Assembly: GCF_032460525.1 (NCBI RefSeq)
Contig: NZ_CP135963.1
Location: 372,001-436,000, forward strand
Direction: 5' to 3'
Length of the DNA stretch: 64,000 bases
DNA from: Geodermatophilus sp. DSM 44513
GTDB lineage: Bacteria > Actinomycetota > Actinomycetes > Mycobacteriales > Geodermatophilaceae
Shown: in pieces, positions 1-64,000 of the stretch
Position numbering within the stretch: the stretch's first letter is position 1
How the letters are laid out: each line of letters starts with the position of its first letter
Translations under genes and position numbers: made by a program
The notes under the pieces: generated by a model
What the model saw: only the letters and a program-made list of their open reading frames with translations
Told to the model about the DNA's origin: nothing
The model's database searches: none

Positions 1-904
1 TGCTCGGATCCGCCTCGACGTTGAGGAAGGCGGATTTCAGCGTACCGAGAACACCTGGCACAGCGGCTCGGAAAGCGACGAGTGCAAGTCCCGCGATGAG
101 TGCGGCCTTCAATCGTCGGCGCCAGTCCCATGCCGCGCTGAGGACCAACGACCCCACAGCGACGCCGAGTACGCCGGCCCGCGAGATGGAAAAGGGGACA
201 GAGGCGGCTATGATCGCTACCTGAGTCCAGCGCAGTGTTGCGTTTGTGCGGGTAATCGCCGTGAAGGCGCGATAGATCGCGATGGGCAACAGCATGGCCA
301 GGACTACGCCGAACTCGATGTAGTGCTGCTGTGTCCCGTACACGCGATTGAAGTCGGGTCCGCCCCTGACTCCGACGCCGACCAGATCCTGGTTGTAGAC
401 GAGACCCGGAAAGCGAAGGTATGGGGTCAGGTCTATGTTGTAGAACTGTAGAGCCCCTAGTAGAGCGGTGAAGGTGCCTGCGCAGATCAGTGCGGTGAGC
501 AGTCGGTCTACGTGGACACGGCTCCTCAGACCATCTGCTGCAGTCAGTGCGACGCCCAGCCATGCTCCGAAGATCAAGAGGTACCGATCGGCGCTACGAG
601 CCTCGAGTGGCAGCAGTCCGCGGTCCAGACCTGCGGCGTAGGAGATCAGGATCGTGATGGTGAGCAGGCAGAGCACCAGTCGGACGGGCTGCCACCCCGG
701 TGTCGCCAAGTGAGGATGGAGACGGGTCAGGAGCCACCAGAGGAGGAGACCCAGACCCAATGCGACAGTAGGCCTACCCGCACCTCCCATACCCGGTAGT
801 ACGAGTCTTGCTGGGAGTATGAAGAGCAGTCCGACATAGAGCATGAGCATCGTGACCGCTGTGCCGGTGACCCGAAGGCTGGCGGCATGGCGTCCGCGAG
901 TCAC
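1..904 (-). CDS. O-antigen ligase/polymerase-type membrane protein, partial (C-terminus off the window)
   Basis: The frame is open from a GTG at 904 to the window edge (301 codons), so only the N-terminal part is present. It is strongly hydrophobic with about seven likely membrane helices. A polar loop near residues 170-195 contains GLVYNQDLVGVGVRGG and then YGTQQHYIEFG. This topology, together with the Wzz-like gene beside it, fits a Wzy polymerase or WaaL-type ligase acting on lipid-linked surface polysaccharide; the linkage cannot be inferred. The start is supported by a GTGA overlap with the stop of the gene at 901-1647, indicating translational coupling. ATA, CTA, GTA and AGG codons and a GC of about 58% differ sharply from genes further right, suggesting transfer. 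Confidence 0.8.
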   Translation of the reverse strand, partial: MTRGRHAASLRVTGTAVTMLMLYVGLLFILPARLVLPGMGGAGRPTVALGLGLLLWWLLTRLHPHLATPGWQPVRLVLCLLTITILISYAAGLDRGLLPLEARSADRYLLIFGAWLGVALTAADGLRSRVHVDRLLTALICAGTFTALLGALQFYNIDLTPYLRFPGLVYNQDLVGVGVRGGPDFNRVYGTQQHYIEFGVVLAMLLPIAIYRAFTAITRTNATLRWTQVAIIAASVPFSISRAGVLGVAVGSLVLSAAWDWRRRLKAALIAGLALVAFRAAVPGVLGTLKSAFLNVEADPS

Positions 905-1647
905 TGCCGCGTCGGCTCAGTCAGTCCGGGGTTCCGGACTGTGGTCCCGGCCTCGTGAACCGTGTGGTTGGTCGTGTCTCCACTGCCGGGCGACGAGGAG
1001 GGTCGGCTGATCGGCGTCGTGCCGCGGCGATTTGGTCGCCGGTACCTGGTCAAGATCCCGTCGACGAGGACGGAGACCGCCAGCGTCAAGAGCAGCCCGA
1101 CCGCCAGCGAGATCACCAGCGCGCGTAGCGGGGCGCTGTCTGCTGCGGTGACCGCTGGGCTCGTGAGTGTGTACAGGGCGAGGCGCTGTTCCTGCTGAGC
1201 GGTGGGCTGCTGTTGCGCCAATTCGCTGTCGAGTTCATCGATGACGCGCTGTCCTGTGTCCAGAGCGTCCTGGCGGTCCTGAGACTCGACTGAGATCGTG
1301 ATGATCGGCTGGCGCTCAGAAGCCACCACGGAGTACGCTGCCACATCCGATCCTTCGGTGGCTCTCTCCTGGAAATCGGGTGCTGAGCCGAGGAGCGCCA
1401 GCGCTTGGGCCGCTGTGAGAGTCGACCCACTGAAGCCGAGCAGCGGATTGGAAGGGACGACCTCGAAACCGTTGTCGGTTTGGACGCGGGTAGCGCTGGG
1501 AGGAAGCACGAGAACATTCGAGGTGACGGTGTAGCCAGGAGAGACACCAGCACGGACAGCCAAGGCGACGGCGACTGTCGCGATACAGAGCGGCAGTGCG
1601 ATGTACCAACGTCTCATTAGTATGCGCGCGATGTCGAGCAGGTCCAT
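901..1647 (-). CDS. Wzz-like polysaccharide chain-length/co-polymerase protein
   Basis: A 248-residue protein with the two-helix layout of polysaccharide co-polymerases. Helix one (about residues 14-33) follows MDLLDIARILMRRWYI; helix two is at about residues 170-192 (ALVISLAVGLLLTLAVSVLV). An extracytoplasmic domain lies between them and a basic, Ser/Pro-rich cytoplasmic tail follows. No Walker A/B kinase motifs are visible, so a partner tyrosine kinase would be elsewhere. It should regulate export or chain length of the polymer built by the downstream Wzy-like protein, with which it shares a GTGA overlap. The ATG at 1647 is preceded by AGAAGGAA at good spacing. Codon use is lower-GC than the bulk of the window. 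Confidence 0.82.
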   Translation of the reverse strand: MDLLDIARILMRRWYIALPLCIATVAVALAVRAGVSPGYTVTSNVLVLPPSATRVQTDNGFEVVPSNPLLGFSGSTLTAAQALALLGSAPDFQERATEGSDVAAYSVVASERQPIITISVESQDRQDALDTGQRVIDELDSELAQQQPTAQQEQRLALYTLTSPAVTAADSAPLRALVISLAVGLLLTLAVSVLVDGILTRYRRPNRRGTTPISRPSSSPGSGDTTNHTVHEAGTTVRNPGLTEPTRQ

Positions 1648-3423
1648 GGGCCCGTTTCCTTCTGTCGATCGATGATCTGAACGGGTCGACGTGGCGCTGA
1701 ACTCGTGTCGACCTCGCGCTGGTCGGCTGCCGAGCGCGACCGTGGGGCATGATAGGCGTCAGGGACAGCTTGCCCCACCGCTCTCTACTCAAGCCCCGAA
1801 GGGCAAGCCGTCAGTCACGGGCAGTCATCGACCGCTCGGATACCTCCTTGGATCGTTGGCTCAGCGGAAGGCTCCCCTCTGCGGTCGATGCGGGTCCTCG
1901 ACCTTGGCGGCCGTGAGGTCGATCGAACACCGAAGGCGCCGCGTGAGGCGTTGCGAAAGCCCCCAAGGGGCTCGCGGGAGGAATCCACGCGCCACCCTCG
2001 ACCAATGCGACCTGCCCGAGGTGCGCACGTCGCCATGCAGTTCCGACCCCACCGACCTGTCGCGCTGGTCGTCGCACACGATGTCGTAGGCAGTGACAAT
2101 CGCCGAAGTGACTGCGCGGACCGGCGCGGCACCCCCGTGAGCGCACCGCCACGGGCAGCCTCAGTGTCACGGGATCCGCGACGACGTCCTGCGAGTCCTC
2201 CGCGCACGCCATGACCACTGTCGCGACTTGATGGTGATGATCCCCGAGGTGCGCGCCGGGTCGTCCTGATTCGTGTTGCTGTCATGCCGGCGGCGATCCA
2301 CGTGGCGCTGCATGCGGTCGTCATACAAGCCCAACTTCCCGGGCGTCGTGACCCCCGAGGTCGAGGACCAGGTCGCCACCCCTGACCGGAGGCAGGCATC
2401 ACCAGGAGCGAGGGCAGCTCGATCGGCGCAGGGATGGACGCCGAGGTCGCCGCCTGGCGTGAGGACCGCTCGGGCGAGCAGCCACTCGCGCACCGGTTCT
2501 CCGTCGGCACCTCTGGCACAACGCTGGTCAACCGGCGGGTGGTCTCTGAGGCCGTGTCCATCTCCGCCTGAGGGGTCGCCGGAGGCCGCCGCGACGCATA
2601 CGGCTGTGCGGTGGACACCACAGGGAGAACGAGATACGTCACTGAGTTTCTGACCTGCGTGCGCCACCGACGCTTCGCGCAGAGGTGTAGTCGATCATCT
2701 CGGACTCCCGCCGAGGGCTGGTCGGTGCCATAGGCACCGTGTCAGCCGGTCCGGCCCGGCGGCCTTACCGGGTGAGCCCCTCGGCACGTCGTATTCGACA
2801 GCCTGAGCAGGAAGTCCGCGGAAACGCACGCGCGCCGGCTAGCGGCACCACCTTCGCCAGAGCCAGCGGCGACACCGATGCATGGCGGTCGACGACGTCG
2901 CGTTCACTTGGGCCGGTAGTTCCCGCCGTGGTCCTCCGGCTCCGCGGTGCCCATGCGGAGCACACCGCCGCTGCCGACTCACCAGCTCTCGACTGGCGCA
3001 CCATCCAGGGCACCTGTGCCTGGATCGGCCGAGTAGGGAGCGTGAGGGGGCGCCGACGTCGCGGGCTCCACTGCGACGCCTTCTGCCCCGGGTGGTCTCG
3101 ACGCGCTCATCGGGGACTAAGAACACGAGCCCGTCACCGACTCCTGCTGCCTGCCAGATGCCACACGGTCCCTGCTCGCTCCGCCGGAGCGGAGCAGGCC
3201 GCGGGCCCGCTGACTCGTTCCGTCGAGCCAGCCGCGACCGTGGGCCCAGCGCGGCTTGCACTGCCTCGTGTGGCACGGCTCTCGGCAAGGGTGTCCTGTA
3301 AGGCTCTGTTGCAGATCGATAACGACCCGTATGGTCCTCGGCGAATCGACGCCTGCGGTCAGCTCCTTCGCTCTGGCAGGCTCGGCAACGTCGGACTTGG
3401 CCGCGCGGGGGTGCAGTACCGTC
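1648..3423. other. 1.8 kb without a supportable gene, lower GC, possible gene remnants
   Basis: No frame on either strand shows a recognisable domain, good codon bias and a ribosome binding site together. One plus-strand stretch (about 2388-2570) encodes a plausible protein end, EAGITRSEGSSIGAGMDAE then LAHRFSVGTSGTTLVNRRVV, but it opens directly after an in-frame stop and has no start, so it may be a decayed gene. GC is near 65% by eye, intermediate between the polysaccharide genes to the left and the core genes to the right. GGCTCTGTTGCA at 3302-3313 resembles an IS6100-type insertion-sequence end, but no partner end was seen. Confidence 0.5.
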
Positions 3424-4926
3424 ATGTCCCTGGCTTCTAAGCAGCAGCTCCGTCGCTCTGCTGCCCCTGACGGCGGATGGTCACGATTTGCTGGCCGGCT
3501 CCGCGGTGAGGGGACGGCTGCGCGGCGTGCGTGGCGTGCCGCCTACGTCCGGCGAGCTGTCCTCGGGGATGCGGCCGTCGCCGCCCTGGCTGCCGTGGTC
3601 GCTTACGTCCTCCGCTTCACCCCGGCCGACGTCGTGGCGACCAACACCTCGCTGTGGGTGATGGCAGCCCTCCCCGTGGCATGGGTGGGGGCCATGTACG
3701 TCGCCCGCAGCTACGAGCCGCGCTTCCTGTGGGTCGGTCCGGAGGAGTTCCGCCGGGTCTTCGCCGCAGCCATGATGATGCTCGCGACGGTCGGCACCGT
3801 CTCCTGGGCCTTCAAGCTCGAGGTCGCCCGAGGGTTCGTGGTGATCGCCCTACCGCTGGCCACCGTGCTCACGCTCGGGCAGCGGTACCTGCAGCGCCAG
3901 TACCTGCACCGGCTGCGCAGTGCCGGGCGGCACCTGCAGACCACGCTCCTCGTCGGCCACCGTGGCGCCGTGGCCGCGCTCGACGAGCAGATCGACCGGG
4001 AGGCCTTCCACGGGCTCCGGGTCATCGGCTGCTGCCTCCCCGCCGGCAACGACTCCGCCGCCGACGCCTTCCAAGGCCTGCCGGTCCTCGGTGCCCTGGA
4101 CGACGTGGCCGCCGTCGTGCGGCAGTACGAGGTGGACACCGTCGCCGTCCTGCCCTGCCCCGAGTTGGACGGAGCCGCTCTGCGGCGGCTCGGCTGGGGG
4201 CTGGAGGGCACGGAGGCCGAACTCCTCCTGGCCCCCGCCGTCACCGAGGTCGTCGGGCCCCGGGTCAGCATCCGGCCGGTGTCGGGGCTCCCGCTGCTGC
4301 ACGTGGAGCGACCCGAGTTGACCGGGTCCCGCCGGCTCGCCAAGCACGCGTTCGACCTCACCGGCGCCCTGTCGGGCCTCCTCGTCCTGGCGCCGGCGCT
4401 CGTGGGCATCGCGATCCTGATCAAGGTCACCAGCCGCGGGCCGGTGTTCTTCCGTCAGGAACGGATCGGCCGTGACGGCCGGACCTTCCGGATGCTCAAG
4501 TTCCGCAGCATGGTCGTGGGCGCGGACCGCTTGGTCGACGGCCTGATCGGCGGGAGCGACGGCAACGGCGTCCTCTTCAAGAAGAAGGACGACCCACGCG
4601 TCACCCGCGTCGGCAGGGTGCTGCGCCGCTACTCCCTGGACGAGTTCCCGCAGCTGATCAACGTGGTCCGGGGTGAGATGTCGCTCGTCGGCCCGCGCCC
4701 GCCGCTGCAGCGCGAGGTCGACCAGTACGGGCACGACATGCGCCGCCGCTTCCTGGTCAAGCCGGGGCTGACCGGTCTGTGGCAGGTCAGCGGGCGCTCC
4801 GACCTCTCCTGGGACGACTCGGTGCGCATCGACGTCCGCTACGTGGAGAACTGGTCGCTGGCTTTCGACTTCATGATCTTGTGGAAGACCTTGGGTGCCG
4901 TACGTCGGGGCTCGGGCGCGTACTGA
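3424..4926 (+). CDS. Polyisoprenyl-phosphate hexose-1-phosphate transferase (WcaJ/WbaP-like sugar transferase)
   Basis: This 500-residue protein should start surface polysaccharide synthesis by moving a hexose-1-phosphate from a nucleotide sugar to a polyprenyl-phosphate carrier in the inner membrane. The N-terminus has four to five membrane helices (about residues 30-150). A nucleotide-binding-like middle region (about 165-290) follows, then the catalytic bacterial sugar transferase domain with KFRSMVVGAD, DDPRVTRVGRVLRRYSLDEF, NVVRGEMSLVGPRP and KPGLTGLWQVSGRS. ATG 3424 was chosen because the frame upstream is Cys-rich and lacks coding character. The gene stands alone on the plus strand but fits functionally with the Wzz/Wzy genes to the left and the LCP protein to the right. 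Confidence 0.92.
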   Translation: MSLASKQQLRRSAAPDGGWSRFAGRLRGEGTAARRAWRAAYVRRAVLGDAAVAALAAVVAYVLRFTPADVVATNTSLWVMAALPVAWVGAMYVARSYEPRFLWVGPEEFRRVFAAAMMMLATVGTVSWAFKLEVARGFVVIALPLATVLTLGQRYLQRQYLHRLRSAGRHLQTTLLVGHRGAVAALDEQIDREAFHGLRVIGCCLPAGNDSAADAFQGLPVLGALDDVAAVVRQYEVDTVAVLPCPELDGAALRRLGWGLEGTEAELLLAPAVTEVVGPRVSIRPVSGLPLLHVERPELTGSRRLAKHAFDLTGALSGLLVLAPALVGIAILIKVTSRGPVFFRQERIGRDGRTFRMLKFRSMVVGADRLVDGLIGGSDGNGVLFKKKDDPRVTRVGRVLRRYSLDEFPQLINVVRGEMSLVGPRPPLQREVDQYGHDMRRRFLVKPGLTGLWQVSGRSDLSWDDSVRIDVRYVENWSLAFDFMILWKTLGAVRRGSGAY

Positions 4927-5461
4927 CTCGGCCCCACCTTCACCGAGCTGATCCAGACGTTCCCGCGCCCCGCCAGGTGGACGGCGCCGCGGGATGGCGC
5001 AAGCGGGGACGAGCTGGCCCGTGTCGCCAGCGCGAGTGGCGATGCTCCAGGAAGCGCTACAGACAGGATCGCGAGGTCTCGGAAGTCCCGGGTGACGAAG
5101 GCTCCGCCCCCTGCGGGCCACGGTGATGACGGAGCCTGCCAACACCGCTTGGGCACGATGCTGATCGTTCCAGCGAGCGCAGTCTCACAGGCACTGAGTC
5201 ACACGGGCCGCGGGTGGTTTCCGCCCGACCGGCGTTAGAGGCCGGTGCCATCACACAGGTGCCCGGCGCGCAGTTGAACCGTGCACGCGGCCGCGCTCAC
5301 GAGAAAGGCGCCGTGCTCGACGGCCCAGATGTCGACGGCGAGCCACACGGCACCGAGCAGGAACTCCACACGGTGATCGTGGTGGCCGGTCCCGGCCCGA
5401 CCGTGGACGTCCGAGGACGACACGGGGCGGCTGTGGCCAGAGCGTCGTAGGCGGCAGCAGG
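4927..5461. other. 535-base gap, one weak minus-strand reading frame
   Basis: No gene here is well supported. A minus-strand frame ending with TAA at 5235-5237 encodes VEFLLGAVWLAVDIWAVEH followed by a Cys-containing tail, and could be a 45-65 residue membrane peptide. No Shine-Dalgarno site decides a start and I recognise no family. No convincing terminator hairpin was seen after the sugar transferase stop at 4926. Confidence 0.45.
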
Positions 5462-5950
5462 TCAGGGGCAGACGCGCCAGGTGCCCTGCTCGTCGGCCAG
5501 CGGCAGGACGAGGTTGTCCCGCCACCCGTCGGCGTACTCCAGCGTCACCGTGACCTCTGCGGTCGTCCTGCCGCCGGACGACCGGACGTCGAAGCCGCGG
5601 ACGTCGTACCCCGTCACGTCCGGGTCGGTGTGGTGCGCGGCCAGCTCGTCGGCGGTCACTTCCCCCCGCACGTCGGCGCAGAGGCCGGCGTGCGCGTCGT
5701 CCCACCGGCCGTCGACGAGCGCCTGCGCGTAGGACTCCGCGGCGTCCCGGACCGGCCCGACCTCGCTGCCGACCGTGTCGAGGAAGCGGACGGCCAGCGC
5801 GCCGCACCCGCCGAGCACCAGCAGACTCCCCACGATCGGCAGACCGACAGTCAGCCAGCGGGAGCGGCGCGGGCGCGGCGGTGGCGGTGGTGGTGGTGCA
5901 GCGACCCAGGAGGGGCCCGGGCCGGGCGGGGACGGTGCGGGACCGGTCAT
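5462..5950 (-). CDS. Pro-rich membrane-anchored protein with DUF4878-like domain
   Basis: A 162-residue protein. The first ~28 residues are Pro/Gly-rich and cytoplasmic, with a run of eight prolines, then RRSR and one membrane helix (about 33-55, LTVGLPIVGSLLVLGGCGAL). The rest is an exported domain of about 100 residues starting AAESYAQALVDGRWDDAH. Small exported domains that begin this way, with a helix followed by an NTF2-like sheet, are common in actinobacterial envelope proteins of unknown function. ATG 5950 is preferred because upstream in-frame codons are low-complexity Pro/Arg. It lies 121 bases downstream of the LCP gene on the same strand and may share its transcript. Confidence 0.7.
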   Translation of the reverse strand: MTGPAPSPPGPGPSWVAAPPPPPPPRPRRSRWLTVGLPIVGSLLVLGGCGALAVRFLDTVGSEVGPVRDAAESYAQALVDGRWDDAHAGLCADVRGEVTADELAAHHTDPDVTGYDVRGFDVRSSGGRTTAEVTVTLEYADGWRDNLVLPLADEQGTWRVCP

Positions 5951-6071
5951 GGCGGGGCCTCCCTCGGGACGCGGCGACCCGGCAGCCCTGCCCACCGACC
6001 CGGCGGGCCAGCCGGCCGGTCCGCCGGGTTCACCCAGGCGGGCGACCGGCGGCCAGAGGCGACCCGGCGGG

Positions 6072-7142
6072 TCAGCGGGGGACGGCGGGCAGCGCCTGGC
6101 GGCCGAACTCCTCGGCGTGCTGGGACAGCGAGTCACTGCCCAGGTAGGCCCACATCCGGTCGGCGGAGACGCCGTCCAGGTACACGACGCTGGCCGCGCC
6201 CTCGGTGCCGGTGCCCAGCGTCGGGGCGGTGAAGAAGTCCACGGCCTCGGGTCGCAGCCCGCGCAGGGAGTAGGCCAGCGACAGCATCTCGGCGTTGCCC
6301 AGCTGCTCGTCCACGGCCACGGCGCTGGTCACGGCGAGCAGTGCGGCGTCCAGGCGGCCCGGGTCGGTGAAGGTGTCGGAGCTGAACAGCTGGGTGAACA
6401 CGGACTGCAGGTACTGCTGCTGGCGGCGCACCCGGTCGAAGTCCCCGCCGGGCAGGCCGTAGCGCTGCCCGAGGTACCAGCGCGCCCGATCGCCGTCGAG
6501 GTGGTTGACGCCGGCGGGGAAGGTGTAGGGGCCCCACGAGGTGGTCTCGGCGACGACGACGTCCACCCCGCCCAGGTCGTCGGTGACCTGGATCAGCCCG
6601 GCGAAGTCGATCGCGACGTAGTGGTCGATCCGGACGCCGGTGAGCTGCTCCACGGTCCGGATGAGCAGCGGCGGCCCGCCGTAGGCATACGCCGCGTTGA
6701 TCTTGTTCCGGCCGTACCCGGGGACGTCGACCCAGGAGTCCCGCGGCAGGGAGATCAGCTGCGCGTGCTGCCGGTCGCCCGACAGTCGGGCGATCATGAT
6801 GGCGTCGGAGCGGCCACCGGCGGCGATGCCCTGCTCCGCGGTGCCGCGGGTGTCCGAGCCGACCAGCAGGAAGGTCACCGGTTGTTCGGCGGCCTGCTGT
6901 GCCGGGGTCGCCGGCGCGGGCCGGGCCTCGTCGTCCAGCTCGGTGAACACGCCCGCGACCCGGTCGACGTTGCCGGCGTAGCGGTCGGTGAGGAACCACA
7001 GCGCGCCACCGACGACCAGCGCCAGCACCAGCCCCAGCACGCCGAGGCCGACCAGCACCCGCCGCAGCGCCCGCCGGCGCGACGGTCCCGGCTCATCCGA
7101 GCCCGCGCCCGGGCCCTCCGCCGTCCTGATCGCCTCGCTCAC
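6072..7142 (-). CDS. LytR-CpsA-Psr (LCP) family cell-wall glycopolymer ligase
   Basis: A 356-residue single-pass membrane protein: short Arg-rich cytoplasmic tail, helix at about residues 27-51, then the extracytoplasmic LCP domain. LCP enzymes transfer lipid-linked polymers to peptidoglycan. Family hallmarks are visible: VTFLLVGSDTRG (residues 88-99), AGGRSDAIMIARL, SLPRDSWVDVPGYGRNKINAAY with the conserved Arg/Asp region, and GGVDVVV. The start is a GTG at 7142, so the first 17 codons overlap the end of the small membrane-protein gene at 7093-7371. It probably attaches the polysaccharide made by the neighbouring Wzy/Wzz/sugar-transferase set to the wall, although that pairing is inferred. 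Confidence 0.92.
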   Translation of the reverse strand: MSEAIRTAEGPGAGSDEPGPSRRRALRRVLVGLGVLGLVLALVVGGALWFLTDRYAGNVDRVAGVFTELDDEARPAPATPAQQAAEQPVTFLLVGSDTRGTAEQGIAAGGRSDAIMIARLSGDRQHAQLISLPRDSWVDVPGYGRNKINAAYAYGGPPLLIRTVEQLTGVRIDHYVAIDFAGLIQVTDDLGGVDVVVAETTSWGPYTFPAGVNHLDGDRARWYLGQRYGLPGGDFDRVRRQQQYLQSVFTQLFSSDTFTDPGRLDAALLAVTSAVAVDEQLGNAEMLSLAYSLRGLRPEAVDFFTAPTLGTGTEGAASVVYLDGVSADRMWAYLGSDSLSQHAEEFGRQALPAVPR

Positions 7143-7371
7143 GCGGCCCCCGTCCCCTCGCCCGGCACGCGACGCTACGGACCCGCGCCAGCGGCGTCAG
7201 GCGCCGCTCACCCGGCGGGGTGAGCGGCTCGGTGGGCGGGCGCGGGAAGGGGATGTCGGCCGGGGAACGGAGCTCCTCACGGTCGGCACGCCGGATCGCG
7301 CGCCCCAGCAGGACGGCGGCCGGGACGGCGAGCACGCACCAGACCGCCACGGCGGTCCACACCCAGTCCAT
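7093..7371 (-). CDS. Small single-helix membrane protein with GRxIRRAD motif
   Basis: A 92-residue protein with an N-terminal membrane helix (residues 2-22, DWVWTAVAVWCVLAVPAAVL), then LLGRAIRRADREE and a basic, Pro-rich cytoplasmic tail. ATG 7371 has GAGGAGG seven bases upstream. Function unknown. The helix plus GRxIRxAD element recurs at 9095-9250 and at the N-terminus of the 28537-29373 protein, so it is a recurring micro-module in this genome. Its last 50 bases overlap the GTG-started LCP gene in another frame; the two are probably co-transcribed. Confidence 0.7.
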   Translation of the reverse strand: MDWVWTAVAVWCVLAVPAAVLLGRAIRRADREELRSPADIPFPRPPTEPLTPPGERRLTPLARVRSVACRARGRGPRERGDQDGGGPGRGLG

Positions 7372-7519
7372 GCACGCCTCCTCGCCAGCGGGCACCTCCT
7401 GTACGGAGTCCAACGCGGTAGCGACGCGATTGGAGCCCGGGGACCGGGGGCCCGTCGCAGACGGGCGGCGGGTGCCGGCTCCTGTCGCCCGGTGAGTCTG
7501 TCGGGCAGACTGCGGAGCC

Positions 7520-7675
7520 GTGTTCACTCTCCCGGAGTCAGTTCGGCCCCGTTCGGGTGACGGACGGGTCCCGGCCCGCCTGCACCTGCACCGGTTCCGG
7601 TGGGCCCGCGACGACCCGTTCAGCGGGTCGAGCCTCTACGCCTGCCGCTGCGGGCAGGTCCGCCCCGCTCCGTGA
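7520..7675 (+). CDS. 51-residue basic protein with C-terminal CxC motif
   Basis: A short GTG-started frame with GGAG six bases upstream of the start. The peptide is His/Arg-rich in the middle (ARLHLHRFRWARDD) and ends SSLYACRCGQVRPAP. I believe similarly ending tiny proteins, with a basic stretch and a terminal Cys pair, occur widely in actinobacteria, so this is more likely a gene than chance, but I cannot name a family. It lies between the divergent membrane-protein gene (start 7371) and the UDP-glucose dehydrogenase gene (start 7748). The CxC could bind zinc or be redox-active. Confidence 0.5.
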   Translation: MFTLPESVRPRSGDGRVPARLHLHRFRWARDDPFSGSSLYACRCGQVRPAP

Positions 7676-7747
7676 CGTGACCCTGCTGGGCATCAGACGG
7701 CGCTCCGTGCTGCACTCTCCCAGCACCTGCTGAGGGAGGACACCACC

Positions 7748-9067
7748 ATGCGCATCTCGGTCATCGGCTGTGGCTACCTCGGCGCGGTGCACGCGGCGTC
7801 GATGGCCGAGCTGGGCCACGAGGTCGTCGGCATCGACGTCGACGAGCCCAAGGTCGCCACGCTCGCCCGCGCCCGTGCGCCGTTCTACGAGCCCGGTTTC
7901 GAGGAACTGCTGGCCCGCACCCTGGCCACCGGGCGGCTGCGGTTCTCCACCGACGTCGCGGACGCGGCCGGCGCCCAGGTGCACTTCGTGTGCGTGGGCA
8001 CCCCGCAGAAGCGCGGCGAGTACGCCGCCGACCTGCGCTACGTGCAGGCCGCGGTGGAGTCCCTGCTCGGCGTGCTGTCCCCGGGGGAGCTGGTGGTCGG
8101 CAAGTCCACCGTGCCGGTCGGGACGGCGGCCCGCCTGGCCGAGCTGGTCGCCGACAAGGTGCCCGGCGCGCTGCTGGTGTGGAACCCGGAGTTCCTGCGC
8201 GAGGGCTTCGCCGTCGCCGACACCCTGCACCCCGACCGGCTGGTCTACGGCCTGCCCGCCGGCCCCGACGGGGAGACCGCGCAGCGGGTGCTGGACGAGG
8301 TGTACGCCGACATCGTCGCCCGCGGCACCCCGCAGGTGGTCACCGACTACGCCACCGCGGAGATGGTGAAGACCGCGGCCAACAGCTTCCTGGCCACCAA
8401 GATCTCCTTCATCAACGCCATGGCCGAGCTGTGCGAGGCCACCGGCGCCGACGTCAAGCAGCTGGCCGACGCGATCGGCTTCGACGACCGGATCGGCCGC
8501 AAGTTCCTCAACGCCGGGCTGGGCTTCGGCGGCGGGTGCCTGCCCAAGGACATCCGCGCGTTCATGGCCCGCGCCGGGGAGCTGGGGGCCGACCAGGCGC
8601 TGACGTTCCTGCGCGAGGTGGACAACATCAACATGCGCCGCCGGATCCGCATGGTGGAGCTGGCCCGCGAGGTGTGCGACGGCTCCCTGCTCGGCAAGCG
8701 CATCGCGGTGCTGGGGGCGGCGTTCAAGCCCGACTCCGACGACATCCGGGACTCCCCGGCGCTCAACGTGGCCGCCCAGCTGCAGCTGCAGGGCGCCGTG
8801 GTCTGCGTGACCGACCCCGCCGCGGTCGACAACTCGCGGCGGCAGTGGCCGCAGCTGGACTACGCCGACACCCCCGAGCAGGCCGCCGACCGGGCCGACG
8901 CCGTGCTGGTGCTCACCGAGTGGCGCCAGTACCGCGACCTGGACCCGGTCGCCTTCGGCCGCGTCGTGTCCCAGAAGCGGGTGCTCGACGGCCGCAACGC
9001 CCTGGACCGCGAGGCCTGGACCGCCGCCGGCTGGACCTACCGGGCCCTCGGCCGCCGCGCCGGCTGA
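7748..9067 (+). CDS. ugd: UDP-glucose 6-dehydrogenase (UDP-glucose/GDP-mannose dehydrogenase family)
   Basis: A 439-residue NAD-dependent enzyme that oxidises UDP-glucose to UDP-glucuronate, a precursor for acidic surface polysaccharides. The N-terminal Rossmann motif is GCGYLGAVHAASMAELGH (about residues 7-24). The catalytic cysteine is Cys264 in GFGGGCLPKD. The C-terminal UDP-binding domain carries GAAFKPDSDDIRDSPAL. Length is normal for the family. ATG 7748 follows GAGGGAGGAC, a strong ribosome binding site. GDP-mannose dehydrogenase is the main alternative; GalE-type context and the motif set favour the UDP-glucose enzyme. Confidence 0.92.
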   Translation: MRISVIGCGYLGAVHAASMAELGHEVVGIDVDEPKVATLARARAPFYEPGFEELLARTLATGRLRFSTDVADAAGAQVHFVCVGTPQKRGEYAADLRYVQAAVESLLGVLSPGELVVGKSTVPVGTAARLAELVADKVPGALLVWNPEFLREGFAVADTLHPDRLVYGLPAGPDGETAQRVLDEVYADIVARGTPQVVTDYATAEMVKTAANSFLATKISFINAMAELCEATGADVKQLADAIGFDDRIGRKFLNAGLGFGGGCLPKDIRAFMARAGELGADQALTFLREVDNINMRRRIRMVELAREVCDGSLLGKRIAVLGAAFKPDSDDIRDSPALNVAAQLQLQGAVVCVTDPAAVDNSRRQWPQLDYADTPEQAADRADAVLVLTEWRQYRDLDPVAFGRVVSQKRVLDGRNALDREAWTAAGWTYRALGRRAG

Positions 9068-9094
9068 CCCCGGCCGACCCGCCGGACGGGCCGG

Positions 9095-9250
9095 TCAGCG
9101 CCGGGCGGCGGCGAGGTCGGGGGTGCGCTCGGCGGGCAGGACGTGCCCGGCGCGGGCGTCGGCGAGGTGGACGCCCCGTCCCAGGAGGACGGCGAGCCCG
9201 AAGGCCACGACCAGCCACAGGACCAGCCCACCGACCATCCACGCCACCAT
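9095..9250 (-). CDS. 51-residue membrane protein with GRGVHLAD motif
   Basis: A tiny protein that is almost entirely one membrane helix (residues 4-25, WMVGGLVLWLVVAFGLAVLL) followed by GRGVHLADARAG and a short polar tail. It resembles the N-termini of the proteins at 7093-7371 and 28537-29373, which argues against a chance frame. It is convergent with the UDP-glucose dehydrogenase gene, 27 bases away. No strong Shine-Dalgarno site precedes ATG 9250, so the start is uncertain. Function unknown. Confidence 0.55.
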   Translation of the reverse strand: MVAWMVGGLVLWLVVAFGLAVLLGRGVHLADARAGHVLPAERTPDLAAARR

Positions 9251-9481
9251 GCGTGCGACATCGGCAGCCGTCGCGCCGACCCTGACCCGTGGACGCCGGA
9301 CGACACCCCGACCGTCCCCGGCGTCGCACCGGTCCCGGCTGCCCCACGAGGGGACCGGGACCGGACGCGCCCTGTCCGTCCCCCGCGCCCGGCGTCCGGG
9401 TGGCACAGTCGTCGAGAGGGGGAGGAGGGTCCCCGCCGGACCGGCGGGAGACGACGAGGACGCACGACCAGGGGGACGTCC

Positions 9482-11005
9482 ATGGCCGCGACGGTGCTCC
9501 AGGACGGCGGCCGGCCCGGCCGGCCGCCCTTCTCCGCGCGCGGGCGCATCGTGGGCTGGATGCTCGGCCTGCTCGGGCTGGCCCTGCTCGGCTCGGTGCT
9601 CGTCGCCTGGGAGGCCCTCGGTGTCCGAGCCGACCGGGTCGCCCAGCAGGAGGTCGAGCACGAGGTCGCCAAGTTCGCCGCCTTCACCTCCTCCGACGTC
9701 GCCGGGGACTACACCCAGGTCGACCGGTTGCTCGACCGCTACCTCGACGACACGCTGCCCAACGGCTACGAGGCCTACTTCAGCGTCGTCGACGGCCGCT
9801 TCGACGAGCGCAACCTGGGCGCACCGGTCCGGCTGGACGAGGACCCCGCCTTCGCCGCCCGCGTCCGCGAGGTCACCGACGGCACGGTCGTCGGGTCGAC
9901 CGGGAGTGCCGCCGGCGAGGTCCACTACGCCGTCGTCCCGGTGCGCGTGGACGGCGACCCGCGCCCCGCGCAGCTCGTCCTCGTGGCCTTCCGGGACGCC
10001 ATCAACGCCCCCTTCGACCGGGCGGTGCAGGTCTTCGCCCTCGTCTCCGGCGTCGCGCTGGTCCTCGCCGCCCTGGCCAGCTGGCTGGTGGCCGGGCGGG
10101 TGCTGGCGCCCATCCGGCTGGTCCGGCGGACGGCGGAGACCATCACCGCCGGCGACCTGCGCCAGCGCATCCGGGTGTCCGGCCGCGACGACGTCGCCGC
10201 CCTCGCCGCCACCTTCAACCGGATGCTGGACCGGCTGGAGCACTCCTTCGCCGCCCAGCGCCGCTTCCTGGACGACGCCGGTCACGAGCTGCGCACCCCG
10301 CTGACGGTGCTCCGCGGCCACCTGGAGGTCCCCGACGACGACCCGGCCCGCCAGGCGCACACCCGCGCGCTGCTGCTCGACGAGGTGCGGCGGATGCAGC
10401 GGATCGTCGACGACCTGCTCGTCCTCGCCAAGACCGAGACGCCCGACTTCCTCATCCCCGCCCCGGTGGACCTCGCCGACCTCACCATCGACGTGCTGGA
10501 GAAGGCCCGGCCGCTGGGCGTGCGGCGGTGGGCCGTGGACTCGGTGGCCGACGCCGTCGTGGAGGCCGACGGCCAGCGGCTCACCCAGGCGCTGGTGCAG
10601 CTGATCTCCAACGCGGTGGAGCACACCACCGACGGCGACCGGATCGGCGTCGGCTCGCGGGTCGACGCCGACGCCGTCCGGCTGTGGGTCGCCGACACCG
10701 GGCCCGGGGTCCCGCCGGAGGACCGCGCGCGGATCTTCGAGCGCTTCGTGCGGGCCGACCGGGGCGTCCGCCGCGAGGGCGCCGGCCTGGGCCTGGCCAT
10801 CGTGCGCTCCATCGCCCGCGCCCACGGCGGGGAGGTGACGGTGGGCTCCGCCCCCAGCGGCGGGGCGCTGTTCGTGCTGCACCTGCCGCTGTCCCTGCTG
10901 CGGCGGTGCGGGGCCGAGGACCCCGAGGACCTCACCGAGGTCGACGGCGCCATCCTGCTGCCGCGCCCGGCCGCGGTCGGGTCGCCGCCGGGTGGGCCGG
11001 GGTGA
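9482..11005 (+). CDS. Two-component sensor histidine kinase
   Basis: A 507-residue membrane kinase. Helix one lies at about residues 23-44 and helix two at about 180-203; the ~135-residue extracytoplasmic sensor between them starts ADRVAQQEVEHEVAKF. A HAMP segment follows (about 204-256). The H-box is DAGHELRTPLTV with phospho-acceptor His268, and the ATPase domain has NAVEH, ADTGPGVPPEDRARIF and GAGLGLAIVRSIARAHGG. ATG 9482 is preceded by GGGGGAC. The stop overlaps the start of the response regulator by GTGA, so the pair is coupled. The signal is unknown; the pair sits directly upstream of the ECF sigma gene. Confidence 0.93.
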   Translation: MAATVLQDGGRPGRPPFSARGRIVGWMLGLLGLALLGSVLVAWEALGVRADRVAQQEVEHEVAKFAAFTSSDVAGDYTQVDRLLDRYLDDTLPNGYEAYFSVVDGRFDERNLGAPVRLDEDPAFAARVREVTDGTVVGSTGSAAGEVHYAVVPVRVDGDPRPAQLVLVAFRDAINAPFDRAVQVFALVSGVALVLAALASWLVAGRVLAPIRLVRRTAETITAGDLRQRIRVSGRDDVAALAATFNRMLDRLEHSFAAQRRFLDDAGHELRTPLTVLRGHLEVPDDDPARQAHTRALLLDEVRRMQRIVDDLLVLAKTETPDFLIPAPVDLADLTIDVLEKARPLGVRRWAVDSVADAVVEADGQRLTQALVQLISNAVEHTTDGDRIGVGSRVDADAVRLWVADTGPGVPPEDRARIFERFVRADRGVRREGAGLGLAIVRSIARAHGGEVTVGSAPSGGALFVLHLPLSLLRRCGAEDPEDLTEVDGAILLPRPAAVGSPPGGPG

Positions 11006-11703
11006 GCTGCATCCTGATCGCCGAGGACGAGGTGCGCATCGCGTCCTTCGTCGACCACGGGCTGCGCAGCTCCGGCTTCGCCACCCGGGTGGTGCACACC
11101 GGCACCGAGGCCCACGCCCAGGCCCGCACCGGCCGGTACGACCTGATGGTCCTCGACATCGGGCTGCCCGACGTCGACGGCCTGACCGTGCTGCGGCGGC
11201 TGCGCGAGGCCCAGGTCGGCCTCCCGGTGATCGTGCTGACCGCCCGCGACAGCGTCACCGACCGGGTCGCGGGCCTGCGCGGCGGCGCCGACGACTACCT
11301 CGGCAAGCCCTTCGCCTTCGAGGAGCTGCTCGCCCGGGTGCACCTGCGGCTGCGCCCGGACCGCCCCGACCAGCCGCTCGAGCCGAGCGTGCTGCAGGTG
11401 GGCGACGCCGTCCTGGACCTGGGCACCCGCCGGGTCACCCTGGACGGCCGGGAGATCGCCCTCAGCGCCCGCGAGTTCGCCCTGGCCCAGACCTTCTGGC
11501 GCCACCCCGACCAGGTGCTGTCCAAGGGGCAGCTGCTGTCGTCGGTGTGGGGCCTGGACCTGGACCCGGACTCCAACGTGGTGGAGGTCTACGTCCGCTA
11601 CCTGCGCCGCAAGATCGGCGCCGACCGCATCGAGACGGTGCGGGGCCTGGGCTACCGGCTGCGCGCCGGCGCACCGGAGGACGGCGCCGCCGCCGGCCGC
11701 TGA
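11002..11703 (+). CDS. OmpR/PhoB-family response regulator
   Basis: A 233-residue two-domain regulator started by a GTG that overlaps the kinase stop. Receiver domain: acidic pocket AEDE (residues 7-10), phospho-acceptor Asp52 in LMVLDIGLPDVDG, Thr in VIVLTARDS, and Lys in DDYLGKPFAF. The C-terminal winged helix contains LSAREFALAQTFWRHPDQVL and ends with VYVRYLRRKIG and TVRGLGYRL, typical of OmpR-type DNA-binding domains. It should act with the kinase just upstream. The next gene on the strand, 285 bases on, is the ECF sigma factor, a plausible but unproven target. Confidence 0.94.
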   Translation: MSCILIAEDEVRIASFVDHGLRSSGFATRVVHTGTEAHAQARTGRYDLMVLDIGLPDVDGLTVLRRLREAQVGLPVIVLTARDSVTDRVAGLRGGADDYLGKPFAFEELLARVHLRLRPDRPDQPLEPSVLQVGDAVLDLGTRRVTLDGREIALSAREFALAQTFWRHPDQVLSKGQLLSSVWGLDLDPDSNVVEVYVRYLRRKIGADRIETVRGLGYRLRAGAPEDGAAAGR

Positions 11704-11988
11704 CCCGCGCTTCGTGAGAGTCCTCTCATCCGTCCCTCATGCGCCGCTCATCACCGGAGGGCACAGTCGGGTACGAGGACGGCGCAAGAGGTGTCACCTG
11801 CCCGTCCGGCCACCGGTGCCGATCACGCCGACCAGGACCACGACAGGACCGGGACGACGACGATGACGACGACCAGTGAGCGCAGGGGCGGGACCACCGC
11901 CGTCCTCGCCGACCGTCCCGCCGCCTGCACGGCACGCCGCCCCACCACTGGACCGGAGGCGACGCCGTCGCCGGTCACGAGGAGTCCC

Positions 11989-12558
11989 ATGGCCGTCGTC
12001 CACCCCACCGAGGAGCGCACGCGGGCGCAGCAGGCCCGCGCCGAGCGGGACCGGCGCCTGCTGGAGGGGTGCCGGCGCGGCGACTCCCGGGCGTGGGCGG
12101 ACCTGCTCGCCGACTACGAGCGGCTGGTGTTCTCCATCCCGCTGCGCCACGGGCTCTCCCGGGAGGACGCCGCCGACGTCGTGCAGCTGACCTTCACCGA
12201 GCTGCTGCAGGGCCTCGACGCGCTGCGCGACGACGAGCGGCTGGTCGGCTGGCTGGCCACCGTCGCCCGCCGGCAGAGCTGGCGGCTGCTGGAGCGGCGG
12301 CGCCGGGAGACCGCGGTGGAGGAGCTCCCGGAGGTGGCCGAGCCCGACCCCGCGGAGACCTGGACCCGCGACGAGTGGCTCTACGACGGCCTGCTCTCCC
12401 TGGACGAGCGGTGCCGGGAGCTGATCACCGCGCTGTACCTGAGCACGGAGTCCCCAGCCTACGCCGACGTGGCCCGCCGGCTGGGCCGGCCCATCGGCAG
12501 CATCGGGCCCACCCGCGCCCGCTGCCTGCAGCGGCTGCGTGCCGCCCTGGGGGACTGA
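11989..12558 (+). CDS. ECF-type RNA polymerase sigma factor
   Basis: A 189-residue sigma-70-family protein with region 2 (about residues 30-105: RDRRLLEGCRRGDSRAW, DAADVVQLTFTELLQGLDAL, VGWLATVARRQSWRLLERR) and region 4 (about 135-187: LSLDERCRELITALYLSTES, RRLGRPIGSIGPTRARCLQR). Regions 1.1 and 3 are absent, which defines the ECF group. ATG 11989 is chosen because GAGGAG lies six bases upstream; earlier in-frame ATGs precede Thr/Pro-rich sequence of low coding quality. The gene heads the 12.0-28.4 kb block where four copies of GTATCA-N17-CACGT occur, and is the obvious candidate to read them. No full copy of the motif precedes the sigma gene itself. Confidence 0.92.
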   Translation: MAVVHPTEERTRAQQARAERDRRLLEGCRRGDSRAWADLLADYERLVFSIPLRHGLSREDAADVVQLTFTELLQGLDALRDDERLVGWLATVARRQSWRLLERRRRETAVEELPEVAEPDPAETWTRDEWLYDGLLSLDERCRELITALYLSTESPAYADVARRLGRPIGSIGPTRARCLQRLRAALGD

Positions 12559-12593
12559 CCGGGGAACTCCGGGTGGACCGCCGGTGACCAGAC

Positions 12594-12621
12594 GTATCAG
12601 GAGGGCGCGCAGGCCGCACGT
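12594..12621 (+). promoter_or_regulatory. ECF-type promoter P1 (GTATCA-N17-CACGT)
   Basis: The -35-like GTATCA is at 12594-12599 and the -10-like CACGT at 12617-12621, exactly 17 bases apart. It lies between the sigma gene stop (12558) and the GTG at 12660, so it would drive the anti-sigma-like, CHAT and subtilase genes. The same two boxes with the same spacing recur at 17554, 19810 and 27743. Confidence 0.75.
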
Positions 12622-12659
12622 ACCTGTCGACGGGTGGCGAGCGAGCGGGGAGGTGCCAG

Positions 12660-13256
12660 GTGGCGATGGGGTTCCGCGACGTCGTGGACTGGGTCGACGG
12701 CGGGCTGGACGACCAGCGGGCCGCGCGCGTCGCGGCCGCGGTGGCGGCCGACCCGGAGCTGCAGGCGGCGGCCGCCTGGTACCGCAGCTTCCGGGCGGCC
12801 TCGGCGCGGATGACCCTGGAGAGCCCCCCGCAGCAGGTGCACGACGCGCTGCTGCACCGCTTCGCCGCGCTGCACCCGCCGGCACCCGGCTTCCTGGAGC
12901 GCGTGCGCGCGGTGATCTCCTTCGACAGCGCCACCGCCCAGCTCGCCCTCGGGGTCCGCGCCGCCGACACCGGGGTCGGCCGGCACGTGGTGGTCGAGTC
13001 CGCGACCGTCGACGTCGCGCTGGACCTCTACCCGGAGGACCGGGACGTGCGCGTCGAGGGCCAGCTGCTGCCGGCCGACCCGGAGGCACCCGCCCGCGGC
13101 ACCGTGCGCCTGCTCCGCGACGGCGCCGAGCTGGCCGCCGCCGACGCCGACGACACCGGCCGGTTCGCGCTGCCCCCCGTGCCCGCCGGTGCCGCGCTGC
13201 TGGTCGCCGAGGTGGCCGGGACGGCGATCGAGGTCGACGTCTCCCTCGTGACGTGA
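12660..13256 (+). CDS. Anti-sigma-like protein lacking the zinc ligands, with C-terminal beta-sandwich
   Basis: A 198-residue soluble protein. Residues 4-48 (FRDVVDWVDGGLDDQRAARV, then ADPELQAAAAWYRSFR) read like the helical N-terminus of anti-sigma factors, whose usual form is a short helix, then a DPE repeat, but the Cys/His zinc ligands are missing. The C-terminal ~60 residues (GTVRLLRDGAELAAADADD, GRFALPPVPAG) resemble a carboxypeptidase-regulatory-like beta sandwich. No membrane helix is present. GTG 12660 follows GGGGAGG. It sits between the ECF sigma gene and the CHAT gene, a position typical of sigma regulators, so I infer that it binds the sigma factor; this is not shown by the sequence alone. 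Confidence 0.6.
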   Translation: MAMGFRDVVDWVDGGLDDQRAARVAAAVAADPELQAAAAWYRSFRAASARMTLESPPQQVHDALLHRFAALHPPAPGFLERVRAVISFDSATAQLALGVRAADTGVGRHVVVESATVDVALDLYPEDRDVRVEGQLLPADPEAPARGTVRLLRDGAELAAADADDTGRFALPPVPAGAALLVAEVAGTAIEVDVSLVT

Positions 13257-13283
13257 CCGCGCCGGACGGGGAGGTGACGGTGC

Positions 13284-16028
13284 GTGGATGACGAGGAGGT
13301 GACGGGCTTGCTCGAGGAGGCCGAGGCCCTGGTGCACCAGGACCCCGCGGCGGCGCGGGCGCTCGCCCTCGACGCGTCCGGTCGCACCTCCTCGGCGGCG
13401 CTGCTGGCCCGGGCCGACTACCTCACCGCCCAGGTGCACGCCATCGAGGGCGACCTGCAGACCGCGCTGCACCTGGTGGCGCGCGCGCGGGACACCTACC
13501 GGCTCGCCGGCGCGGACCTCGACGCGTTGCGCACCGAGCTGGGCATGATGCACGTGCTCAACGAGCAGGGCCGGCACGACGACGCGATCGCCCGCGGCGT
13601 GGCCGTGCTGGAGGTCCTGGACCTGCACCCCGAGGTGGCCGGGACGCCCGAGCAGGCCTGGGGCCTGCGCGGCAGCGTGCACGACAACATCTCCATCTGC
13701 CACACCTTCGCCGGCCGGCACCTGCAGGCCCTCGAGCAGAGCCGGGCGGCCGAGACGGCCTTCCGGCGGGCCGGCATGCCCGAGGAGCTGGCCGCCGTCC
13801 GGCAGAACAGCGGGGAGCAGCTGCTCGACCTCGGCCGGGTGCACGAGGCCATCGACGTCCTGCGGGAGGCGGCGCAGGACTTCCGGGAGACCGGTCAGGT
13901 CCTCCTCGAGGCCCGCTGCCTGGTCGACACCGCCCGCGCCAGCGCCCGGGTCGGCCGCTGGCGGGAGGCGCTCGAGGCCTTCGACGGCGCCCGCCGGCTG
14001 CTGGAGCGGCTGGACGTGCGCGCCGACCTCGACCAGCTGCTGCTCAGCTCGGCGGAGACCTGGCTGGGCCTGGGCCTGGACAGCGAGGCGCTGGTCGCCT
14101 ACCGGGAGGCCGAGGCGTCCCTGCGCCGCTCGGGGCAGACCCCCTACCTCGCGCGGGTGCTCACCGGCGTCGGTGTCGCACTGGCCCGCGACGGCCGGCT
14201 CTCCGACGCGGAGGAGGCCCTCGCCGAGGCGGCCGCGCTGCACCGCGGCCGGGGCAACGTGCCGCTGCTGGCCGAGGTGCTGGTGGAGACCGCCGGCGTG
14301 CACGCCCGCCGCGGCGACCGGGAGCGGGCCACCGCACTGGTCGACGAGGCGGTCCGGTTGCTCAGCGGGCAGGAGTGGACCAGCCAGCTGGTCGGTGCCC
14401 ACCTGCGCGGTGCCGACCTGGCCATGACCGCCCCGCACGACCTCGTGCGGGCGCGGCGCCACCTGCTGGCCGCCGCGCGGCTGGCCGAGCCGCTGGCCCT
14501 GCCACCGCTGCAGTACCAGGTCGACGCCGGGCTGGGCCGGCTGCTGCGGTTGCGGGGCGACGTGCTCGGGGCGCGGGCCGCGCTGCGCGCGGCGACCCGG
14601 GTCGTCGAGGACCTGCGCGCCACGCTGCCGACGGAGGCGATGCGGGTGTCGTTCCTGCGCGACGCCGCCGCGCCCTACGCCGACCTGGTCGCCCTGGAGA
14701 TGGCGGCGGGTGACCCGGTGGCGGCGCTGGCGGCCGCCGAGCGCTCCAAGTCCCGCGCGCTGGTCGACCTGCTGGCCCGTGCGCACCGCCGCGGCGACGC
14801 CGGTGACCACCTCGACCGGGTCTCGGCGCTGCACGAGGAGCTGATGGCCACCTACACCGAGCTGCTGCACGAGGACCCCGAGCTGGCGCCGGACGCCCGC
14901 GCCCGGCGCCGTGCCGCGCTGCGCACGCGGGCCACGCAGACCGAGGCGGCGCTGCGCGCCGAGCGGCTGCGCGCACCGGTCACCGAGGCCGACCCGGTCG
15001 GCGCGACCGCCGACCCCCGGCAGCTGGCCGCCCGGCTGCCCGCGGACCTGGCGGTGGTCTGCTACCACGTGCTCGACGCGGGCCGGGTCGCGGCCTTCGT
15101 GGTCACCCGCGACGGCGTCACGGCGACCGAGGACGTCACCGACCTCGACCGGGTCCGCCCGCTGCTGCGCCAGCTCGACGCCCAGTGGCAGCGCACCCGC
15201 ATCGGCGGCGCGTTCGGCAGCCGGCACACCGCGCGGCTGGCCGCCGGCGCGCGCCGGGTGCTCGCCGACCTGTACGAGGAGCTGGTCGCCCCGCTCGGCG
15301 AGCTGCCCGACGTCGCCCGGCTCGTCGTCGTGGCGCACGGCCCCCTGCACGAGGTGCCCTTCCACGCCCTGCACGACGGCGACGGCTGGCTGCTGGAGCG
15401 CCACGCCGTCACCGTGGCCCCCAGCCTCACCGTGCTGCTCGCCACCCTGGACCTGCCGCGCGCGCACGGGCCGGCCCTGGTGCTGGCCGTGCCCGACGCC
15501 GCGGCCACCCAGGTGACCGCCGAGGCCGAGCGGGTCGCCCGGGCGCTGCCCGGCGCCCGGCTGCGGGTGGGCGAGCAGGCCGGCGTCGGCACCCTCTGCG
15601 GCGAGGCACCCGGCAGCGCGGTGGTGCACGTCGCCTGCCACGGGCTGTTCCGTCCGGAGAACCCGGTGTTCTCCGCGCTCCGGCTGGCCGACGGCTGGCT
15701 CACCGCGGCGCAGCTGCTCGAGGTCGACCTCACCGGGTCGCTGGTGACCCTGTCGGCCTGCGAGACCGGCCGCACCCGCGCCGAGGGCGCCGGTGACGAG
15801 GTGGTCGGCCTGGCCCGCGCCGCGCTCGGCGCCGGCGCCGCGGCGGTGATCGTGAGCCTCTGGCTGGTCAACGACGCGGCGGCCGCCGAGCTCATGGCCC
15901 GCGTCTACGAACTGCACAGCCACGGCGCACCCCCGGCTGAGGCGCTGCACCGCGCGCAGTGCGAGGCGGCACTGCGCGGCGACCACCCCTACTACTGGGC
16001 ACCGTTCGTGCTCGTCGGCTCGCCATGA
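13284..16028 (+). CDS. TPR-CHAT domain protein (caspase-like cysteine protease)
   Basis: A 914-residue cytoplasmic protein. Residues ~1-460 are alpha-helical repeats rich in A-A-L/R-x-L patterns (tetratricopeptide type), e.g. ALVAYREAEASLRRSGQ and LSDAEEALAEAAALHR. The C-terminal ~300 residues are a CHAT domain, the caspase-clan peptidase fold. The catalytic pair is visible: His786 in HVACHG and Cys826 in LSACETG. FRPENPVFSALRLADGWL and AAVIVSLWLVNDAAAAELM are also typical of the family. GTG 13284 follows GGGGAGGTG. It lies 27 bases after the anti-sigma-like gene and 58 bases before a subtilase gene, suggesting a proteolytic cascade under promoter P1. Known CHAT proteins act in regulated proteolysis and some defence systems; the substrate here is unknown. 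Confidence 0.9.
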   Translation: MDDEEVTGLLEEAEALVHQDPAAARALALDASGRTSSAALLARADYLTAQVHAIEGDLQTALHLVARARDTYRLAGADLDALRTELGMMHVLNEQGRHDDAIARGVAVLEVLDLHPEVAGTPEQAWGLRGSVHDNISICHTFAGRHLQALEQSRAAETAFRRAGMPEELAAVRQNSGEQLLDLGRVHEAIDVLREAAQDFRETGQVLLEARCLVDTARASARVGRWREALEAFDGARRLLERLDVRADLDQLLLSSAETWLGLGLDSEALVAYREAEASLRRSGQTPYLARVLTGVGVALARDGRLSDAEEALAEAAALHRGRGNVPLLAEVLVETAGVHARRGDRERATALVDEAVRLLSGQEWTSQLVGAHLRGADLAMTAPHDLVRARRHLLAAARLAEPLALPPLQYQVDAGLGRLLRLRGDVLGARAALRAATRVVEDLRATLPTEAMRVSFLRDAAAPYADLVALEMAAGDPVAALAAAERSKSRALVDLLARAHRRGDAGDHLDRVSALHEELMATYTELLHEDPELAPDARARRRAALRTRATQTEAALRAERLRAPVTEADPVGATADPRQLAARLPADLAVVCYHVLDAGRVAAFVVTRDGVTATEDVTDLDRVRPLLRQLDAQWQRTRIGGAFGSRHTARLAAGARRVLADLYEELVAPLGELPDVARLVVVAHGPLHEVPFHALHDGDGWLLERHAVTVAPSLTVLLATLDLPRAHGPALVLAVPDAAATQVTAEAERVARALPGARLRVGEQAGVGTLCGEAPGSAVVHVACHGLFRPENPVFSALRLADGWLTAAQLLEVDLTGSLVTLSACETGRTRAEGAGDEVVGLARAALGAGAAAVIVSLWLVNDAAAAELMARVYELHSHGAPPAEALHRAQCEAALRGDHPYYWAPFVLVGSP

Positions 16029-16086
16029 CCCCCGGGCCGGACCCCCCGGCCCGTGACTGCTCCCCACACCCCTGGAGGTGACCCGC

Positions 16087-17502
16087 ATGACCCGCTCATC
16101 CCTTCCCCGCCGGCACGCGGTGCGGACGCTGGCCGTCCTCACCGGCTCCCTGGTCCTCGCGCTCGGCGGGGTGACGCCCGCCGCGGCGGAGACCGAGGAG
16201 GCCGAGACCGCGACCGTGGCCGAGGAACCCGAGGCCGAGGAGGAGGCCGACGAGGAGGAGTCCGAGGAGTCCGAGGAGGAGGACGAGGACGCCGGGGACG
16301 GGGGTGCCGGTGGGGGCACCCCCGACGACGGCATCACCGCCGACCCGTCGGAGGACCCGGTCGACGGCGTCGACCAGATCGTGGTCGCCGTCCAACCCGG
16401 GACCGACGTGGCCGCCCTGGCCGCCGAGTACGGCCTCACCGTCGTCGACCAGCTGGCCGGCTCGCCGGACACCCACCTGCTGCAGGCCCCGCCGGGCACC
16501 GACGTGACCGCCCTGGCCGCCGAGCTGGCCGCGGACCCGCGCACCCGCTTCGCCGAGCCCAACTTCAACCTGGGCGCCCCCGAGGCCAACCCCACCTACC
16601 GGTGGCGCGGCGGCGACGGGAGCCCGGTGCCCGCCGGCTCGGACCCGGCCGCCTGGACCGGCCAGCAGGCCCTCACCCAGGTCGGCGCCGCCGCGGCACA
16701 GGCGGCCAGCACCGGTGCCGGCGTCACCGTGGCGGTGCTGGACACCGGCGTCGCGGCCGGTCACCCGTCGCTGGCCGGGGACGTCGCCGCGTCGGGCCCC
16801 GACCTGGTCGACGGCGACACCACCCCCGACGACGTGGGCAACGGCGTCGACGACGACGGCGACGGGCGGGTGGACGAGGCCACCGGGCACGGCACCCACG
16901 TCGCCGGCATCGTCCTGGCCGTCGCCCCCGACGCGCAGGTGCTGCCGGTGCGGGTGCTCGACAGCGACGGCATCGGCACGGCCTTCGGCCTGGCCGAGGG
17001 CGTGCGCGCCGCGCTGGACGCCGGCGCCGACGTGCTCAACATGAGCCTGGGCACCGCGGCGGAGTCCCAGCTGCTGGCCGAGGTGCTCGAGGAGGCCGAC
17101 GAGGACGCCGTCGTCGTGGCCTCCGCGGGCAACAGCGGCACCCAGGCCCTGCAGTACCCGGCCGCCACCGGCGGGGTGGTGTCCGTCGCCTCCGTGGGCC
17201 CGCAGGACGCCCTGTCGGAGTTCAGCAACCGCGGGTGGGTCGACGTCGCCGCCCCCGGCGAGGACGTCGTCAGCACGTTCCCCGGCGGCGGCTTCGCGAC
17301 CTGGGCGGGCACGTCGATGGCGACTCCGTTCGTGGCCGGTCAGGCGGCGCTGCTGGTGCCGCTGCTCGGCGAGGACCCGGCCGGGGCGGTCCCCGGCCTG
17401 ATCACCTCCACCGCGGTCGCCGGTGACCCGCTGCTGGGTGCCGGCCGGGTGGACCTCGCGGCCAGCACCGCGGCGGCGGGCAGCGCCACCGGCTCGGACT
17501 GA
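16087..17502 (+). CDS. Secreted S8-family subtilisin-like serine protease with acidic linker
   Basis: A 471-residue exported protease. A signal peptide (about 1-34) ends TPAAA. It is followed by a very acidic stretch of about 40 residues made mostly of Glu, Asp and Ala, then an I9-like propeptide (about 90-165). The S8 domain has Asp219 in VAVLDTGVAAGHPS, His268 in GHGTHVAGI and Ser410 in GTSMATPFVAG, with oxyanion Asn in SAGNSG. GNGVDDDGDGRVDE just before the His looks like a calcium loop. No C-terminal anchor is present. ATG 16087 has GGAGG eight bases upstream; an in-frame GTG at 16078 is less well placed. It is last in the P1 operon and is followed by a strong hairpin. Confidence 0.93.
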   Translation: MTRSSLPRRHAVRTLAVLTGSLVLALGGVTPAAAETEEAETATVAEEPEAEEEADEEESEESEEEDEDAGDGGAGGGTPDDGITADPSEDPVDGVDQIVVAVQPGTDVAALAAEYGLTVVDQLAGSPDTHLLQAPPGTDVTALAAELAADPRTRFAEPNFNLGAPEANPTYRWRGGDGSPVPAGSDPAAWTGQQALTQVGAAAAQAASTGAGVTVAVLDTGVAAGHPSLAGDVAASGPDLVDGDTTPDDVGNGVDDDGDGRVDEATGHGTHVAGIVLAVAPDAQVLPVRVLDSDGIGTAFGLAEGVRAALDAGADVLNMSLGTAAESQLLAEVLEEADEDAVVVASAGNSGTQALQYPAATGGVVSVASVGPQDALSEFSNRGWVDVAAPGEDVVSTFPGGGFATWAGTSMATPFVAGQAALLVPLLGEDPAGAVPGLITSTAVAGDPLLGAGRVDLAASTAAAGSATGSD

Positions 17503-17515
17503 CCCCACGGCACCG

Positions 17516-17549
17516 GCGCCCCCCGGACCCGCCGCGGTCCGGGGGGCGC
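17516..17549 (+). terminator. Hairpin terminator after the subtilase gene
   Basis: A perfect 14-bp stem (arms 17516-17529 and 17536-17549) with a 6-base loop starts 13 bases after the subtilase stop. There is no U-tract, as is usual in high-GC actinobacteria. It separates the P1 operon from promoter P2, whose -35 box begins five bases later. Confidence 0.8.
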
Positions 17550-17553
17550 GGCT

Positions 17554-17581
17554 GTATCAGCGGCCTGACCCGGGCGCACGT
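17554..17581 (+). promoter_or_regulatory. ECF-type promoter P2 (GTATCA-N17-CACGT), probably leaderless
   Basis: GTATCA at 17554-17559 and CACGT at 17577-17581, spacer 17. Only seven bases separate the -10 box from ATG 17589, about where transcription should start, so the mRNA is predicted to be leaderless or nearly so. This makes ATG 17589 a better start than GTG 17580, which overlaps the -10 box. Confidence 0.75.
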
Positions 17582-17588
17582 GTGGGGC

Positions 17589-18803
17589 ATGAGCACCCCT
17601 CCCCACACCGAGCCCGCCCTCGGGGACGACCTGCCGCCGTCCCGGCCCGGGGCCACCGCACGGCCCGGCGGTGCCCACCCCGCCCCCCGCATCCCGGCGG
17701 TGGGCCGGGTGCTGCTGGCGGTGGCCGCGCTGGCCCTGCTGATCGGGGCGGTCGCCCTCTCCCCGCGCACCGACGTGGCCCGCAGCCCGGAGGCGGTGAT
17801 CGGCACCCAGGAGCTGGTGCGCATCACCGGCCCGAACGGCGAGTCGGTCGAGGCGATGGCCCGCATCGACACCGGCGCCAGCAGCTCCTCGATCGACGAC
17901 GACATCGCCGAGGACCTCGGCTACGACCTCGACGACGCCGAGACCGTCACCGTCGCGTCCTCCCTCGGTGAGGAGGAGCGCCCGGTCGTGGTCGGCGGGC
18001 TGCAGCTGGCCGGCGACGCCGCGGCGGCCCGCTTCACCGTCACCGACCGCTCCGAGCGCACCACCCCGGTGCTCATCGGCCGCGCCGACCTGCGCGGGCT
18101 GCAGGTCGCCGTCGGCCAGCGGATGCTGACCACCCCGGGCGACGACACCGCGCCGACCGCGCTGCGCGCGCTGCTGTCGGAGGGGCCGGCCCTCGGCCCG
18201 CAGTCCCTGCTGGCGGTGCTGCCGATGGCCGCCCTGGTCATCGTGCTGCTGCGGGTGGTGGTCGGGCTGTCCACCCTCGGCACCTTCTCGCCGGTGCTGC
18301 TGGCCTTCGGCTACACCCAGGCCGGGCTGACGACCGGCCTGCTGCTCACCGGCCTCATGCTGACCCTCGGCTTCGCCGCACAGCCGCTGCTGCGCCGCTT
18401 CCGGCTGCCCCGGGTGGCGCGGCTGTCGGTCCTGATCGGCCTGGTGGCGATGCTGCTGGTGGGCGTGCAGACCGCACTCGGGCTCACCGGGGTCGCCGAC
18501 TCCTGGGGTGCGGCGCTGCCCGTCGTGGTGACCGCGGCGATCATCGAGCGGCTCTGGGAGACCTGGGACCTCGACGGCCCCCGCCCCGCGCTGGTCGACT
18601 GCCTGAACACCCTGGTGGTGGCCGTCCTGGTCACCCTGCTCATTCTCGCGCCGGTCACCCGGCTGCTGACCGAGAGCGCCCCCCTGGCCTTCAGCGCCGC
18701 CTGCGTGGTCGCCGCCGGCCTGGCCGGCACCTACCGCGGGCTGCGCCTGGTGGAACTGATCCGCTTCTCCCCGCTGACCCGCCGCACGGAGGCCCTCCGA
18801 TGA
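17589..18803 (+). CDS. Retropepsin-like (RimB/Zn_protease) domain fused to a 7TM domain
   Basis: A 404-residue membrane protein. A helix at about residues 37-58 leads to an exported aspartic-protease-like domain (about 70-180). Its active-site motif is RIDTGASSSSI with Asp94, and VLIGRADLRGLQV is the partner strand of the retropepsin-like ATP-dependent zinc-protease family that accompanies RimK-type ligases. The C-terminal half (about 205-395) has seven helices, starting LLAVLPMAALVIVLLRVVVG and containing GTFSPVLLAFGYTQAG, like the 7TM module found in RimK-linked operons. That module is usually fused to an inactive transglutaminase; here it is fused to the retropepsin. It overlaps the ATP-grasp ligase gene by ATGA, so the two probably work together on peptide-like surface tags. 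Confidence 0.82.
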   Translation: MSTPPHTEPALGDDLPPSRPGATARPGGAHPAPRIPAVGRVLLAVAALALLIGAVALSPRTDVARSPEAVIGTQELVRITGPNGESVEAMARIDTGASSSSIDDDIAEDLGYDLDDAETVTVASSLGEEERPVVVGGLQLAGDAAAARFTVTDRSERTTPVLIGRADLRGLQVAVGQRMLTTPGDDTAPTALRALLSEGPALGPQSLLAVLPMAALVIVLLRVVVGLSTLGTFSPVLLAFGYTQAGLTTGLLLTGLMLTLGFAAQPLLRRFRLPRVARLSVLIGLVAMLLVGVQTALGLTGVADSWGAALPVVVTAAIIERLWETWDLDGPRPALVDCLNTLVVAVLVTLLILAPVTRLLTESAPLAFSAACVVAAGLAGTYRGLRLVELIRFSPLTRRTEALR

Positions 18804-19726
18804 CCACCACCCGCGTGACGCACCCCCTGACCAGGTACTGGCCGCGCCGCCCGGACCTCTCCCGGGTGCGCCGCCTGGACGGCGTGCTCGGCATCAACGC
18901 CCGCAACGAGCGCATCGCCCGCGACAACCCCACCCGGGCCATCAAGCTGGTCGACGACAAGCACGCCACCAAGACCGCACTGGCCGCCGCCGGCGCGCCG
19001 ACCGCCCCGACGCTGGCGTTCGTGGAGTCCCGGCGCGACCTGGCCGCGGTGGACTGGGCGGCGCTGGGCGGCTCCTGGGCCCTCAAGCCCAACCAGGGCC
19101 TCGGCGGCTCGGGCATCGTCCTCGCCACGGCCCCCGACCCCGACCTGCCGGCCGGTGAGGGCTGGCTGTCGGCGTCCGGCCGGCGGATCAGCCGGGCCGC
19201 GGTCCTCGACCACGCCCGGTTCGTGCTGGACGGGGAGTTCTCCGGCCGGCCGCGGGACGCCGTCCTGGTCGAGCCGCTCATCCGGGCGCACCCCGACATG
19301 GCGGCGCTCTCCCACCGCGGCCTGCCCGACGTCCGGGTGCTGTGCCTGTCCGACGAGCCGGTGATGGCGATGGTGCGGCTGCCCACCTCGGCCAGCGGCG
19401 GACGCGCCAACCTGCACCAGGGGGCGATCGGTGCCGCCGTCGAGCTCGGCACCGGCGTCATCACCGGGGCGTGGGTGGGGCGGCGTCCGCTGGACCGGCA
19501 CCCGGACACCGGCGTCGACCTCGTGGGCGCCGTCGTCCCCTGCTGGGACGGCGTCCTGGACGCCGCCACCCGGTGCGGCCCGGCGACCGGGCTGCACTAC
19601 GTCGGCGCGGACGTGGTCGTCGACCGGGACGCCGGCCCACTGGTCCTGGAGGTGAACGCCCGCCCGGGCCTGCAGATCCAGAACGTCAACGGCCGGGGTC
19701 TGGCCGGCCTGCTGCCGGCCGCCTGA
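18800..19726 (+). CDS. RimK-related ATP-grasp amidoligase (alpha-L-glutamate ligase-like)
   Basis: A 308-residue ATP-grasp enzyme expected to form peptide bonds between an amino acid and a carboxylate acceptor. Visible features: LGINARNERIARDNPTRAIK (residues 30-49), diagnostic of the RimK-related E-ligase subfamily; ATP-binding WALKPNQGLGGSGIVLA; VLVEPLIRAHP; SASGGRANLHQGAIGAAV; and the metal-binding end VLEVNARPGLQIQNVN. Known relatives are encoded with retropepsin-like and 7TM proteins, exactly as here, and are proposed to make or add short peptides. The ATG overlaps the upstream stop (ATGA). A strong terminator follows 16 bases after the stop, so promoter P2 governs a two-gene unit. Confidence 0.9.
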   Translation: MTTTRVTHPLTRYWPRRPDLSRVRRLDGVLGINARNERIARDNPTRAIKLVDDKHATKTALAAAGAPTAPTLAFVESRRDLAAVDWAALGGSWALKPNQGLGGSGIVLATAPDPDLPAGEGWLSASGRRISRAAVLDHARFVLDGEFSGRPRDAVLVEPLIRAHPDMAALSHRGLPDVRVLCLSDEPVMAMVRLPTSASGGRANLHQGAIGAAVELGTGVITGAWVGRRPLDRHPDTGVDLVGAVVPCWDGVLDAATRCGPATGLHYVGADVVVDRDAGPLVLEVNARPGLQIQNVNGRGLAGLLPAA

Positions 19727-19741
19727 CCCCAGCTCCCCCGG

Positions 19742-19778
19742 CGCACCGCCCGTGGCCCCCGTGGCCACGGGCGGTGCG
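19742..19778 (+). terminator. Hairpin terminator after the ATP-grasp gene
   Basis: A perfect 16-bp stem (19742-19757 with 19763-19778) around a 5-base loop, 16 bases past the stop at 19726. It ends the P2 unit 32 bases before the -35 box of P3. Confidence 0.85.
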
Positions 19779-19809
19779 TCGTCTCTCCGGGAGACGTCCC
19801 GGACCGGCG

Positions 19810-19837
19810 GTATCAGGACGGCACGCCGGCACCACGT
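19810..19837 (+). promoter_or_regulatory. ECF-type promoter P3 (GTATCA-N17-CACGT)
   Basis: GTATCA at 19810-19815 and CACGT at 19833-19837, spacer 17. It precedes the leader reading frame at 19910 and the six-gene glycosyltransferase/ABC/kinase operon. The bases around both boxes (GTATCAGGA and CACGTGTAGG) match P1 and P2 beyond the core. Confidence 0.75.
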
Positions 19838-19909
19838 GTAGGTCAGCGGGTGTCCACCCGCCGTTCACGTCCCGGCCACCCCCGGCCCACCGTCCCCAGG
19901 AGGCCCCCC

Positions 19910-19969
19910 GTGCAGCGACCCGCACGCCTCGCGCCCGTCCCCTCCGCGACCCGCGGCGGTACCCGGTGA
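19910..19969 (+). CDS. 19-codon leader reading frame coupled to the glycosyltransferase start
   Basis: A GTG preceded by a perfect AGGAGG (six-base spacing) opens a frame VQRPARLAPVPSATRGGTR that ends in TGA at 19967-19969. The stop overlaps the GTG of the next gene (19966) as GTGA. The downstream GTG has no Shine-Dalgarno site of its own, so ribosomes probably reach it through this leader. Alternatively it is the true N-terminus of the glycosyltransferase separated by a frameshift. The peptide has no recognisable function; it is Arg/Pro-rich. Confidence 0.55.
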   Translation: MQRPARLAPVPSATRGGTR

Positions 19970-21258
19970 CCGCCGTCCTGCCGGCCGCCCCGGGGCGGGA
20001 GCGGCCCACCACCCCGCTGACGCTGGTGCCCCCGCCGGCCGGTCCGGACGCCGGCCCCGCGCGGCGGGTGGCCTTCTACTCCCACGACACCCAGGGCCTG
20101 GGGCACACCCGGCGCAACATCGTGCTGGCCGCGGCGCTGGTCGCCGCCCGGCCGGACACCGACGTGCTGCTGCTCACCGGCAACCCCGAGGCCGCCGTCC
20201 TGCCGCTGCCTCCGCGCACCGACGTGCTCACCCTGCCCACCGTCGGCAAGACGCCCACCGGCAGCTACGCGCCGCGGGTGCTCGGCACCCCGCTGGAGGT
20301 GGTGCTCGACCTGCGGGCCCGCATCCTGGAGGCGGCCCTGGGCTCCTTCGCCCCGGACCTGCTGGTCGTCGACAAGGTGCCCGGCGGCGTGCACGGCGAG
20401 CTGCTCCCGGCGCTGCGGACGCTGCGCGCCCTGGGCGGCACCCGGGTCGTGCTGGGCCTGCGCGAGGTGCTCGACCGGCCCGAGGTCGCCGTCCGGGAGT
20501 GGCGGGACGCCGGCACCACCGAGGTCCTCGCCGAGCACTACGACGAGGTCTGGGTCTACGGCGACCCGGCCGTCTACGACCCGGTCGCCGAGTACGGCCT
20601 GCCCCCGGAGGTCGCCGCGCTCGTCCGGTACACCGGGTACCTCGGCCACGCCCGCACCGACGGCGTCCGGCCCCGCACCCGCCCCGGGCGCCGGTCCCGC
20701 CCGCCGGCCGGCCCGTACGTGCTGTGCACCGTCGGCGGCGGCCAGGACGGGCAGGCCCTCGCCGAGGCGTTCGCCGCCGCCCGGCTGCCCGAGGGACACC
20801 GCGGTGTGCTGCTGACCGGGCCGTTCATGGCACCGGCGGCCCGCCGCGCGGTCGCCGCGGCCGCCGCCGGCAACGACCGGCTGCGGATCGTGGACTTCGT
20901 CCCGGACGCCGACGCCTTCGTCGCGGGGGCGGCTGCGGTGGTGTCCATGGCCGGCTACAACAGCGTCTGCGAGCTGCTCGCCGCCCGCGCCCGCACGCTG
21001 CTGGTCCCGCGGGTGCGCCCCCGGGAGGAGCAGCTGGTCCGCGCCGAGCGGCTGGCCGGGCGCGGGCTGCTGGACTGCCTGCACCCCGACCGGCTCAGCC
21101 CGGCGTCCCTGACCGACTGGATGGCCACCGCGGTCAGCACCCCGGCACCCCCGGCCGAGCCGGTCGACCTCGACGGCCTGCGGCGGGTCCCGCGGCTGGC
21201 CGACGCGCTGCTCGCCGCCCCCGCGGCCGCCCTCGGGGGAGCCCGCCGTGTCGCCTGA
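19966..21258 (+). CDS. MurG-like (GT-B) glycosyltransferase
   Basis: A 430-residue protein with a nucleotide-sugar glycosyltransferase fold like family 28/MurG. After a ~35-residue Pro-rich leader it starts RRVAFYSHDTQGLGHTRRN, where the HDTQGLGH loop matches the Gly-rich acceptor loop of MurG-like enzymes. The C-terminal half has YVLCTVGGGQDGQALAEAF and VSMAGYNSVCELLAARARTL, the donor-binding region with the conserved Gly-Tyr-Asn-Ser. The GTG start overlaps a short leader frame and has no own ribosome binding site. It is the first of three glycosyltransferases in a tightly overlapping operon; donor and acceptor are unknown. Confidence 0.85.
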   Translation: MTAVLPAAPGRERPTTPLTLVPPPAGPDAGPARRVAFYSHDTQGLGHTRRNIVLAAALVAARPDTDVLLLTGNPEAAVLPLPPRTDVLTLPTVGKTPTGSYAPRVLGTPLEVVLDLRARILEAALGSFAPDLLVVDKVPGGVHGELLPALRTLRALGGTRVVLGLREVLDRPEVAVREWRDAGTTEVLAEHYDEVWVYGDPAVYDPVAEYGLPPEVAALVRYTGYLGHARTDGVRPRTRPGRRSRPPAGPYVLCTVGGGQDGQALAEAFAAARLPEGHRGVLLTGPFMAPAARRAVAAAAAGNDRLRIVDFVPDADAFVAGAAAVVSMAGYNSVCELLAARARTLLVPRVRPREEQLVRAERLAGRGLLDCLHPDRLSPASLTDWMATAVSTPAPPAEPVDLDGLRRVPRLADALLAAPAAALGGARRVA

Positions 21259-22486
21259 GACGGCGCCGCGGGTGGGTTACGTACTCAAGGTCCACCCCCG
21301 GTTCTCGGAGACCTTCGTGCTCACCGAGCTGCTCGCCCACCAGGTCCGCGGCCTGCACGTGCACGTGTTCTCCCTGCGCGCCCCCTGCGAGGGCCGCTTC
21401 CACGAGGCGCTGGCCCGGCTGCGCACCCCGGTCACCTACCTGACCAGCTCCTGGTCGCGCACCGAGGAGTTCTGGGACGCGCTGCGCGCGGCCCGCGACC
21501 GGCTGCCGGGCCTGGCCGCGCACGCCGGCGAGCTGCTGGACGTCGACCACCGCGACGCCGCGCAGGCCGTCGAGCTGGCCCTGGCCGTGCGCGCCTCCGG
21601 GATCACCCACCTGCACGCGCACTTCGCCTCGGTCGCCACGACGGTGGCCCGGCTGGCCGCGCGACTGGCCGGGGTGACCTACTCGTTCACCGCGCACGCC
21701 AAGGACGTCTTCCACGAGGAGGTGGTGGACGCCGAGCTGCGCGCCAAGCTGGCCGACGCCGCCGACGTCGTCACCGTGAGCGACTTCAACGTCGCGCACC
21801 TGCGCCGCCGGTTCGGCCCGGCCGCGGCCCGCGTGCGGCGGGTCTACAACGGCCTGGACCTCCCCGCCTTCCCCTGGACCCCGCCCACCGACCGGCCGCC
21901 GGTGGTCGCCGCGGTCGGCCGGCTGGTGGAGAAGAAGGGCTTCGCCGACCTGCTGCACGCCGTCGCCCGGCTCCAGGACACCGGCCGGGACCTCTCCGTC
22001 GTCCTGGTCGGCACCGGGCAGCTGGCCGGGGAGCTGGCCGCGCTGGTGCGCCGGCTGGGGCTGGAGGGCGCGGTCACGATGCCAGGGGCGCTGACGCAGG
22101 ACGAGGTGCGGCGGGTGGTGGGGGGCGCCGCGGTGCTGGCCGCCCCCTGCGTCGTCGGCGCCGACGGCAACCGGGACGGGCTGCCCACCGTCGTCCTGGA
22201 GGCGATGGCGCTGGGCACGCCGGTCGTGGCCACCCCGGTCACCGGCATCCCCGAGGTGGTCGAGCACGGCCGCACCGGGCTGCTGGTGCCCGAGCGCGAC
22301 CCCGCGGCCCTGGCCGGCGCGCTGGCCCGGCTGCTGGACGACGCCGCGCTGCGCACCCGGCTGGCCACCGCCGCGCGGGCCCGCGTGGAGACCGACTTCG
22401 ACGCCGCGGTGCAGGCCGCCCGGGTGGCCGAGGGCTTCGCCCCGGCGACCCGGCCCCGCCCGGCGGTGCTGGAGGTGGCGGGCTGA
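21248..22486 (+). CDS. GT4-family glycosyltransferase
   Basis: A 412-residue GT-B enzyme. The N-terminal domain begins GYVLKVHPRFSETFVLTELL (residues 9-28), typical of the colanic/exopolysaccharide subgroup of GT4. HLHAHFASVATTVARLAARL and FTAHAKDVF follow. The C-terminal donor domain has VGRLVEKKGFADLLHAVARL and DGLPTVVLEAMALGTPVVAT, which contains the conserved E-x7-E pair. GTG 21248 overlaps the previous gene by 11 bases. Its stop overlaps the next ATG (TGATG). The sugar it transfers cannot be told. Confidence 0.9.
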   Translation: MSPETAPRVGYVLKVHPRFSETFVLTELLAHQVRGLHVHVFSLRAPCEGRFHEALARLRTPVTYLTSSWSRTEEFWDALRAARDRLPGLAAHAGELLDVDHRDAAQAVELALAVRASGITHLHAHFASVATTVARLAARLAGVTYSFTAHAKDVFHEEVVDAELRAKLADAADVVTVSDFNVAHLRRRFGPAAARVRRVYNGLDLPAFPWTPPTDRPPVVAAVGRLVEKKGFADLLHAVARLQDTGRDLSVVLVGTGQLAGELAALVRRLGLEGAVTMPGALTQDEVRRVVGGAAVLAAPCVVGADGNRDGLPTVVLEAMALGTPVVATPVTGIPEVVEHGRTGLLVPERDPAALAGALARLLDDAALRTRLATAARARVETDFDAAVQAARVAEGFAPATRPRPAVLEVAG

Positions 22487-23679
22487 TGCGCGTCGCGGTG
22501 GTCTGCACCGACCCGGGCATCCCGGTGTTCGGGAGCAAGGGCGCCTCGGTGCACCTGCAGGCGGTGCTGCGCGAGCTGGTCGCCGACGGCCACGAGGTGC
22601 ACGTGGTCAGCCCGCGGCGGGACGGCGTCCCGCTGCCCGGCGTGCACCTGCACCGGCTGCCGGCGGTCACCGGCCGGGGCGGTGAGCGGGAGCGGTCCGC
22701 CCGGGCCAGCGACGCCGCGGTGGCCGCGGTGCTCGACCGGGTGCGCCCGGAGCTGGTCTACGAGCGGTACTCGCTGTGGGGGCGCACCGGCACGGCCTGG
22801 GCGCGGGCCGCGGGGGTGCCCGCCCTGCTGGAGGTCAACGCGCCGCTGCCCGAGGAGCAGCGGCTGCACCGCTCGCTCACCGACCCCGCCGCCGCCGACG
22901 CGGTCGCCGCGGCGGCGCTGTCCGCGGCGAGCGCGGTGGTCTGCGTGAGCGACGCGGTCGCCGACTGGGCGCGCGCGGTGTCCGCCCGGCCCGACCGGGT
23001 GCACGTCGAGCCCAACGGCGTGGACGTCGACCGCGTGCGGCCGGCCGGCCGCCCGGTGACCCCGGCGGCCGGCACCTCCTTCACCGTCGGCTTCGTCGGG
23101 TCGCTCAAGCCCTGGCACGGCGTGGAGACCCTCGTCGACGCGGTCGCGGCCCTGGCGGCCACCGACCCCGGCTGGCGACTGCTGCTGGTCGGCGACGGGC
23201 CGATGGCCGGGCCGCTGCTGGACCGCGCCGCCGCGCTCGGCGTGTCGTCGGCGGTGGAGGCGACCGGGGCGCTGCCGCCGGCGGAGGTGCCCGCCCAGCT
23301 GCACCGGATGGACGTCGCCGCCGCGCCCTACCCGCCCGCGGAACCCTGCTACTTCTCCCCGCTCAAGGTCTTCGAGTACCTGGCCGCCGGGCTGCCGGTG
23401 GTGGCCAGCCGGGTCGGTCAGCTGCCCGCGCTGCTGGCCCCGGACCGGCCCGGCGGCGAGCCGCTGGGCGTGCTGGTCCCGCCCGGGGACGTGCCGGCAC
23501 TGGCCGGGGCGCTGGCCGCGCTGCGCGCCGACGTCGCGCGACGGGAGCGGCTGGGCCGCGCCGGGCGCCGGGCCGCCGAGCAGCGGCACACCTGGCGCGG
23601 CGTCGTGCGGCGGTCACTGGCACACGCGCTGGGCGCCGCGCCGGACCGCCGGCTGCAACCGGCCGGGGGACCGCGGTGA
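22486..23679 (+). CDS. GT4-family glycosyltransferase
   Basis: A 397-residue GT-B enzyme starting MRVAVVCTDPGIPVFGSKGA, with the Gly-rich loop GSKGASVHLQAVLREL of the GT4 N-terminal domain. YERYSLWG, VCVSDAVADWA and VEPNGVDVDRVRP mark the middle. The donor domain has VGFVGSLKPWHGVETLVDAV and PLKVFEYLAAGLPVVAS, with the E-x7-E core reading partly degenerate (KVFEYLAAG). ATG 22486 overlaps the previous stop. Together with its two neighbours it could build a short oligosaccharide on a lipid exported by the ABC transporter next in the operon. Confidence 0.9.
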   Translation: MRVAVVCTDPGIPVFGSKGASVHLQAVLRELVADGHEVHVVSPRRDGVPLPGVHLHRLPAVTGRGGERERSARASDAAVAAVLDRVRPELVYERYSLWGRTGTAWARAAGVPALLEVNAPLPEEQRLHRSLTDPAAADAVAAAALSAASAVVCVSDAVADWARAVSARPDRVHVEPNGVDVDRVRPAGRPVTPAAGTSFTVGFVGSLKPWHGVETLVDAVAALAATDPGWRLLLVGDGPMAGPLLDRAAALGVSSAVEATGALPPAEVPAQLHRMDVAAAPYPPAEPCYFSPLKVFEYLAAGLPVVASRVGQLPALLAPDRPGGEPLGVLVPPGDVPALAGALAALRADVARRERLGRAGRRAAEQRHTWRGVVRRSLAHALGAAPDRRLQPAGGPR

Positions 23680-25487
23680 GCGCGCCGCTGCCGGAGCGCT
23701 CCCGCCGCCCCGGGGCGCGGGACGCCGTCCGCGGGCTGCGCCGCACGCTGCGCCGCTTCGCCCCCCACCTGCGCAGCCAGCGCCGGCTGCTGCTGCTCGG
23801 CCTGCTCGCCCTCTTCCTCGAGGTGGCGATGCGGCTGCTGGAGCCGTGGCCGCTGGCCTGGGTGCTCGACTCGCTGGTGGCGGCCGCGGGCGGAGACGTC
23901 GACCGGGCGTGGACCGGGGACGTCGGCACCGTGCTGCTGCTCGCCTCGGCCGCCCTCGTCGCCGCCGTGGCGCTGCGCGCGCTGGCCGCCTACGCGATGA
24001 CCGTCTGCTTCTCCCTCGCCGGCAACCGGGTGCTCACCCGGGTGCGCGCCGAGCTGTACGCGCACCTGACCCGGCTGCCCATGACCTTCCACGACGGCAG
24101 CCGCACCGGTGACCTGGTCACCCGGGTGACCGGCGACGTCGGCCGGCTGCAGGAGGCCACGGTCACCGCCGCCCTGCCGCTGTTCGGCAACCTGGTCACC
24201 CTGCTCGGCATGCTGGTGGTGGTCGCCGTCCTCAACGCCGAGCTGGCCCTCGTCGTGCTGCTGGTCTTCCCGCTGTCCGCCCTCCTGGGCGTCCGGCTGA
24301 CCCGCCGCATCCACGGCGTCTCGCGCCGCCAGCGCGCCTCGGAGGGTGCGCTGGCCTCGCTGGCCACGGAGTCCCTCGGCGCGATGGCCGTGGTGCAGAG
24401 CTACTCGCTGGAGGAGCGCGTGCAGCGGCGCTTCGGCGGCAGCAACGAGACCAGCCTGCGCGAGGGCGTCCGCGCGCGGCGGCTGGCGGCCGGTCTGGAG
24501 CGCAGCACCGACGTCCTCATCGGCCTGGCCACCGGGGTCGTCCTCTACGTGGGCGCCCGCCAGGTGGTGGCCGGCGACCTCACGCCCGGCGAGCTGACCG
24601 TGTTCCTGACCTACCTCAGGAGCGCGTTCCGGCCGCTGCGCGACATCGCCAAGTACGCCGGGCGGATCTCCCGCGCGGCCGCCTCCGGGGAGCGGATCGT
24701 CGACGTCCTGGAGGTGGAACCGGAGCTGCGCGACGCCCCCGGCGCGCGGCCGGCCCCCCGGCTGCGCGGCGAGGTGGAGTTCGACGACGTGCACCTGTCC
24801 TACGTGCCGGGGCACCCGGTGCTGCGCGGCCTGTCGCTGCGGGTGCCGGCCGGCCGGCGGGTCGCCGTGGTCGGCCCGTCCGGGTCGGGCAAGTCCACCC
24901 TGGTCTCGCTGCTGTGCCGGCTGCGCGACCCGGACTCCGGGACGGTGCGCCTCGACGGGCACCCGGTGGGCGAGCTGACCGTGGCCTCGGTGCGCGCCCA
25001 GGTCGCGGTGGTGCTGCAGGAGAGCACGCTGTTCGCCACCTCGATCCGGGACAACATCGCCCTCGGCGTCGACGGTCCGGTCACCGACGACGAGGTCGAG
25101 GCCGCCGCCCGCACAGCCGGCGCGCACGAGTTCGTCACCCGGCTGCCCGACGGCTACGACACCGTCGTCGGGGAGCGGGGCTCGACCCTGTCCGGCGGCC
25201 AGCGGCAGCGCATCGCCATCGCCCGGGCGGCCATCCGGCGGGCGCCGATCGTCGTGCTCGACGAGGCGATGACCGGCCTGGACCCGGAGACCGAGGGCGA
25301 GGTGGCCGCCGCCCTGGCCCGGCTCACCGCGGGCCGCACCACGTTCGTCGTCACCCACGACCTGGCCGCCGCCCGCGACGCCGACCAGGTGGTCTGGCTG
25401 GCCGACGGGCGGGTGCAGCGCGCCGGACACCCCGACGAGGTGCTCCCCTCCCCGCGGGAGGGGGTGGCCGCCGGTGCGCACCGCTGA
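23676..25487 (+). CDS. ABC exporter half-transporter (type IV, MsbA-like)
   Basis: A 603-residue permease-ATPase fusion. Six membrane helices lie within residues ~35-330, followed by an ABC domain with Walker A GPSGSGKST (about residue 400), Q-loop VAVVLQEST, signature LSGGQRQRIAIARA, Walker B IVVLDEAMTGLD and H-loop VVTHDL. It should homodimerise and flip a lipid-linked or amphipathic molecule outward. The GTG start overlaps the previous stop (GTGA). Its place after three glycosyltransferases suggests that the glycosylated product is its cargo. It is an exporter by architecture; no substrate-binding protein is nearby. Confidence 0.92.
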   Translation: MSAPLPERSRRPGARDAVRGLRRTLRRFAPHLRSQRRLLLLGLLALFLEVAMRLLEPWPLAWVLDSLVAAAGGDVDRAWTGDVGTVLLLASAALVAAVALRALAAYAMTVCFSLAGNRVLTRVRAELYAHLTRLPMTFHDGSRTGDLVTRVTGDVGRLQEATVTAALPLFGNLVTLLGMLVVVAVLNAELALVVLLVFPLSALLGVRLTRRIHGVSRRQRASEGALASLATESLGAMAVVQSYSLEERVQRRFGGSNETSLREGVRARRLAAGLERSTDVLIGLATGVVLYVGARQVVAGDLTPGELTVFLTYLRSAFRPLRDIAKYAGRISRAAASGERIVDVLEVEPELRDAPGARPAPRLRGEVEFDDVHLSYVPGHPVLRGLSLRVPAGRRVAVVGPSGSGKSTLVSLLCRLRDPDSGTVRLDGHPVGELTVASVRAQVAVVLQESTLFATSIRDNIALGVDGPVTDDEVEAAARTAGAHEFVTRLPDGYDTVVGERGSTLSGGQRQRIAIARAAIRRAPIVVLDEAMTGLDPETEGEVAAALARLTAGRTTFVVTHDLAAARDADQVVWLADGRVQRAGHPDEVLPSPREGVAAGAHR

Positions 25488-26700
25488 CCGCGACCTCGCC
25501 GCGCGCGACCCCGCGCTGCCCGCCCTGCCGGTGCTGCTCGACGACGCCCTGCTGGGCGAGTGGCTGGCCGGCCACGGCCTGGGCCGCGCCCGCCGGCGCT
25601 ACCTGCGCTACAAGCCGGGCACCAGCTGCCTGCTGCGGCTGGACCTGGAGGTCGGGGACCCGGAGCGCGGGGGGACGACGGTGCCCGCCGTGCTCGCCAC
25701 CCGCGCCGCCGACGGCGCCGGCAAGCTCGCCCGCACCCGGCAGGAGGCGCCGCCGGGGTCGGTCCTGGCCGCCGACGACGACGCCCGGTTGTTGCTCACC
25801 ACCCCCGCCGCCGACCGCGTGCTGCCCGCCGTCGCCGCGCTGTCCGGCGACCGGCCGGGGGCCGCACTCGCCGGGCTGCTCCCGGGCGAGGACCTCGGCG
25901 CGGCCACCGTGCGGGTGCTGCGCTACAAGCCGGCCCGCCGCTGGGTGGCCCTGCTCGGCCGGCCGGACGCCGACCCGCTGCTGCTGCGCGCGCACGCCCC
26001 CGCGGTCGCCGCGGCCGCGGCGGCCCGGCTGCGGGCGTTCGGCACCGCCCGGGTGCGCACGCCCGCGCTGGTGGCCGAGGACCCGGTGCTCGGCCTGGTG
26101 GTCACCGAGTGGCTGCCCGGCCGGACGCTGGCCGACCTGCCGCCGGCGGACCACCCGGCGGCGCTGCGCCGCACCGGCGGGGCGCTGGCCACGCTGCACC
26201 AGCACGCGGCGCCGGGCCTGCCGCGGCGCGGACCGCACGAGACCGGCTCGGCCGTCCGGGCCGCCGCCGGGCTGGTCGCCCACCTGCTGCCGCACGAGGC
26301 CGAGCGCGCCGCCGCGCTGGCCCGGGCCGCCACCGACCGGTTGCGCCCGGAGGTGCCCGGGCGGGTGTGCCACGGCGACTTCTCCGCCGACCAGGTGGTG
26401 CTGGGGCCGCACGGTGTGGCCCTGGTGGACCTGGACGAGGTGGGCTGCGACGACCCCGCCGTCGACCTCGCCGGGTTCCTCGCCGCCGCGACCGCCGAGC
26501 GCCGGCTGGGCCCCGCGGACGCCTGGTCCTTCCTCGACGGCTACCGCACCCTGCGTCCGCTGCCCGACCCCCGCCGGCTGGCCGCGGCCACGGCGGCCGC
26601 GCTGCTGCGCCGGGCCGCCGAGCCCTTCCGGCTGGCCGAGCCGGACTGGGCCGCCCGGGTCGTCGCGGTGCTGGACGCGGCGGAGCGGGAGCTCCGGTGA
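25474..26700 (+). CDS. APH-like phosphotransferase (kinase fold) A
   Basis: A 408-residue protein with an aminoglycoside-phosphotransferase/choline-kinase-like fold in its C-terminal half. The catalytic loop reads CHGDFSADQVVLG, with Gln where most family members have the metal-binding Asn, and VALVDLDEVGCDDPAVDLA supplies the DxD metal site. The N-terminal ~180 residues contain RYLRYKPGTSCLLRLDLE and RVLRYKPARRWVALL, a duplicated RYKP motif likely to belong to the ATP-binding lobe. GTG 25474 overlaps the ABC gene by 14 bases. In this setting, phosphorylation of a sugar or polyol in glycan assembly is more likely than antibiotic resistance, but this is inference. Confidence 0.82.
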   Translation: MRTADRDLAARDPALPALPVLLDDALLGEWLAGHGLGRARRRYLRYKPGTSCLLRLDLEVGDPERGGTTVPAVLATRAADGAGKLARTRQEAPPGSVLAADDDARLLLTTPAADRVLPAVAALSGDRPGAALAGLLPGEDLGAATVRVLRYKPARRWVALLGRPDADPLLLRAHAPAVAAAAAARLRAFGTARVRTPALVAEDPVLGLVVTEWLPGRTLADLPPADHPAALRRTGGALATLHQHAAPGLPRRGPHETGSAVRAAAGLVAHLLPHEAERAAALARAATDRLRPEVPGRVCHGDFSADQVVLGPHGVALVDLDEVGCDDPAVDLAGFLAAATAERRLGPADAWSFLDGYRTLRPLPDPRRLAAATAAALLRRAAEPFRLAEPDWAARVVAVLDAAERELR

Positions 26701-27737
26701 CCGGCGCGGACACCCGGTCGGCCGCCGCCCTGGCCGCCGTCGAGGACGACGTCGCCGCGGCCGGCGGCCGGCTGCTCGTGGCCTGGCCGCGCGGCACCGA
26801 CCACCTGCTGGTCGAGGTCGGCACCGACGCCGGCGCGGTGGCCGGGCAGTGGTGGGCCGACCGCGGCCGGGCCCGCGCGGTCGGGGCGGGCACGCCGGGC
26901 AGCCGTCGGCACGGCCGGCTGCTGCTGCAGCCCGGTGGCGCCGACCGGCGGCTGCCGGGCCTGCGGCAGCTGCTCACCGCACCGGGCGCCACGCTGGTCG
27001 CGCACCGGCCCGAGCGGCGGGCCGTCCTCCGCTGCGGGGACGGCAGCTACGTCAAGGTCGTGCGGCCGGACCGGCTGCCCGCGGTGCTCGCGGCCGCCCG
27101 GGCGGCCGCGCGGCTCCCCGTCCGGACCGCGCCGCTGCTGTCCGCCGATCCGCCGGGCGGCCTGCTGCGCACGGCCGCGCTGCCCGGCCGGCCGCTGCAC
27201 GACCTGCTCGGCACCGGCGCCGCGGTGGGCGCCTGCCGGGAGCTGGGGGCCGCGCTGGCCGCGGTGCACGCCGCACCGCCCCCCGCCGGCCTCCCGGTGC
27301 ACGACGGCGCCGCCGAGGCCGCGGTGCTGCGGCGCTGGACCGGGCTGGCCCGCACCTGGACCGGGGCCGGCGGTGGGGACGAGCTGGCCGGCGTCCTCGC
27401 GGAGCTGACCGGCGGACCGGCCGGGCCGCTCGTGGCCGTGCACCGGGACCTGCACGACCGGCAGGCGCTCGTGGCCGCCGACGGGTCGCTGGGCCTGCTG
27501 GACTTCGACCTGCTCGCACTCGGGGAGCCGGCGCTGGACCTGGCCAACCTGCTGGCCCACCTGGAGCTGCGCCGCCGCCAGGGCCTGCTGGCCGACGCGG
27601 GGCCGCTGCGCGCCGCCGTCCTGGACGGCTACCGCCCCGACCGCCGGGTGCTCGACCGGCTGGCCGTGCACGAGGCGGCCACCCGGCTGCGGCTGGCCGC
27701 GGTCTACGCCTTCCGACCGGGCCGGCCGGTCAGCTGA
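26697..27737 (+). CDS. APH-like phosphotransferase (kinase fold) B
   Basis: A 346-residue relative of the preceding kinase. It has a nucleotide-lobe element YVKVVRPDRLPAVLAAARAA, a catalytic loop AVHRDLHDRQALVAADG, again with Gln in place of the usual Asn, and the metal motif LGLLDFDLLALGEPALDLAN. The GTG start overlaps the upstream stop (GTGA). It is the last gene of the P3 operon, and the -35 box of P4 begins six bases after its stop. Two adjacent, diverged kinases with the same substitution suggest two phosphorylation steps in one pathway, or a heteromeric enzyme. The substrate is unknown. Confidence 0.8.
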   Translation: MTGADTRSAAALAAVEDDVAAAGGRLLVAWPRGTDHLLVEVGTDAGAVAGQWWADRGRARAVGAGTPGSRRHGRLLLQPGGADRRLPGLRQLLTAPGATLVAHRPERRAVLRCGDGSYVKVVRPDRLPAVLAAARAAARLPVRTAPLLSADPPGGLLRTAALPGRPLHDLLGTGAAVGACRELGAALAAVHAAPPPAGLPVHDGAAEAAVLRRWTGLARTWTGAGGGDELAGVLAELTGGPAGPLVAVHRDLHDRQALVAADGSLGLLDFDLLALGEPALDLANLLAHLELRRRQGLLADAGPLRAAVLDGYRPDRRVLDRLAVHEAATRLRLAAVYAFRPGRPVS

Positions 27738-27742
27738 GTCCG

Positions 27743-27770
27743 GTATCACCCGCCCGCTCGGCCTGCACGT
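27743..27770 (+). promoter_or_regulatory. ECF-type promoter P4 (GTATCA-N17-CACGT)
   Basis: GTATCA at 27743-27748 and CACGT at 27766-27770, spacer 17. It directly follows the stop of kinase B (27737) and leads to a secreted protein at 27821 through a ~45-base leader with GGAGG. Confidence 0.75.
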
Positions 27771-27820
27771 CTCTGGTGACCCGGGACCACCCGGGGATCC
27801 GGACGACAGTGGAGGTCAGC

Positions 27821-28390
27821 ATGCGGAAGTCCCTGTTCGCGCTCGCCAGCACCGGCGCGTTCGTGCTCACCGGCCTGGCGGCGAGCCCGGCCCTGGCCGC
27901 CGACGACGTGCGGTGCACCGGCACGATCGGCGCCATCGAGGTCAAGAGCGTCCTGGTGCCCGAGGACGCCAGCTGCACCCTGGCGGGCACCCGGGTCCTG
28001 GGTGACGTGCGGGTGCTGGAGGACGCCGACCTGGACGCCCAGGGCATCGACGTGCGCGCCAGCGTGCAGGCCCAGCGCGCATCGTCGGTCGACATCGCCG
28101 GCTCGGCGGTCCGCAGCCTCGTGCAGTTCCAGGAGGGTGGCTCCTTCACGCTGACCGACTCCACGGTCGGCGCGGACGTGCAGGTGACCAAGAGCGACGG
28201 CGCGGTGTCGATCACCGGCAACACGATCGGCAACAGCCTGGACGCCTCGGAGAACACCGGCGGGGTCGAGGTCAGCGCGAACACCATCCGGGTGAACCTC
28301 ACCGGCCAGGACAACGACCCGGCGCCCGTCGGCGGCGGCAACACCGTCGGCGGCGACGACGAGAAGCAGTTCGAGGGCTTCGCGGTCTGA
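27821..28390 (+). CDS. Secreted beta-helix-like repeat protein
   Basis: A 189-residue exported protein. The signal peptide (1-27) ends ALAADD. After a short region with two Cys (RCTGTIG and ASCTLAG, possibly a disulfide), about five coils of 19-20 residues follow (about 68-165). Each has the pattern x-V-x-V, then a turn, then V-x-I-x-x-S/N-x-V/I, e.g. SSVDIAGSAVRS, GSFTLTDSTVGA, GAVSITGNTIGN and GGVEVSANTIRV. This suggests a small right-handed beta-helix. A Gly/Asn/Asp-rich end follows. ATG 27821 has GGAGG seven bases upstream. Alone under promoter P4, it may be a structural or ligand-binding product of the regulon; I do not recognise a named family. Confidence 0.8.
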   Translation: MRKSLFALASTGAFVLTGLAASPALAADDVRCTGTIGAIEVKSVLVPEDASCTLAGTRVLGDVRVLEDADLDAQGIDVRASVQAQRASSVDIAGSAVRSLVQFQEGGSFTLTDSTVGADVQVTKSDGAVSITGNTIGNSLDASENTGGVEVSANTIRVNLTGQDNDPAPVGGGNTVGGDDEKQFEGFAV

Positions 28391-28396
28391 CGGCCC

Positions 28397-28434
28397 CCGC
28401 GGGTCCCGGTCCGGCGACGGGCCGGGGCCCGCGG
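28397..28434 (+). terminator. Hairpin terminator with GCGA tetraloop
   Basis: A 17-bp stem (28397-28413 with 28418-28434) containing two G-U wobbles, closed by GCGA, a GNRA tetraloop. It begins six bases after the stop of the secreted protein and ends the P4 unit. Confidence 0.8.
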
Positions 28435-28536
28435 TCCCCGCCGTTCTCCCCGGTGTGCCGGCGCCAGCTGACCCGTCCGGGGGAGGAGGGCGGCTCCCGG
28501 GTCAGGTCCGGCGGTGGACCTGCCGATGACGGGCAC

Positions 28537-29373
28537 GTGTGGATCTGGGTCGTCGGGGGACTGGTCCTCTGGGTGCTGCTCGCCTTCACCGTGGCCGTCG
28601 TCGTCGGCCGCGGCATCCGGATCGCCGACCTGCGCGCGGTCGGTCCGCTGACCGACGCCGTCCCCGCGGTCCCGGCCGTGCGGCTGCGCGCGCCGCGTCG
28701 CCGCGTCCCGCTCCCGCCGGTCGGCATCGCCCTGGCGGCGACCGCCGTCCTGCTCGAGACCACCGGCTACGTCGTCCGGCTCACCGGCACCAGCGGCCCG
28801 CTGTCCCGGACGCTGTCCATGGACGCCCCCTGGTCGGCACCCCGGACCTTCGTCGCCGCGCTGTTCGCCGTGGCCGCCGTGGCCGCGGTCGCCGGCGCGG
28901 CGCGCACCCCCGGCCGCCGCGGCTGGTGGCTCGCCGTCGGGCTGGTCTGTGCGGGTGTCGCCGTCGTCAAGGCCGGCGGGACCCTGCACGTCGAGGCCGG
29001 GGCGGCGCTGTCCGCCGGGCTGGGCCGCGGGGGTGCGCTCGCCGTGAGCGTCGCGCTGGCCGCCGCCGTGCTCGCCGTGCTCGGCTACGTCACGCGGGAC
29101 GAGCGCCGCGACCGCCGGCGGGTGCTCTCCTGCCTGGCCGGCTACGCCGTGGCCTCGGTGGGCCTGTCGGCGGTCTCGGCCGCGGTGTCCGCGCCGTGGG
29201 TGGCCACGGCGACCTACCTCGAGGAGTCGGGGGAGGCGCTGGCCGGCGTCGCGGTCCTCATGGCCGTCCTGGTCGGTGTCGCCCCGCGTCTGGTGCTGCC
29301 CGCCTCCTGGGTGCTCCGCCGCGAGGAGGACCGGCAGGCCGCGGAGGTCGCCGCCGTCCGCCGGACCGTCTGA
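28537..29373 (+). CDS. Multi-pass membrane protein of unknown function with GRGIRIAD motif
   Basis: A 278-residue protein with about eight likely helices. The first (residues 1-21, WIWVVGGLVLWVLLAFTVAVV) is followed by VGRGIRIADLRAVG, the same helix-plus-motif module seen at 7093-7371 and 9095-9250. The rest alternates Ala/Val-rich helices with Arg loops, as in DERRDRRRV. I recognise no enzyme motif. GTG 28537 is the likely start because the helix starts there, but an earlier in-frame GTG at 28453 exists. No ECF-type motif precedes it, and it lies beyond the terminator of the P4 unit, so it seems independent. Confidence 0.6.
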   Translation: MWIWVVGGLVLWVLLAFTVAVVVGRGIRIADLRAVGPLTDAVPAVPAVRLRAPRRRVPLPPVGIALAATAVLLETTGYVVRLTGTSGPLSRTLSMDAPWSAPRTFVAALFAVAAVAAVAGAARTPGRRGWWLAVGLVCAGVAVVKAGGTLHVEAGAALSAGLGRGGALAVSVALAAAVLAVLGYVTRDERRDRRRVLSCLAGYAVASVGLSAVSAAVSAPWVATATYLEESGEALAGVAVLMAVLVGVAPRLVLPASWVLRREEDRQAAEVAAVRRTV

Positions 29374-29394
29374 GCCCCCTCGGGTCGCCGGCCC

Positions 29395-29649
29395 TCAGCC
29401 GCCGCCGCGCAGGGGCGCGGCGCAGCACCCGTCGCACGCGTGGGTGGTGCACGCGCCGCCGAGCGCCTGGAGGTGGACGACGTCGTCCGGGTCGGGGTGC
29501 CCGACGCCGTGCGGGCACAGCCGGTCGGAGTAGCCGTAGTACGCGCGCCAGACGCGCGGCCAGGTCCGCATGTGGTGGTCGCTCGGGTGGTGGCGGGAAC
29601 ACCCCCGCCCGGCGCAGTCGGCCGGGTCGTGCGGGGCGGCGAGACTCAC
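29395..29649 (-). CDS. Small Cys/His-rich protein
   Basis: An 84-residue protein with seven Cys and several His: DPADCAGRGCSRHHPSDHH, then WRAYYGYSDRLCPHGVGHPD and GGACTTHACDGCCAAP. Such spacing suggests one or two metal sites. The segment DRLCPHGVGHPDPDDV looks conserved in style, but I cannot name the family. GTG 29649 is the furthest start that keeps the first Cys pair. An ATG at 29571 would give a shorter form. It is convergent with the membrane-protein gene ending at 29373. Confidence 0.5.
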   Translation of the reverse strand: MSLAAPHDPADCAGRGCSRHHPSDHHMRTWPRVWRAYYGYSDRLCPHGVGHPDPDDVVHLQALGGACTTHACDGCCAAPLRGGG

Positions 29650-29825
29650 GGGTGAGGGCAGTCCGGCTGCCGTGACGGGCGTCGACTCACGGGGGATCAC
29701 CGTCGGGGAGGTCGTGTCGGGGAGCGTGGACCGGACGCCTGCGACCTCCCGGTGACCGGGCTGTGGGGCTCCTGTGCCCCGGGGCCACGGACGCCGGTGT
29801 GCGCCGGTGGCCGCCGTCCCGGCCG

Positions 29826-30422
29826 TCAGGACCGGGCCGAGGACCTCCGGCGGGAGAGCAGGTGGGCGACGAGGAGCACCAGGGCGACCCCGACGACGAC
29901 CAGGATAGTGGTGCGCGCCGACCACGGCCCCGCCTCGGCGGCCGCCTCGTCCTGCGCGGCCACCAGCTCCCCGAGCCGCTCGGCCAGGGCGACCACCGCG
30001 CCGGACCGGTCACCGGCCGCCAGCCGGGGCTCGACCTCGGCGGTCACGACCCGTTCCAGGTCGACCTCCGACAGGGGGAAGTCCTCGTCGACCCAGTAGC
30101 CGTACTCGAACGTGGCGTCGCCCACGGCCACGGCCAGCAGCAGGTCGTCGCCGTCCATCCCGGACAGCCGGGCGGAGTCCCGGGCCCACGCGCCGGGGTC
30201 GGCGTTGTCGAAGGAGGACACGAAGACCGCGGACAGCACCAGGCCGTCCTCCGCGGCCAGGTCCGCCACGGCGCGCTCGGCGGCCGCCGACGTGCCCACG
30301 CCCAGGGCACCGGCCCGGTCGTCCAGCTGCTCGCCCACCTCCACGGGGGGCTCGGCGGACGCCGTCCCGGCACTCGACAGCACGAGGGCCAGGGCGCCGA
30401 GGACGATGACGGACCTGCGCAC
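29826..30422 (-). CDS. TPM-domain (DUF477-like) exported, membrane-anchored protein
   Basis: A 198-residue protein with a signal peptide (1-24, ending TASA) and a TPM domain at about residues 28-150. Its features are VEVGEQLDDRAGALG, SAVFVSSFDNADPGAWARD, DDLLLAVAVGDATFEYGYWV and LAAGDRSGAVVALAERLGEL. A C-terminal helix (about 171-190) is followed by an Arg-rich end. TPM proteins are linked to photosystem repair phosphatases in plants and to membrane/envelope roles in bacteria. GTG 30422 has GGAGGTG seven bases upstream. No partner gene is obvious, and the gap to the next minus-strand gene is about 150 bases. Confidence 0.8.
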   Translation of the reverse strand: MRRSVIVLGALALVLSSAGTASAEPPVEVGEQLDDRAGALGVGTSAAAERAVADLAAEDGLVLSAVFVSSFDNADPGAWARDSARLSGMDGDDLLLAVAVGDATFEYGYWVDEDFPLSEVDLERVVTAEVEPRLAAGDRSGAVVALAERLGELVAAQDEAAAEAGPWSARTTILVVVGVALVLLVAHLLSRRRSSARS

Positions 30423-30570
30423 GACACACCTCCGACGGAACGGGGACGGGCTCGCCCCGGGTCCGGGGACTGTACGCACGGACGGGCCGGCGGAGGGGGT
30501 GCTCGACCCCATCGGGCGACCCCACACCGGTGTTCGGCCGGGGCGGCCCGCCCGGTTCACCGGGGTCCCG

Positions 30571-31278
30571 TCAGGGCGTGCGGGCCCAGGTGTGCGGGGC
30601 GGCGACCACCGGCGGCGCGTGCCCGGCGGCGGCCACGGCGGCGCCCAGGGCGGGGTCGGACCAGTCGACCAGGTGCAGGGGGCCGAACCGGCCGCGCCGG
30701 CGGCCGTCCTCCGCCGCCCGGTCCGCGGCAGGGTCCAGCGCCACCTGGGACAGGCCGTCCAGGGTGAGCGCGCCGACCTTCACCAGGCACTCCTTGCGCA
30801 CCCAGGAGCGGAGGAGGGCCGCCGACGGGTCGGCCGCCGCCCGGACCTCCGCGGCCTCGGCAGCGGTGAGCGCGGCGGCCAGGAGGGCGGGGTCCGGGGG
30901 CCCGGGGCGCGCCTCCTCGACGTCCACGCCGACCGGACGGCTGTCCGCGCCGGCCACCACGGCGCCCCGGGTGTGCGCGAGGCTGACGTGCAGGTCGGGC
31001 AGGCCGGCGATCGAGGGCCGGCCGTGCTCGGGCGACCCGCACTCCGCGCACCGCTGCACCAGCTCCAGCGCCGCCACCGGCAGGCCGGCGCGCACCGCGG
31101 CGCAGTGGCGGACCAGCAGGTGCGCGGCGACGTGGGCGTCCCGGTCGGCCGGGGAGCGCAGCGCCTCGGCACGCCGGCGCTCCGCGGAGGTCAGGAGGTG
31201 CCGGCCACCGGCGCGCAGCACGTCCGCGGGCCGGGCGAGCAGCACCAGGGGGGCGTCCTCAGGTGATCTGCGTTGCAC
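30571..31278 (-). CDS. Sfp-type 4'-phosphopantetheinyl transferase
   Basis: A 235-residue enzyme that loads the phosphopantetheine arm onto carrier domains. Diagnostic motifs: DLHVSLAHTRGAVVAG, RPVGVDVEEARPG (metal-binding Asp) and SWVRKECLVKVGALTLDG. It is encoded divergently from the membrane NRPS at 31572, whose carrier-domain Ser613 is its likely target. GTG 31278 is the best start because AGGAGG lies nine bases upstream; longer versions from 31317 or 31356 lack a ribosome binding site. The upstream portion holds the usual ERRRAEAL-like helix (SAERRRAEALRS). Confidence 0.9.
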   Translation of the reverse strand: MQRRSPEDAPLVLLARPADVLRAGGRHLLTSAERRRAEALRSPADRDAHVAAHLLVRHCAAVRAGLPVAALELVQRCAECGSPEHGRPSIAGLPDLHVSLAHTRGAVVAGADSRPVGVDVEEARPGPPDPALLAAALTAAEAAEVRAAADPSAALLRSWVRKECLVKVGALTLDGLSQVALDPAADRAAEDGRRRGRFGPLHLVDWSDPALGAAVAAAGHAPPVVAAPHTWARTP

Positions 31279-31500
31279 CGACCACCTCCTGGGCGCCACT
31301 GTGCGGGTTGAACCCATCACCAGAAGTGACGGCCGCCGCCTGCACTCGGTCAACACCCGGCAGCGTTCCGTCGACCATTCTCGGGTCGCTCGCCGCCTTT
31401 CTCACTTTCCGCCTCCGTGTCGTCATCGAGGGTGAGGAATCCGGTGTCGTGGCCCGCTCCGGCTCCCCGGACGGGCGCGCACCGGTGCCCGGGCAGCACT

Positions 31501-31530
31501 TTGCACGCCCGGGAACCGCCCCCCTAATGT
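31501..31530 (+). promoter_or_regulatory. Probable housekeeping promoter of the NRPS operon
   Basis: TTGCAC at 31501-31506 and TAATGT at 31525-31530, spacer 18, on the plus strand about 40 bases before ATG 31572. It is one of the few AT-rich spots in the 293-base divergent gap between the phosphopantetheinyl transferase and NRPS genes. Confidence 0.5.
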
Positions 31531-31571
31531 GGGCGAGTTGGTGTTCGGGAGGTGCGGCAGAGAGTGAATAT

Positions 31572-34500
31572 ATGACGACACATAGCGACGACTGGGATTT
31601 CTTCTCGACATTCGCGGGAGATGCCGAGCGGGAGCCCCGGTCGCGGACCACCACGCCCGGGTACGAGCTGCGGGACGACACCGCCACCTCCTACCGCCTG
31701 CACGACAACTTCGTCGCCGAGCTGTCCGGCCAGCGCTCGCCGGTCACCCGGCTGAGCCGCTTCTTCGAGCGCACCTGCGACGAGCGCCCGTCGGCGACCG
31801 CGCTGGAGTGCGCCGGCGAGCGGGTCTCCTACGCCGACCTCGACCAGCGGGCCAACCGCCTGGCCAACCTGCTCATGAGCCGCGGTGCGCGCGCCGGTGT
31901 CCGCGTGGGCATCCTGCTGCACCGCTCGGTGGACACCTACGTCGCCCTGCTGGCCGTGACCAAGACCGAGGCCACGTTCGTCCCGATCGACCCCGAGGCG
32001 CCCGCCGACCGGCTGCTCTACATCGCCGAGGACTCCGCGCTGCGCCTGCTGGTCACCACCACCTCCTTCGCCGCGTCCTGCGCGGCCCTGCCGTGCGAGA
32101 GCCTGTACCTCGACGAGCTCGGCGGCGAGCTCGCCGTGCAGTCCAGCGCCCGCCCGGGGATCCAGTTCGACGGCGACCCGGTCTGCTACGTCATCTACAC
32201 CTCGGGCTCCAGCGGCCGCCCCAAGGGCGTCGAGGTCAACCAGTCGAGCATCTGCAACTTCGTCGGGATCGTGCCGTCGCTGTACGGGGTCGAGTCCACC
32301 GACCGCGTGTACCAGGGCATGACGATCGCCTTCGACTTCTCCATCGAGGAGATCTGGCCGACCTGGGCCGTCGGGGCGACGCTCGTCGCCGGTCCCACGG
32401 ACGGCCGCCGGGTCGGGTCGGGTCTGGCTGACTTCCTCGAGGACGAGCGGATCACGATGGTCTACTGCGTCCCGACGGTGCTGGCCACCCTCGACCGCGT
32501 CCTCCCGCTGGTCCGCACGGTCAACGTCGGCGGTGAGGCCTGCCCGCGCGAGCTGGTCGACCGCTGGGCGGCACCGGGGCGCCGGATCCTCAACACCTAC
32601 GGCCCGACCGAGACCACCGTCACCTGCACGATGGCCGAGCTGCGGCCCGGCAAGCCGGTCACCATCGGCCGGCCGCTGCCCACCTACCGGGTCACCCTGC
32701 TCGACGAGGACCGCCGCCCGGTCCCGCCCGGGGGCACCGGGGAGATCTGTGTCGGCGGACCGGGCGTCGCCCGCGGCTACGTCAACCGCCCCGACCTCAC
32801 CGCCGACCGCTTCATCGCCGACCCGCGCGGCATCCCCGGCGAGCGCATCTACCGCACCGGCGACCTCGGCCGCTTCCTGCCCGACGGGGAGCTGGAGTAC
32901 CTGGGCCGCGCCGACAGCGAGGTCAAGGTCCGCGGTCACCGCGTGGACCTGCAGGAGATCGAGAGCGTGCTGCTCGAGCACCCGCAGGTGACCGGGGCCG
33001 TCGTCACGCTGCTGTCCTCGCCGGACACCGGCGGCGACCTCGCCGGCTACGTCATCGTCCGGGGCGACTGCGCCACCGGCGAGCTGCGCCCGGAGACCCT
33101 CGCCGCCGGTGCCACCGACGCGCTGGTCGCCGAGCTGCACGAGCAGCTGGTGGCCCAGCTGCCGCCGTACATGGTCCCGTCCTACCTCGACGTGGTCACC
33201 TCCATCCCGATGCTGCCCAGCGGCAAGGCCGACCGCGGCCGCCTGCCGGCGCCCACCCGGCCCCGGCTGATCCGCGGCACCCGGGACTTCGAGCCGCCGG
33301 CGACCCCGGCGGAGGCCTGGATCGCCGGCCTCTGGGAGGAGACGCTGCGACTGCCCGCCGGCGCGGTGTCCGTGGAGGCCGACTTCTTCGCGGCCCTCGG
33401 CGGTCACTCCCTGGTCGCGGCCACCGTCGTCTCCGCGATGCGGGAGAGCGAGCTCGGCTCGGGCCTGTCCATCCTGGACTTCTACAAGCACCCCACGGTC
33501 CGCGAGCTGGCGACCTTCCTCGAGGACGGCGTGAGCACCAGGGCCGAGGAGACCTTGGTCCTCGAGCCGCGCGAGCCCCGTCCGCAGCCGCCGTCCGACC
33601 GGCGGGTCGTCGGGTTCGGGACGGCGCAGGTGTCGGTCCTGTACGCGATCATCCTGCTGTTCCTGCTGCCCGTCGGTGTCCTGTACGGGCTCAACGACGG
33701 CCAGCCCTCGACGGGCCTGCTGCTGCAGCTGGCCGTGGCGCTCCCGGCGGTCTACCTGCTCGGCCGCTGGGTCGCCCCGGTCGCCGGCGCCCGGCTGCTG
33801 GCCAGGGGCCTGCGCACCGGTGACCACCCGCTCTGGGGCGGCATGCACCTGCGGGTCTGGACCATCCAGAAGCTGGTGTCCATCTCGCCGCTCACCGTGC
33901 TCAGCGGCTCGCCCTGGGCGGTCACGTACCTCCGCCTGGCCGGCGCGCAGGTCGACGACGAGGCCCACGTCGGGTCGGCGGACGTCTCGCTGCCCTCGCT
34001 GCTACGGGTGGGCCGCGGCGCGACGGTCGGCTACGGCACCCAGCTGCACGCCCACCGGGTCGCCGAGGGCGTGCTGACCATCGCGCCGGTCACCATCGGC
34101 GCCGGTGCGGTCGTCGGCTCCGAGAGCGTGCTGGAGTGCGGCTCCGAGGTCGGCGAGCGCGCCATCCTCGGCGACACCTCGCTGCTCACCTCCGGCCAGG
34201 TCGTCCCGGCGGGCGAGTCGTGGGCCGGCTCCCCGGCGCGGTCGGCCCCCGAGGCGGTCGACCCGGTCGTCGAGCTCATGGCCGGCTGCTCCAGCGCCCC
34301 GCGCCGCTGGTCGAGCACCCTGCTGGCCGGCTTCGCCGGCGGCGTCGCCCTGCTCGAGCTGCTGCCCTTCCTCGTCCTGCTGCCGGTGGTGGCGCTGGTG
34401 TGGTGGGTGCTGCTCGGCTACGGGACGGCGGCCGCCCTGGTGGCCACCGCGCTGTCCGGCCCGGTCTTCGTGCTCGCCTCCTGCGCCCTCGTCCTGGGTG

Positions 34501-35768
34501 CCCGCCGCCTCGTGCTGCCGGCGACCCCGGAGGGCGTGCACCACCTGCGCTCGCAGCTGGGCCTGGAGAAGTGGCTGGGCGACAAGCTGCTCGAGATGAG
34601 CCTGCTGTTCAACAACACCATGTACGCCACGCTGTACACGCCGATGTGGCTGCGGGCGATGGGCACCAAGATCGGCAAGGACGCCGAGGTCTCCACCATC
34701 GCCAACATCGACCCGGACCTGCTCACCCTGGGCGACGGCGCCTTCGTCGCGGACATGGCCAGCGTCGGCAGCGCGACCTACGCCAACGGCCACGTCGCCT
34801 TCCGGCGCACCGAGATCGGCTCCCGGGCCTTCGTCGGCAACGCCGCCTTCGTCCCGTCGGGCACGCACGTGGGCGACGGGTCGCTGGTCGGCGTCCGCAG
34901 CGTCCCGCCCACGGGCGGCACCGAGCCGGGCACCTCCTGGCTGGGCTCGCCGTCGTTCTTCCTGCCCCGCCGCGAGGTGTTCGAGGAGTTCACCGAGGCC
35001 GAGCTGTACACGCCGTCGCGGCGGCAGGTCCGCAACCGGTACGCCATCGAGGCCCTGCGCATCGTGCTGCCGAGCTCGCTGCTCGCGGTGGCGACCTTCG
35101 CGACCCTGTACGCGCTGTCCTCCATCGCGCTGTCCTGGAACACGGCGGCCACCGTGCTGCTCTCCCCGCTGGTGGCGCTGGCCTCCAGCGTGCTGGTGGT
35201 GTTCCTGGTGGCCGCCCTCAAGTGGGCCGTCGTCGGCCGCTACCGGCCCCAGGTGCGCCCGCTGTGGAGCGGCTTCGTCCGCCGCACCGAGTTCGTCACC
35301 GGCGTCTACGAGGCCGCCGCGGTGCCGGCCCTGCTCACCTTCCTCACCGGCACGCCGCTGCTGGGCCCGGCGCTGCGGCTGTTCGGGGCCCGGGTCGGCC
35401 GGCGGACGCTGATCGACACCACCTACGTCACCGAGTTCGACCTGGTCGACATCGGCGACGACGTCTCCGTGGGGGCGAACGCCTCGCTGCAGACCCACCT
35501 GTTCGAGGACCGTGTGATGAAGATGGACCAGGTCACCCTGCGCGACCGCGCCACCGTCGGCGACAAGGCGGTCGTCATCTACGGGTCGGTCGTGGAGGAG
35601 GACGCCACGCTGGCCGCCCTGTCGCTGGCGATGAAGGGCGAGGTGCTGCCCCGGGAGACCACCTGGTGCGGCATCCCGGCGCAGAAGGTCGGCCGGGCGC
35701 CGACGGCCGCGCCGGCCCGCGGCCGGCGCGCGGTCCCGGCCGGTGCGACCGCGGCGGGCCGGCGATGA
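31572..35768 (+). CDS. Pls/PosA-family membrane NRPS (poly-amino-acid synthetase type)
   Basis: A 1398-residue single-module synthetase with no condensation or thioesterase domain of classical type. Residues ~65-590 are an adenylation domain: core motifs YTSGSSGRPKGVEV, FDFSIEEIWPTW, NTYGPTETTV, GERIYRTGDLGR and PSGKADRGRLP. The carrier domain has LGGHSLVAATVV with Ser613 as pantetheine site. The remaining half is three tandem soluble domains with left-handed hexapeptide-like repeats separated by pairs of membrane helices. This is the layout of Streptomyces epsilon-poly-lysine synthetase Pls and relatives, which make short cationic homopolymers at the membrane. The substrate amino acid is not determined here. 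ATG 31572 follows AGAGAG and a TTGCAC/TAATGT promoter; its stop overlaps the next gene by ATGA. Confidence 0.9.
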   Translation: MTTHSDDWDFFSTFAGDAEREPRSRTTTPGYELRDDTATSYRLHDNFVAELSGQRSPVTRLSRFFERTCDERPSATALECAGERVSYADLDQRANRLANLLMSRGARAGVRVGILLHRSVDTYVALLAVTKTEATFVPIDPEAPADRLLYIAEDSALRLLVTTTSFAASCAALPCESLYLDELGGELAVQSSARPGIQFDGDPVCYVIYTSGSSGRPKGVEVNQSSICNFVGIVPSLYGVESTDRVYQGMTIAFDFSIEEIWPTWAVGATLVAGPTDGRRVGSGLADFLEDERITMVYCVPTVLATLDRVLPLVRTVNVGGEACPRELVDRWAAPGRRILNTYGPTETTVTCTMAELRPGKPVTIGRPLPTYRVTLLDEDRRPVPPGGTGEICVGGPGVARGYVNRPDLTADRFIADPRGIPGERIYRTGDLGRFLPDGELEYLGRADSEVKVRGHRVDLQEIESVLLEHPQVTGAVVTLLSSPDTGGDLAGYVIVRGDCATGELRPETLAAGATDALVAELHEQLVAQLPPYMVPSYLDVVTSIPMLPSGKADRGRLPAPTRPRLIRGTRDFEPPATPAEAWIAGLWEETLRLPAGAVSVEADFFAALGGHSLVAATVVSAMRESELGSGLSILDFYKHPTVRELATFLEDGVSTRAEETLVLEPREPRPQPPSDRRVVGFGTAQVSVLYAIILLFLLPVGVLYGLNDGQPSTGLLLQLAVALPAVYLLGRWVAPVAGARLLARGLRTGDHPLWGGMHLRVWTIQKLVSISPLTVLSGSPWAVTYLRLAGAQVDDEAHVGSADVSLPSLLRVGRGATVGYGTQLHAHRVAEGVLTIAPVTIGAGAVVGSESVLECGSEVGERAILGDTSLLTSGQVVPAGESWAGSPARSAPEAVDPVVELMAGCSSAPRRWSSTLLAGFAGGVALLELLPFLVLLPVVALVWWVLLGYGTAAALVATALSGPVFVLASCALVLGARRLVLPATPEGVHHLRSQLGLEKWLGDKLLEMSLLFNNTMYATLYTPMWLRAMGTKIGKDAEVSTIANIDPDLLTLGDGAFVADMASVGSATYANGHVAFRRTEIGSRAFVGNAAFVPSGTHVGDGSLVGVRSVPPTGGTEPGTSWLGSPSFFLPRREVFEEFTEAELYTPSRRQVRNRYAIEALRIVLPSSLLAVATFATLYALSSIALSWNTAATVLLSPLVALASSVLVVFLVAALKWAVVGRYRPQVRPLWSGFVRRTEFVTGVYEAAAVPALLTFLTGTPLLGPALRLFGARVGRRTLIDTTYVTEFDLVDIGDDVSVGANASLQTHLFEDRVMKMDQVTLRDRATVGDKAVVIYGSVVEEDATLAALSLAMKGEVLPRETTWCGIPAQKVGRAPTAAPARGRRAVPAGATAAGRR

Positions 35769-37066
35769 CCGCCGGCGTGCCGACCGCGCCGGGGGGCACC
35801 CCGGCCGGGGCCGCGGACCTCGCCCACGCCTGCGACCCGGCTCAGCCGGGTGACGTCGCGGGCACCCCGTCGAGCACGGCGCCGGCGCAGCGGTCGAACG
35901 CCCGCCTGATCGGCATCGACGCGGCCCGCGGGATCGCGCTGTTCGGCATGATGGCCGTGCACACCATCGACTCCGTCGACGCCGACGGCGACGTCTCCCT
36001 GGCCTGGACGCTGTCGGCGGGGAAGTCGGCGGCCCTGTTCGCCCTGCTGGCCGGCGTCGGCGTCGCGTTCGCCACCGGCCGCCGCGTGCGGCCGACCACG
36101 CGGACCTGGCCGGGGTACGCGGCCGCGCTGCTGGTCCGGGCGCTGCTCATCGGCGCGGTCGGTCTGCTGCTCGGCTCGGTGGTCCCCGCCGACTACGCCG
36201 CGGTGATCCTGCCCTACTACGCGCTGCTGTTCGTCCTCGCGATCCCGCTGATCGGCCTGTCCAGCCGCGCGCTGGTCGCCCTCGCCGCGACGATCGCCGT
36301 GGCGGTGCCGCTGCTCAGCCACTGGTCGCGGTCGGGCACACCGGTGCGGGACACCGTGCCCAACCTGACGTTCGGCGCCCTGCTCGGCGACCCCGGTCAG
36401 ACGCTGCGCGAGCTGGCGCTGACCGGCGTGTACCCGGCCCTGCCCTGGATGGCCTACCTCTGCGCCGGGCTGGCGGTCGGGCGCGCGCTGCTGACCTCAC
36501 GGCGCACGGTGGCGCTGCTCACCCTGACCGGGGCCGGGCTGGTCGCGGCCGCGCAGCTGACGTCGTGGCTGCTGCTCGACGTCCTCGGGGGCCGCGCGGA
36601 CCTGGCGGCGGCCTCGACCGCGTCGGGGATGACCTCGGCCCAGCTGGGCGAGGCCCTGGCGGTCGGCTGGAGCGGGACGACGCCGACGGACACCGCGTGG
36701 TGGCTGGCGACCCTGGCGCCGCACTCCACCACGCCGCTGGACCTCGCGTCCACCATCGGGCTGGGCTTGGTCGTCCTCGGCGTCTGCATCCTCCTCGGCC
36801 GGACGACCACCGCGCTGCTGCGCCCGCTGGCCGCCGCCGGGAGCATGACGCTGACCCTCTACTCCCTGCACGTGCTGGGGCTGGCGGTGCTCCCCGGTGG
36901 GGTCACGGGTCTGCTCGTGCACATCGCGCTGGTCGTCTCCTTCGCGCTGCTCTGGAGCCGGTACCACGCGCGAGGCCCCCTGGAGGAGGTCGTCGCCCGG
37001 ACGACGGGGGTCGTGCGCCGCCGGGTGCAGTCGCTGACGGAGGGGGCCGGTGCGCGCCGGCGCTGA
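35765..37066 (+). CDS. HGSNAT/DUF418-type membrane acyltransferase-like protein
   Basis: A 433-residue protein with a ~45-residue variable N-terminus and about ten membrane helices. RLIGIDAARGIALFGMMAVH (about residues 48-67) matches the start of the heparan-alpha-glucosaminide N-acetyltransferase/DUF1624-DUF418 family. Members acetylate amines or sugars using cytosolic acetyl-CoA. The start overlaps the NRPS stop (ATGA), showing tight coupling, so it may modify or help to export the cationic polymer; this is inference. The end overlaps the next gene by 17 bases. Confidence 0.78.
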   Translation: MTAGVPTAPGGTPAGAADLAHACDPAQPGDVAGTPSSTAPAQRSNARLIGIDAARGIALFGMMAVHTIDSVDADGDVSLAWTLSAGKSAALFALLAGVGVAFATGRRVRPTTRTWPGYAAALLVRALLIGAVGLLLGSVVPADYAAVILPYYALLFVLAIPLIGLSSRALVALAATIAVAVPLLSHWSRSGTPVRDTVPNLTFGALLGDPGQTLRELALTGVYPALPWMAYLCAGLAVGRALLTSRRTVALLTLTGAGLVAAAQLTSWLLLDVLGGRADLAAASTASGMTSAQLGEALAVGWSGTTPTDTAWWLATLAPHSTTPLDLASTIGLGLVVLGVCILLGRTTTALLRPLAAAGSMTLTLYSLHVLGLAVLPGGVTGLLVHIALVVSFALLWSRYHARGPLEEVVARTTGVVRRRVQSLTEGAGARRR

Positions 37067-37745
37067 CCTGGCGCTGGTCTACCGCGGGCCGGCGTCCACA
37101 CCGGGGTGCCCGGAGGCGGTGGCCGACGCACTGCGCCGCGGCCGCCGGGGCCTGGAGGTCCGGTTCGTCGGCCCGCGCGAGGAGCTGCCGGTGGAGCCCT
37201 CCGTGCTCGCCACCGCCCGGCTCTACGCCCAGCCCGGCGGCGGCGAGCTGCGGCGGGCGCACCGGAAGGTGAAGCGGTCGGCCGACGCCGTCCGGGAGTT
37301 CGTCCGGTCCGGCGGGGGCTACCTCGGCTTCTGTCTGGGCGGCTACCTGGCGGGGGAGACGCCCGGGTTCGGGCTGCTCCCCGGGGACACCGACCGGTTC
37401 ATCTCCTCACCCGGCGCCCGCCCCGACCACGACGGAGACAGCCTGGTCACGGTGACCTGGGCCGGGCGCCGCCGCCAGGTCTTCTTCCAGGACGGCCCGT
37501 GGTTCGACCTGGACCCGGCCCGCGGGCCGGCGGAGGTGCTGGCCACGTACGACAACGGGCTCCCGGCCGCGGTGGTCGCGCCGTTCGGCCGCGGCGCGGT
37601 CGGCGTTGTCGGCCCGCACCCGGAGGCCACCCCGGACTGGTACACCGACAGCGGGCTGCCGGTGCCGGCCGACGTCCGTGTCGACGCCGCCGCCGACCTC
37701 ACCCAGGACCTCGTCGACCGGGTGCTGCAGGCCGCCCGTCCGTGA
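37050..37745 (+). CDS. BPL_N-family (class I glutamine amidotransferase-like) protein
   Basis: A 231-residue protein resembling the N-terminal domain of eukaryotic biotin-protein ligase (BPL_N), a glutamine-amidotransferase-like fold. The nucleophile elbow is GGGYLGFCLGGYLAGETPG, with Cys at about residue 95. YAQPGGGELRRA and VGVVGPHPEATPDWY are further family-type segments. The C-terminal ligase half is absent, as usual in bacteria. GTG 37050 has GGAGGGGG upstream and overlaps the previous gene. As third gene of the NRPS operon it may hydrolyse or transfer amide groups on the product or its donor, but no role is established. Confidence 0.82.
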   Translation: MRAGADLALVYRGPASTPGCPEAVADALRRGRRGLEVRFVGPREELPVEPSVLATARLYAQPGGGELRRAHRKVKRSADAVREFVRSGGGYLGFCLGGYLAGETPGFGLLPGDTDRFISSPGARPDHDGDSLVTVTWAGRRRQVFFQDGPWFDLDPARGPAEVLATYDNGLPAAVVAPFGRGAVGVVGPHPEATPDWYTDSGLPVPADVRVDAAADLTQDLVDRVLQAARP

Positions 37746-37747
37746 CG

Positions 37748-37778
37748 GACACCGGCCCTCGCCCGGTGGGCCGGTGTC
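37748..37778. terminator. Bidirectional hairpin terminator
   Basis: An 11-bp perfect stem (37748-37758 with 37768-37778) between convergent genes. The right arm reaches into the stop codon of the hydrolase gene on the minus strand. Confidence 0.7.
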
Positions 37779-39066
37779 AGGAGGCGTCGATCAGCCGCCC
37801 GACGGTGCTGCCCAGCCGGCCGTCCAGCGCGTGCCCGACACCCTGCGGGAAGTCGCGCGAGGTGGCCACGCCGCGGGCGGCGTACCACCGCTCCCCGGCC
37901 TGCGCGCCGTAGGTGGCGGTCAGCGGGACGGCGGTGTCGGCGGTGCCGGTGAACCAGTGGCCGCGGACCCCGGCCATGCTGGCGGCGGTCACGGCCGAGG
38001 CGCTGCCGGCCGGCGGGCCGCCGCCGCCGAACACCACCCAGCCGCCGCCCAGGCGCATCAGCTCCGGGTGGCGCGGCACCAGGAACCGGGTGATCTCCTG
38101 CGCGCCGGAGGAGAAGCCGGCCAGCCACACCTCGCTGACGGGGTACGCGGCGAGGTGCTCCTCGACCAGGGCGGCCAGGAAGTCGGCGTAGCCGGCGGTG
38201 TCACCCTCGTGCCAGCACTTGCAGCTCCGGTTGGGGCTCGCCACGGCCAGCGTGACCATGTTCCGCGCCCGGCTGGTGGCGACCAGCCCCGACGAGCCGC
38301 CCAGCGCGTAGGCGGAGTCGGGGTTGTCGATGCCGAACTCGCCGGTGCCGTCGACGTAGACGACCAGCCCGACCGGTCGGGCCGGGTCGACGCCCGCGGC
38401 GTAGCGGAGGTAGGCCCCCGTGTGCCCGGCGGCGCTGTGGGTCCGGCGCCCCTGGTTGGTGTAGGTCCCCCCCGCGCCCGAGGAGGAGGTGCCGTCCTGG
38501 GTCGCGGCCGTGCCCGCCCCGGAGCCGGACGCCACGGAGCCGGACGCCTCGGAGCCGGACGCCGGAGAGCCGGACGACCGGGCGCCGGGCCCGGCCGCCG
38601 CAGCCGAGCCTGCCGCCGGGGCCGAGCGGTCGCGCTTGCGGTGTCCCCGGTCCTCCACCGCCGGACGCTCGGGCACCGTGGGTGCGGCCTGGACGGGGAC
38701 CGGTACCGGCGCGGACGCGGACCGGCCGGCGGCCGCGGCCCCGGTGGACCCGCCGGCGGGGCTCTCCGGCACGCCCGGCTGCTCCGGCAGGTCCTCCGGC
38801 ACCTGCGGCTGCACCTGCGGCTGGGTGTGCGGCTGGGTCCCGGCCGGCGTCCCGGACGGCACGGGGACCGGGACGGTGGCGCCGGCCGGCCCGTCCGGGG
38901 CCGGCTGCTCGGTCACGGCCTGACTGCTCACCTCGCCCGCGTCGGTCGCACCCGCGGCGTCGAGCCGGACCGCGGCGGGGTCGCACGCGGCGGTGCACAG
39001 GGTGACGAGGACGGCGGCGGTGAGCACACCGGCTCGCCGGCCGACGGTGGAGAGGGAGCTGCGCAC
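37777..39066 (-). CDS. Exported alpha/beta hydrolase (PHB-depolymerase/feruloyl-esterase-like) with repeat linker
   Basis: A 429-residue exported enzyme, probably a lipoprotein: the leader ends LVTLCTAAC with Cys29, although -3 is Thr rather than Leu. Residues ~30-200 are a low-complexity Pro/Gln then Ser/Gly/Ala linker, including four SGSxA repeats. The catalytic domain (about 215-429) has the nucleophile motif GFSSG (about residue 318), GTADTAVPL (acid) and GVGHAL (His). RSCKCWHEGD is a Cys pair near the active site. GTG 39066 has GGAGG seven bases upstream. It is convergent with the Pls-type NRPS operon. A serine hydrolase acting on an ester or polymer is likely; the substrate is unknown. 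Confidence 0.82.
   Translation of the reverse strand: MRSSLSTVGRRAGVLTAAVLVTLCTAACDPAAVRLDAAGATDAGEVSSQAVTEQPAPDGPAGATVPVPVPSGTPAGTQPHTQPQVQPQVPEDLPEQPGVPESPAGGSTGAAAAGRSASAPVPVPVQAAPTVPERPAVEDRGHRKRDRSAPAAGSAAAAGPGARSSGSPASGSEASGSVASGSGAGTAATQDGTSSSGAGGTYTNQGRRTHSAAGHTGAYLRYAAGVDPARPVGLVVYVDGTGEFGIDNPDSAYALGGSSGLVATSRARNMVTLAVASPNRSCKCWHEGDTAGYADFLAALVEEHLAAYPVSEVWLAGFSSGAQEITRFLVPRHPELMRLGGGWVVFGGGGPPAGSASAVTAASMAGVRGHWFTGTADTAVPLTATYGAQAGERWYAARGVATSRDFPQGVGHALDGRLGSTVGRLIDAS
38521..38580. repeat. Four tandem 15-bp repeats inside the hydrolase linker
   Basis: GGAGCCGGACGCCAC and three close variants follow each other in frame. They encode four SGSxA pentapeptides on the minus strand. Such in-frame units vary easily in number. 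Confidence 0.85.
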
Positions 39067-39139
39067 GAGTGGTCCTCCGGACGTCCGCCGAACTGTGGCG
39101 ACGGACTGTGATTGCTCAGTGACGGATCGAGGTTTACAC

Positions 39140-39152
39140 ATGCGCTGCGCAT
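39140..39152. promoter_or_regulatory. Palindrome in a divergent promoter region
   Basis: ATGCGCTGCGCAT is a perfect 6-bp inverted repeat around one base. It lies in the 271-base gap between the divergent hydrolase and M1 peptidase genes, beside AT-rich TTTACA and GATAAC. It could be an operator; no regulator is adjacent. Confidence 0.3.
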
Positions 39153-39337
39153 CCGCCAGATAACGGTCAGTCACAGCTGTCCCATCGGCCCCACCCGTCC
39201 CGGGGACACCGACCCGGCTGCCGATGGGGGAGGGTCACGGTCGCCACCCCCCGTGGGGGAACGTCCTGGTCCCCCGGCGCGTCAACACGGGTGGTGCGGC
39301 CGGCAGGTGTCCGGTCGAGGGACCCACGAGGACGGGG

Positions 39338-40774
39338 ATGCGCGGAGGTCGACGGTGGTTCGCGGCTGGCCTGGCGTCCTCGGTCCTGGTGACCGGCGCG
39401 TGCACGTCGGGTGTCCCGGACGAGCCCCGCGACCGGTCGGCGCCGGAAAGTAGCGCTGCCGAGGTGGCCGAGCCGTGGCCCGACCGGCCGGTGGTGGACC
39501 TCCGCTTCGAGATGGCCCCCGATCTCGCCTCGGCGTCCGGCCGCGAGGTCGTCGAGTTCACCCCGGACCTGGACACCTGCGAGCTGGTCTTCCGGTCCTG
39601 GGTGAACAAGCCGGCCACCGCGCTCGCGGGCAGCGCGCTCGCCGTGACCGGCGTCCGCGTGGACGGCCGTGACGTCGCCTCCACGGACGTGCCCGCCGGT
39701 GCGCCGGAGGGTGCGCCGGGCACCCTCGTCGAGGTGCCGCTGCCGGAGTGCCTCGCGGCGGGGGAGACCGTCACCGCCGAGCTGGCCTTCGACCTGGTGC
39801 TCGGCGAGCAGGTCAACGAGCGGGTGGGGAGCTCCGCCGGCGCGGAGGTGGCCTGGTTCGCCACGGCGTTCCCGCTGCTGGCGTGGGAGCGCGGGCGCGG
39901 GTGGGAACGTGGTCCGGCGGTCCCGGTAATCGGCGAGACGGCCGTCAGCGAGGACTTCGCGCTGCGGTCGCTGGAGGTCGTGGCGCCCTCGGGCTACGAC
40001 GTCCTCGGCACCGGCGCCGCCGACGGCACCGAGGAGGGGCCGGACGGGACCACCACCCACTCGTTCACCGCCCCGGCGGTGCGGGACGTCGCCGTCGCCG
40101 TCGGCGACCTCGACGTGGCCGAGCGGACCGTCGGGGGGACGCGGGTGCACGTGGGCCTGGACCGGGAGGTCGAGCAGGCCGGCCCGCAGGACTGGCTGGA
40201 CCAGATCGAGGAGTCCACCGGTGGCCTGGTCGACCTGCTCGGTCCGCTGCCCTACCAGGACCTGTGGGTCGTGGTGCTCTCCAGCCAGAGCAGCGGCATC
40301 GAGTTCCCGGGGGCGTTGCAGTTCGGTGACGTCGACCCCGGGCAGCGCCGCGGTCTGGTGACGCACGAACTGGCGCACATGTGGTTCTACGGCTGGGTGG
40401 GCAACGACCAGGGCGAGCACCCGTGGCTGGACGAGTCGTTCGCGACGTTCGCCCAGTCGGTGGCCGACGGCGACGGGCCGTCCTACGCGGAGCTGGCGGA
40501 CGGGGACGCCCCACCGGTGGGTGGGTCGATGAGCTACTTCGCCGAGGGGTTCCGGCGGCCCAGCGACGTCTACTACGACACCGTCTACACCCTCGGCGGC
40601 GCCGCGCTGGTCGAGGCCCGCGAGCGGGTCGGCGCGGAGGCCTTCGACGCCGCCCTGGCCGAGTACGTGGCGACCAACGCGCACTCCGTCGTCGTCCCCG
40701 AGGACGTCGAGGAGTCCTTCGCCGACCTGCCGGAGGTCCTGGAGGTCCTCCGTGAGGTCGGTGCGCTGTCCTGA
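39338..40774 (+). CDS. M1-family zinc aminopeptidase-like lipoprotein
   Basis: A 478-residue exported protein. The leader ends SSVLVTGAC, a lipobox-like site with Cys22. The zinc motif is HELAH (residues 343-347), followed by 18 residues and Glu366 in WLDESFATF, the M1 gluzincin signature. IEFPGAL at residues 321-327 stands where the family has GxMEN, so substrate recognition may differ from standard aminopeptidases. ATG 39338 is preceded by GAGGACGGGG. Epsilon-poly-lysine producers are known to carry envelope zinc aminopeptidases that trim the polymer, so this may serve the nearby synthetase; that link is inference. Confidence 0.88.
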   Translation: MRGGRRWFAAGLASSVLVTGACTSGVPDEPRDRSAPESSAAEVAEPWPDRPVVDLRFEMAPDLASASGREVVEFTPDLDTCELVFRSWVNKPATALAGSALAVTGVRVDGRDVASTDVPAGAPEGAPGTLVEVPLPECLAAGETVTAELAFDLVLGEQVNERVGSSAGAEVAWFATAFPLLAWERGRGWERGPAVPVIGETAVSEDFALRSLEVVAPSGYDVLGTGAADGTEEGPDGTTTHSFTAPAVRDVAVAVGDLDVAERTVGGTRVHVGLDREVEQAGPQDWLDQIEESTGGLVDLLGPLPYQDLWVVVLSSQSSGIEFPGALQFGDVDPGQRRGLVTHELAHMWFYGWVGNDQGEHPWLDESFATFAQSVADGDGPSYAELADGDAPPVGGSMSYFAEGFRRPSDVYYDTVYTLGGAALVEARERVGAEAFDAALAEYVATNAHSVVVPEDVEESFADLPEVLEVLREVGALS

Positions 40775-40978
40775 CCGCGGCGCCCCCGGGCCGCCGCCGC
40801 GCAACCCCACCTCACGACACCGGGCAGGTACCAGATCACCCGGAGTAGTCGGCACGGCGTGTCGCCCGATGGTGGTGGCACGTGCACGGGGTGCCTCGAC
40901 TGGGTGAACCCGCCGTGTCCCGCGGGTGTCCCGGCCGTGCTCAGGCCCGGTTTTCCGGCCTCGTCCGCCGGGAGGTGA

Positions 40979-42335
<1,357 letters not shown>

Positions 42336-42339
<4 letters not shown>

Positions 42340-43439
42340 GCATCGACTCCATCCCCGCACCGACCGCAGCCGCCCAGGACCCCGCGCCCGCGGACGTCCG
42401 GTCCGGCGACCGGGCACCCGCCGACCGCGTCGAGGAGGTCACGCTCGACCTCCGCGACCAGGCGCCGCCGCGCCCGGCTCGGCGGCGGGTCGGCAGCAGC
42501 CGGGTCATGCGCAGGCACGACCCCGAGGGCGACCGCTTCCGGGCCGAGGTGCTCACCGGGGCGCTGCCCTGGCTCAAGGAGTTCCACGGCCGGGTCATCG
42601 TGGTGAAGTACGGCGGCCACGCGATGGTCGACGAGGAGTGCCGGCGGGCGTTCGCCGAGGACATGGTGTTCCTGCGGACCTGCGGCATCCTGCCCGTCGT
42701 CGTCCACGGCGGCGGCCCGCAGGTGACCAGCATGCTGCGCCGCCTCGGGATCGAGAGCGAGTTCCGCGGGGGCCTGCGGGTGACCACCGAGGAGAGCATC
42801 GAGGTGGTCCGCATGGTGCTCACCGGCCAGGTCGGCCCCGAGGTGGTCAACCTGATCAACCAGCACGGCCACTTCGCCGTGGGCCTGTCCGGGGAGGACG
42901 GCGGCCTGTTCACCGCCCAGCGCACCACCGCCGTGGTGGACGGCGAGGAGGTCGACGTCGGCCTGGTCGGCGACGTCGCCGACGTGGACCCCACGACGGT
43001 CGAGGCCCTGATCGAGGCCGGCCGGATCCCCGTGGTGTCCACGGTCGCGCCCGACCCGAACGGGGAGGTGCACAACCTCAACGCCGACACCGCCGCGGCC
43101 GCCCTGGCGGTCGCCCTGGGCGCGGTCAAGCTCGTCGTCCTCACCGACGTCGACGGCCTCTACGCCGACTGGCCGGACCGCGGGTCCCTCGTCCAGAAGA
43201 TCGACACCCGCGAGCTCGCCGAGATCCTCCCGACGCTGCACTCCGGGATGATCCCCAAGATGGCCGCGTGCCTGCGGGCGGTGGAGGGCGGCGTCTCCCG
43301 CGCCACCGTCATCGACGGGCGGCTGCCGCACGCGCTCCTGCTGGAGACCTTCACCACCGAGGGCACCGGCACGATGGTGCTGCCCGCGGTCGACGCGGCC
43401 GCACCGGCGCCGGCCAGGAACGAGGAGCCCACGCCGTGA
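42336..43439 (+). CDS. argB: N-acetylglutamate kinase
   Basis: A 367-residue amino-acid kinase that phosphorylates N-acetylglutamate. Motifs: [67 protein letters not shown] and [17 protein letters not shown]. The first ~65 residues are a charged, Pro/Ala-rich extension not usual in ArgB (about 300 residues). ATG 42336 overlaps the remnant's stop, but ATG at residue 58 ([16 protein letters not shown]) could be the functional start of the core. NNC-rich codons contrast with NNG-rich argC and argD. It is coupled to argD by GTGA. Confidence 0.94.
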
Positions 43440-44635
43440 CCGCGCCCGGCGGGGAGCGCACCGAGGCGCTGGCCGCCCGCTGGTCGGCGGTGATGATGGG
43501 CAACTACCGGACGCCGCCGGTGGCGCTGGCCCGCGGGGAGGGCGCCACCGTCTGGGACGTGGACGGGCGGGCCTACACCGACCTGCTGGGTGGGATCGCG
43601 ACGACGATCCTCGGGCACGCGCACCCGCGGGTGGTGGCGGCGATCACCCGGCAGGCGCAGACGTTGGGGCACGTGTCGAACCTGGCGGTGCACGAGCCGG
43701 GGGTGGCGCTGGCGGAGCGGTTGGTGGAGCTGGCCGGCCGGTCGGGGCGGGTGTTCTTCTGCAACTCCGGGGCGGAGGCCAACGAGGCCGCGTTCAAGCT
43801 GTCCCGGCTGACCGGGCGCACGCAGGTGGTGACCGCGGAGGGGTCCTTCCACGGGCGGACGATGGGGGCGCTGGCGTTGACCGGGCAGCCGGGCAAGGCC
43901 GCGGCGTTCGCGCCGCTGCCCGGCGGGGTCACCCACGTGCCCTACGGGGACGCCGGCGCGCTGGCCGCGGTGGTGTCGGAGGACACGGCGATGGTGTTGC
44001 TGGAGCCGGTGCTGGGGGAGGGCGGGGTGCTGCCGGCGCCGCCGGGCTACCTGGCCGCCGCGCAGGCCGCCGCGCGGGACGCGGGGGCGTTGTTCGCGCT
44101 GGACGAGGTGCAGACCGGGATCGGTCGGACCGGGTCGTGGTTCGCCCACCAGGCCGACGGGTTGGCCCCGGACGTGGTGACGCTGGCCAAGTCGGTCGGT
44201 GGCGGGTTGCCGCTGGGTGCGGTGCTGGCCTTCGGTGAGGCGGCCGAGCTGATGACGGCCGGCGCGCACGGGTCGACGTTCGGGGGCAACCCGATCGCGG
44301 CGGCCGCAGCACTGGCGGTGCTGGACACCATCGCCGAGGAGGGTCTGCTGGAGCGGGCCAAGGAGCTCGAGCACCGGTTCACCGCCGGCATCGAGGCGCT
44401 GGGTCACCCGGGGGTGGCCGGGGTGCGCGGGCGGGGGGCGCTGCTGGGGGTGGTGCTCACCGCCGACGTGGCGCCGGCGCTGGAGGCCGCGCTGCGGGAG
44501 GCCGGCTTCCTGACCAACGCCGTCGCCCCGGGCGTGCTGCGGCTGGCGCCGTCCCTGGTGGTCACCGACGCCCAGGTCGACGCCTTCCTGGCCGCCCTCC
44601 CGGCCGCCCTGGACACCGCGGGCTCCGCCCACTGA
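43436..44635 (+). CDS. argD: Acetylornithine aminotransferase
   Basis: A 399-residue class III PLP aminotransferase. The PLP region shows [33 protein letters not shown] and [14 protein letters not shown], and the Schiff-base Lys is in [33 protein letters not shown] follows. It makes acetylornithine from the semialdehyde. The GTG start overlaps the argB stop (GTGA). Codons are NNG-rich (GCG, GTG, TTG, GGG) over most of the gene. argF, argR, argG and argH do not follow; galE does. Confidence 0.93.
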
Positions 44636-44660
44636 CCCGGCGACGACTACCCTCCGCCCG

Positions 44661-45647
44661 GTGACCTGGCTCGTCACCGGCGGCGCCGGTTACATCGGCG
44701 CCCACGTCGTCGCCGCGATGCGGGAGGCAGGGGAACAGGTCGTCGTGCTCGACGACCTCTCGACCGGTGACGCCGGGCGGGTGCCGGGCGTGCCCCTGGT
44801 CGTGGGCAGCGTCCTGGACGGGCCGCTGGTGGGCCGCACGCTGCAGGAGCACCGGGTCAGCGGAATCGTGCACGTGGCCGCGAAGAAGCAGGTCGAGGAG
44901 TCGATCCGCCGTCCGCTGTTCTACTACCGGCACAACGTCGAGGGGCTGCGGGTCCTGCTCGAGGAGGCGGTGGCCGCGGGGGTCGCCGACCTCGTCTTCT
45001 CCTCCAGCGCCGCGGTCTACGGCACGCCGGACGTCGACCTCGTCCGGGAGGACACCGACTGCCGACCGGTCAACCCGTACGGGACGACGAAGCTCGCCGG
45101 GGAGCGGATGGTCGCCGAGGTCGCGGCCGCGACGGGTCTGCGCCACGCGACCCTGCGCTACTTCAACGTGGCCGGGACGGCGGCCCCCGCACTCACCGAC
45201 CGCGGGGTCTCCAACCTCGTGCCCATGGTCTTCCAGCGGATCGAGCAGGGGCTGCCACCGGTCCTCTTCGGCGGGGACCACCCCACCCCCGACGGCACGT
45301 GCGTGCGGGACTTCGTGCACGTGGCCGACGTCGCCTCGGCCCACGTCGCCGCCGCGCGGGCCCTCGCCGACGGGCGGGTGACGGCGGTGACGGCCAACGT
45401 CGGCCGCGGGGAGGGCACCTCGGTCCGCGAGGTGGTCGAGACCATCCGGTCGGTCACCGGCACCGCCGACGACGCGTGGTCCCGGCCGGTGGTCGGCCCG
45501 GCCCGGCCCGGTGACCCGGCGCGCGTGGTGGCCTCGGCCGACACCATCCGCGCCGCCCTCGGGTGGCGCAGCCGGTACGACTTGGTGGAGATGGTGGCCT
45601 CGGCCTGGGCGGGGTGGACGAGCCGCGACCGTCGCCCCACCGGCTGA
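44661..45647 (+). CDS. galE: UDP-glucose 4-epimerase
   Basis: A 328-residue short-chain dehydrogenase-type epimerase interconverting UDP-glucose and UDP-galactose. The NAD loop is VTGGAGYIGAHV at the N-terminus. SSSAAVYGTP gives the catalytic Ser/Thr region and YGTTKLAGE the YxxxK pair. RYFNVAGT and PDGTCVRDFVHVADVA are GalE hallmarks. A TACCCT box sits seven bases upstream of GTG 44661 with no Shine-Dalgarno site, so the mRNA may be leaderless. It probably supplies UDP-sugar to the nearby exopolysaccharide genes. Confidence 0.92.
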   Translation: MTWLVTGGAGYIGAHVVAAMREAGEQVVVLDDLSTGDAGRVPGVPLVVGSVLDGPLVGRTLQEHRVSGIVHVAAKKQVEESIRRPLFYYRHNVEGLRVLLEEAVAAGVADLVFSSSAAVYGTPDVDLVREDTDCRPVNPYGTTKLAGERMVAEVAAATGLRHATLRYFNVAGTAAPALTDRGVSNLVPMVFQRIEQGLPPVLFGGDHPTPDGTCVRDFVHVADVASAHVAAARALADGRVTAVTANVGRGEGTSVREVVETIRSVTGTADDAWSRPVVGPARPGDPARVVASADTIRAALGWRSRYDLVEMVASAWAGWTSRDRRPTG

Positions 45648-45900
45648 CCGGGTCCTCCCCCCGGGCGTCCCGTGCTGCCGGAGAGCAACCGGACGACCAC
45701 CCAGCGGCCCGGTTGTGGTTGCGGAGAGTACCGAGGTCGCTGACTCTGCGTGAGACACGCCCGGTGTCGCGGCCGCCCGCGCGCCGGACGGTTGATCTTG
45801 TGTCGACCGTGGCGGCAGGTTGCACCCCGGATCAGGGCGGGCCTGCAGCCGGTGCGGCGCACGGTCTCGACCCTGCGGCGTGCTCCGGGGGAGGGCAGAC

Positions 45901-47235
45901 GTGGTGGGTGGCGAGGGTGCGCGGGGGAGCGGCTCCGCCGCGTCGCCGCGGCCGGCCGGCCACGCCGCGCTGCACGCCCTCGGGGCGTCGTCCCGGCGGA
46001 CGTCGCTCCGGCGGGTGCTGCTCGCCGGGCTGCTGCTGCTCGCCGCGTGGCTCCTGGTGGCGGTCGCCGCCGCGGACCGGGCGTCGGCGCACGACGGCGG
46101 CCGGGCCGGGGACCGGGGTGCCGGGTCGCCGGTCACCGACACAGCCGGCGCCACCGGGACCGCCGCTGCGCCCCCGGTGGCGGAGGCCGAGCCGACCGCC
46201 GAGCCGGCGCCCGCCGACGTCCCGAGCGGGTCGACGGCACCGGACGCCGGCGGGCCCGGCACCGCGGTCGCCCCCGGTCCGGCCGGGACGCCGGCGCCGG
46301 CCGGACCGGTCCCCGCGGACCCGCCGGCCGCCGACCCGCCGACCGTCCACCCGCCGACCACCGCACCCACGACGACCTCCGGGTCGACCGGCGGGCCGGT
46401 CGGCGACGGGGACGTCGACCCGGCGGAGGAGCCCGCCACGGCTCCCGGTCCCACGACGACTCCCGCTCCCACGACGACTCCCGGTCCCGTCGCTCCTGAG
46501 GAGCCGGACGACCCGGCGCAGACCGGGGACACGACCGGCGGCGACGCCGCGCCGGAGGACCCGGCCACCGCCGACCCGCTCCCGTCGGACCCGGCCGCGC
46601 CGGCGCAGGACGTGGAGGCCCCGGCCGTGGGGGACCCGGGCGTGGGGGACCCGGCCGTGCCCACCGTCACCGGGCCCACGGACGTCGACCCCACCGTCAC
46701 CGGGCCCACGGACGTGAAGCCCACCGTCACCGCCCCCACCGTCACCGACCCCACCGCACCGGCCGGGGACCTGCCGGCACCGGTCGACCCCGCCGGTGCA
46801 CCGGTCCCCGCCGGGCCGGCACCCACCGAGCTCGGCCCCCCGGGCGCGACCGACGGGGAGCCCGCCGGTACGGGGGACCGGGCCGCGCCCGCACCCCGGG
46901 GCGCCGCTGCCCGGTCCGCGACCGCGACCGACACCGGGCCGGGGCCGTCCGCGGTCGCCGGCATCGAGGCGCCCGTCGCGCCGTCGGAGCCCGCGCCGCC
47001 CGTCCCGCCGCTGCCACCGGGCCCCACCGCCCCGGTGGCCCCCGGCGGTGCGCTGACCGGCGGGCCGGGCTGCTCCTCCACCGGCTCGGCCGGGCACGGC
47101 TCCGCCGGCCCGGTCGCCGCGGTCCTCCCCTCGACCGCGGTGCCGCCGGCCTCCGGGTACGCCGGGCGGCCGGAGACCACCTCCGCGGACGCCCTCGCCG
47201 GCGCGGCCGACGACCCGGGCTGCCGTCCCGGCTGA
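45901..47235 (+). CDS. Pro/Ala/Thr-rich membrane-anchored or exported wall protein 1
   Basis: A 444-residue protein. After ~40 basic residues comes one hydrophobic segment (about 39-60, VLLAGLLLLAAWLLVAVAAA) ending ADRASAHDG. The rest is a long Pro/Ala/Thr/Asp-rich, presumably unfolded region with short repeats (PTTTP, PTVTGPTDVD, VGDPG). A single Cys pair region (GGPGCSSTG near residue 393; PGCRPG at the end) could form a disulfide. GTG 45901 follows GGGGGAGGGCAGAC. The layout and the LLLAAWLL...ADRASA leader match the protein at 53983-55506, so the two are paralogues. A wall-spanning stalk is likely, judged by composition only. Confidence 0.65.
   Translation: MVGGEGARGSGSAASPRPAGHAALHALGASSRRTSLRRVLLAGLLLLAAWLLVAVAAADRASAHDGGRAGDRGAGSPVTDTAGATGTAAAPPVAEAEPTAEPAPADVPSGSTAPDAGGPGTAVAPGPAGTPAPAGPVPADPPAADPPTVHPPTTAPTTTSGSTGGPVGDGDVDPAEEPATAPGPTTTPAPTTTPGPVAPEEPDDPAQTGDTTGGDAAPEDPATADPLPSDPAAPAQDVEAPAVGDPGVGDPAVPTVTGPTDVDPTVTGPTDVKPTVTAPTVTDPTAPAGDLPAPVDPAGAPVPAGPAPTELGPPGATDGEPAGTGDRAAPAPRGAAARSATATDTGPGPSAVAGIEAPVAPSEPAPPVPPLPPGPTAPVAPGGALTGGPGCSSTGSAGHGSAGPVAAVLPSTAVPPASGYAGRPETTSADALAGAADDPGCRPG
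46450..46485. repeat. Two tandem 18-bp repeats (PTTTPx)
   Basis: CCCACGACGACTCCCGCT at 46450-46467 is followed by a copy differing by one base at 46468-46485. They encode PTTTPAPTTTPG in the Pro-rich protein. Confidence 0.85.
46660..46719. repeat. Two tandem 30-bp repeats (PTVTGPTDVD)
   Basis: Units 46660-46689 and 46690-46719 are identical except for three bases at the end of the second; a third partial copy starts at 46720. They encode PTVTGPTDVD and PTVTGPTDVK. Confidence 0.85.
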
Positions 47236-47352
47236 CGCGCGTCCGTCCGGCCGACCCACCGCGCCCCGTCCGCGCGCCCTCGGCCGGCCCCGCACGGGAC
47301 ACCCGTGCCCGCCCCGTCCCCCTGCTCGCCGCACCCGAGGAAGAACCCACCC

Positions 47353-49677
47353 ATGGGCCGACCCACGCCCGCCCGGCGCCCGCCCGTCTCCGGACCCGGC
47401 GCGGCGCCCGTCTTCGCCAACCCCTCCGGCAGACGCTGGCGCCGCCTGCGCGCCGTCCTGCTGACCTCGCTGGTCACCCTCGTCGCGGCGGCGGCGGTGG
47501 TGCTGACGAACGTCCTGTCCGTCCCCGCCCTGGCCGGTGAGCCCGTCCCGGACGGCCCGACGGTGCTCGAGGTCGGGGCGCCGCCCGTCGTCGGGGAGGG
47601 GCCGCTGGTCCGCGTCGTCCGGCTGCTCCGGGTCGGCGGGGTCACCTACGGCCAGGACCCGTTCGACGGCCAGGTCGTGACCGCGCTGTCCGCGCCGGAC
47701 GCCGCGGAGACCGCCCGCTCGGAGTACGCCCTGCAGCGGCACGGCTACGACGAGACCGCCCAGCGCACGGTCTCGCTGACCTTCGACGACGGGCCGCACC
47801 CGGTGTACACACCGCGCCTGCTCGACCTGCTCAGCGAGCACGGCGTCCCGGCGACGTTCTTCGTGACCGGCGACCAGATGGTCCGCCACCCGGAGATCAT
47901 GCGGCGGATCGTGCGGGAGGGGCACGCGCTCGGGAACCACTCGCTGACGCACATCGACGTCAACACCTCCACGGCGTTCCGCGAGCGGGCCGAGATCACG
48001 CTGACCGACCGGATCATGCGCGCCGGGACCGGCCGCTACGCGTCCTACTTCCGTCTCCCGTACGAGGGGGACGACGAGGAGTCGATGCGGGACGACGCCC
48101 CGGGCATCCTGCGCGCCCAGCAGCTGGGGTACACCGTCGTCTCGCACGACTTCGACCCGCACGACTGGGCCTACGCCTCCGGTGAGCGCACCGGCGAGAT
48201 CCCGCTGCCGCCGCTGGGCCGACAGGACGACATCACCGTCCTGCTGCACGACGCTGGCGGCAGCGACCGCTCGATGACCCTCGCCTACGTGGAGCGGCTG
48301 GTCGGCGAGGCCCGGGCGGCCGGCTACACCTTCACCTCCATGCCGCAGGTGTCCGCGGACCTGCGGGCCCGCACCGGGGAGGTCCGGCCGACGGCCTGGG
48401 ACCACGCGGCCGCGTGGCTGGCCACCGCGGTGTTCGTCTGGCCGGACTCGCTGCTGCGCGTGCTGTTCGTGGTCGCCGTCGCCACGATGCTCGGCTTCGG
48501 CCTGCTCAACACCGTGCTGGCCCTGCTGCGCGCCCGCACGGCCGGCCGCCGGACGACGACGGCGCGGCCACCGGTGGCCGTGCTGATCGCCGCCTACAAC
48601 GAGGAGCTGGTCATCGCCCGGACCCTGCAGACGGTCCTCGCCTCCCGGTACCCGATCGAGCAGGTCGTCGTGGTGGACGACGGCAGCAGCGACGCCACGG
48701 CCGACCGGGTCCTCGAGGTGGCCGCCGGGGACCCGCGGGTCCGGCTGGTGCGGCAGCCCAACGGCGGCAAGTGGGCGGCGCTCAACCGGGGCATGGCGGG
48801 CATCGCCCAGCCCTTCGTCGTGACCATCGACGCGGACACGCTGCTGGCCCCGACGGCGGTGGGCGCGCTGATGGCGCGGTTCCACCGCCCGGACGTCGGG
48901 GCGGTGGCCGGGGTGGTCAAGGTCGGCAACCACGCCCGCAACCTGGTCACCCGGTGGCAGGCGCTGGAGTACGTCACCCAGATCGGCGTCGACCGGGCCG
49001 CGGCGGCGCTGCTGAACGCGGTCATGGTCGTCCCCGGCGCCTGCGCCGCCTGGCGCACCGACGCCGTCCGGGAGGCCGGCGGGTACAGCGACGCCACCCT
49101 GGCCGAGGACTGCGACCTCACCCTGATGCTGCACCGGCACGGCTGGCGGGTGGAGCAGGCCGACGACGCGATCGCCCTCACCGAGGCCCCGGAGACCGTC
49201 GACGCGCTGCTGCGCCAGCGGGTGCGGTGGGTCTACGGCACCCTGCAGGCCGTCTGGCGGCACCGGGACATGCTGCTGCGACCCCGCTACGGGTGGCTGG
49301 GCCTGCTCACCATGCCGATGACGGTGCTCACCGTGCTCATGCCCATGGTGTTCACGCCGTTCGTCGCGGTGGTGCTCCTGCAGATGCTCGCCGAGCAGGG
49401 CCCGCTGCCGGTGCTCGGCTACCTCGGCGCGTTCTCCCTCGTCTACGGCGTGCTGGCCGTGGTCGCCGTCCACCTGCTGCGCGAGCGGCCGGCGCACCTG
49501 TTGATGGTGCCGGTGTACCGGCTGGTCTACGAGCCGCTGCGGGCCTACCTGCTGTACGCCTCCCTGGGGACGGCGCTGCGCGGGGTGCGGCTGGGCTGGG
49601 ACAAGCTGGCCCGCACGGCCAACGTGGACGAGCCCCTCGTGGCGCCGGTGGCCCGCCCCGGGGCGGTGCGGCCGTGA
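47353..49677 (+). CDS. Fused polysaccharide deacetylase (NodB) and GT2 polysaccharide synthase
   Basis: A 774-residue membrane protein. A helix (about residues 34-56) leads to an extracytoplasmic NodB deacetylase domain (about 130-335) with TLTFDDGP-type motif VSLTFDDGPHP, HALGNHSLTHID (metal His) and YFRLPYEGDD. Further helices flank a processive GT2 domain (about 400-640): VAVLIAAYNEELVIARTLQ, VVVDDGSSDATADR, TIDADTLLAP, EDCDLTLMLHRHG and QRVRWVYGTLQ, the QxxRW motif of hyaluronan/chitin/PNAG-type synthases. So the polymer is likely an N-acetylated aminoglycan, made and partly deacetylated by one chain. ATG 47353 is preceded by GAGGAAG; a GTG at 47305 is possible. It is coupled to the GH18 gene. 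Confidence 0.9.
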   Translation: MGRPTPARRPPVSGPGAAPVFANPSGRRWRRLRAVLLTSLVTLVAAAAVVLTNVLSVPALAGEPVPDGPTVLEVGAPPVVGEGPLVRVVRLLRVGGVTYGQDPFDGQVVTALSAPDAAETARSEYALQRHGYDETAQRTVSLTFDDGPHPVYTPRLLDLLSEHGVPATFFVTGDQMVRHPEIMRRIVREGHALGNHSLTHIDVNTSTAFRERAEITLTDRIMRAGTGRYASYFRLPYEGDDEESMRDDAPGILRAQQLGYTVVSHDFDPHDWAYASGERTGEIPLPPLGRQDDITVLLHDAGGSDRSMTLAYVERLVGEARAAGYTFTSMPQVSADLRARTGEVRPTAWDHAAAWLATAVFVWPDSLLRVLFVVAVATMLGFGLLNTVLALLRARTAGRRTTTARPPVAVLIAAYNEELVIARTLQTVLASRYPIEQVVVVDDGSSDATADRVLEVAAGDPRVRLVRQPNGGKWAALNRGMAGIAQPFVVTIDADTLLAPTAVGALMARFHRPDVGAVAGVVKVGNHARNLVTRWQALEYVTQIGVDRAAAALLNAVMVVPGACAAWRTDAVREAGGYSDATLAEDCDLTLMLHRHGWRVEQADDAIALTEAPETVDALLRQRVRWVYGTLQAVWRHRDMLLRPRYGWLGLLTMPMTVLTVLMPMVFTPFVAVVLLQMLAEQGPLPVLGYLGAFSLVYGVLAVVAVHLLRERPAHLLMVPVYRLVYEPLRAYLLYASLGTALRGVRLGWDKLARTANVDEPLVAPVARPGAVRP

Positions 49678-50732
49678 CGCGGCGGGTGGTGCTCGGCGTC
49701 CTGGCCGTCGCGGTGCTGGTCGCGGCGGCGCTGACCGCCGTCCTGCGGCCGTGGACCCCCGACCCGCCGGACCGGCTGGTGGCCGCGGCCTGGCTGCCGG
49801 TCTGGGACGAGCGCGCCCCGGCGTCCCTGGCGGCCGCGCTCGACGAGGGCGGTCTCACCGAGGTGAGCCCGACGTGGGCGACGGTGCGGCCGGACGGCTC
49901 GCTGGCGGTGACCCCGCCGCCGCCGGAGGTGCGGGAGCGGCTGGCCGCCGCGGACGGCGTCCAGGTGATCCCGGCGGTGCAGAACTACGCCGACGGGGCG
50001 TGGCAGGGCGACGCGGTCGCCCGGCTGCTCGCCGACCCGGCCGCCGCCGAGGCCCACCGGCGGGCCCTGGTCGACCTGGCGCTGACCTCCGGCTGGGACG
50101 GCGTGGACGTCGACTACGAGAGCCTGCCGCCGCTGGCCGGGCCGGTGTTCACGCAGTTCCTGCGCGCGCTGCGGGACGACCTGCACGCCCACGGCCTGCA
50201 GCTCACCGTGGCCGTCCCCGCCCGCGACGCGGAGGAGACGCCGTACGCGCTGGCCTACAGCTACCGGCTGATCGGGCAGATCGCCGACCAGGTGCGGCTG
50301 ATGACCTACGACCACGCCTGGAGCGGCAGCCCCGCCGGCCCGGTCGCCCCGGCCAGCTGGGTGGAGGACGTCGTCGCCTACGCGGTGCAGCACGTGCCCC
50401 GCCACAAGCTGATGCTCGGCCTGGCCACCTACGGCTACGACTGGGTGGGCGACCGCGGCAGCACCGTGCAGGCCGTCGACGCCCTCGCGCTGGCCGACCG
50501 GGTGGGGGCGAGGCCGCGGTGGGACGACGCGGCCGCCGCGTGGACCTTCGGCTACGCCGAGGGCGGCCGGGAGCACACCGTCTGGTTCGAGGACGCCCGC
50601 TCGCTGGCGCGCAAGCAGCAGCTGGCCGTGGCGGCCGGGCTGCGCGGGATCGCGATCTGGCAGCTCGGCGGGGAGGACCCGCAGGTCTGGACGTCCGTCA
50701 GCAGCGCCACCCGAGGGGGGACACCGTCGTGA
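49674..50732 (+). CDS. GH18-family glycoside hydrolase (chitinase-like), membrane-anchored
   Basis: A 352-residue protein with an N-terminal helix (about 4-23) and a GH18 barrel. The catalytic motif is GWDGVDVDYES with Glu149 as proton donor and Asp145/Asp147. VRLMTYDHAWSGSPAGPVAP and LMLGLATYGYDW are typical strands, and GIAIWQLGGEDPQ closes the barrel. It may cleave or remodel the polymer made by the upstream NodB-GT2 protein, as hydrolases do in other aminoglycan export systems. The GTG start overlaps the upstream stop (GTGA), and its stop overlaps the acyltransferase start. Confidence 0.9.
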   Translation: MTRRVVLGVLAVAVLVAAALTAVLRPWTPDPPDRLVAAAWLPVWDERAPASLAAALDEGGLTEVSPTWATVRPDGSLAVTPPPPEVRERLAAADGVQVIPAVQNYADGAWQGDAVARLLADPAAAEAHRRALVDLALTSGWDGVDVDYESLPPLAGPVFTQFLRALRDDLHAHGLQLTVAVPARDAEETPYALAYSYRLIGQIADQVRLMTYDHAWSGSPAGPVAPASWVEDVVAYAVQHVPRHKLMLGLATYGYDWVGDRGSTVQAVDALALADRVGARPRWDDAAAAWTFGYAEGGREHTVWFEDARSLARKQQLAVAAGLRGIAIWQLGGEDPQVWTSVSSATRGGTPS

Positions 50733-52024
50733 ACCGCCGGGAGAGCACCTACGTCAAGTCGCTGGTGCTGCTGGCACTGGCCGCCGTCCTCACCGCCAGC
50801 GCGCACCCCCGGCCGTGGTCGGCCATGGTCTTCCCCGCAGCCGGCGTGCTGTTCGCCGCGGGCGGGGCGGCCGCGGCGGCCCGGCTGGACGCGGCCGGCT
50901 CGGCGCGGGCCTACCTGCGGCGGGCCGCCCCGGCGCTGCTCCTGCCGTTCTGGGCGTTCGGCGCCGCGGTGGTCACCGTCATGGCGCTCGGCGGCTGGGA
51001 GTCCGACCCCGTGGCGGGCTCCGCACCGCTGGACTGGCGCACCGGGTGGCTGTGGCTGTTCCCGCTCGCCGACCCGCCGGTGTCCACCGACGGGCTCGGG
51101 CTGGTCGGTCCGCTGTGGTTCGTGCGGGTCTTCCTGTGGCTGGCGCTGCTCACCCCGCCGCTGGTGTGGCTCGCCCGGCGGTGGCCGCTGCGGCTGATGG
51201 CGGTGCCGCTGGTCTGCATGGGGCTGGTCACCGTGGGCATCGCCAACCCGCTCGGCACGACGGCCGACATCCTGCTGGGTCTGTGCGCCTACGCGGGGTG
51301 CTGGCTGCTGGGTGCCGCGCACCACGACGGCCGGCTGCGGACGGTGCCCGCGGGCGTCGCGCTGGGCGGCGGGGCCGTGCTGACCGCGGCCGGGATCGGC
51401 CTGGCGCTGGCGCAGCAGGAGCTGCACGGCACCTACGGCCTGGAGGCCAACCCGGCCGCGGCGATGCTGTTCTCCCTGGGCGGCGTCCTGGTGCTGCTGC
51501 GGCTGGACCCGTGGCTGCGCGGGCTGGACCGCGTGCGGGGTGTGCGCCCGGTGCTCTCGCTGGTCCACGGCCGCACGTTGACCGCCTTCCTGTGGGTCGA
51601 CCCCCTGGTCGTGCTGACCCCGCCGGCGCTGGCGCTCACCCCGCTGGCGCCGTTCCACACCGCCACGCCCCGCGGGGTCCTGCTGGAGCACGCCGCGACC
51701 TGGGTGCTGCTGCTCGGCGCGGTCGTGGCGCTGGGCTGGCTGGAGGACCTCGGGGCCGGTCGCCGGCCGGGGCTCCTGCTGCGCCGGCGCCGCCCGGGGA
51801 GGGCCGTCGCCGCGGCCGGCGCCGTTGCGCCCGCCGTCGTCCCGGAGCAGGCCACCGTCCCGGAGCAGGCCACCGTCCCGGTGCCGCCCGCCGTCGCCGG
51901 CCCGGGCGGCCCCGCACCCGTGGCCCCGCGGCCACGGCCCGGCCCCTACCTGCTGCGCGGCAACGTGGTGGCCGGCCGCGAGCGGGAGGAGGCGGTGGTG
52001 CCCGGGCGGCGGCAGCCCGGCTGA
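50729..52024 (+). CDS. Acyltransferase-3-like membrane protein
   Basis: A 431-residue protein with about ten membrane helices in residues 8-350 and a Pro/Val-rich cytoplasmic tail with a duplicated EQATVP. GLVGPLWFVRVFLWLALLTP resembles the LWFL segment of acyltransferase-3 enzymes, which acylate exopolysaccharides. The usual N-terminal catalytic His region is short here (ASAHPRPWSAMVF), so activity is uncertain. The GTG overlaps the GH18 stop (GTGA). It completes a three-gene unit for making, trimming and possibly acylating an aminoglycan. Confidence 0.7.
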   Translation: MNRRESTYVKSLVLLALAAVLTASAHPRPWSAMVFPAAGVLFAAGGAAAAARLDAAGSARAYLRRAAPALLLPFWAFGAAVVTVMALGGWESDPVAGSAPLDWRTGWLWLFPLADPPVSTDGLGLVGPLWFVRVFLWLALLTPPLVWLARRWPLRLMAVPLVCMGLVTVGIANPLGTTADILLGLCAYAGCWLLGAAHHDGRLRTVPAGVALGGGAVLTAAGIGLALAQQELHGTYGLEANPAAAMLFSLGGVLVLLRLDPWLRGLDRVRGVRPVLSLVHGRTLTAFLWVDPLVVLTPPALALTPLAPFHTATPRGVLLEHAATWVLLLGAVVALGWLEDLGAGRRPGLLLRRRRPGRAVAAAGAVAPAVVPEQATVPEQATVPVPPAVAGPGGPAPVAPRPRPGPYLLRGNVVAGREREEAVVPGRRQPG

Positions 52025-52032
52025 CCGGCCGG

Positions 52033-53085
52033 CTACCCCGCCGTCCAGGCCAGCAGCTCCTCGGCCGGGCGCGTGTTGACCACGCGCTCCGCCGGGACGC
52101 CGACCTCGACGGCCCGCTCGCACCCGTTGCCCTGCCAGTCCAGCTGCCCGGGGGCGTGCGCGTCGGTGTCGATCGAGAACTCGCAGCCCAGCTCGACGGC
52201 CAGGGCGAGCAGCCGCAGCGGCGGGTCCAGCCGCTCCGGGCGGGAGTTGACCTCCACGGCGGTGCCGTGCTCGACGCACGCGGTGAACACCGCCTCGGCG
52301 TCGAAGGTGCTCTCCGGGCGGGGCCGCTGCCGGCGTCCCTCGCGCTGCTCGCGGGGGACGAGCAGCCGGCCGGTGCAGTGCCCGAGGACGTCGGTGTGCG
52401 GGTTGGCGACCGCGGTGAGCATCCGCGCGGTCATCGCGGCGGACTCCGCACGCAGGTCCGAGTGCACGCTGGCCACGACGACGTCGAGCCGGCCGAGCAG
52501 CTCCTCGGTCTGGTCCAGGCTGCCGTCGGCGTTGATGTCGCACTCGATGCCGGTGAGGACCCGGAAGGGCGCGAGCTCCTCGTTCAGCGCGGCGACCACG
52601 TCCAGCTGCCGCTCGAGCCGCTCGGCGGACAGCCCGTTGGCGACGGTCAGTCGCGGCGAGTGGTCGGTCAGCGCGATGTACTCGTGGCCCAGCCCGATCG
52701 CCGCCTCGGCCATCTCCCGGATCGGGCTGCCGCCGTCGGACCAGTCGGAGTGCACGTGCAGGTCCCCGCGCAGCAGGGCGCGGAAGGCGGCGACGTCGTC
52801 GGCCAGCGGCACCAGCTCGCCGTGGGTCTCCTCCAGGCGGGCGAGGTACTCCGGCACCTCGCCGGCGTGCGCCTGCACGATCGCCGCGCCCGTCTTGGGG
52901 CCGATGCCGCGCAGGTCGGTGAGCGTCCGGGTGCGGATCCGCCGGTCGAGCTCATCGGGTCCCAGCGAGTCGACGACGGCGGCGGCGGTGCGGAAGGCCG
53001 CGACGCGGTGCGTGGGCTCGCGGGCGCGCTCCAGGAGGAAGGCGATCCTCCGGAGCGCGCCCGCCGGCGGGAGCGGGTCGCTCAG
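52033..53085 (-). CDS. PHP-domain metal-dependent phosphoesterase with N-terminal HhH region, CTG start
   Basis: A 350-residue protein. Residues ~9-70 are a helix-hairpin-helix-like region (ALRRIAFLLERAREPTHRV and TDLRGIGPKTGAAIV). The PHP domain follows with GDLHVHSDWSDGGSPIREM, ALTDHSPRL, GIECDINADGSL, VVASVHSD and FSIDTDAHAPG, all metal ligands of the PolX/histidinol-phosphatase-like fold. Relatives include this N-terminal region, yet no ATG, GTG or TTG lies in frame upstream of it. The only candidate is CTG 53085, which overlaps the previous stop as CTGA with GGAAGG seven bases upstream. A GTG at 52878 would delete the region. Substrate unknown; DNA-repair-like roles are described for the family. 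Confidence 0.85.
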   Translation of the reverse strand: MSDPLPPAGALRRIAFLLERAREPTHRVAAFRTAAAVVDSLGPDELDRRIRTRTLTDLRGIGPKTGAAIVQAHAGEVPEYLARLEETHGELVPLADDVAAFRALLRGDLHVHSDWSDGGSPIREMAEAAIGLGHEYIALTDHSPRLTVANGLSAERLERQLDVVAALNEELAPFRVLTGIECDINADGSLDQTEELLGRLDVVVASVHSDLRAESAAMTARMLTAVANPHTDVLGHCTGRLLVPREQREGRRQRPRPESTFDAEAVFTACVEHGTAVEVNSRPERLDPPLRLLALAVELGCEFSIDTDAHAPGQLDWQGNGCERAVEVGVPAERVVNTRPAEELLAWTAG

Positions 53086-53630
53086 CGCGACGCCTTCCGC
53101 AGCCTCTTCTCCGACTTGCGCTGGGCCTTGGCGGCCCGCTTCTGTGCGCGGTCCAGGCTCTTCTCGGTCGCCTGCCCGGCGCGCGAGGCGGCGCGGCGGG
53201 CGCGGTAGCCCACCGACGGCCGGCCCTCGGTGTCGACGGCGGCGATGAGCAGCCCGCCGAGCATGCTCAGGTTCTTGGCGAAGTGGGCGGTCTGCCCGAA
53301 CCGCTCCTGGGGGTCCTCGTGCTCCCAGAACCGGTGCCCGGCCAGCGTCGTCGGCACCAGGCTCGCCGAGAGGACCAGCGCCGAGAGCCGGGGCAGCCGG
53401 CCCAGGGCCAGCAGCGAGCCGGCCGCGACCTGGGCGCCGGCGTTGACCTTCACGTACTGCTCGACGTCGCGCGGCAGCTGCACCGGCAGCTGCTCGTCGG
53501 CCTTGGCCGTGATCTGGTCGACGACGGGCTTGGCACCCGGCACCCGGCTCTGCGGGTTGCGCAGGGTGTCGATGCCGCCGTAGACGAACGACGAGGCGAG
53601 CAGCGGCCGGGCGATCCGGCGGACCAACAT
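53082..53630 (-). CDS. DoxX-like membrane protein with basic C-terminal tail
   Basis: A 182-residue protein beginning MLVRRIARPLLASSFVYGGI, typical of actinobacterial DoxX-family proteins, with four likely helices up to about residue 145. The C-terminal ~35 residues are a Lys/Arg/Ala-rich helix (DRAQKRAAKAQRKSEKRLR). ATG 53630 has AGAGAGG six to seven bases upstream. The stop overlaps the CTG start of the PHP gene, so the two are translated together. DoxX proteins are associated with redox or thiosulfate metabolism in some species; a specific role here is unknown. Confidence 0.82.
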   Translation of the reverse strand: MLVRRIARPLLASSFVYGGIDTLRNPQSRVPGAKPVVDQITAKADEQLPVQLPRDVEQYVKVNAGAQVAAGSLLALGRLPRLSALVLSASLVPTTLAGHRFWEHEDPQERFGQTAHFAKNLSMLGGLLIAAVDTEGRPSVGYRARRAASRAGQATEKSLDRAQKRAAKAQRKSEKRLRKASR

Positions 53631-53982
53631 GGGGGACCTCTCTCCGTGGGTGGACTCGGTGCGCTGGGTGCCCCGGTGGAAGCCGGGGGACCCCTGACCG
53701 GGACCGTAGTGAGGTCCCCGTGACTCCGCTGGGTCAACCCCCGCGCCGTCGGCCGCGAGGTCTGCCCCCACGCCACCGGGCGGCCCCGTGACTGCCCGGT
53801 GGCGTGGGGTGCAGGACCCGGCGTCGAGTGCGACGGAGGACGGCGCGACGCCGGGACGGCGACGGGGCGGGCCGGCCCGCGTGGTGGCGGGCGGGCGTGG
53901 GACCCCGTCGACGGCGCAGGCCCGGCGGTGCCGGGCCTCGGGTGCGTCCCGACCCAGCGCGGGGAGCGGGACGCGGCCGGAC
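53631..53982. other. 352-base gap with a terminator, no gene seen
   Basis: No frame has a domain or good start. It contains the hairpin at 53766-53809 and the promoter side of the DoxX gene (minus). Low-complexity GC-rich frames at 53788-54054 are shadows of the Pro-rich gene region. Confidence 0.6.
53766..53809 (-). terminator. Hairpin downstream of Pro-rich gene 2
   Basis: A perfect 16-bp stem (53766-53781 with 53794-53809) and a 12-base loop, 173 bases beyond the stop of the Pro-rich gene at 53983 on the minus strand. It should prevent read-through into the DoxX gene. Confidence 0.65.
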
Positions 53983-55506
53983 TCAGTCGGGCCGGGCTCC
54001 GGGCCGGTCGGCGCCGGGGACGGCGCGGGCGGCGCGCTCGACCGCGGCCCGTGACCGGGCGGGGGTCAGCGCCGTCGTGGCGGTGGGGTCGACGACCGCG
54101 ACCAGCAGGGGGCCGCCGGGGTCGGCGCCGTGCGCGCCGCCCGCCGTCGTGCCGCCCGCACCGGCCGGGGACCAGCCGGGCGCGGGTGGGGTGGCCGGCA
54201 CGGGGGGCTCGGCCGGGGCGAGCGGCGGCAGCGGGTCGGGCCCGCCGGTCGGTGCGGTGACCTCGGACGGCGACCCGCCCGCGGTCGGCGCGGTCCGTGC
54301 GCCGCGGTCGGGGCTGCTCTCCGTGGCCCGCAGGACCGGCGCGCCGGCCGTGGGCTCGCCGCAGGGCGGGACCGGTGCGCCGGCGGCCGTCAGGGGTGCC
54401 ACGGCCGGGTCCTGCGGCAGCAGCGGTCCGGCCTCGGGGGTGGCTGCGGCCGCGGGGACCGCCGTCGCGGGGTCGCTCGCGGCCGGGTCGGCCGGGTCAG
54501 CCGGGACGGGCAGGGGCGGCTGGGCGCCCGCGGTCGCGACGTCACCGGCCTCCGGCGTGAGGGCGGGCGCCGGGACGGGCGCGGAGCCGGCGGGGTCGGA
54601 CACGACGGGTGCCGGGCCGGCGACCTCCGGTGCAGGGTCCGTGGCGGGGTCGACGGTGGGGTCCGGCGTGGGGACCGCGGTGGGGTCGGTGTCCGCTCCG
54701 GTACCGGTGCCCGGCGTCCCGCCGCTCCCGGCCGCCGGTGCGCCGCCGGACGGCGGGCCGCCGACGGGTGGGGCGTCCTCGGCAGGGGGGACGTCGTCTG
54801 CCCTCGGGTCCGGCTCGTCCAGGGGGAGGACGCCGTCCGCGACCGGACCGCTGGTGTCCCCGGGCACCGCGGGCGCCGGTCGCCCGGTCCACGCCGGGGG
54901 TGCGGCGTCGTCATCCGGTGCGGCGTCGTCCTCCCGAGCGGCGTCGTCCTCCCGAGCGGCGTCGTCCTCCCGTGGGGACGGGGTGCCAGCCGACGGGACG
55001 ACGGGCGGGGGTGGCACGGCGGGGGCCGTGGAGTCCGGGCGGGGAGGGTCGGCCGGGGACGGTGCGGCCGGGTCCCGGACGTCGTCGGCGTCGGCCGGGG
55101 GCGTGCCGCCGTCCTCGGCGTCGGCCGAGGGCGTCCCGTCGCCGGCCGGTGGCGGGTCACCGCGGTGCGGGGCGTCGTCGCCGACGGGCCCACCGGTGTC
55201 CGGGGGCACCTCGGGCGCCGGCCCGCCGTCCGCAGGCGGGACGGGGTCCGCCGGGGCGCCACCGGTGCCCACCCCGCCGGCGGGGTCCCCGGCGTCCGGT
55301 GCAGCCGGTCCCGCCGCGGACCCCGCGTCCGCGGACCGCCGCGCGTCGGACGGGCCGTCCGCGGCGGAGGCCCGGTCGGCGAGCAGCACCAGCAGCAGCC
55401 ACGCCAGGGCCGTGAGCAGCACCAGCCCGACCGGCCGGCGGTACCCGCCGCGCGGGCCGGCGGCGGGCAGGGCCGGACGGTGCGCCCACGCGCACAGCCC
55501 ACCCAC
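53983..55506 (-). CDS. Pro/Ala/Asp-rich membrane-anchored or exported wall protein 2
   Basis: A 507-residue protein with the same plan as the protein at 45901-47235. A short basic start is followed by one helix (about residues 27-45, VGLVLLTALAWLLLVLL) ending ADRASAADG, then ~400 residues rich in Pro, Ala, Asp, Gly and Thr. REDDAA is repeated three times, followed by a variant. PVPPCGEP near residue 390 holds the only Cys of the exported part. The C-terminal end is Arg/Ala-rich. GTG 55506 follows GGGAGGGG. No enzymatic motif is present. It may be a periplasmic/wall stalk, by composition. Confidence 0.62.
   Translation of the reverse strand: MGGLCAWAHRPALPAAGPRGGYRRPVGLVLLTALAWLLLVLLADRASAADGPSDARRSADAGSAAGPAAPDAGDPAGGVGTGGAPADPVPPADGGPAPEVPPDTGGPVGDDAPHRGDPPPAGDGTPSADAEDGGTPPADADDVRDPAAPSPADPPRPDSTAPAVPPPPVVPSAGTPSPREDDAAREDDAAREDDAAPDDDAAPPAWTGRPAPAVPGDTSGPVADGVLPLDEPDPRADDVPPAEDAPPVGGPPSGGAPAAGSGGTPGTGTGADTDPTAVPTPDPTVDPATDPAPEVAGPAPVVSDPAGSAPVPAPALTPEAGDVATAGAQPPLPVPADPADPAASDPATAVPAAAATPEAGPLLPQDPAVAPLTAAGAPVPPCGEPTAGAPVLRATESSPDRGARTAPTAGGSPSEVTAPTGGPDPLPPLAPAEPPVPATPPAPGWSPAGAGGTTAGGAHGADPGGPLLVAVVDPTATTALTPARSRAAVERAARAVPGADRPGARPD
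54902..54973. repeat. Four tandem 18-bp repeats (REDDAA)
   Basis: GCGGCGTCGTCCTCCCGA occurs at 54920-54937 and 54938-54955. A copy with one change follows at 54956-54973, and a more diverged copy lies at 54902-54919. They encode acidic hexapeptides on the minus strand. Confidence 0.9.
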
Positions 55507-55669
55507 CAGGCCCAGCCCCTCCCACTCGGGACGTGTGGTGGCCCGTCCGCAGGCGAACCGGCCGGTCCGTAACAGCACGATTGGGCCGGCGCACCGAACG
55601 GGCAACCCCTGCGGCCCAGGACCCGCCCGGCGCACCGCCCGTGCTGACCACCCGTGAGCGGACGGGTCG

Positions 55670-56257
55670 TCAGGGTGCCGACGCCCGGGTGCCCGTCCCT
55701 CCACGGGGTGGTCGGTGACCCGGGGTCGGCGCCGTCCGCGCCGGCCACCGGTGCCACCCGGCGAGGGCCACCGCCGCGCCGACCGCGAGGCCAGCGACGA
55801 CGTCCCCGGGGTAGTGCACGCCCACGTGCACGCGGGAGTAGCCGACGGCCACCGCGAGGGGCGCCAGTGCCAGGCCGGCCGCCGGGCACTCCAGCGCCAC
55901 GCCGGTCACGAAGGCACCGGCCGAGGAGGCGTGCCCGCTGGGGAAGGAGTGCGTGTCCGGCGCCCGGTGCAGGAGGCGGTGCACCGGGTGGGCGGCCAGG
56001 TCGGGGCGGCGGCGGCCGAACACCGGCTTGAGCGCGGCGTTGACCAGCCCGCTGGAGACCGCCATCGAGCCCAGCCCCCGGACGGCGCCCCGGCGCAGCG
56101 ACCCACCGCGCAGTCCCAGCAGCGCGCCGGTGACCACCCAGAGCCGGCCGTGGTCGGCGGCGGTGCTCAGCCGGCGCAGCCACGGGTCGGCCGCGGTGGC
56201 CGGCAGCCCGCCGACGGCGGAGTGCAGGCGCGCGTCCCAGTGCCGGGCCCCCCGCAT
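55670..56257 (-). CDS. PAP2-family membrane phosphatase
   Basis: A 195-residue lipid-phosphate phosphatase-like protein. The three active-site motifs are KPVFGRRRPD, SFPSGHASSAGAF and SRVHVGVHYPGDVVAG. It has about five helices. Such enzymes dephosphorylate lipid pyrophosphates, including undecaprenyl pyrophosphate, fitting the polysaccharide-rich neighbourhood. ATG 56257 is preferred; upstream codons lack coding character. The C-terminal tail is Pro/Thr/Arg-rich and likely unfolded. It lies 32 bases downstream of the CGNR regulator on the same strand. Confidence 0.9.
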   Translation of the reverse strand: MRGARHWDARLHSAVGGLPATAADPWLRRLSTAADHGRLWVVTGALLGLRGGSLRRGAVRGLGSMAVSSGLVNAALKPVFGRRRPDLAAHPVHRLLHRAPDTHSFPSGHASSAGAFVTGVALECPAAGLALAPLAVAVGYSRVHVGVHYPGDVVAGLAVGAAVALAGWHRWPARTAPTPGHRPPRGGTGTRASAP

Positions 56258-56289
56258 GACCCGGACGCTAGCGTCTCGGTGACCTGGGC

Positions 56290-56823
56290 TCAGGAACGCC
56301 GGCGGGCCCGGTAGGCGGCGACCGTGGAGCGGCTGGCGCAGGTGTTGGAGCAGTAGCGGCGGCTGGCGTTGCGCGAGGTGTCGACGTAGACGTCGTCGCA
56401 CCCCTCGGCCGAGCAGACGCCCAGGCGCTGCCACCCGTGCTGGGCGACGACCTGGGCGAGACCCATCGCCACCGTGGTCGTCAGCTGCTCCAGCGCCGGG
56501 GCCTCGCGGCGGGCGTGGTGCAGGTGCAGCTCGCCGTCGTGGTCGGTGGCGTAGGGCTGCGGGTGGGCCAGGGCGAGCAGGGCGTTGAGCCGCTCGAGCA
56601 CCTCCGGCTGGGTGCGGGCGACGGCGACCGCCCGCACCAGGTCCGCGGTCTCGGCGGCCCGCCCGACCTCGTCCGGGGACAGCTCCGGAGCGGTGCCCGG
56701 CTCGAGCCACTCGGCGTGGGTGCGCAGGAACGCCGCGGCCCAGTCCGGCCCGGCGGCCCGGTCGGCGTTGGCCAGGTCGATGGCCAGCTCGACCGCCGTG
56801 GACCCGTAGGTGTCGTAGTCCAT
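56290..56823 (-). CDS. CGNR zinc-finger transcriptional regulator
   Basis: A 177-residue protein of the ABATE/CGNR family. The N-terminal stress-response domain (about 1-120) includes AVELAIDLANADRAAG and TADLVRAVAVART. The C-terminal zinc finger has GVCSAEGCDDVYVDTS and RYCSNTCASR, with the four Cys of the family; the name-giving CGNR reads CASR here. ATG 56823 has GGAG seven bases upstream. The divergent gap to the MFS gene holds three copies of a 12-bp site, so it probably represses the exporter and itself. Confidence 0.87.
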   Translation of the reverse strand: MDYDTYGSTAVELAIDLANADRAAGPDWAAAFLRTHAEWLEPGTAPELSPDEVGRAAETADLVRAVAVARTQPEVLERLNALLALAHPQPYATDHDGELHLHHARREAPALEQLTTTVAMGLAQVVAQHGWQRLGVCSAEGCDDVYVDTSRNASRRYCSNTCASRSTVAAYRARRRS

Positions 56824-56876
56824 GCCCGTCTCCTGCCGCTGGTGTGCACCGACACGCCGTAGGGGGCTACGGCGGC

Positions 56877-56905
56877 TTGACCGCCTACGCACTCCTCCGT
56901 ACCGT
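56877..56905 (+). promoter_or_regulatory. Housekeeping-type promoter of the MFS gene
   Basis: TTGACC at 56877-56882 and TACCGT at 56900-56905, spacer exactly 17, about 60 bases upstream of the MFS start. The match to TTGACA-N17-TANNNT is good for this GC content. Confidence 0.6.
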
Positions 56906-56935
56906 GTAGGCAGTCAACGGCGTTTGACCGCCTAC
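56877..56935. promoter_or_regulatory. Three 12-bp operator-like sites between cgnR-type regulator and MFS gene
   Basis: TTGACCGCCTAC occurs at 56877-56888 and 56924-56935, and its inverted copy GTAGGCAGTCAA (one change) at 56906-56917. The first overlaps a -35 box and the second lies just after the -10 box of the MFS promoter, the expected places for repressor sites. Confidence 0.65.
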
Positions 56936-56971
56936 TCTTCCCGTCCACCCCTCGTTCTGAGTGAGTTCGTC

Positions 56972-58177
56972 GTGCGTTCCTACCTGTCCGTCTGGCGCCT
57001 GCCGTCCGCCCCGGTGCTGCTGGTCGCCGGTTTCGCCGGCCGCCTCCCGTCGGCCATGGTCCCGCTGGCGCTGCTGCTCATGGTGCAGCAGCGGACCGGC
57101 TCCTACGCCGTCGCCGGCCTCGCCGCTGCCACCTACGGGTTGGCCATGGCCGGGATGGCGCCGGTCCTCGGCCGGCTGGCCGACCGCCGCACCCCGCGTC
57201 CGGTGCTGCTCGCCCAGGCCGCCGGGTACCCGCTGCTGCTGGCCCTGCTCGTGGCCGCCGTCCTCGGGGGCGCGCCGACGGCGGTGGTCCTCGCGGCGTC
57301 GGCCGCGGCGGGCGCCGCGACGCCGCTGGTGTCCGGTGTGGTCCGCGCGCTGTGGTCCCGGGTCGACCCGGAGGTGCGCGGCACCGCGTTCGCCCTGGAC
57401 GCCACCGCCACCGAGCTGGTCTTCGTCGCCGGCCCGACCCTGGTCGCCGCGCTCACGGTGCTCGCCGGCCCGGCCTGGGCGCTCGGCGTGTCCGGGGTGC
57501 TGGCGGTGGCCGGCGCCCTCGGTGTCGCGACGTCGGCCGCGATGCGCCGGTGGGTCCCGGTGCCGGACGGGCCGCGGACCTCGCCGTTCGCCACGGTGCT
57601 CACCCCGGGCCTGCCGCGGGTGCTGCTCAGCGGTGCCGCGCTGATGCTGGGGTTCGGCGCGCTGGAGGTGGCCGTTCCCGCGTTCGCCGAGGCCGCCGGC
57701 GCGCCGGGGGCGTCCGGCCTGCTGCTGGCCCTGTGGGCGCTCGGCTCGGTGGCCGGCGGGTTGTGGTTCGGCGCCCGGGTGGTCAGCGTCTCGCTGCCCC
57801 GGCAGTACCGCTGGCTGCTGCTGGGCGTGACCATCGGCCTGGCGCCGCTCACCGCGGCGTCCAGCCCGTGGGTGCTCGGCGCGCTGCTCTTCCTGGGCGG
57901 CACGGCCATCGCACCGACGCTGACCGTGCAGAACTCGCTGGTCGGCTCGATCGCCCCGGCGCACGCGACCACGGAGGCGTTCACCTGGCTGTCGACGATG
58001 GCCACCGGCGCGTCCGCGGTCGGGGCGGCGCTCGGCGGGGCGCTGATCGAGGGCCCGGCCGGCGTCACCGGCAGCCTGCTGCTCGCCGTCGCCGGCGCCG
58101 CGGTCGCGGTGCTGGTGACCCTCGTGCCCGGCCGGCGCCCGACCCGCGGGCGGGCTCCGGAGCCGGTCGCGGCCTGA
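56972..58177 (+). CDS. MFS efflux transporter
   Basis: A 401-residue transporter with about 12 helices. LLLMVQQRTGSYAVAGLAAA and GLAMAGMAPVLGRLADRRTP give helix 2-3 with the cytoplasmic GRLADRR loop characteristic of the major facilitator superfamily. The second half has a related layout with TEAFTWLSTMATGASAVGAALGG. GTG 56972 is chosen because it directly precedes the first helix region (SYLSVWRLPSAPVLLVAGFA). It is divergent from the CGNR regulator and most likely controlled by it. The substrate is unknown; drug or metabolite export is the default. Confidence 0.88.
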   Translation: MRSYLSVWRLPSAPVLLVAGFAGRLPSAMVPLALLLMVQQRTGSYAVAGLAAATYGLAMAGMAPVLGRLADRRTPRPVLLAQAAGYPLLLALLVAAVLGGAPTAVVLAASAAAGAATPLVSGVVRALWSRVDPEVRGTAFALDATATELVFVAGPTLVAALTVLAGPAWALGVSGVLAVAGALGVATSAAMRRWVPVPDGPRTSPFATVLTPGLPRVLLSGAALMLGFGALEVAVPAFAEAAGAPGASGLLLALWALGSVAGGLWFGARVVSVSLPRQYRWLLLGVTIGLAPLTAASSPWVLGALLFLGGTAIAPTLTVQNSLVGSIAPAHATTEAFTWLSTMATGASAVGAALGGALIEGPAGVTGSLLLAVAGAAVAVLVTLVPGRRPTRGRAPEPVAA

Positions 58178-58273
58178 GCCGCTCCGCCGGGGGGTCGGCC
58201 GCCCCCCGGCGGACCGCCGCCCCCCGCGCTGGTAGTCTTCTCTCTCGGTGGTTCCGGGGGGACTCGGGCCTCG

Positions 58274-58362
58274 GGAGGCTTCGCCTAGTCCGGTCTATGG
58301 CGCCGCACTGCTAATGCGGTTTGGGTTAATCCCCATCCCGGGTTCAAATCCCGGAGCCTCCG
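58274..58362 (+). tRNA. tRNA-Ser (GCU anticodon)
   Basis: An 89-base class II tRNA with acceptor stem GGAGGCT/AGCCTCC and anticodon GCT in CTGCTAA. It has a long variable arm (GGGTTAATCCCC region) and T loop GGTTCAAATCC. The discriminator is G58362. CCA is not encoded. Confidence 0.95.
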
Positions 58363-58383
58363 CGCAGGACAACTGAACAGCAG

Positions 58384-58456
58384 GCACCCGTAGCTCAACG
58401 GATAGAGCATCTGACTACGGATCAGAAGGTTAGGGGTTCGAATCCCTTCGGGTGCA
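58384..58456 (+). tRNA. tRNA-Arg (ACG anticodon)
   Basis: A 73-base tRNA with acceptor stem GCACCCG/CGGGTGC, anticodon ACG in CTACGGA and T loop GGTTCGAATCC. It lies 21 bases after tRNA-Ser. The discriminator is A58456; CCA is not encoded. Confidence 0.95.
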
Positions 58457-58478
58457 CGTCTGGTTGAGACAGCACAGC

Positions 58479-58508
58479 GGCCCCGCCCTCCTCGTCGAGG
58501 GCGGGGCC
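58479..58508 (+). terminator. Terminator of the tRNA pair
   Basis: A perfect 12-bp GC-rich stem (58479-58490 with 58497-58508) and a 6-base loop, 22 bases after tRNA-Arg. Confidence 0.85.
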
Positions 58509-58573
58509 GTGGTGTGTCCACGGCCGGGGAAATGCGGAGGCGGCCCGTCCGGCGTCCGGGTGAGCATGGAGGC

Positions 58574-61500
58574 GTGACGAGCACCGTGCTGCGCGAGGCG
58601 GCCGGGCCGCGGCCCGTCGCCGTCCCCCCGGTGTCGCTCACCTGGCGCCGGCTGGCCGGCCCGGCCACGACGGCCGCCGCGACCGTGGCCGTCGTCGGGG
58701 CGGCAGCGGAGACGCTGGCCGCCGTCGTCGCGGGCCGGCTCGCCCAGGGCCCCACGGCCGGCCTCGTCGCCGCCCTCGCCGCGCTGCTGCTCGGGGCGAC
58801 GGTGCTCGACACCGCCGGCCGCACGGTGTTCTCCGGCGTGGTCGGGCGCGCCGAGGGGCGACTGCGCGCGGACCTGCTGGCCGCCGCGCTGCGCCAGCCG
58901 CTGTCGGCGCTGCAGGAGCAGGCCGTCGGCGAGGTCGTGGACCGGGTCGACGACGACCCGCGCCAGGTCGGCGTGCTGCTGCGGCGCACCGGCTGGGAGA
59001 TGACCCGGTCGGTGCTGCGGTCGGTGCTCGCCTGGGGAGTGGCCGGGCTGACCTGGTGGCCGGCGTGGCTGGTCTTCCCCGTCGTCGCCGCGCTGGTCGT
59101 CGTCGTGTCCCGGCGGCTCACCCCGGTGATCGCCGAGCGGAAGGTGCGGGAGGAGGTCGCCTGGTCCGACCACTCGGCGCAGCTGGAGGAGGCCGTCACC
59201 GGGCGGGACGACGTCCGGTCCAGCCTGGGCCAGCCGCACGTCGTCCGCCGGTACGCGCTCCGGGCGCGGGACGTGCTCGACCGCGTCCGGTCCACCAGCG
59301 TCGTGTCCGCGCAGGTGCTGCTGCGCACCGGCCTGGTGCTGCACGCCGTGCTCGGCGGCCTGGCGCTGGCCGGCGTGGCGCTGGTCGCCGGAGGCGGGCT
59401 GGACGTGGCCGGGCTGGTCACCCTCTGGTTGCTGGTCACCGCCTTCGTCGGGCAGCTCAGCCAGGTCAGCCACCAGATGCCCGAGGTGCAGGCCGGGGTG
59501 GGTGCGCTGACCCGCATCCGCGCGCTGCTGCACGCCGCGCAGGAGCCGGGGGGCGGCGCGTCGGTCCCGTCCGGGCCGGTGGACGTCGAGGTGCGCGCGC
59601 TCACCGCCGGCTACCCGGGGGGCTTCACCCTGCGCTCGGTGGACCTCTGCGTCCCCGCCGGGACCACCTGCGCCCTGGTCGGCCGGACCGGGGCGGGCAA
59701 GTCCACGCTGGCCGCCCTGCTGTCCCGGGCGGTGGAACCCCCGGCGGGCAGCGTGTTCGTCGGCGGCCAGGACGTCACCGTGACCGCGGTGGAGGACCTG
59801 CGCCGGGCCGTGGGCGTGGTCACCCAGCGCACCGAGCTGCTCGCCGCGTCGCTGGCCGACAACGTCACCCTCTTCGCGGACGTGCCCCGCGACCGCGTGC
59901 GGCAGGCGGTCGACGCGCTCGGCCTGCAGGCCTGGGTCGCCGCGCTGCCCGACGGCCTGGACACCCGGCTGGGCACCGGCGGGACCACCCTGTCGGCCGG
60001 CGAGGAGCAGCTGGTGGCCTTCGCCCGCCTGCTCGTCCGCGACGTCGCCGTCGTCGTCCTCGACGAGGCCACGGCCCGGATGGACCCGCAGACCGAGGGG
60101 CTGGTCACCCGCGCCGCCGACCGGCTGCTCGCCGGGCGCACCGGCGTGGTGATCGCCCACCGGCTGTCGACCACACGGCACTGCGACGCGGTCGCCGTGC
60201 TCGACGCCGGCCGGGTCGTCCAGCACGGCCCCCGCGCCCGCCTGGCCGCCGAGCCCGGGCCGTTCCGGGAGCTGCTCGCCGCGGCCGGCGACGCGGCGGA
60301 ACCCCCGACGGCGACCCGGCCGCTGGGCCGCGCCGCACGCCGGCCGCCGCGGCCGGCGGCACCCGCGCCGCGGCCCAGCCTCACCCGCACGGTGTGGCGG
60401 ATGCTCCGCGCGCACCCGCGGTGGGGGGTGGTCGGCGGGGTCGGCTTCCTGGTCGGGTCCCTCCTCGGCGCGTACGGCGCGGTCACCGGCTGGCTGTGGG
60501 GCCGGCTGGTCGCGGCGCTGGACGCCGGCGCCGCACCGTGGGGGACCGCCGCGGCGCTCGCCGTCGCGGTGCTGGCCACGCCGGTCGCCCTGGCGGTCGC
60601 CTTCCGGGTGTACCCGCTGTGGTGGACGGCGGTGACCCTGCAGCTGCGGCTGGCGGTGCTGCTCGGGCAGACGTCGCAGCGCCGGCTGGCCCGCACGCCG
60701 CCCGGCGAGGTGACCGCCCGCGCCCTCGACACCGACCGGGTGGTCTGGTATGCCGACCGCTGGGTGGACATCGCGGTCGCCGGCGTGGTCGTCGCGGGCA
60801 CCGCGGTGGCCGGGCAGAGCCTGCTGGCGGGCGCCCTCGTCGCCGGCGTGCTGGTGCTGTCCGCGCTGGTCTCCGCCGCCGGTGCCCCGCTCGCCGGCTC
60901 GTCGGCGGAGGTGGCCGGCGACGAGCGGGCCCGCTTCGGCCGGTCGCTGGTGTCGGTGCTCGACGCCGCCCGCACCGTGAAGCTGGCCGCGGCGACGGCC
61001 GCCGTCGAGGACCACCTGCGGCGGGTCGACCGGCGGCGGGTCGCGGCCTCCGTCCGCGAGCACCGGGTGCGCTCGCTGCTCGAGGGGGTGCCGTGGCTGC
61101 TGGTCCACGGCGGCGTCGTGCTGACCTGGGCGGTGTACCTCTCGGGCAGGTGGGACCTGGCCACGGCGCTGCTGGTCAGCACCGCCGTCACCGGCTCGGC
61201 GTGGTTCGGCACGGTCGCCGCCAAGGCGGTCACCGAGGCGCCGGTCGCCGCTCGGTGGCTGGAGGCCGCCGCGCTGCTCGCCGGGACCGCGGACCTGGTC
61301 ACCCCGCCGTCCGGGGTCGACCTGGTCACCGGCCGGGCGCCGGCGCCGGTCCCGGCCGACCGCGTGCCGCTGCGCCGGCTGCGGCTGGAGGACGTCAGCG
61401 CCGTGCACGACGACGGCACCGTCGGCGTCGCGGGCGTGCACCTGACCGTCGAGGCGGGGGAGCTGGTGCTGCTCACCGGGCGGGTCGGCTCGGGCAAGTC

Positions 61501-62050
61501 CAGCCTGCTGTCCAGCCTGGCCGGGCTGGTCGACCACGAGGGCGCCATCCGGTGGAACGGGCACGAGGTCGACGACCCGCAGCTGTTCCTGCGCCCCGGG
61601 CAGGTCGGCTACGTCGGCCAGCTGCCGCGGGTGCTGTCCGGCTCGTTCACCGACAACATCACCCTCGACCACGCCCGGACCGTCGACTCCGCGGTCGACG
61701 ACGCCCGGCTGGGCCCCGACGTCGCCGACGCCGGCGGGCACGGCGCGCTCGTCGGGCACCGCGGGGTGCGGCTGTCCGGCGGGCAGGTGCAGCGCCTGGC
61801 GCTGGCCCGGGCGCTGGCCACGGACGCCGAGCTGCTGGTGGCCGACGACGTCTCCTCCGCGCTGGACGCCCGCACCGAGACCGAGCTGTGGGAGGCGCTG
61901 CGCCGGCGCGGGGTCACCGTGGTCGGGGCGAGCTCGAAGCGGTCGGCGCTGGCGCGCGCGGACCGGGTCGTCGTCCTCGACGAGGGGCGGGTCGCGGCCA
62001 CCGGGCGGTGGTCGGACCTGGTCAACGAGTGGGGCCACCTCGCCGGGTGA
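58574..62050 (+). CDS. Double ABC exporter (two half-transporters fused)
   Basis: A 1158-residue protein made of two membrane-ATPase halves. Half one has helices (about residues 20-300), then Walker A GRTGAGKST (near 372), signature LSAGEEQLVAFARLL, Walker B VVVLDEATARMD and H-loop IAHRLST. Half two starts near residue 590 and has Walker A GRVGSGKSS (near 970) and signature LSGGQVQRLALARA. However, its Walker B reads LLVADDVSSALD, with Asp in place of the catalytic Glu, and the H-loop is replaced by VGASSKRS. The complex thus has one consensus and one degenerate ATP site. GTG 58574 has GGAGGC only two bases upstream; starts at 58514 or 58532 are possible. Substrate unknown. Confidence 0.88.
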   Translation: MTSTVLREAAGPRPVAVPPVSLTWRRLAGPATTAAATVAVVGAAAETLAAVVAGRLAQGPTAGLVAALAALLLGATVLDTAGRTVFSGVVGRAEGRLRADLLAAALRQPLSALQEQAVGEVVDRVDDDPRQVGVLLRRTGWEMTRSVLRSVLAWGVAGLTWWPAWLVFPVVAALVVVVSRRLTPVIAERKVREEVAWSDHSAQLEEAVTGRDDVRSSLGQPHVVRRYALRARDVLDRVRSTSVVSAQVLLRTGLVLHAVLGGLALAGVALVAGGGLDVAGLVTLWLLVTAFVGQLSQVSHQMPEVQAGVGALTRIRALLHAAQEPGGGASVPSGPVDVEVRALTAGYPGGFTLRSVDLCVPAGTTCALVGRTGAGKSTLAALLSRAVEPPAGSVFVGGQDVTVTAVEDLRRAVGVVTQRTELLAASLADNVTLFADVPRDRVRQAVDALGLQAWVAALPDGLDTRLGTGGTTLSAGEEQLVAFARLLVRDVAVVVLDEATARMDPQTEGLVTRAADRLLAGRTGVVIAHRLSTTRHCDAVAVLDAGRVVQHGPRARLAAEPGPFRELLAAAGDAAEPPTATRPLGRAARRPPRPAAPAPRPSLTRTVWRMLRAHPRWGVVGGVGFLVGSLLGAYGAVTGWLWGRLVAALDAGAAPWGTAAALAVAVLATPVALAVAFRVYPLWWTAVTLQLRLAVLLGQTSQRRLARTPPGEVTARALDTDRVVWYADRWVDIAVAGVVVAGTAVAGQSLLAGALVAGVLVLSALVSAAGAPLAGSSAEVAGDERARFGRSLVSVLDAARTVKLAAATAAVEDHLRRVDRRRVAASVREHRVRSLLEGVPWLLVHGGVVLTWAVYLSGRWDLATALLVSTAVTGSAWFGTVAAKAVTEAPVAARWLEAAALLAGTADLVTPPSGVDLVTGRAPAPVPADRVPLRRLRLEDVSAVHDDGTVGVAGVHLTVEAGELVLLTGRVGSGKSSLLSSLAGLVDHEGAIRWNGHEVDDPQLFLRPGQVGYVGQLPRVLSGSFTDNITLDHARTVDSAVDDARLGPDVADAGGHGALVGHRGVRLSGGQVQRLALARALATDAELLVADDVSSALDARTETELWEALRRRGVTVVGASSKRSALARADRVVVLDEGRVAATGRWSDLVNEWGHLAG

Positions 62051-62356
62051 GGCCGCGCGCTCGCCGGCGAGACGCCGGGGGCCGGTCGTGGTGGCGCGGG
62101 TGCTCGTGCTCTGCCCACGGTGGTGGGCAGAGCACGAGTGTCCACGAGCAGGGGTGCTGGCCGCCGTCCCGACCCGGCATGGACGGCGCCGCCGTCCGCG
62201 CGGGGTGGTGTGGGGGCGGGGGGCCGGTCCTGGCGGTCTGGCCGCGTTGGTCGATCCACCCAGCGTTGGGTGGCCACTCGTTGCCGGCTGCCCCCGCCCG
62301 TGACCACTGTGACCCCGGTCACTCCCGCCGGTCAAGACCGGCCCCGGCGTGTCGGC
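62051..62356. other. 306-base gap between convergent genes, hairpin only
   Basis: The space between the convergent ABC exporter and 2-hydroxy-acid oxidase genes contains the strong hairpin at 62103-62138. I see no gene in it. Confidence 0.65.
62103..62138. terminator. Bidirectional hairpin terminator
   Basis: A perfect 16-bp stem (62103-62118 with 62123-62138) with a 4-base loop, between convergent genes and 52 bases after the ABC stop. Confidence 0.8.
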
Positions 62357-63676
62357 TCAGCCGACCCGCCGCAGCACGTCCGGGGTGAGCTGGCCGACGG
62401 CGGTGTGCCCGGTGAGCCCCAGCGTCAGGTCGAACTCGCCCAGCACGTCGGACACCACCTGGCGCACGCCCTCCTCGCCGGCCAGGGCCAGCCCCCACGC
62501 GTACGGCCGGCCGAGCAGCACCGCCCGGGCGCCGAGGGCCACCGCGGTGAGCACGTCGGCGCCGCTGCGCACCCCGCTGTCCAGCAGCACCGGTGCGCGG
62601 TCGCCGACCGCGGCCACCACCTCGGGCAGGGCGTCCAGCGCGGCGATCGAGCGGTCCACCTGCCGGCCGCCGTGGGTGCTGACCACCACGCCGTCCACGC
62701 CCTCGTCCACCGCCCGCCGCGCGTCGTCGGGGTGCAGCACCCCCTTGAGCACGATCGGCAGCCGGGTGCGGGCCCGAAGCCACGCCAGGTCGGCCCAGGT
62801 GATCGAGGGCCGGGAGTAGATGGACAGGAAGGTCTCGACGGCGGCCCGGGGCAGCGGGGAGCGCAGGTTGTCCAGCAGCGGGCCCGGCCAGGCCCGCGCC
62901 ATGCCGACCAGCGCCCGGACGGCGGACAGCGTCGGCCGGGGCTGGCGGTCCCGCCGCGCCGCGGCGCCCGGCTCGGTGGGTGCGGGGGCGGCGGCGCGCT
63001 CCCGGACCAGCCGCCGGAACACCGGGTCGGAGGTGTACTGCGCGATGCCCTTCCCCAGCGCGAAGGGCAGGTGGCCCAGGTCCAGGTCGCGGGGGCGCCA
63101 GCCGAGCATCGTGGTGTCCAGGGTGACCACCAGCGCGTCGCAGCCGCTGGCCTCCGCCCGCCCGACCAGGCTCTCCACCAGCTCGTCGGACGTCGACCAG
63201 TACAGCTGGGACCACCGCGGGGCGGGGTGGGGGGCCTGGTCCATCGCCGCGGCGCACTCCTCCATGGGCACCGAGGCCTGGTTGGAGAAGACCATCGGCA
63301 CCCCGAGGGACGCCGCGGCGCGGGCGACCGCGAGGTCGGCGGCCGGGTGCACCAGCTCCAGCGCCCCGACCGGGCCGAGCAGCAGCGGGGCGGGCAGCCG
63401 CCGGCCGAGGAGCTCCACCGAGGTGTCCCGGGCGCTGACGTCGCGCAGCACCCGGGGGACGAGGACCCAGCGGTCGAAGGCGGCGCGGTTGGCCCGCTGG
63501 GTGGCCTCCTCGCCGGCCCCACCCGCGACGTAGGCGTACGCCCGGGCCCCCAGCCGCGCGCGGGCGCGGCGCTGCAGCGCCCGCGCGGCGGTGGGCACGA
63601 GCGGCCGGCGCCCGTACACCCCCGCGCGGTAGACCTCGTCCTGCCGGCGGCGACCGGTGCCCGCTGCTGAGTCCAC
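62357..63676 (-). CDS. FMN-dependent alpha-hydroxy-acid oxidase (lactate 2-monooxygenase-like)
   Basis: A 439-residue TIM-barrel flavoenzyme of the lactate/glycolate oxidase family. Motifs: [23 protein letters not shown]-like segment [42 protein letters not shown] (active-site Lys), [12 protein letters not shown] (catalytic His) and [20 protein letters not shown] (FMN phosphate). A long insert between strands four and five (about residues 228-260, Pro/Arg-rich) favours the lactate 2-monooxygenase branch over short oxidases. The GTG start at 63676 lacks a Shine-Dalgarno site but has TACGGT six bases upstream, suggesting a leaderless mRNA. It is convergent with the ABC exporter gene. Confidence 0.9.
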
Positions 63677-63860
63677 GGGGGCACCGTAGTGAGCGCGGGA
63701 TCACAGCCCGTCGCGCGGGGCGGCCCCGACTCTCCGCCGACACGCCGGGGCGACACGCGCCACCGGCGTGGGATCGGACCACCTCGGGCCCGGTCACCTG
63801 CATCATGGTCGGCACCGGGGCGCCGTCGGCACCTCGGCGCGGCAGCAGGGGGACGTGCAC

Positions 63861-64000
63861 GTGCAGGTGGCCACCAGGCCGGCACCCGTGGCGGTGCTCG
63901 GTGTCCTGTCCGCCGCGCTGTTCTGCGCCGGTGTCGCCCTGGCCGGCCCCGCGGCCGCCGTCGACCACGCGGCGCTCCCCGACGCCCGCGTCACCCACGG
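63861..64000 (+). CDS. Secreted protein, N-terminal fragment
   Basis: The frame runs off the right edge after 46 codons. It encodes a clear signal peptide (PAPVAVLGVLSAALFCAGVA, then a likely cleavage at AGPAAA) followed by VDHAALPDARVTHG. GTG 63861 is eight bases after GGGGG and is the best start; GTGs at 63855 and 63867 are in the same frame. Too little of the mature protein is visible to name it. Confidence 0.55.
   Translation, partial: MQVATRPAPVAVLGVLSAALFCAGVALAGPAAAVDHAALPDARVTH

Follow-up and report, generated by a model that had tools for sequence, protein, structure and literature searches.

Among the closest described systems are those in which an ECF sigma factor is encoded together with a protease of the CHAT type. 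In the type III-E CRISPR system CASP/Craspase, as described in PMC10028731, the set is composed of Cas7-11, the TPR-CHAT protein Csx29, Csx30 and CASP-sigma, and the cutting of a sigma inhibitor by a CHAT protease has a precedent in accounts given in PMC10028731 and PMC9729208. For the group ECF54, the description given in a review (PMC8999054) places the sigma factor beside a CHAT protein, a subtilase and a carboxypeptidase-regulatory-like protein, and proposes proteolytic control without an anti-sigma factor. In the open-licence papers searched, neither a promoter or regulon of ECF54 nor a promoter code or target list for the clade of CHAT-linked sigma factors was found. Systems built on EACC2 and TRADD-N are likewise described as encoding an ECF sigma factor together with a TPR protein and a caspase-type domain (PMC8195603).

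The locus analyzed here lies in the genome of Geodermatophilus sp. DSM 44513, within a stretch of 64,000 nucleotides referred to as the window. It resembles CASP/Craspase (as described in PMC10028731) in that a TPR-CHAT protease, an ECF sigma factor and a probable sigma-inhibiting protein are co-encoded and in that putative motifs of the sigma factor lie inside the locus, but differs in that the targets are surface genes and an S8 protease is added; no Cas effector was detected among the block proteins scanned with Pfam and NCBIfam. The gene neighborhood resembles that of ECF54 as the review describes it, but the carboxypeptidase-like protein here carries an anti-sigma-like N-terminal domain. 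The caspase-type domain, TPR protein and ECF sigma factor recall the systems of PMC8195603, but the EACC2 and TRADD-N modules of that description were not seen.

The explanation preferred for this locus, at a probability of roughly 0.8, is a sigma-driven regulon with an anti-sigma brake that is released by the CHAT protease (Table 1). We infer that RNA polymerase carrying the sigma factor would bind and use four sites, P1 to P4, as promoters. P1 would drive the anti-sigma factor, the TPR-CHAT protease and the secreted subtilase, P2 the membrane retropepsin/7TM protein and the ATP-grasp ligase, P3 an operon of glycan assembly and export, and P4 an exported protein, while a fifth copy elsewhere would drive the paralogue of the P4 product. 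At rest, the sigma factor would be held by the N-terminal domain of the soluble anti-sigma factor. Upon a presumed signal, sensed via its TPR part, the CHAT protease would cut the anti-sigma factor, the likely place of the cut being its flexible linker or its C-terminal domain, and the released sigma factor would cause the cell surface to be remade. Since P1 would also replenish the anti-sigma factor and the protease, a feedback loop would be formed. The cleavage step by itself is given about even odds.

Table 1. Features of the locus, with positions in the window and the basis of each assignment
Feature	Position	Strand	Basis
ECF-type sigma factor, 189 aa	11989..12558	+	TIGR02937, PF04542
Putative promoter P1	12594..12621	+	motif; same place in Modestobacter; relatives GTA(T/C)TT-N15/16-(G/A)CA
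Probable soluble anti-sigma factor	12660..13256	+	profile matches of homologues, Foldseek
TPR-CHAT caspase-like protease, 914 aa	13284..16028	+	PF12770 194.7 bits; putative dyad H786/C826
S8 protease (subtilase, mycosin-like)	16120..17502, alternative start 16078	+	PF00082 149.5 bits
Putative promoter P2	17554..17581	+	motif; kept in Modestobacter
Retropepsin-like domain fused to 7TM domain (RloA+RloB-like)	17589..18803, open frame from 17580	+	
ATP-grasp ligase (RloC/RimK-like)	18800..19726	+	PF14397 170 bits
Putative promoter P3	19810..19837	+	motif; GTATTT-N16-GCA before GT28 homologue in L113, L116, L118, L125, L127
Possible 19-residue leader ORF	19910..19969	+	stop overlaps next start (GTGA)
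GT28-like glycosyltransferase	19966..21258	+	PF04101 24.9 bits, cut-off 22
GT4 glycosyltransferase	21248..22486	+	PF13692/PF00534
GT4 glycosyltransferase	22486..23679	+	PF13692/PF13439
MsbA-type ABC exporter	23676..25487	+	PF00664/PF00005, scanned as longer frame from 22776
APH-fold kinase-like protein	25474..26700	+	PF01636 69.6 bits
APH-fold kinase-like protein	26697..27737	+	PF01636 52.2 bits, scanned as longer frame 25560-27734
Putative promoter P4	27743..27770	+	motif; Modestobacter copy elsewhere in locus, inverted together with its gene
Exported repeat protein, no recognised family	27821..28390	+	signal-peptide-like start, by eye

The protein encoded directly behind P1 is predicted to consist of an N-terminal helical anti-sigma-like domain (residues 1 to about 71), a flexible linker and a C-terminal beta-sandwich of the prealbumin/CarboxypepD_reg-like type. 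Among the 29 members of its family, the profile NF052375 ('anti-sigma factor') matched 13 (best E 6.9e-7), PRK13920 matched 11 and CarboxypepD_reg matched 20, all counted up to E 0.1; the window protein itself was matched, of the two anti-sigma profiles, by PRK13920 only (E 0.01), and by CarboxypepD_reg only at E 0.094, no family cut-off being reached. Because a fold search with the full-length model gave, among the matches listed, the C-terminal beta-sandwich only, the N-terminal domain was modelled and searched alone, and the first 17 of the 24 Foldseek matches, with weak E-values, then came from sigma/anti-sigma complexes. Upon comparison with solved structures, the profile of the full alignment gave matches in the C-terminal part, several of them prealbumin- or transthyretin-like, the profile of the N-terminal domain gave nothing relevant, and no match to Csx30 was obtained. 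From these profile and fold matches, both weak to moderate, the protein is probably a soluble anti-sigma factor. Its predicted N-terminal domain is like that of RseA, MucA, RslA, RskA and ChrR-type anti-sigma factors, though with weak fold scores, but the protein differs from these in being soluble, in its prealbumin-like C-terminal domain and in adjoining a CHAT protease.

The H and C of the putative CHAT dyad are kept in all 25 loci with an alignment covering them, and the seven sequence matches of this protein to solved structures carry, without exception, the names CHAT domain protein, Csx29 or TPR-CHAT; with the NCBIfam model of Csx29 itself the score was 58.8 bits, short of the cut-off of 300. 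The S8 protein, in which an acidic stretch and, by eye, a signal-peptide-like start are recognized, gave 151.4 bits with TIGR03921, below the cut-off of 278.75. Both proteases are recurrent neighbors in relatives. PADLOC gave no match for the sigma factor, the small protein or the CHAT protein; the S8 protein matched its generic subtilase model (3.7e-23) and, weakly, IetS (0.0026).

According to the ECF54 proposal, drawn in the review PMC8999054 from carboxypeptidase, subtilase and CHAT neighbors, the CHAT and S8 proteases might instead degrade the sigma factor itself and so keep the system off, in which case there would be no anti-sigma factor and the small protein would be otherwise employed. 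This reading agrees with the small proteins encoded next to more distant sigma factors, none of eight matching an anti-sigma profile, and with the Pseudonocardia member of the clade, which gave no such match either. It is nevertheless judged unlikely, because many homologues of the small protein within the clade do match anti-sigma profiles (the 13 and 11 of 29 given above), the model of its N-terminal domain resembles anti-sigma domains (the first 17 of 24 matches, weak E-values), and the S8 protein, given its signal-peptide-like start, should not meet the sigma factor.

Under the preferred reading of an anti-sigma brake, an association of neighboring genes is turned into a testable circuit with a named reader, brake, protease and set of outputs, and the clade of CHAT-linked sigma factors gains both a promoter code and a list of targets. 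A broader proposal, put forward tentatively and at somewhat below even odds, is that of a CRISPR-independent, cross-phylum system in which a TPR-CHAT protease (caspase/separase-like) cuts a soluble anti-sigma factor, frees an ECF sigma factor and turns on a conserved cell-surface program. If true, the sigma/anti-sigma/CHAT module found in type III-E CRISPR would be a housekeeping switch of this kind in captured form. The locus offers a CRISPR-free counterpart for asking the origin of the sigma/inhibitor/protease module of Craspase, and also a place to ask the roles of bacterial CHAT proteases without phage RNA.

The predicted operon behind P2 resembles the Pseudomonas Rlo operon (RloA-RloB-RloC, as presented in PMC12239564), with retropepsin, inactive-transglutaminase-type 7TM and ATP-grasp parts. 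The fusion protein gave 100.8 bits with PF14402, 31.6 with PF05618 and 27.0 with PF13650, each above its Pfam cut-off, as is PF14397 in the ligase, and the Rlo domain set thus stands together. The difference is that here, in an actinobacterium and behind this type of putative promoter, a single protein combines the RloA- and RloB-like parts. As the NCBIfam Rlo cut-offs were missed (RloB 76 bits against 900, RloA3 33 against 210), the operon is described as resembling Rlo and is not classed with it. The fusion protein also gave weak PADLOC matches to PDC-M52B (5.6e-5 and 0.0028), and the ligase gave 223.3 bits with TIGR02291, below the cut-off of 314.2. Behind P3, the ABC exporter gave 401 bits with TIGR02204, again below cut-off, and homologues of the GT28-like protein were found in six relative loci. 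The P4 product reached no family cut-off in Pfam or NCBIfam; it has one paralogue in the genome, which is also preceded by a copy of the motif, with one mismatch. Glycan export, envelope proteolysis and exported surface proteins are the themes of the predicted targets, and they suggest a role at the cell surface.

The original prediction was that GTATCA-N17-CACGT occurs four times on the plus strand, always intergenic, with no other GTATCA in sight. All four sites were recovered by a search of the window, and GTATCA occurred on neither strand outside the motif. The hexamer alone is not enriched (four copies against 2.14 expected on both strands, at least four being present in 15 of 100 shuffles). 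The spacing is exact, with four matches at N17 and none at N12-16 or N18-22; one site at N13 and one at N16 appeared when one mismatch was permitted, and two mismatches at N17 added no site. Each site faces a gene between called-gene borders (12558/12660 for P1, 17502/17589 for P2, 19726/19910 or 19966 for P3, and 27737/27821 for P4). An alternative GTG start at 17580 would overlap P2. In the whole genome of 4.63 Mb, the motif was found four times forward and not in reverse, all inside a block of 15 kb and hence not scattered, and the reversed-pattern control gave no match.

Three of the sites (P1, P2 and P4) recur ahead of orthologous genes in Modestobacter, with 33 of 33 core bases kept and 23 of 51 spacer bases. 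Among 112 genomes of the family, more than one site was found only in the genome itself (four) and in one other, G100 (three), of which the sigma orthologue shows 76% identity. Nine further genomes carry one site each; since the reversed control over the same genomes gave seven matches in six, these single sites are taken as background. The motif follows this sigma gene, as expected from the predicted co-occurrence. The proposal of a -10 element containing CGT holds for the own genome and Modestobacter only, the core in relatives being GCA; on sequence comparison, the conserved part is better read as GCA(C/T), with GCA placed 15 or 16 bases downstream of the hexamer. P3 carries CCA in its place.

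In more distant relatives (Rubrobacter, Chloroflexi, Pseudonocardia and others), GTA(T/C)TT-N15/16-(G/A)CA stands beside the sigma gene in 18 loci. The expectation that the motif lies upstream of the same families was borne out in five relative loci, where the element also precedes the same glycosyltransferase operon, that is, five of the six loci having a GT28 homologue. GTATTT-N15/16-GCA gave 27 sites in 20 relative loci against 0.95 in block shuffles, 15 of them being the sigma-adjacent sites used to derive the pattern and 12 being independent. The element adjoins the sigma gene in 19 of 71 loci, and in the sigma tree it is present in 20 of the 22 members of one clade (support 99/97) and in none of 48 outside, the motif definitions used for these counts and for the comparison with the tree being drawn from one set of relative loci. 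Left out of the tree were L141, with the sigma gene cut by a contig end, and L050, on the same contig as L126; loci L142-L155 (distant or partial matches) and 120 listed sigma proteins fell outside the analysis. In one Rubrobacteraceae genome, all four genome-wide matches lie inside its two sigma loci. Since the element tracks one sigma clade across phyla, the sites are very probably sigma-specific promoters and the regulon is very probably real.

The choice of the neighboring ECF sigma factor as the reader is supported by motif rarity, orthologue co-occurrence and this clade tracking. The protein gave 57.1 bits with TIGR02937 (cut-off 42.9) and 36.1 with PF04542 (cut-off 24); its region 4 gave 13.8 bits with PF04545, below the cut-off of 24.1, and can be aligned to that of 21 relatives across the helix GSIGPTRARC and its variants. 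PTR in this recognition helix, kept with the motif and changed in L120 and L126, was dropped as a proof of specificity because 36 loci of the wider set have PTR but no motif beside the sigma gene. Upstream of the sigma gene, no N17 site was found even with two mismatches, so that the gene, although first in the block, gives no visible sign of self-transcription. Just upstream of it lies a response-regulator gene (11002-11703), the scanned frame of which carries Response_reg and Trans_reg_C.

Operators for a DNA-binding regulator would give the same motif conservation, which alone cannot separate the two, and the response-regulator gene directly upstream of the sigma gene speaks for this reading. 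This reading is very improbable, however, in view of the two-part -35/-10 geometry, the strict spacing, the orientation of every site toward its gene and the tracking of the sigma clade; furthermore, the Modestobacter locus, which retains the sites, contains nothing that matches the response-regulator gene or its neighbor.

Reading of the sites by a different sigma factor encoded in this genome is given equally little weight. The wider family of CHAT-associated sigma factors may use GTATCA-N15/16-GCTC, with GTATCA perhaps as a common -35, so that a genome with several paralogues could allow cross-reading. The own genome, however, is without a close paralogue, the next matches being at E 4.7e-5 and 6.5e-5 (31% and 25% identity), and from genome to genome the motif goes with this sigma gene. 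The strict pattern of the wider family gave 18 sites, three of them inside called genes, against 1.2 in shuffles; it is partly post hoc, since it came from a dyad scan in which GTATC-N16-GCTC was found in 10 loci, fewer than the maximum of 12-14 that GC-rich pairs reached in shuffles. A looser form, GTAT(C/T)-N15/17-GC(T/A)(C/T), was no better than shuffles (46 against a mean of 42.6) and was rejected. Chance or recent repeat duplication, suggested by the closeness of the four sites, can practically be dismissed, because the motif was absent from all 100 dinucleotide shuffles of the window, the spacers differ between sites, the core, unlike the spacer and the flanks, is kept across genera, and a similar element is found again in other phyla.

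Six sites with one mismatch were identified in the genome, and only one of these, 0.8 Mb away from the block, lies outside called genes. As this fifth site precedes the only paralogue of the P4 target, that gene is a probable fifth member of the regulon. A sixth relaxed site, with no clear target, is located at 4019408, and the reversed control of the search that gave it produced one match.

In the window, a total of four exact GTATCA-N17-CACGT sites (P1 to P4, putative promoters) were identified at the positions listed in the table, all on the plus strand and all intergenic by gene calling, as the original prediction had it, and none was found in 100 shuffles of the window. The failure to see GTATCA by eye at any other place was borne out on both strands of the whole window, and the hexamer by itself is not in excess (4 found vs 2.14 expected). 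At the other spacings from 12 to 22 the window carries no exact site; one mismatch yields a single site at N13 and another at N16. Allowing two mismatches at N17 gave no additional site in the window. Genome-wide scatter of the motif was not observed, all four exact sites on the single contig of 4,628,844 bases being located within the block, with none for the reversed control.

Motif sites and associated features (window positions unless a genome or locus is named; block genes assigned by gene calling and profiles)
Feature	Position	Strand	Context	End of CACGT to likely start codon
Response-regulator gene	11002-11703		with the preceding gene (the two together within 9482-11703), directly upstream of sigma	
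ECF-type sigma gene	11989..12558	+	first gene of block	
P1	12594	+	upstream of 198-aa protein gene	38 bases
198-aa protein gene	12660..13256		after sigma	
TPR-CHAT protease gene	13284..16028		after 198-aa protein gene	
S8 protease gene	16120..17502		after TPR-CHAT gene; within 16120-16350, long Glu/Asp-rich acidic stretch shortly after signal-peptide-like start	
P2	17554 (17554-17600)	+	upstream of retropepsin-7TM gene (17589-18803); ATP-grasp ligase gene next	7 bases (ATG 17589)
P2, Modestobacter	L108, 15518 onward			7 bases (ATG)
P3	19810	+	upstream of glycosyltransferases (GT28-like, GT4, GT4), MsbA-type ABC exporter, two APH-fold proteins	72 or 128 bases
P3 leader ORF	19910-19969		19 residues; stop overlaps GT28 gene start (GTGA)	
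P4	27743	+	upstream of exported protein, no recognised family	50 bases (ATG 27821)
GTATCA...CACGG	own genome 1212600-1212627 (L103)	-	one mismatch; faces gene about 60 bases off	
GTATCA-N16-GCA	own genome 4019408-4019432 (L197)	+	intergenic, without clear target gene	
S8/P4-like fusion	L117, 14581-16512		Caldilineaceae; S8 protease with N-terminal P4-like domain	

Among 112 genomes of the family Geodermatophilaceae, the exact motif was detected in 11, with four sites in the own genome, three in Modestobacter sp. VKM Ac-2985 and one each in nine others, while the reversed motif gave seven matches in six genomes. Modestobacter is the genome with a sigma orthologue of 76% identity; in 397 genomes drawn from the order Mycobacteriales, the matches listed to an E-value limit of 1e-28 include no other sigma above 46% identity. 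The three Modestobacter sites are located upstream of genes orthologous to those that follow P1, P2 and P4, and the P4 gene, which lies at a different place in the locus and is inverted, has its site moved along with it. Between the two genomes the motif core of P1, P2 and P4 is identical at 33 of 33 positions, against 10/17, 5/17 and 8/17 in the spacers, 27/60, 16/60 and 20/60 in the upstream flanks, and 22/60, 29/60 and 39/60 in the downstream flanks. A search of Modestobacter for the GT28 protein, run without a positive control, gave no match, in keeping with no fourth site there. With one mismatch allowed, Modestobacter gave four more sites vs seven for the reversed control. The response-regulator gene upstream of sigma and its preceding gene were both without a match in the Modestobacter locus.

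The same relaxation in the own genome added six sites (reversed control, one), of which gene calling places five inside called genes and one between genes. The latter, at 1,212,600, faces a gene for a P4 protein paralogue (40% identical), and a search at E up to 0.01 detected no P4-family gene in the own genome besides these two. Estimated post hoc, the probability of finding any one of the six sites correctly oriented and no more than 100 bases from this single gene is about 6 in 100,000; the paralogue gene is a probable fifth member of the regulon.

By scanning genome contigs with three aligned sigmas, a total of 48 loci were collected. The gene order sigma, protein of about 200 aa, CHAT and S8 is found again in Rubrobacter, Chloroflexi and others; some loci deviate from it or are incomplete. 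In 17 of 20 loci (L109-L128), the stretch from the sigma stop codon to the following gene contains GTATTT or GTACTT, followed after 16 bases by (G/A)CA in 13 loci and after 15 bases by GCA in four; there the element is missing from L120 and L126, and in Pseudonocardia nigra (L128), where the arrangement is divergent, GTATTT-N16-GCA lies upstream of the small-protein gene. P1, P2 and P4 of the window match this frame as well, in the form GTATCA-N16-GCA, and P3 carries CCA. Across these 20 loci, GTATTT-N15/16-GCA occurs at 27 sites (block shuffles, 0.95); the pattern had been defined on 15 of these sites. Among the 12 others, five are upstream of a GT28 homologue (L113, L116, L118, L125, L127), one upstream of S8 (L112) and two upstream of P4-domain genes (L117), and four (L110, L111, L112, L121) have no clear common target. 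The GT28 homologue was detected in six loci of relatives, the sixth, without the upstream element, being L128. The fusion of a P4-like domain to S8 in L117 ties the S8 and P4 exported products together. Two more P4-like genes follow the S8 gene in L117, and two of the promoters at this locus face P4-domain genes.

The genome-wide scan of seven genomes for GTATTTT-N14/15-GCAT gave 34 matches (reversed control, 12), of which 12 fall in the sigma loci retrieved, among them all four matches of one Rubrobacteraceae genome (three in L112, one in L121); two of the seven genomes contribute none. In the Rubrobacteraceae genome there are two cassettes of sigma, small protein, CHAT and S8, and they share the promoter type.

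The distribution of the motif tracks the sigma clade. Within 300 bases past the sigma gene, or on its divergent upstream side, the element was present in 19 of 71 loci examined, in 18 as GTA(T/C)TT and in Modestobacter as GTATCA. In a tree of 70 sigmas, all 20 motif rows, the window included, fall within a set of 22 (support 99/97), and none of the remaining 48 rows has the element. Two members of the set, Aeromicrobium sp. Leaf350 (L120) and a MAG of the Geodermatophilaceae (L126), lack the motif beside sigma, and their recognition helices have GPL and GPA instead of GPT.

With respect to the outputs, the likely ATG follows CACGT so closely at P2, in the window and in Modestobacter alike, that transcripts from P2 probably lack a leader in both genomes. 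The ORF in the P3 leader possibly represents translational coupling or a leader peptide. The P3 operon looks like one for glycan assembly and export. The P2 operon resembles the Pseudomonas rlo operon, for which the Rlo paper (PMC12239564) reports links to hypo-osmotic stress, biofilm and tolerance to antibiotics; the same paper assigns 96% of RloB matches to Proteobacteria. In the window, one actinobacterial protein joins the RloA-like retropepsin and RloB-like 7TM parts. The likeliest inferred role of the regulon is a stress programme at the cell surface.

H786 and C826 of CHAT are kept in all 25 loci with a covering alignment, three of the 28 matching loci not being covered. By sequence (E up to 0.01), CHAT matched seven solved structures, named CHAT domain protein, Csx29 or TPR-CHAT, all of which we take to be Craspase entries, and it scored 58.8 bits against NCBIfam Csx29, under the cut-off of 300. 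The layout of the block is parallel to that of CASP, in which, according to two papers (PMC10028731, PMC9729208), Csx29 cuts Csx30, an inhibitor of CASP-sigma, with motifs of this sigma present in the locus. No Cas effector was found among the block proteins scanned. For ECF54, a review (PMC8999054) lists CHAT, subtilase and carboxypeptidase as neighbours and describes a proposal that control is proteolytic and involves no anti-sigma factor; a term search of a second ECF review (PMC8103513) did not return the name ECF54, and the open-licence library searched yielded neither a promoter motif nor a regulon for the group.

In the more distant sigma family (L066-L101, L129-L140), 15 of 48 loci carry GTATCA-N15/16-GCTC, with 18 sites in all (expectation 1.2, never more than 4 across 50 shuffles; none for the reversed control). 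With GC(T/A)C, 12 sites have spacing 15 and six have spacing 16, with three at most for any other spacing from 10 to 22. This element is a lead, because it was selected following a dyad scan that had placed its count no higher than that of shuffles. At several loci (L068, L072, L091, L093) it is the sigma gene that lies downstream of the element.
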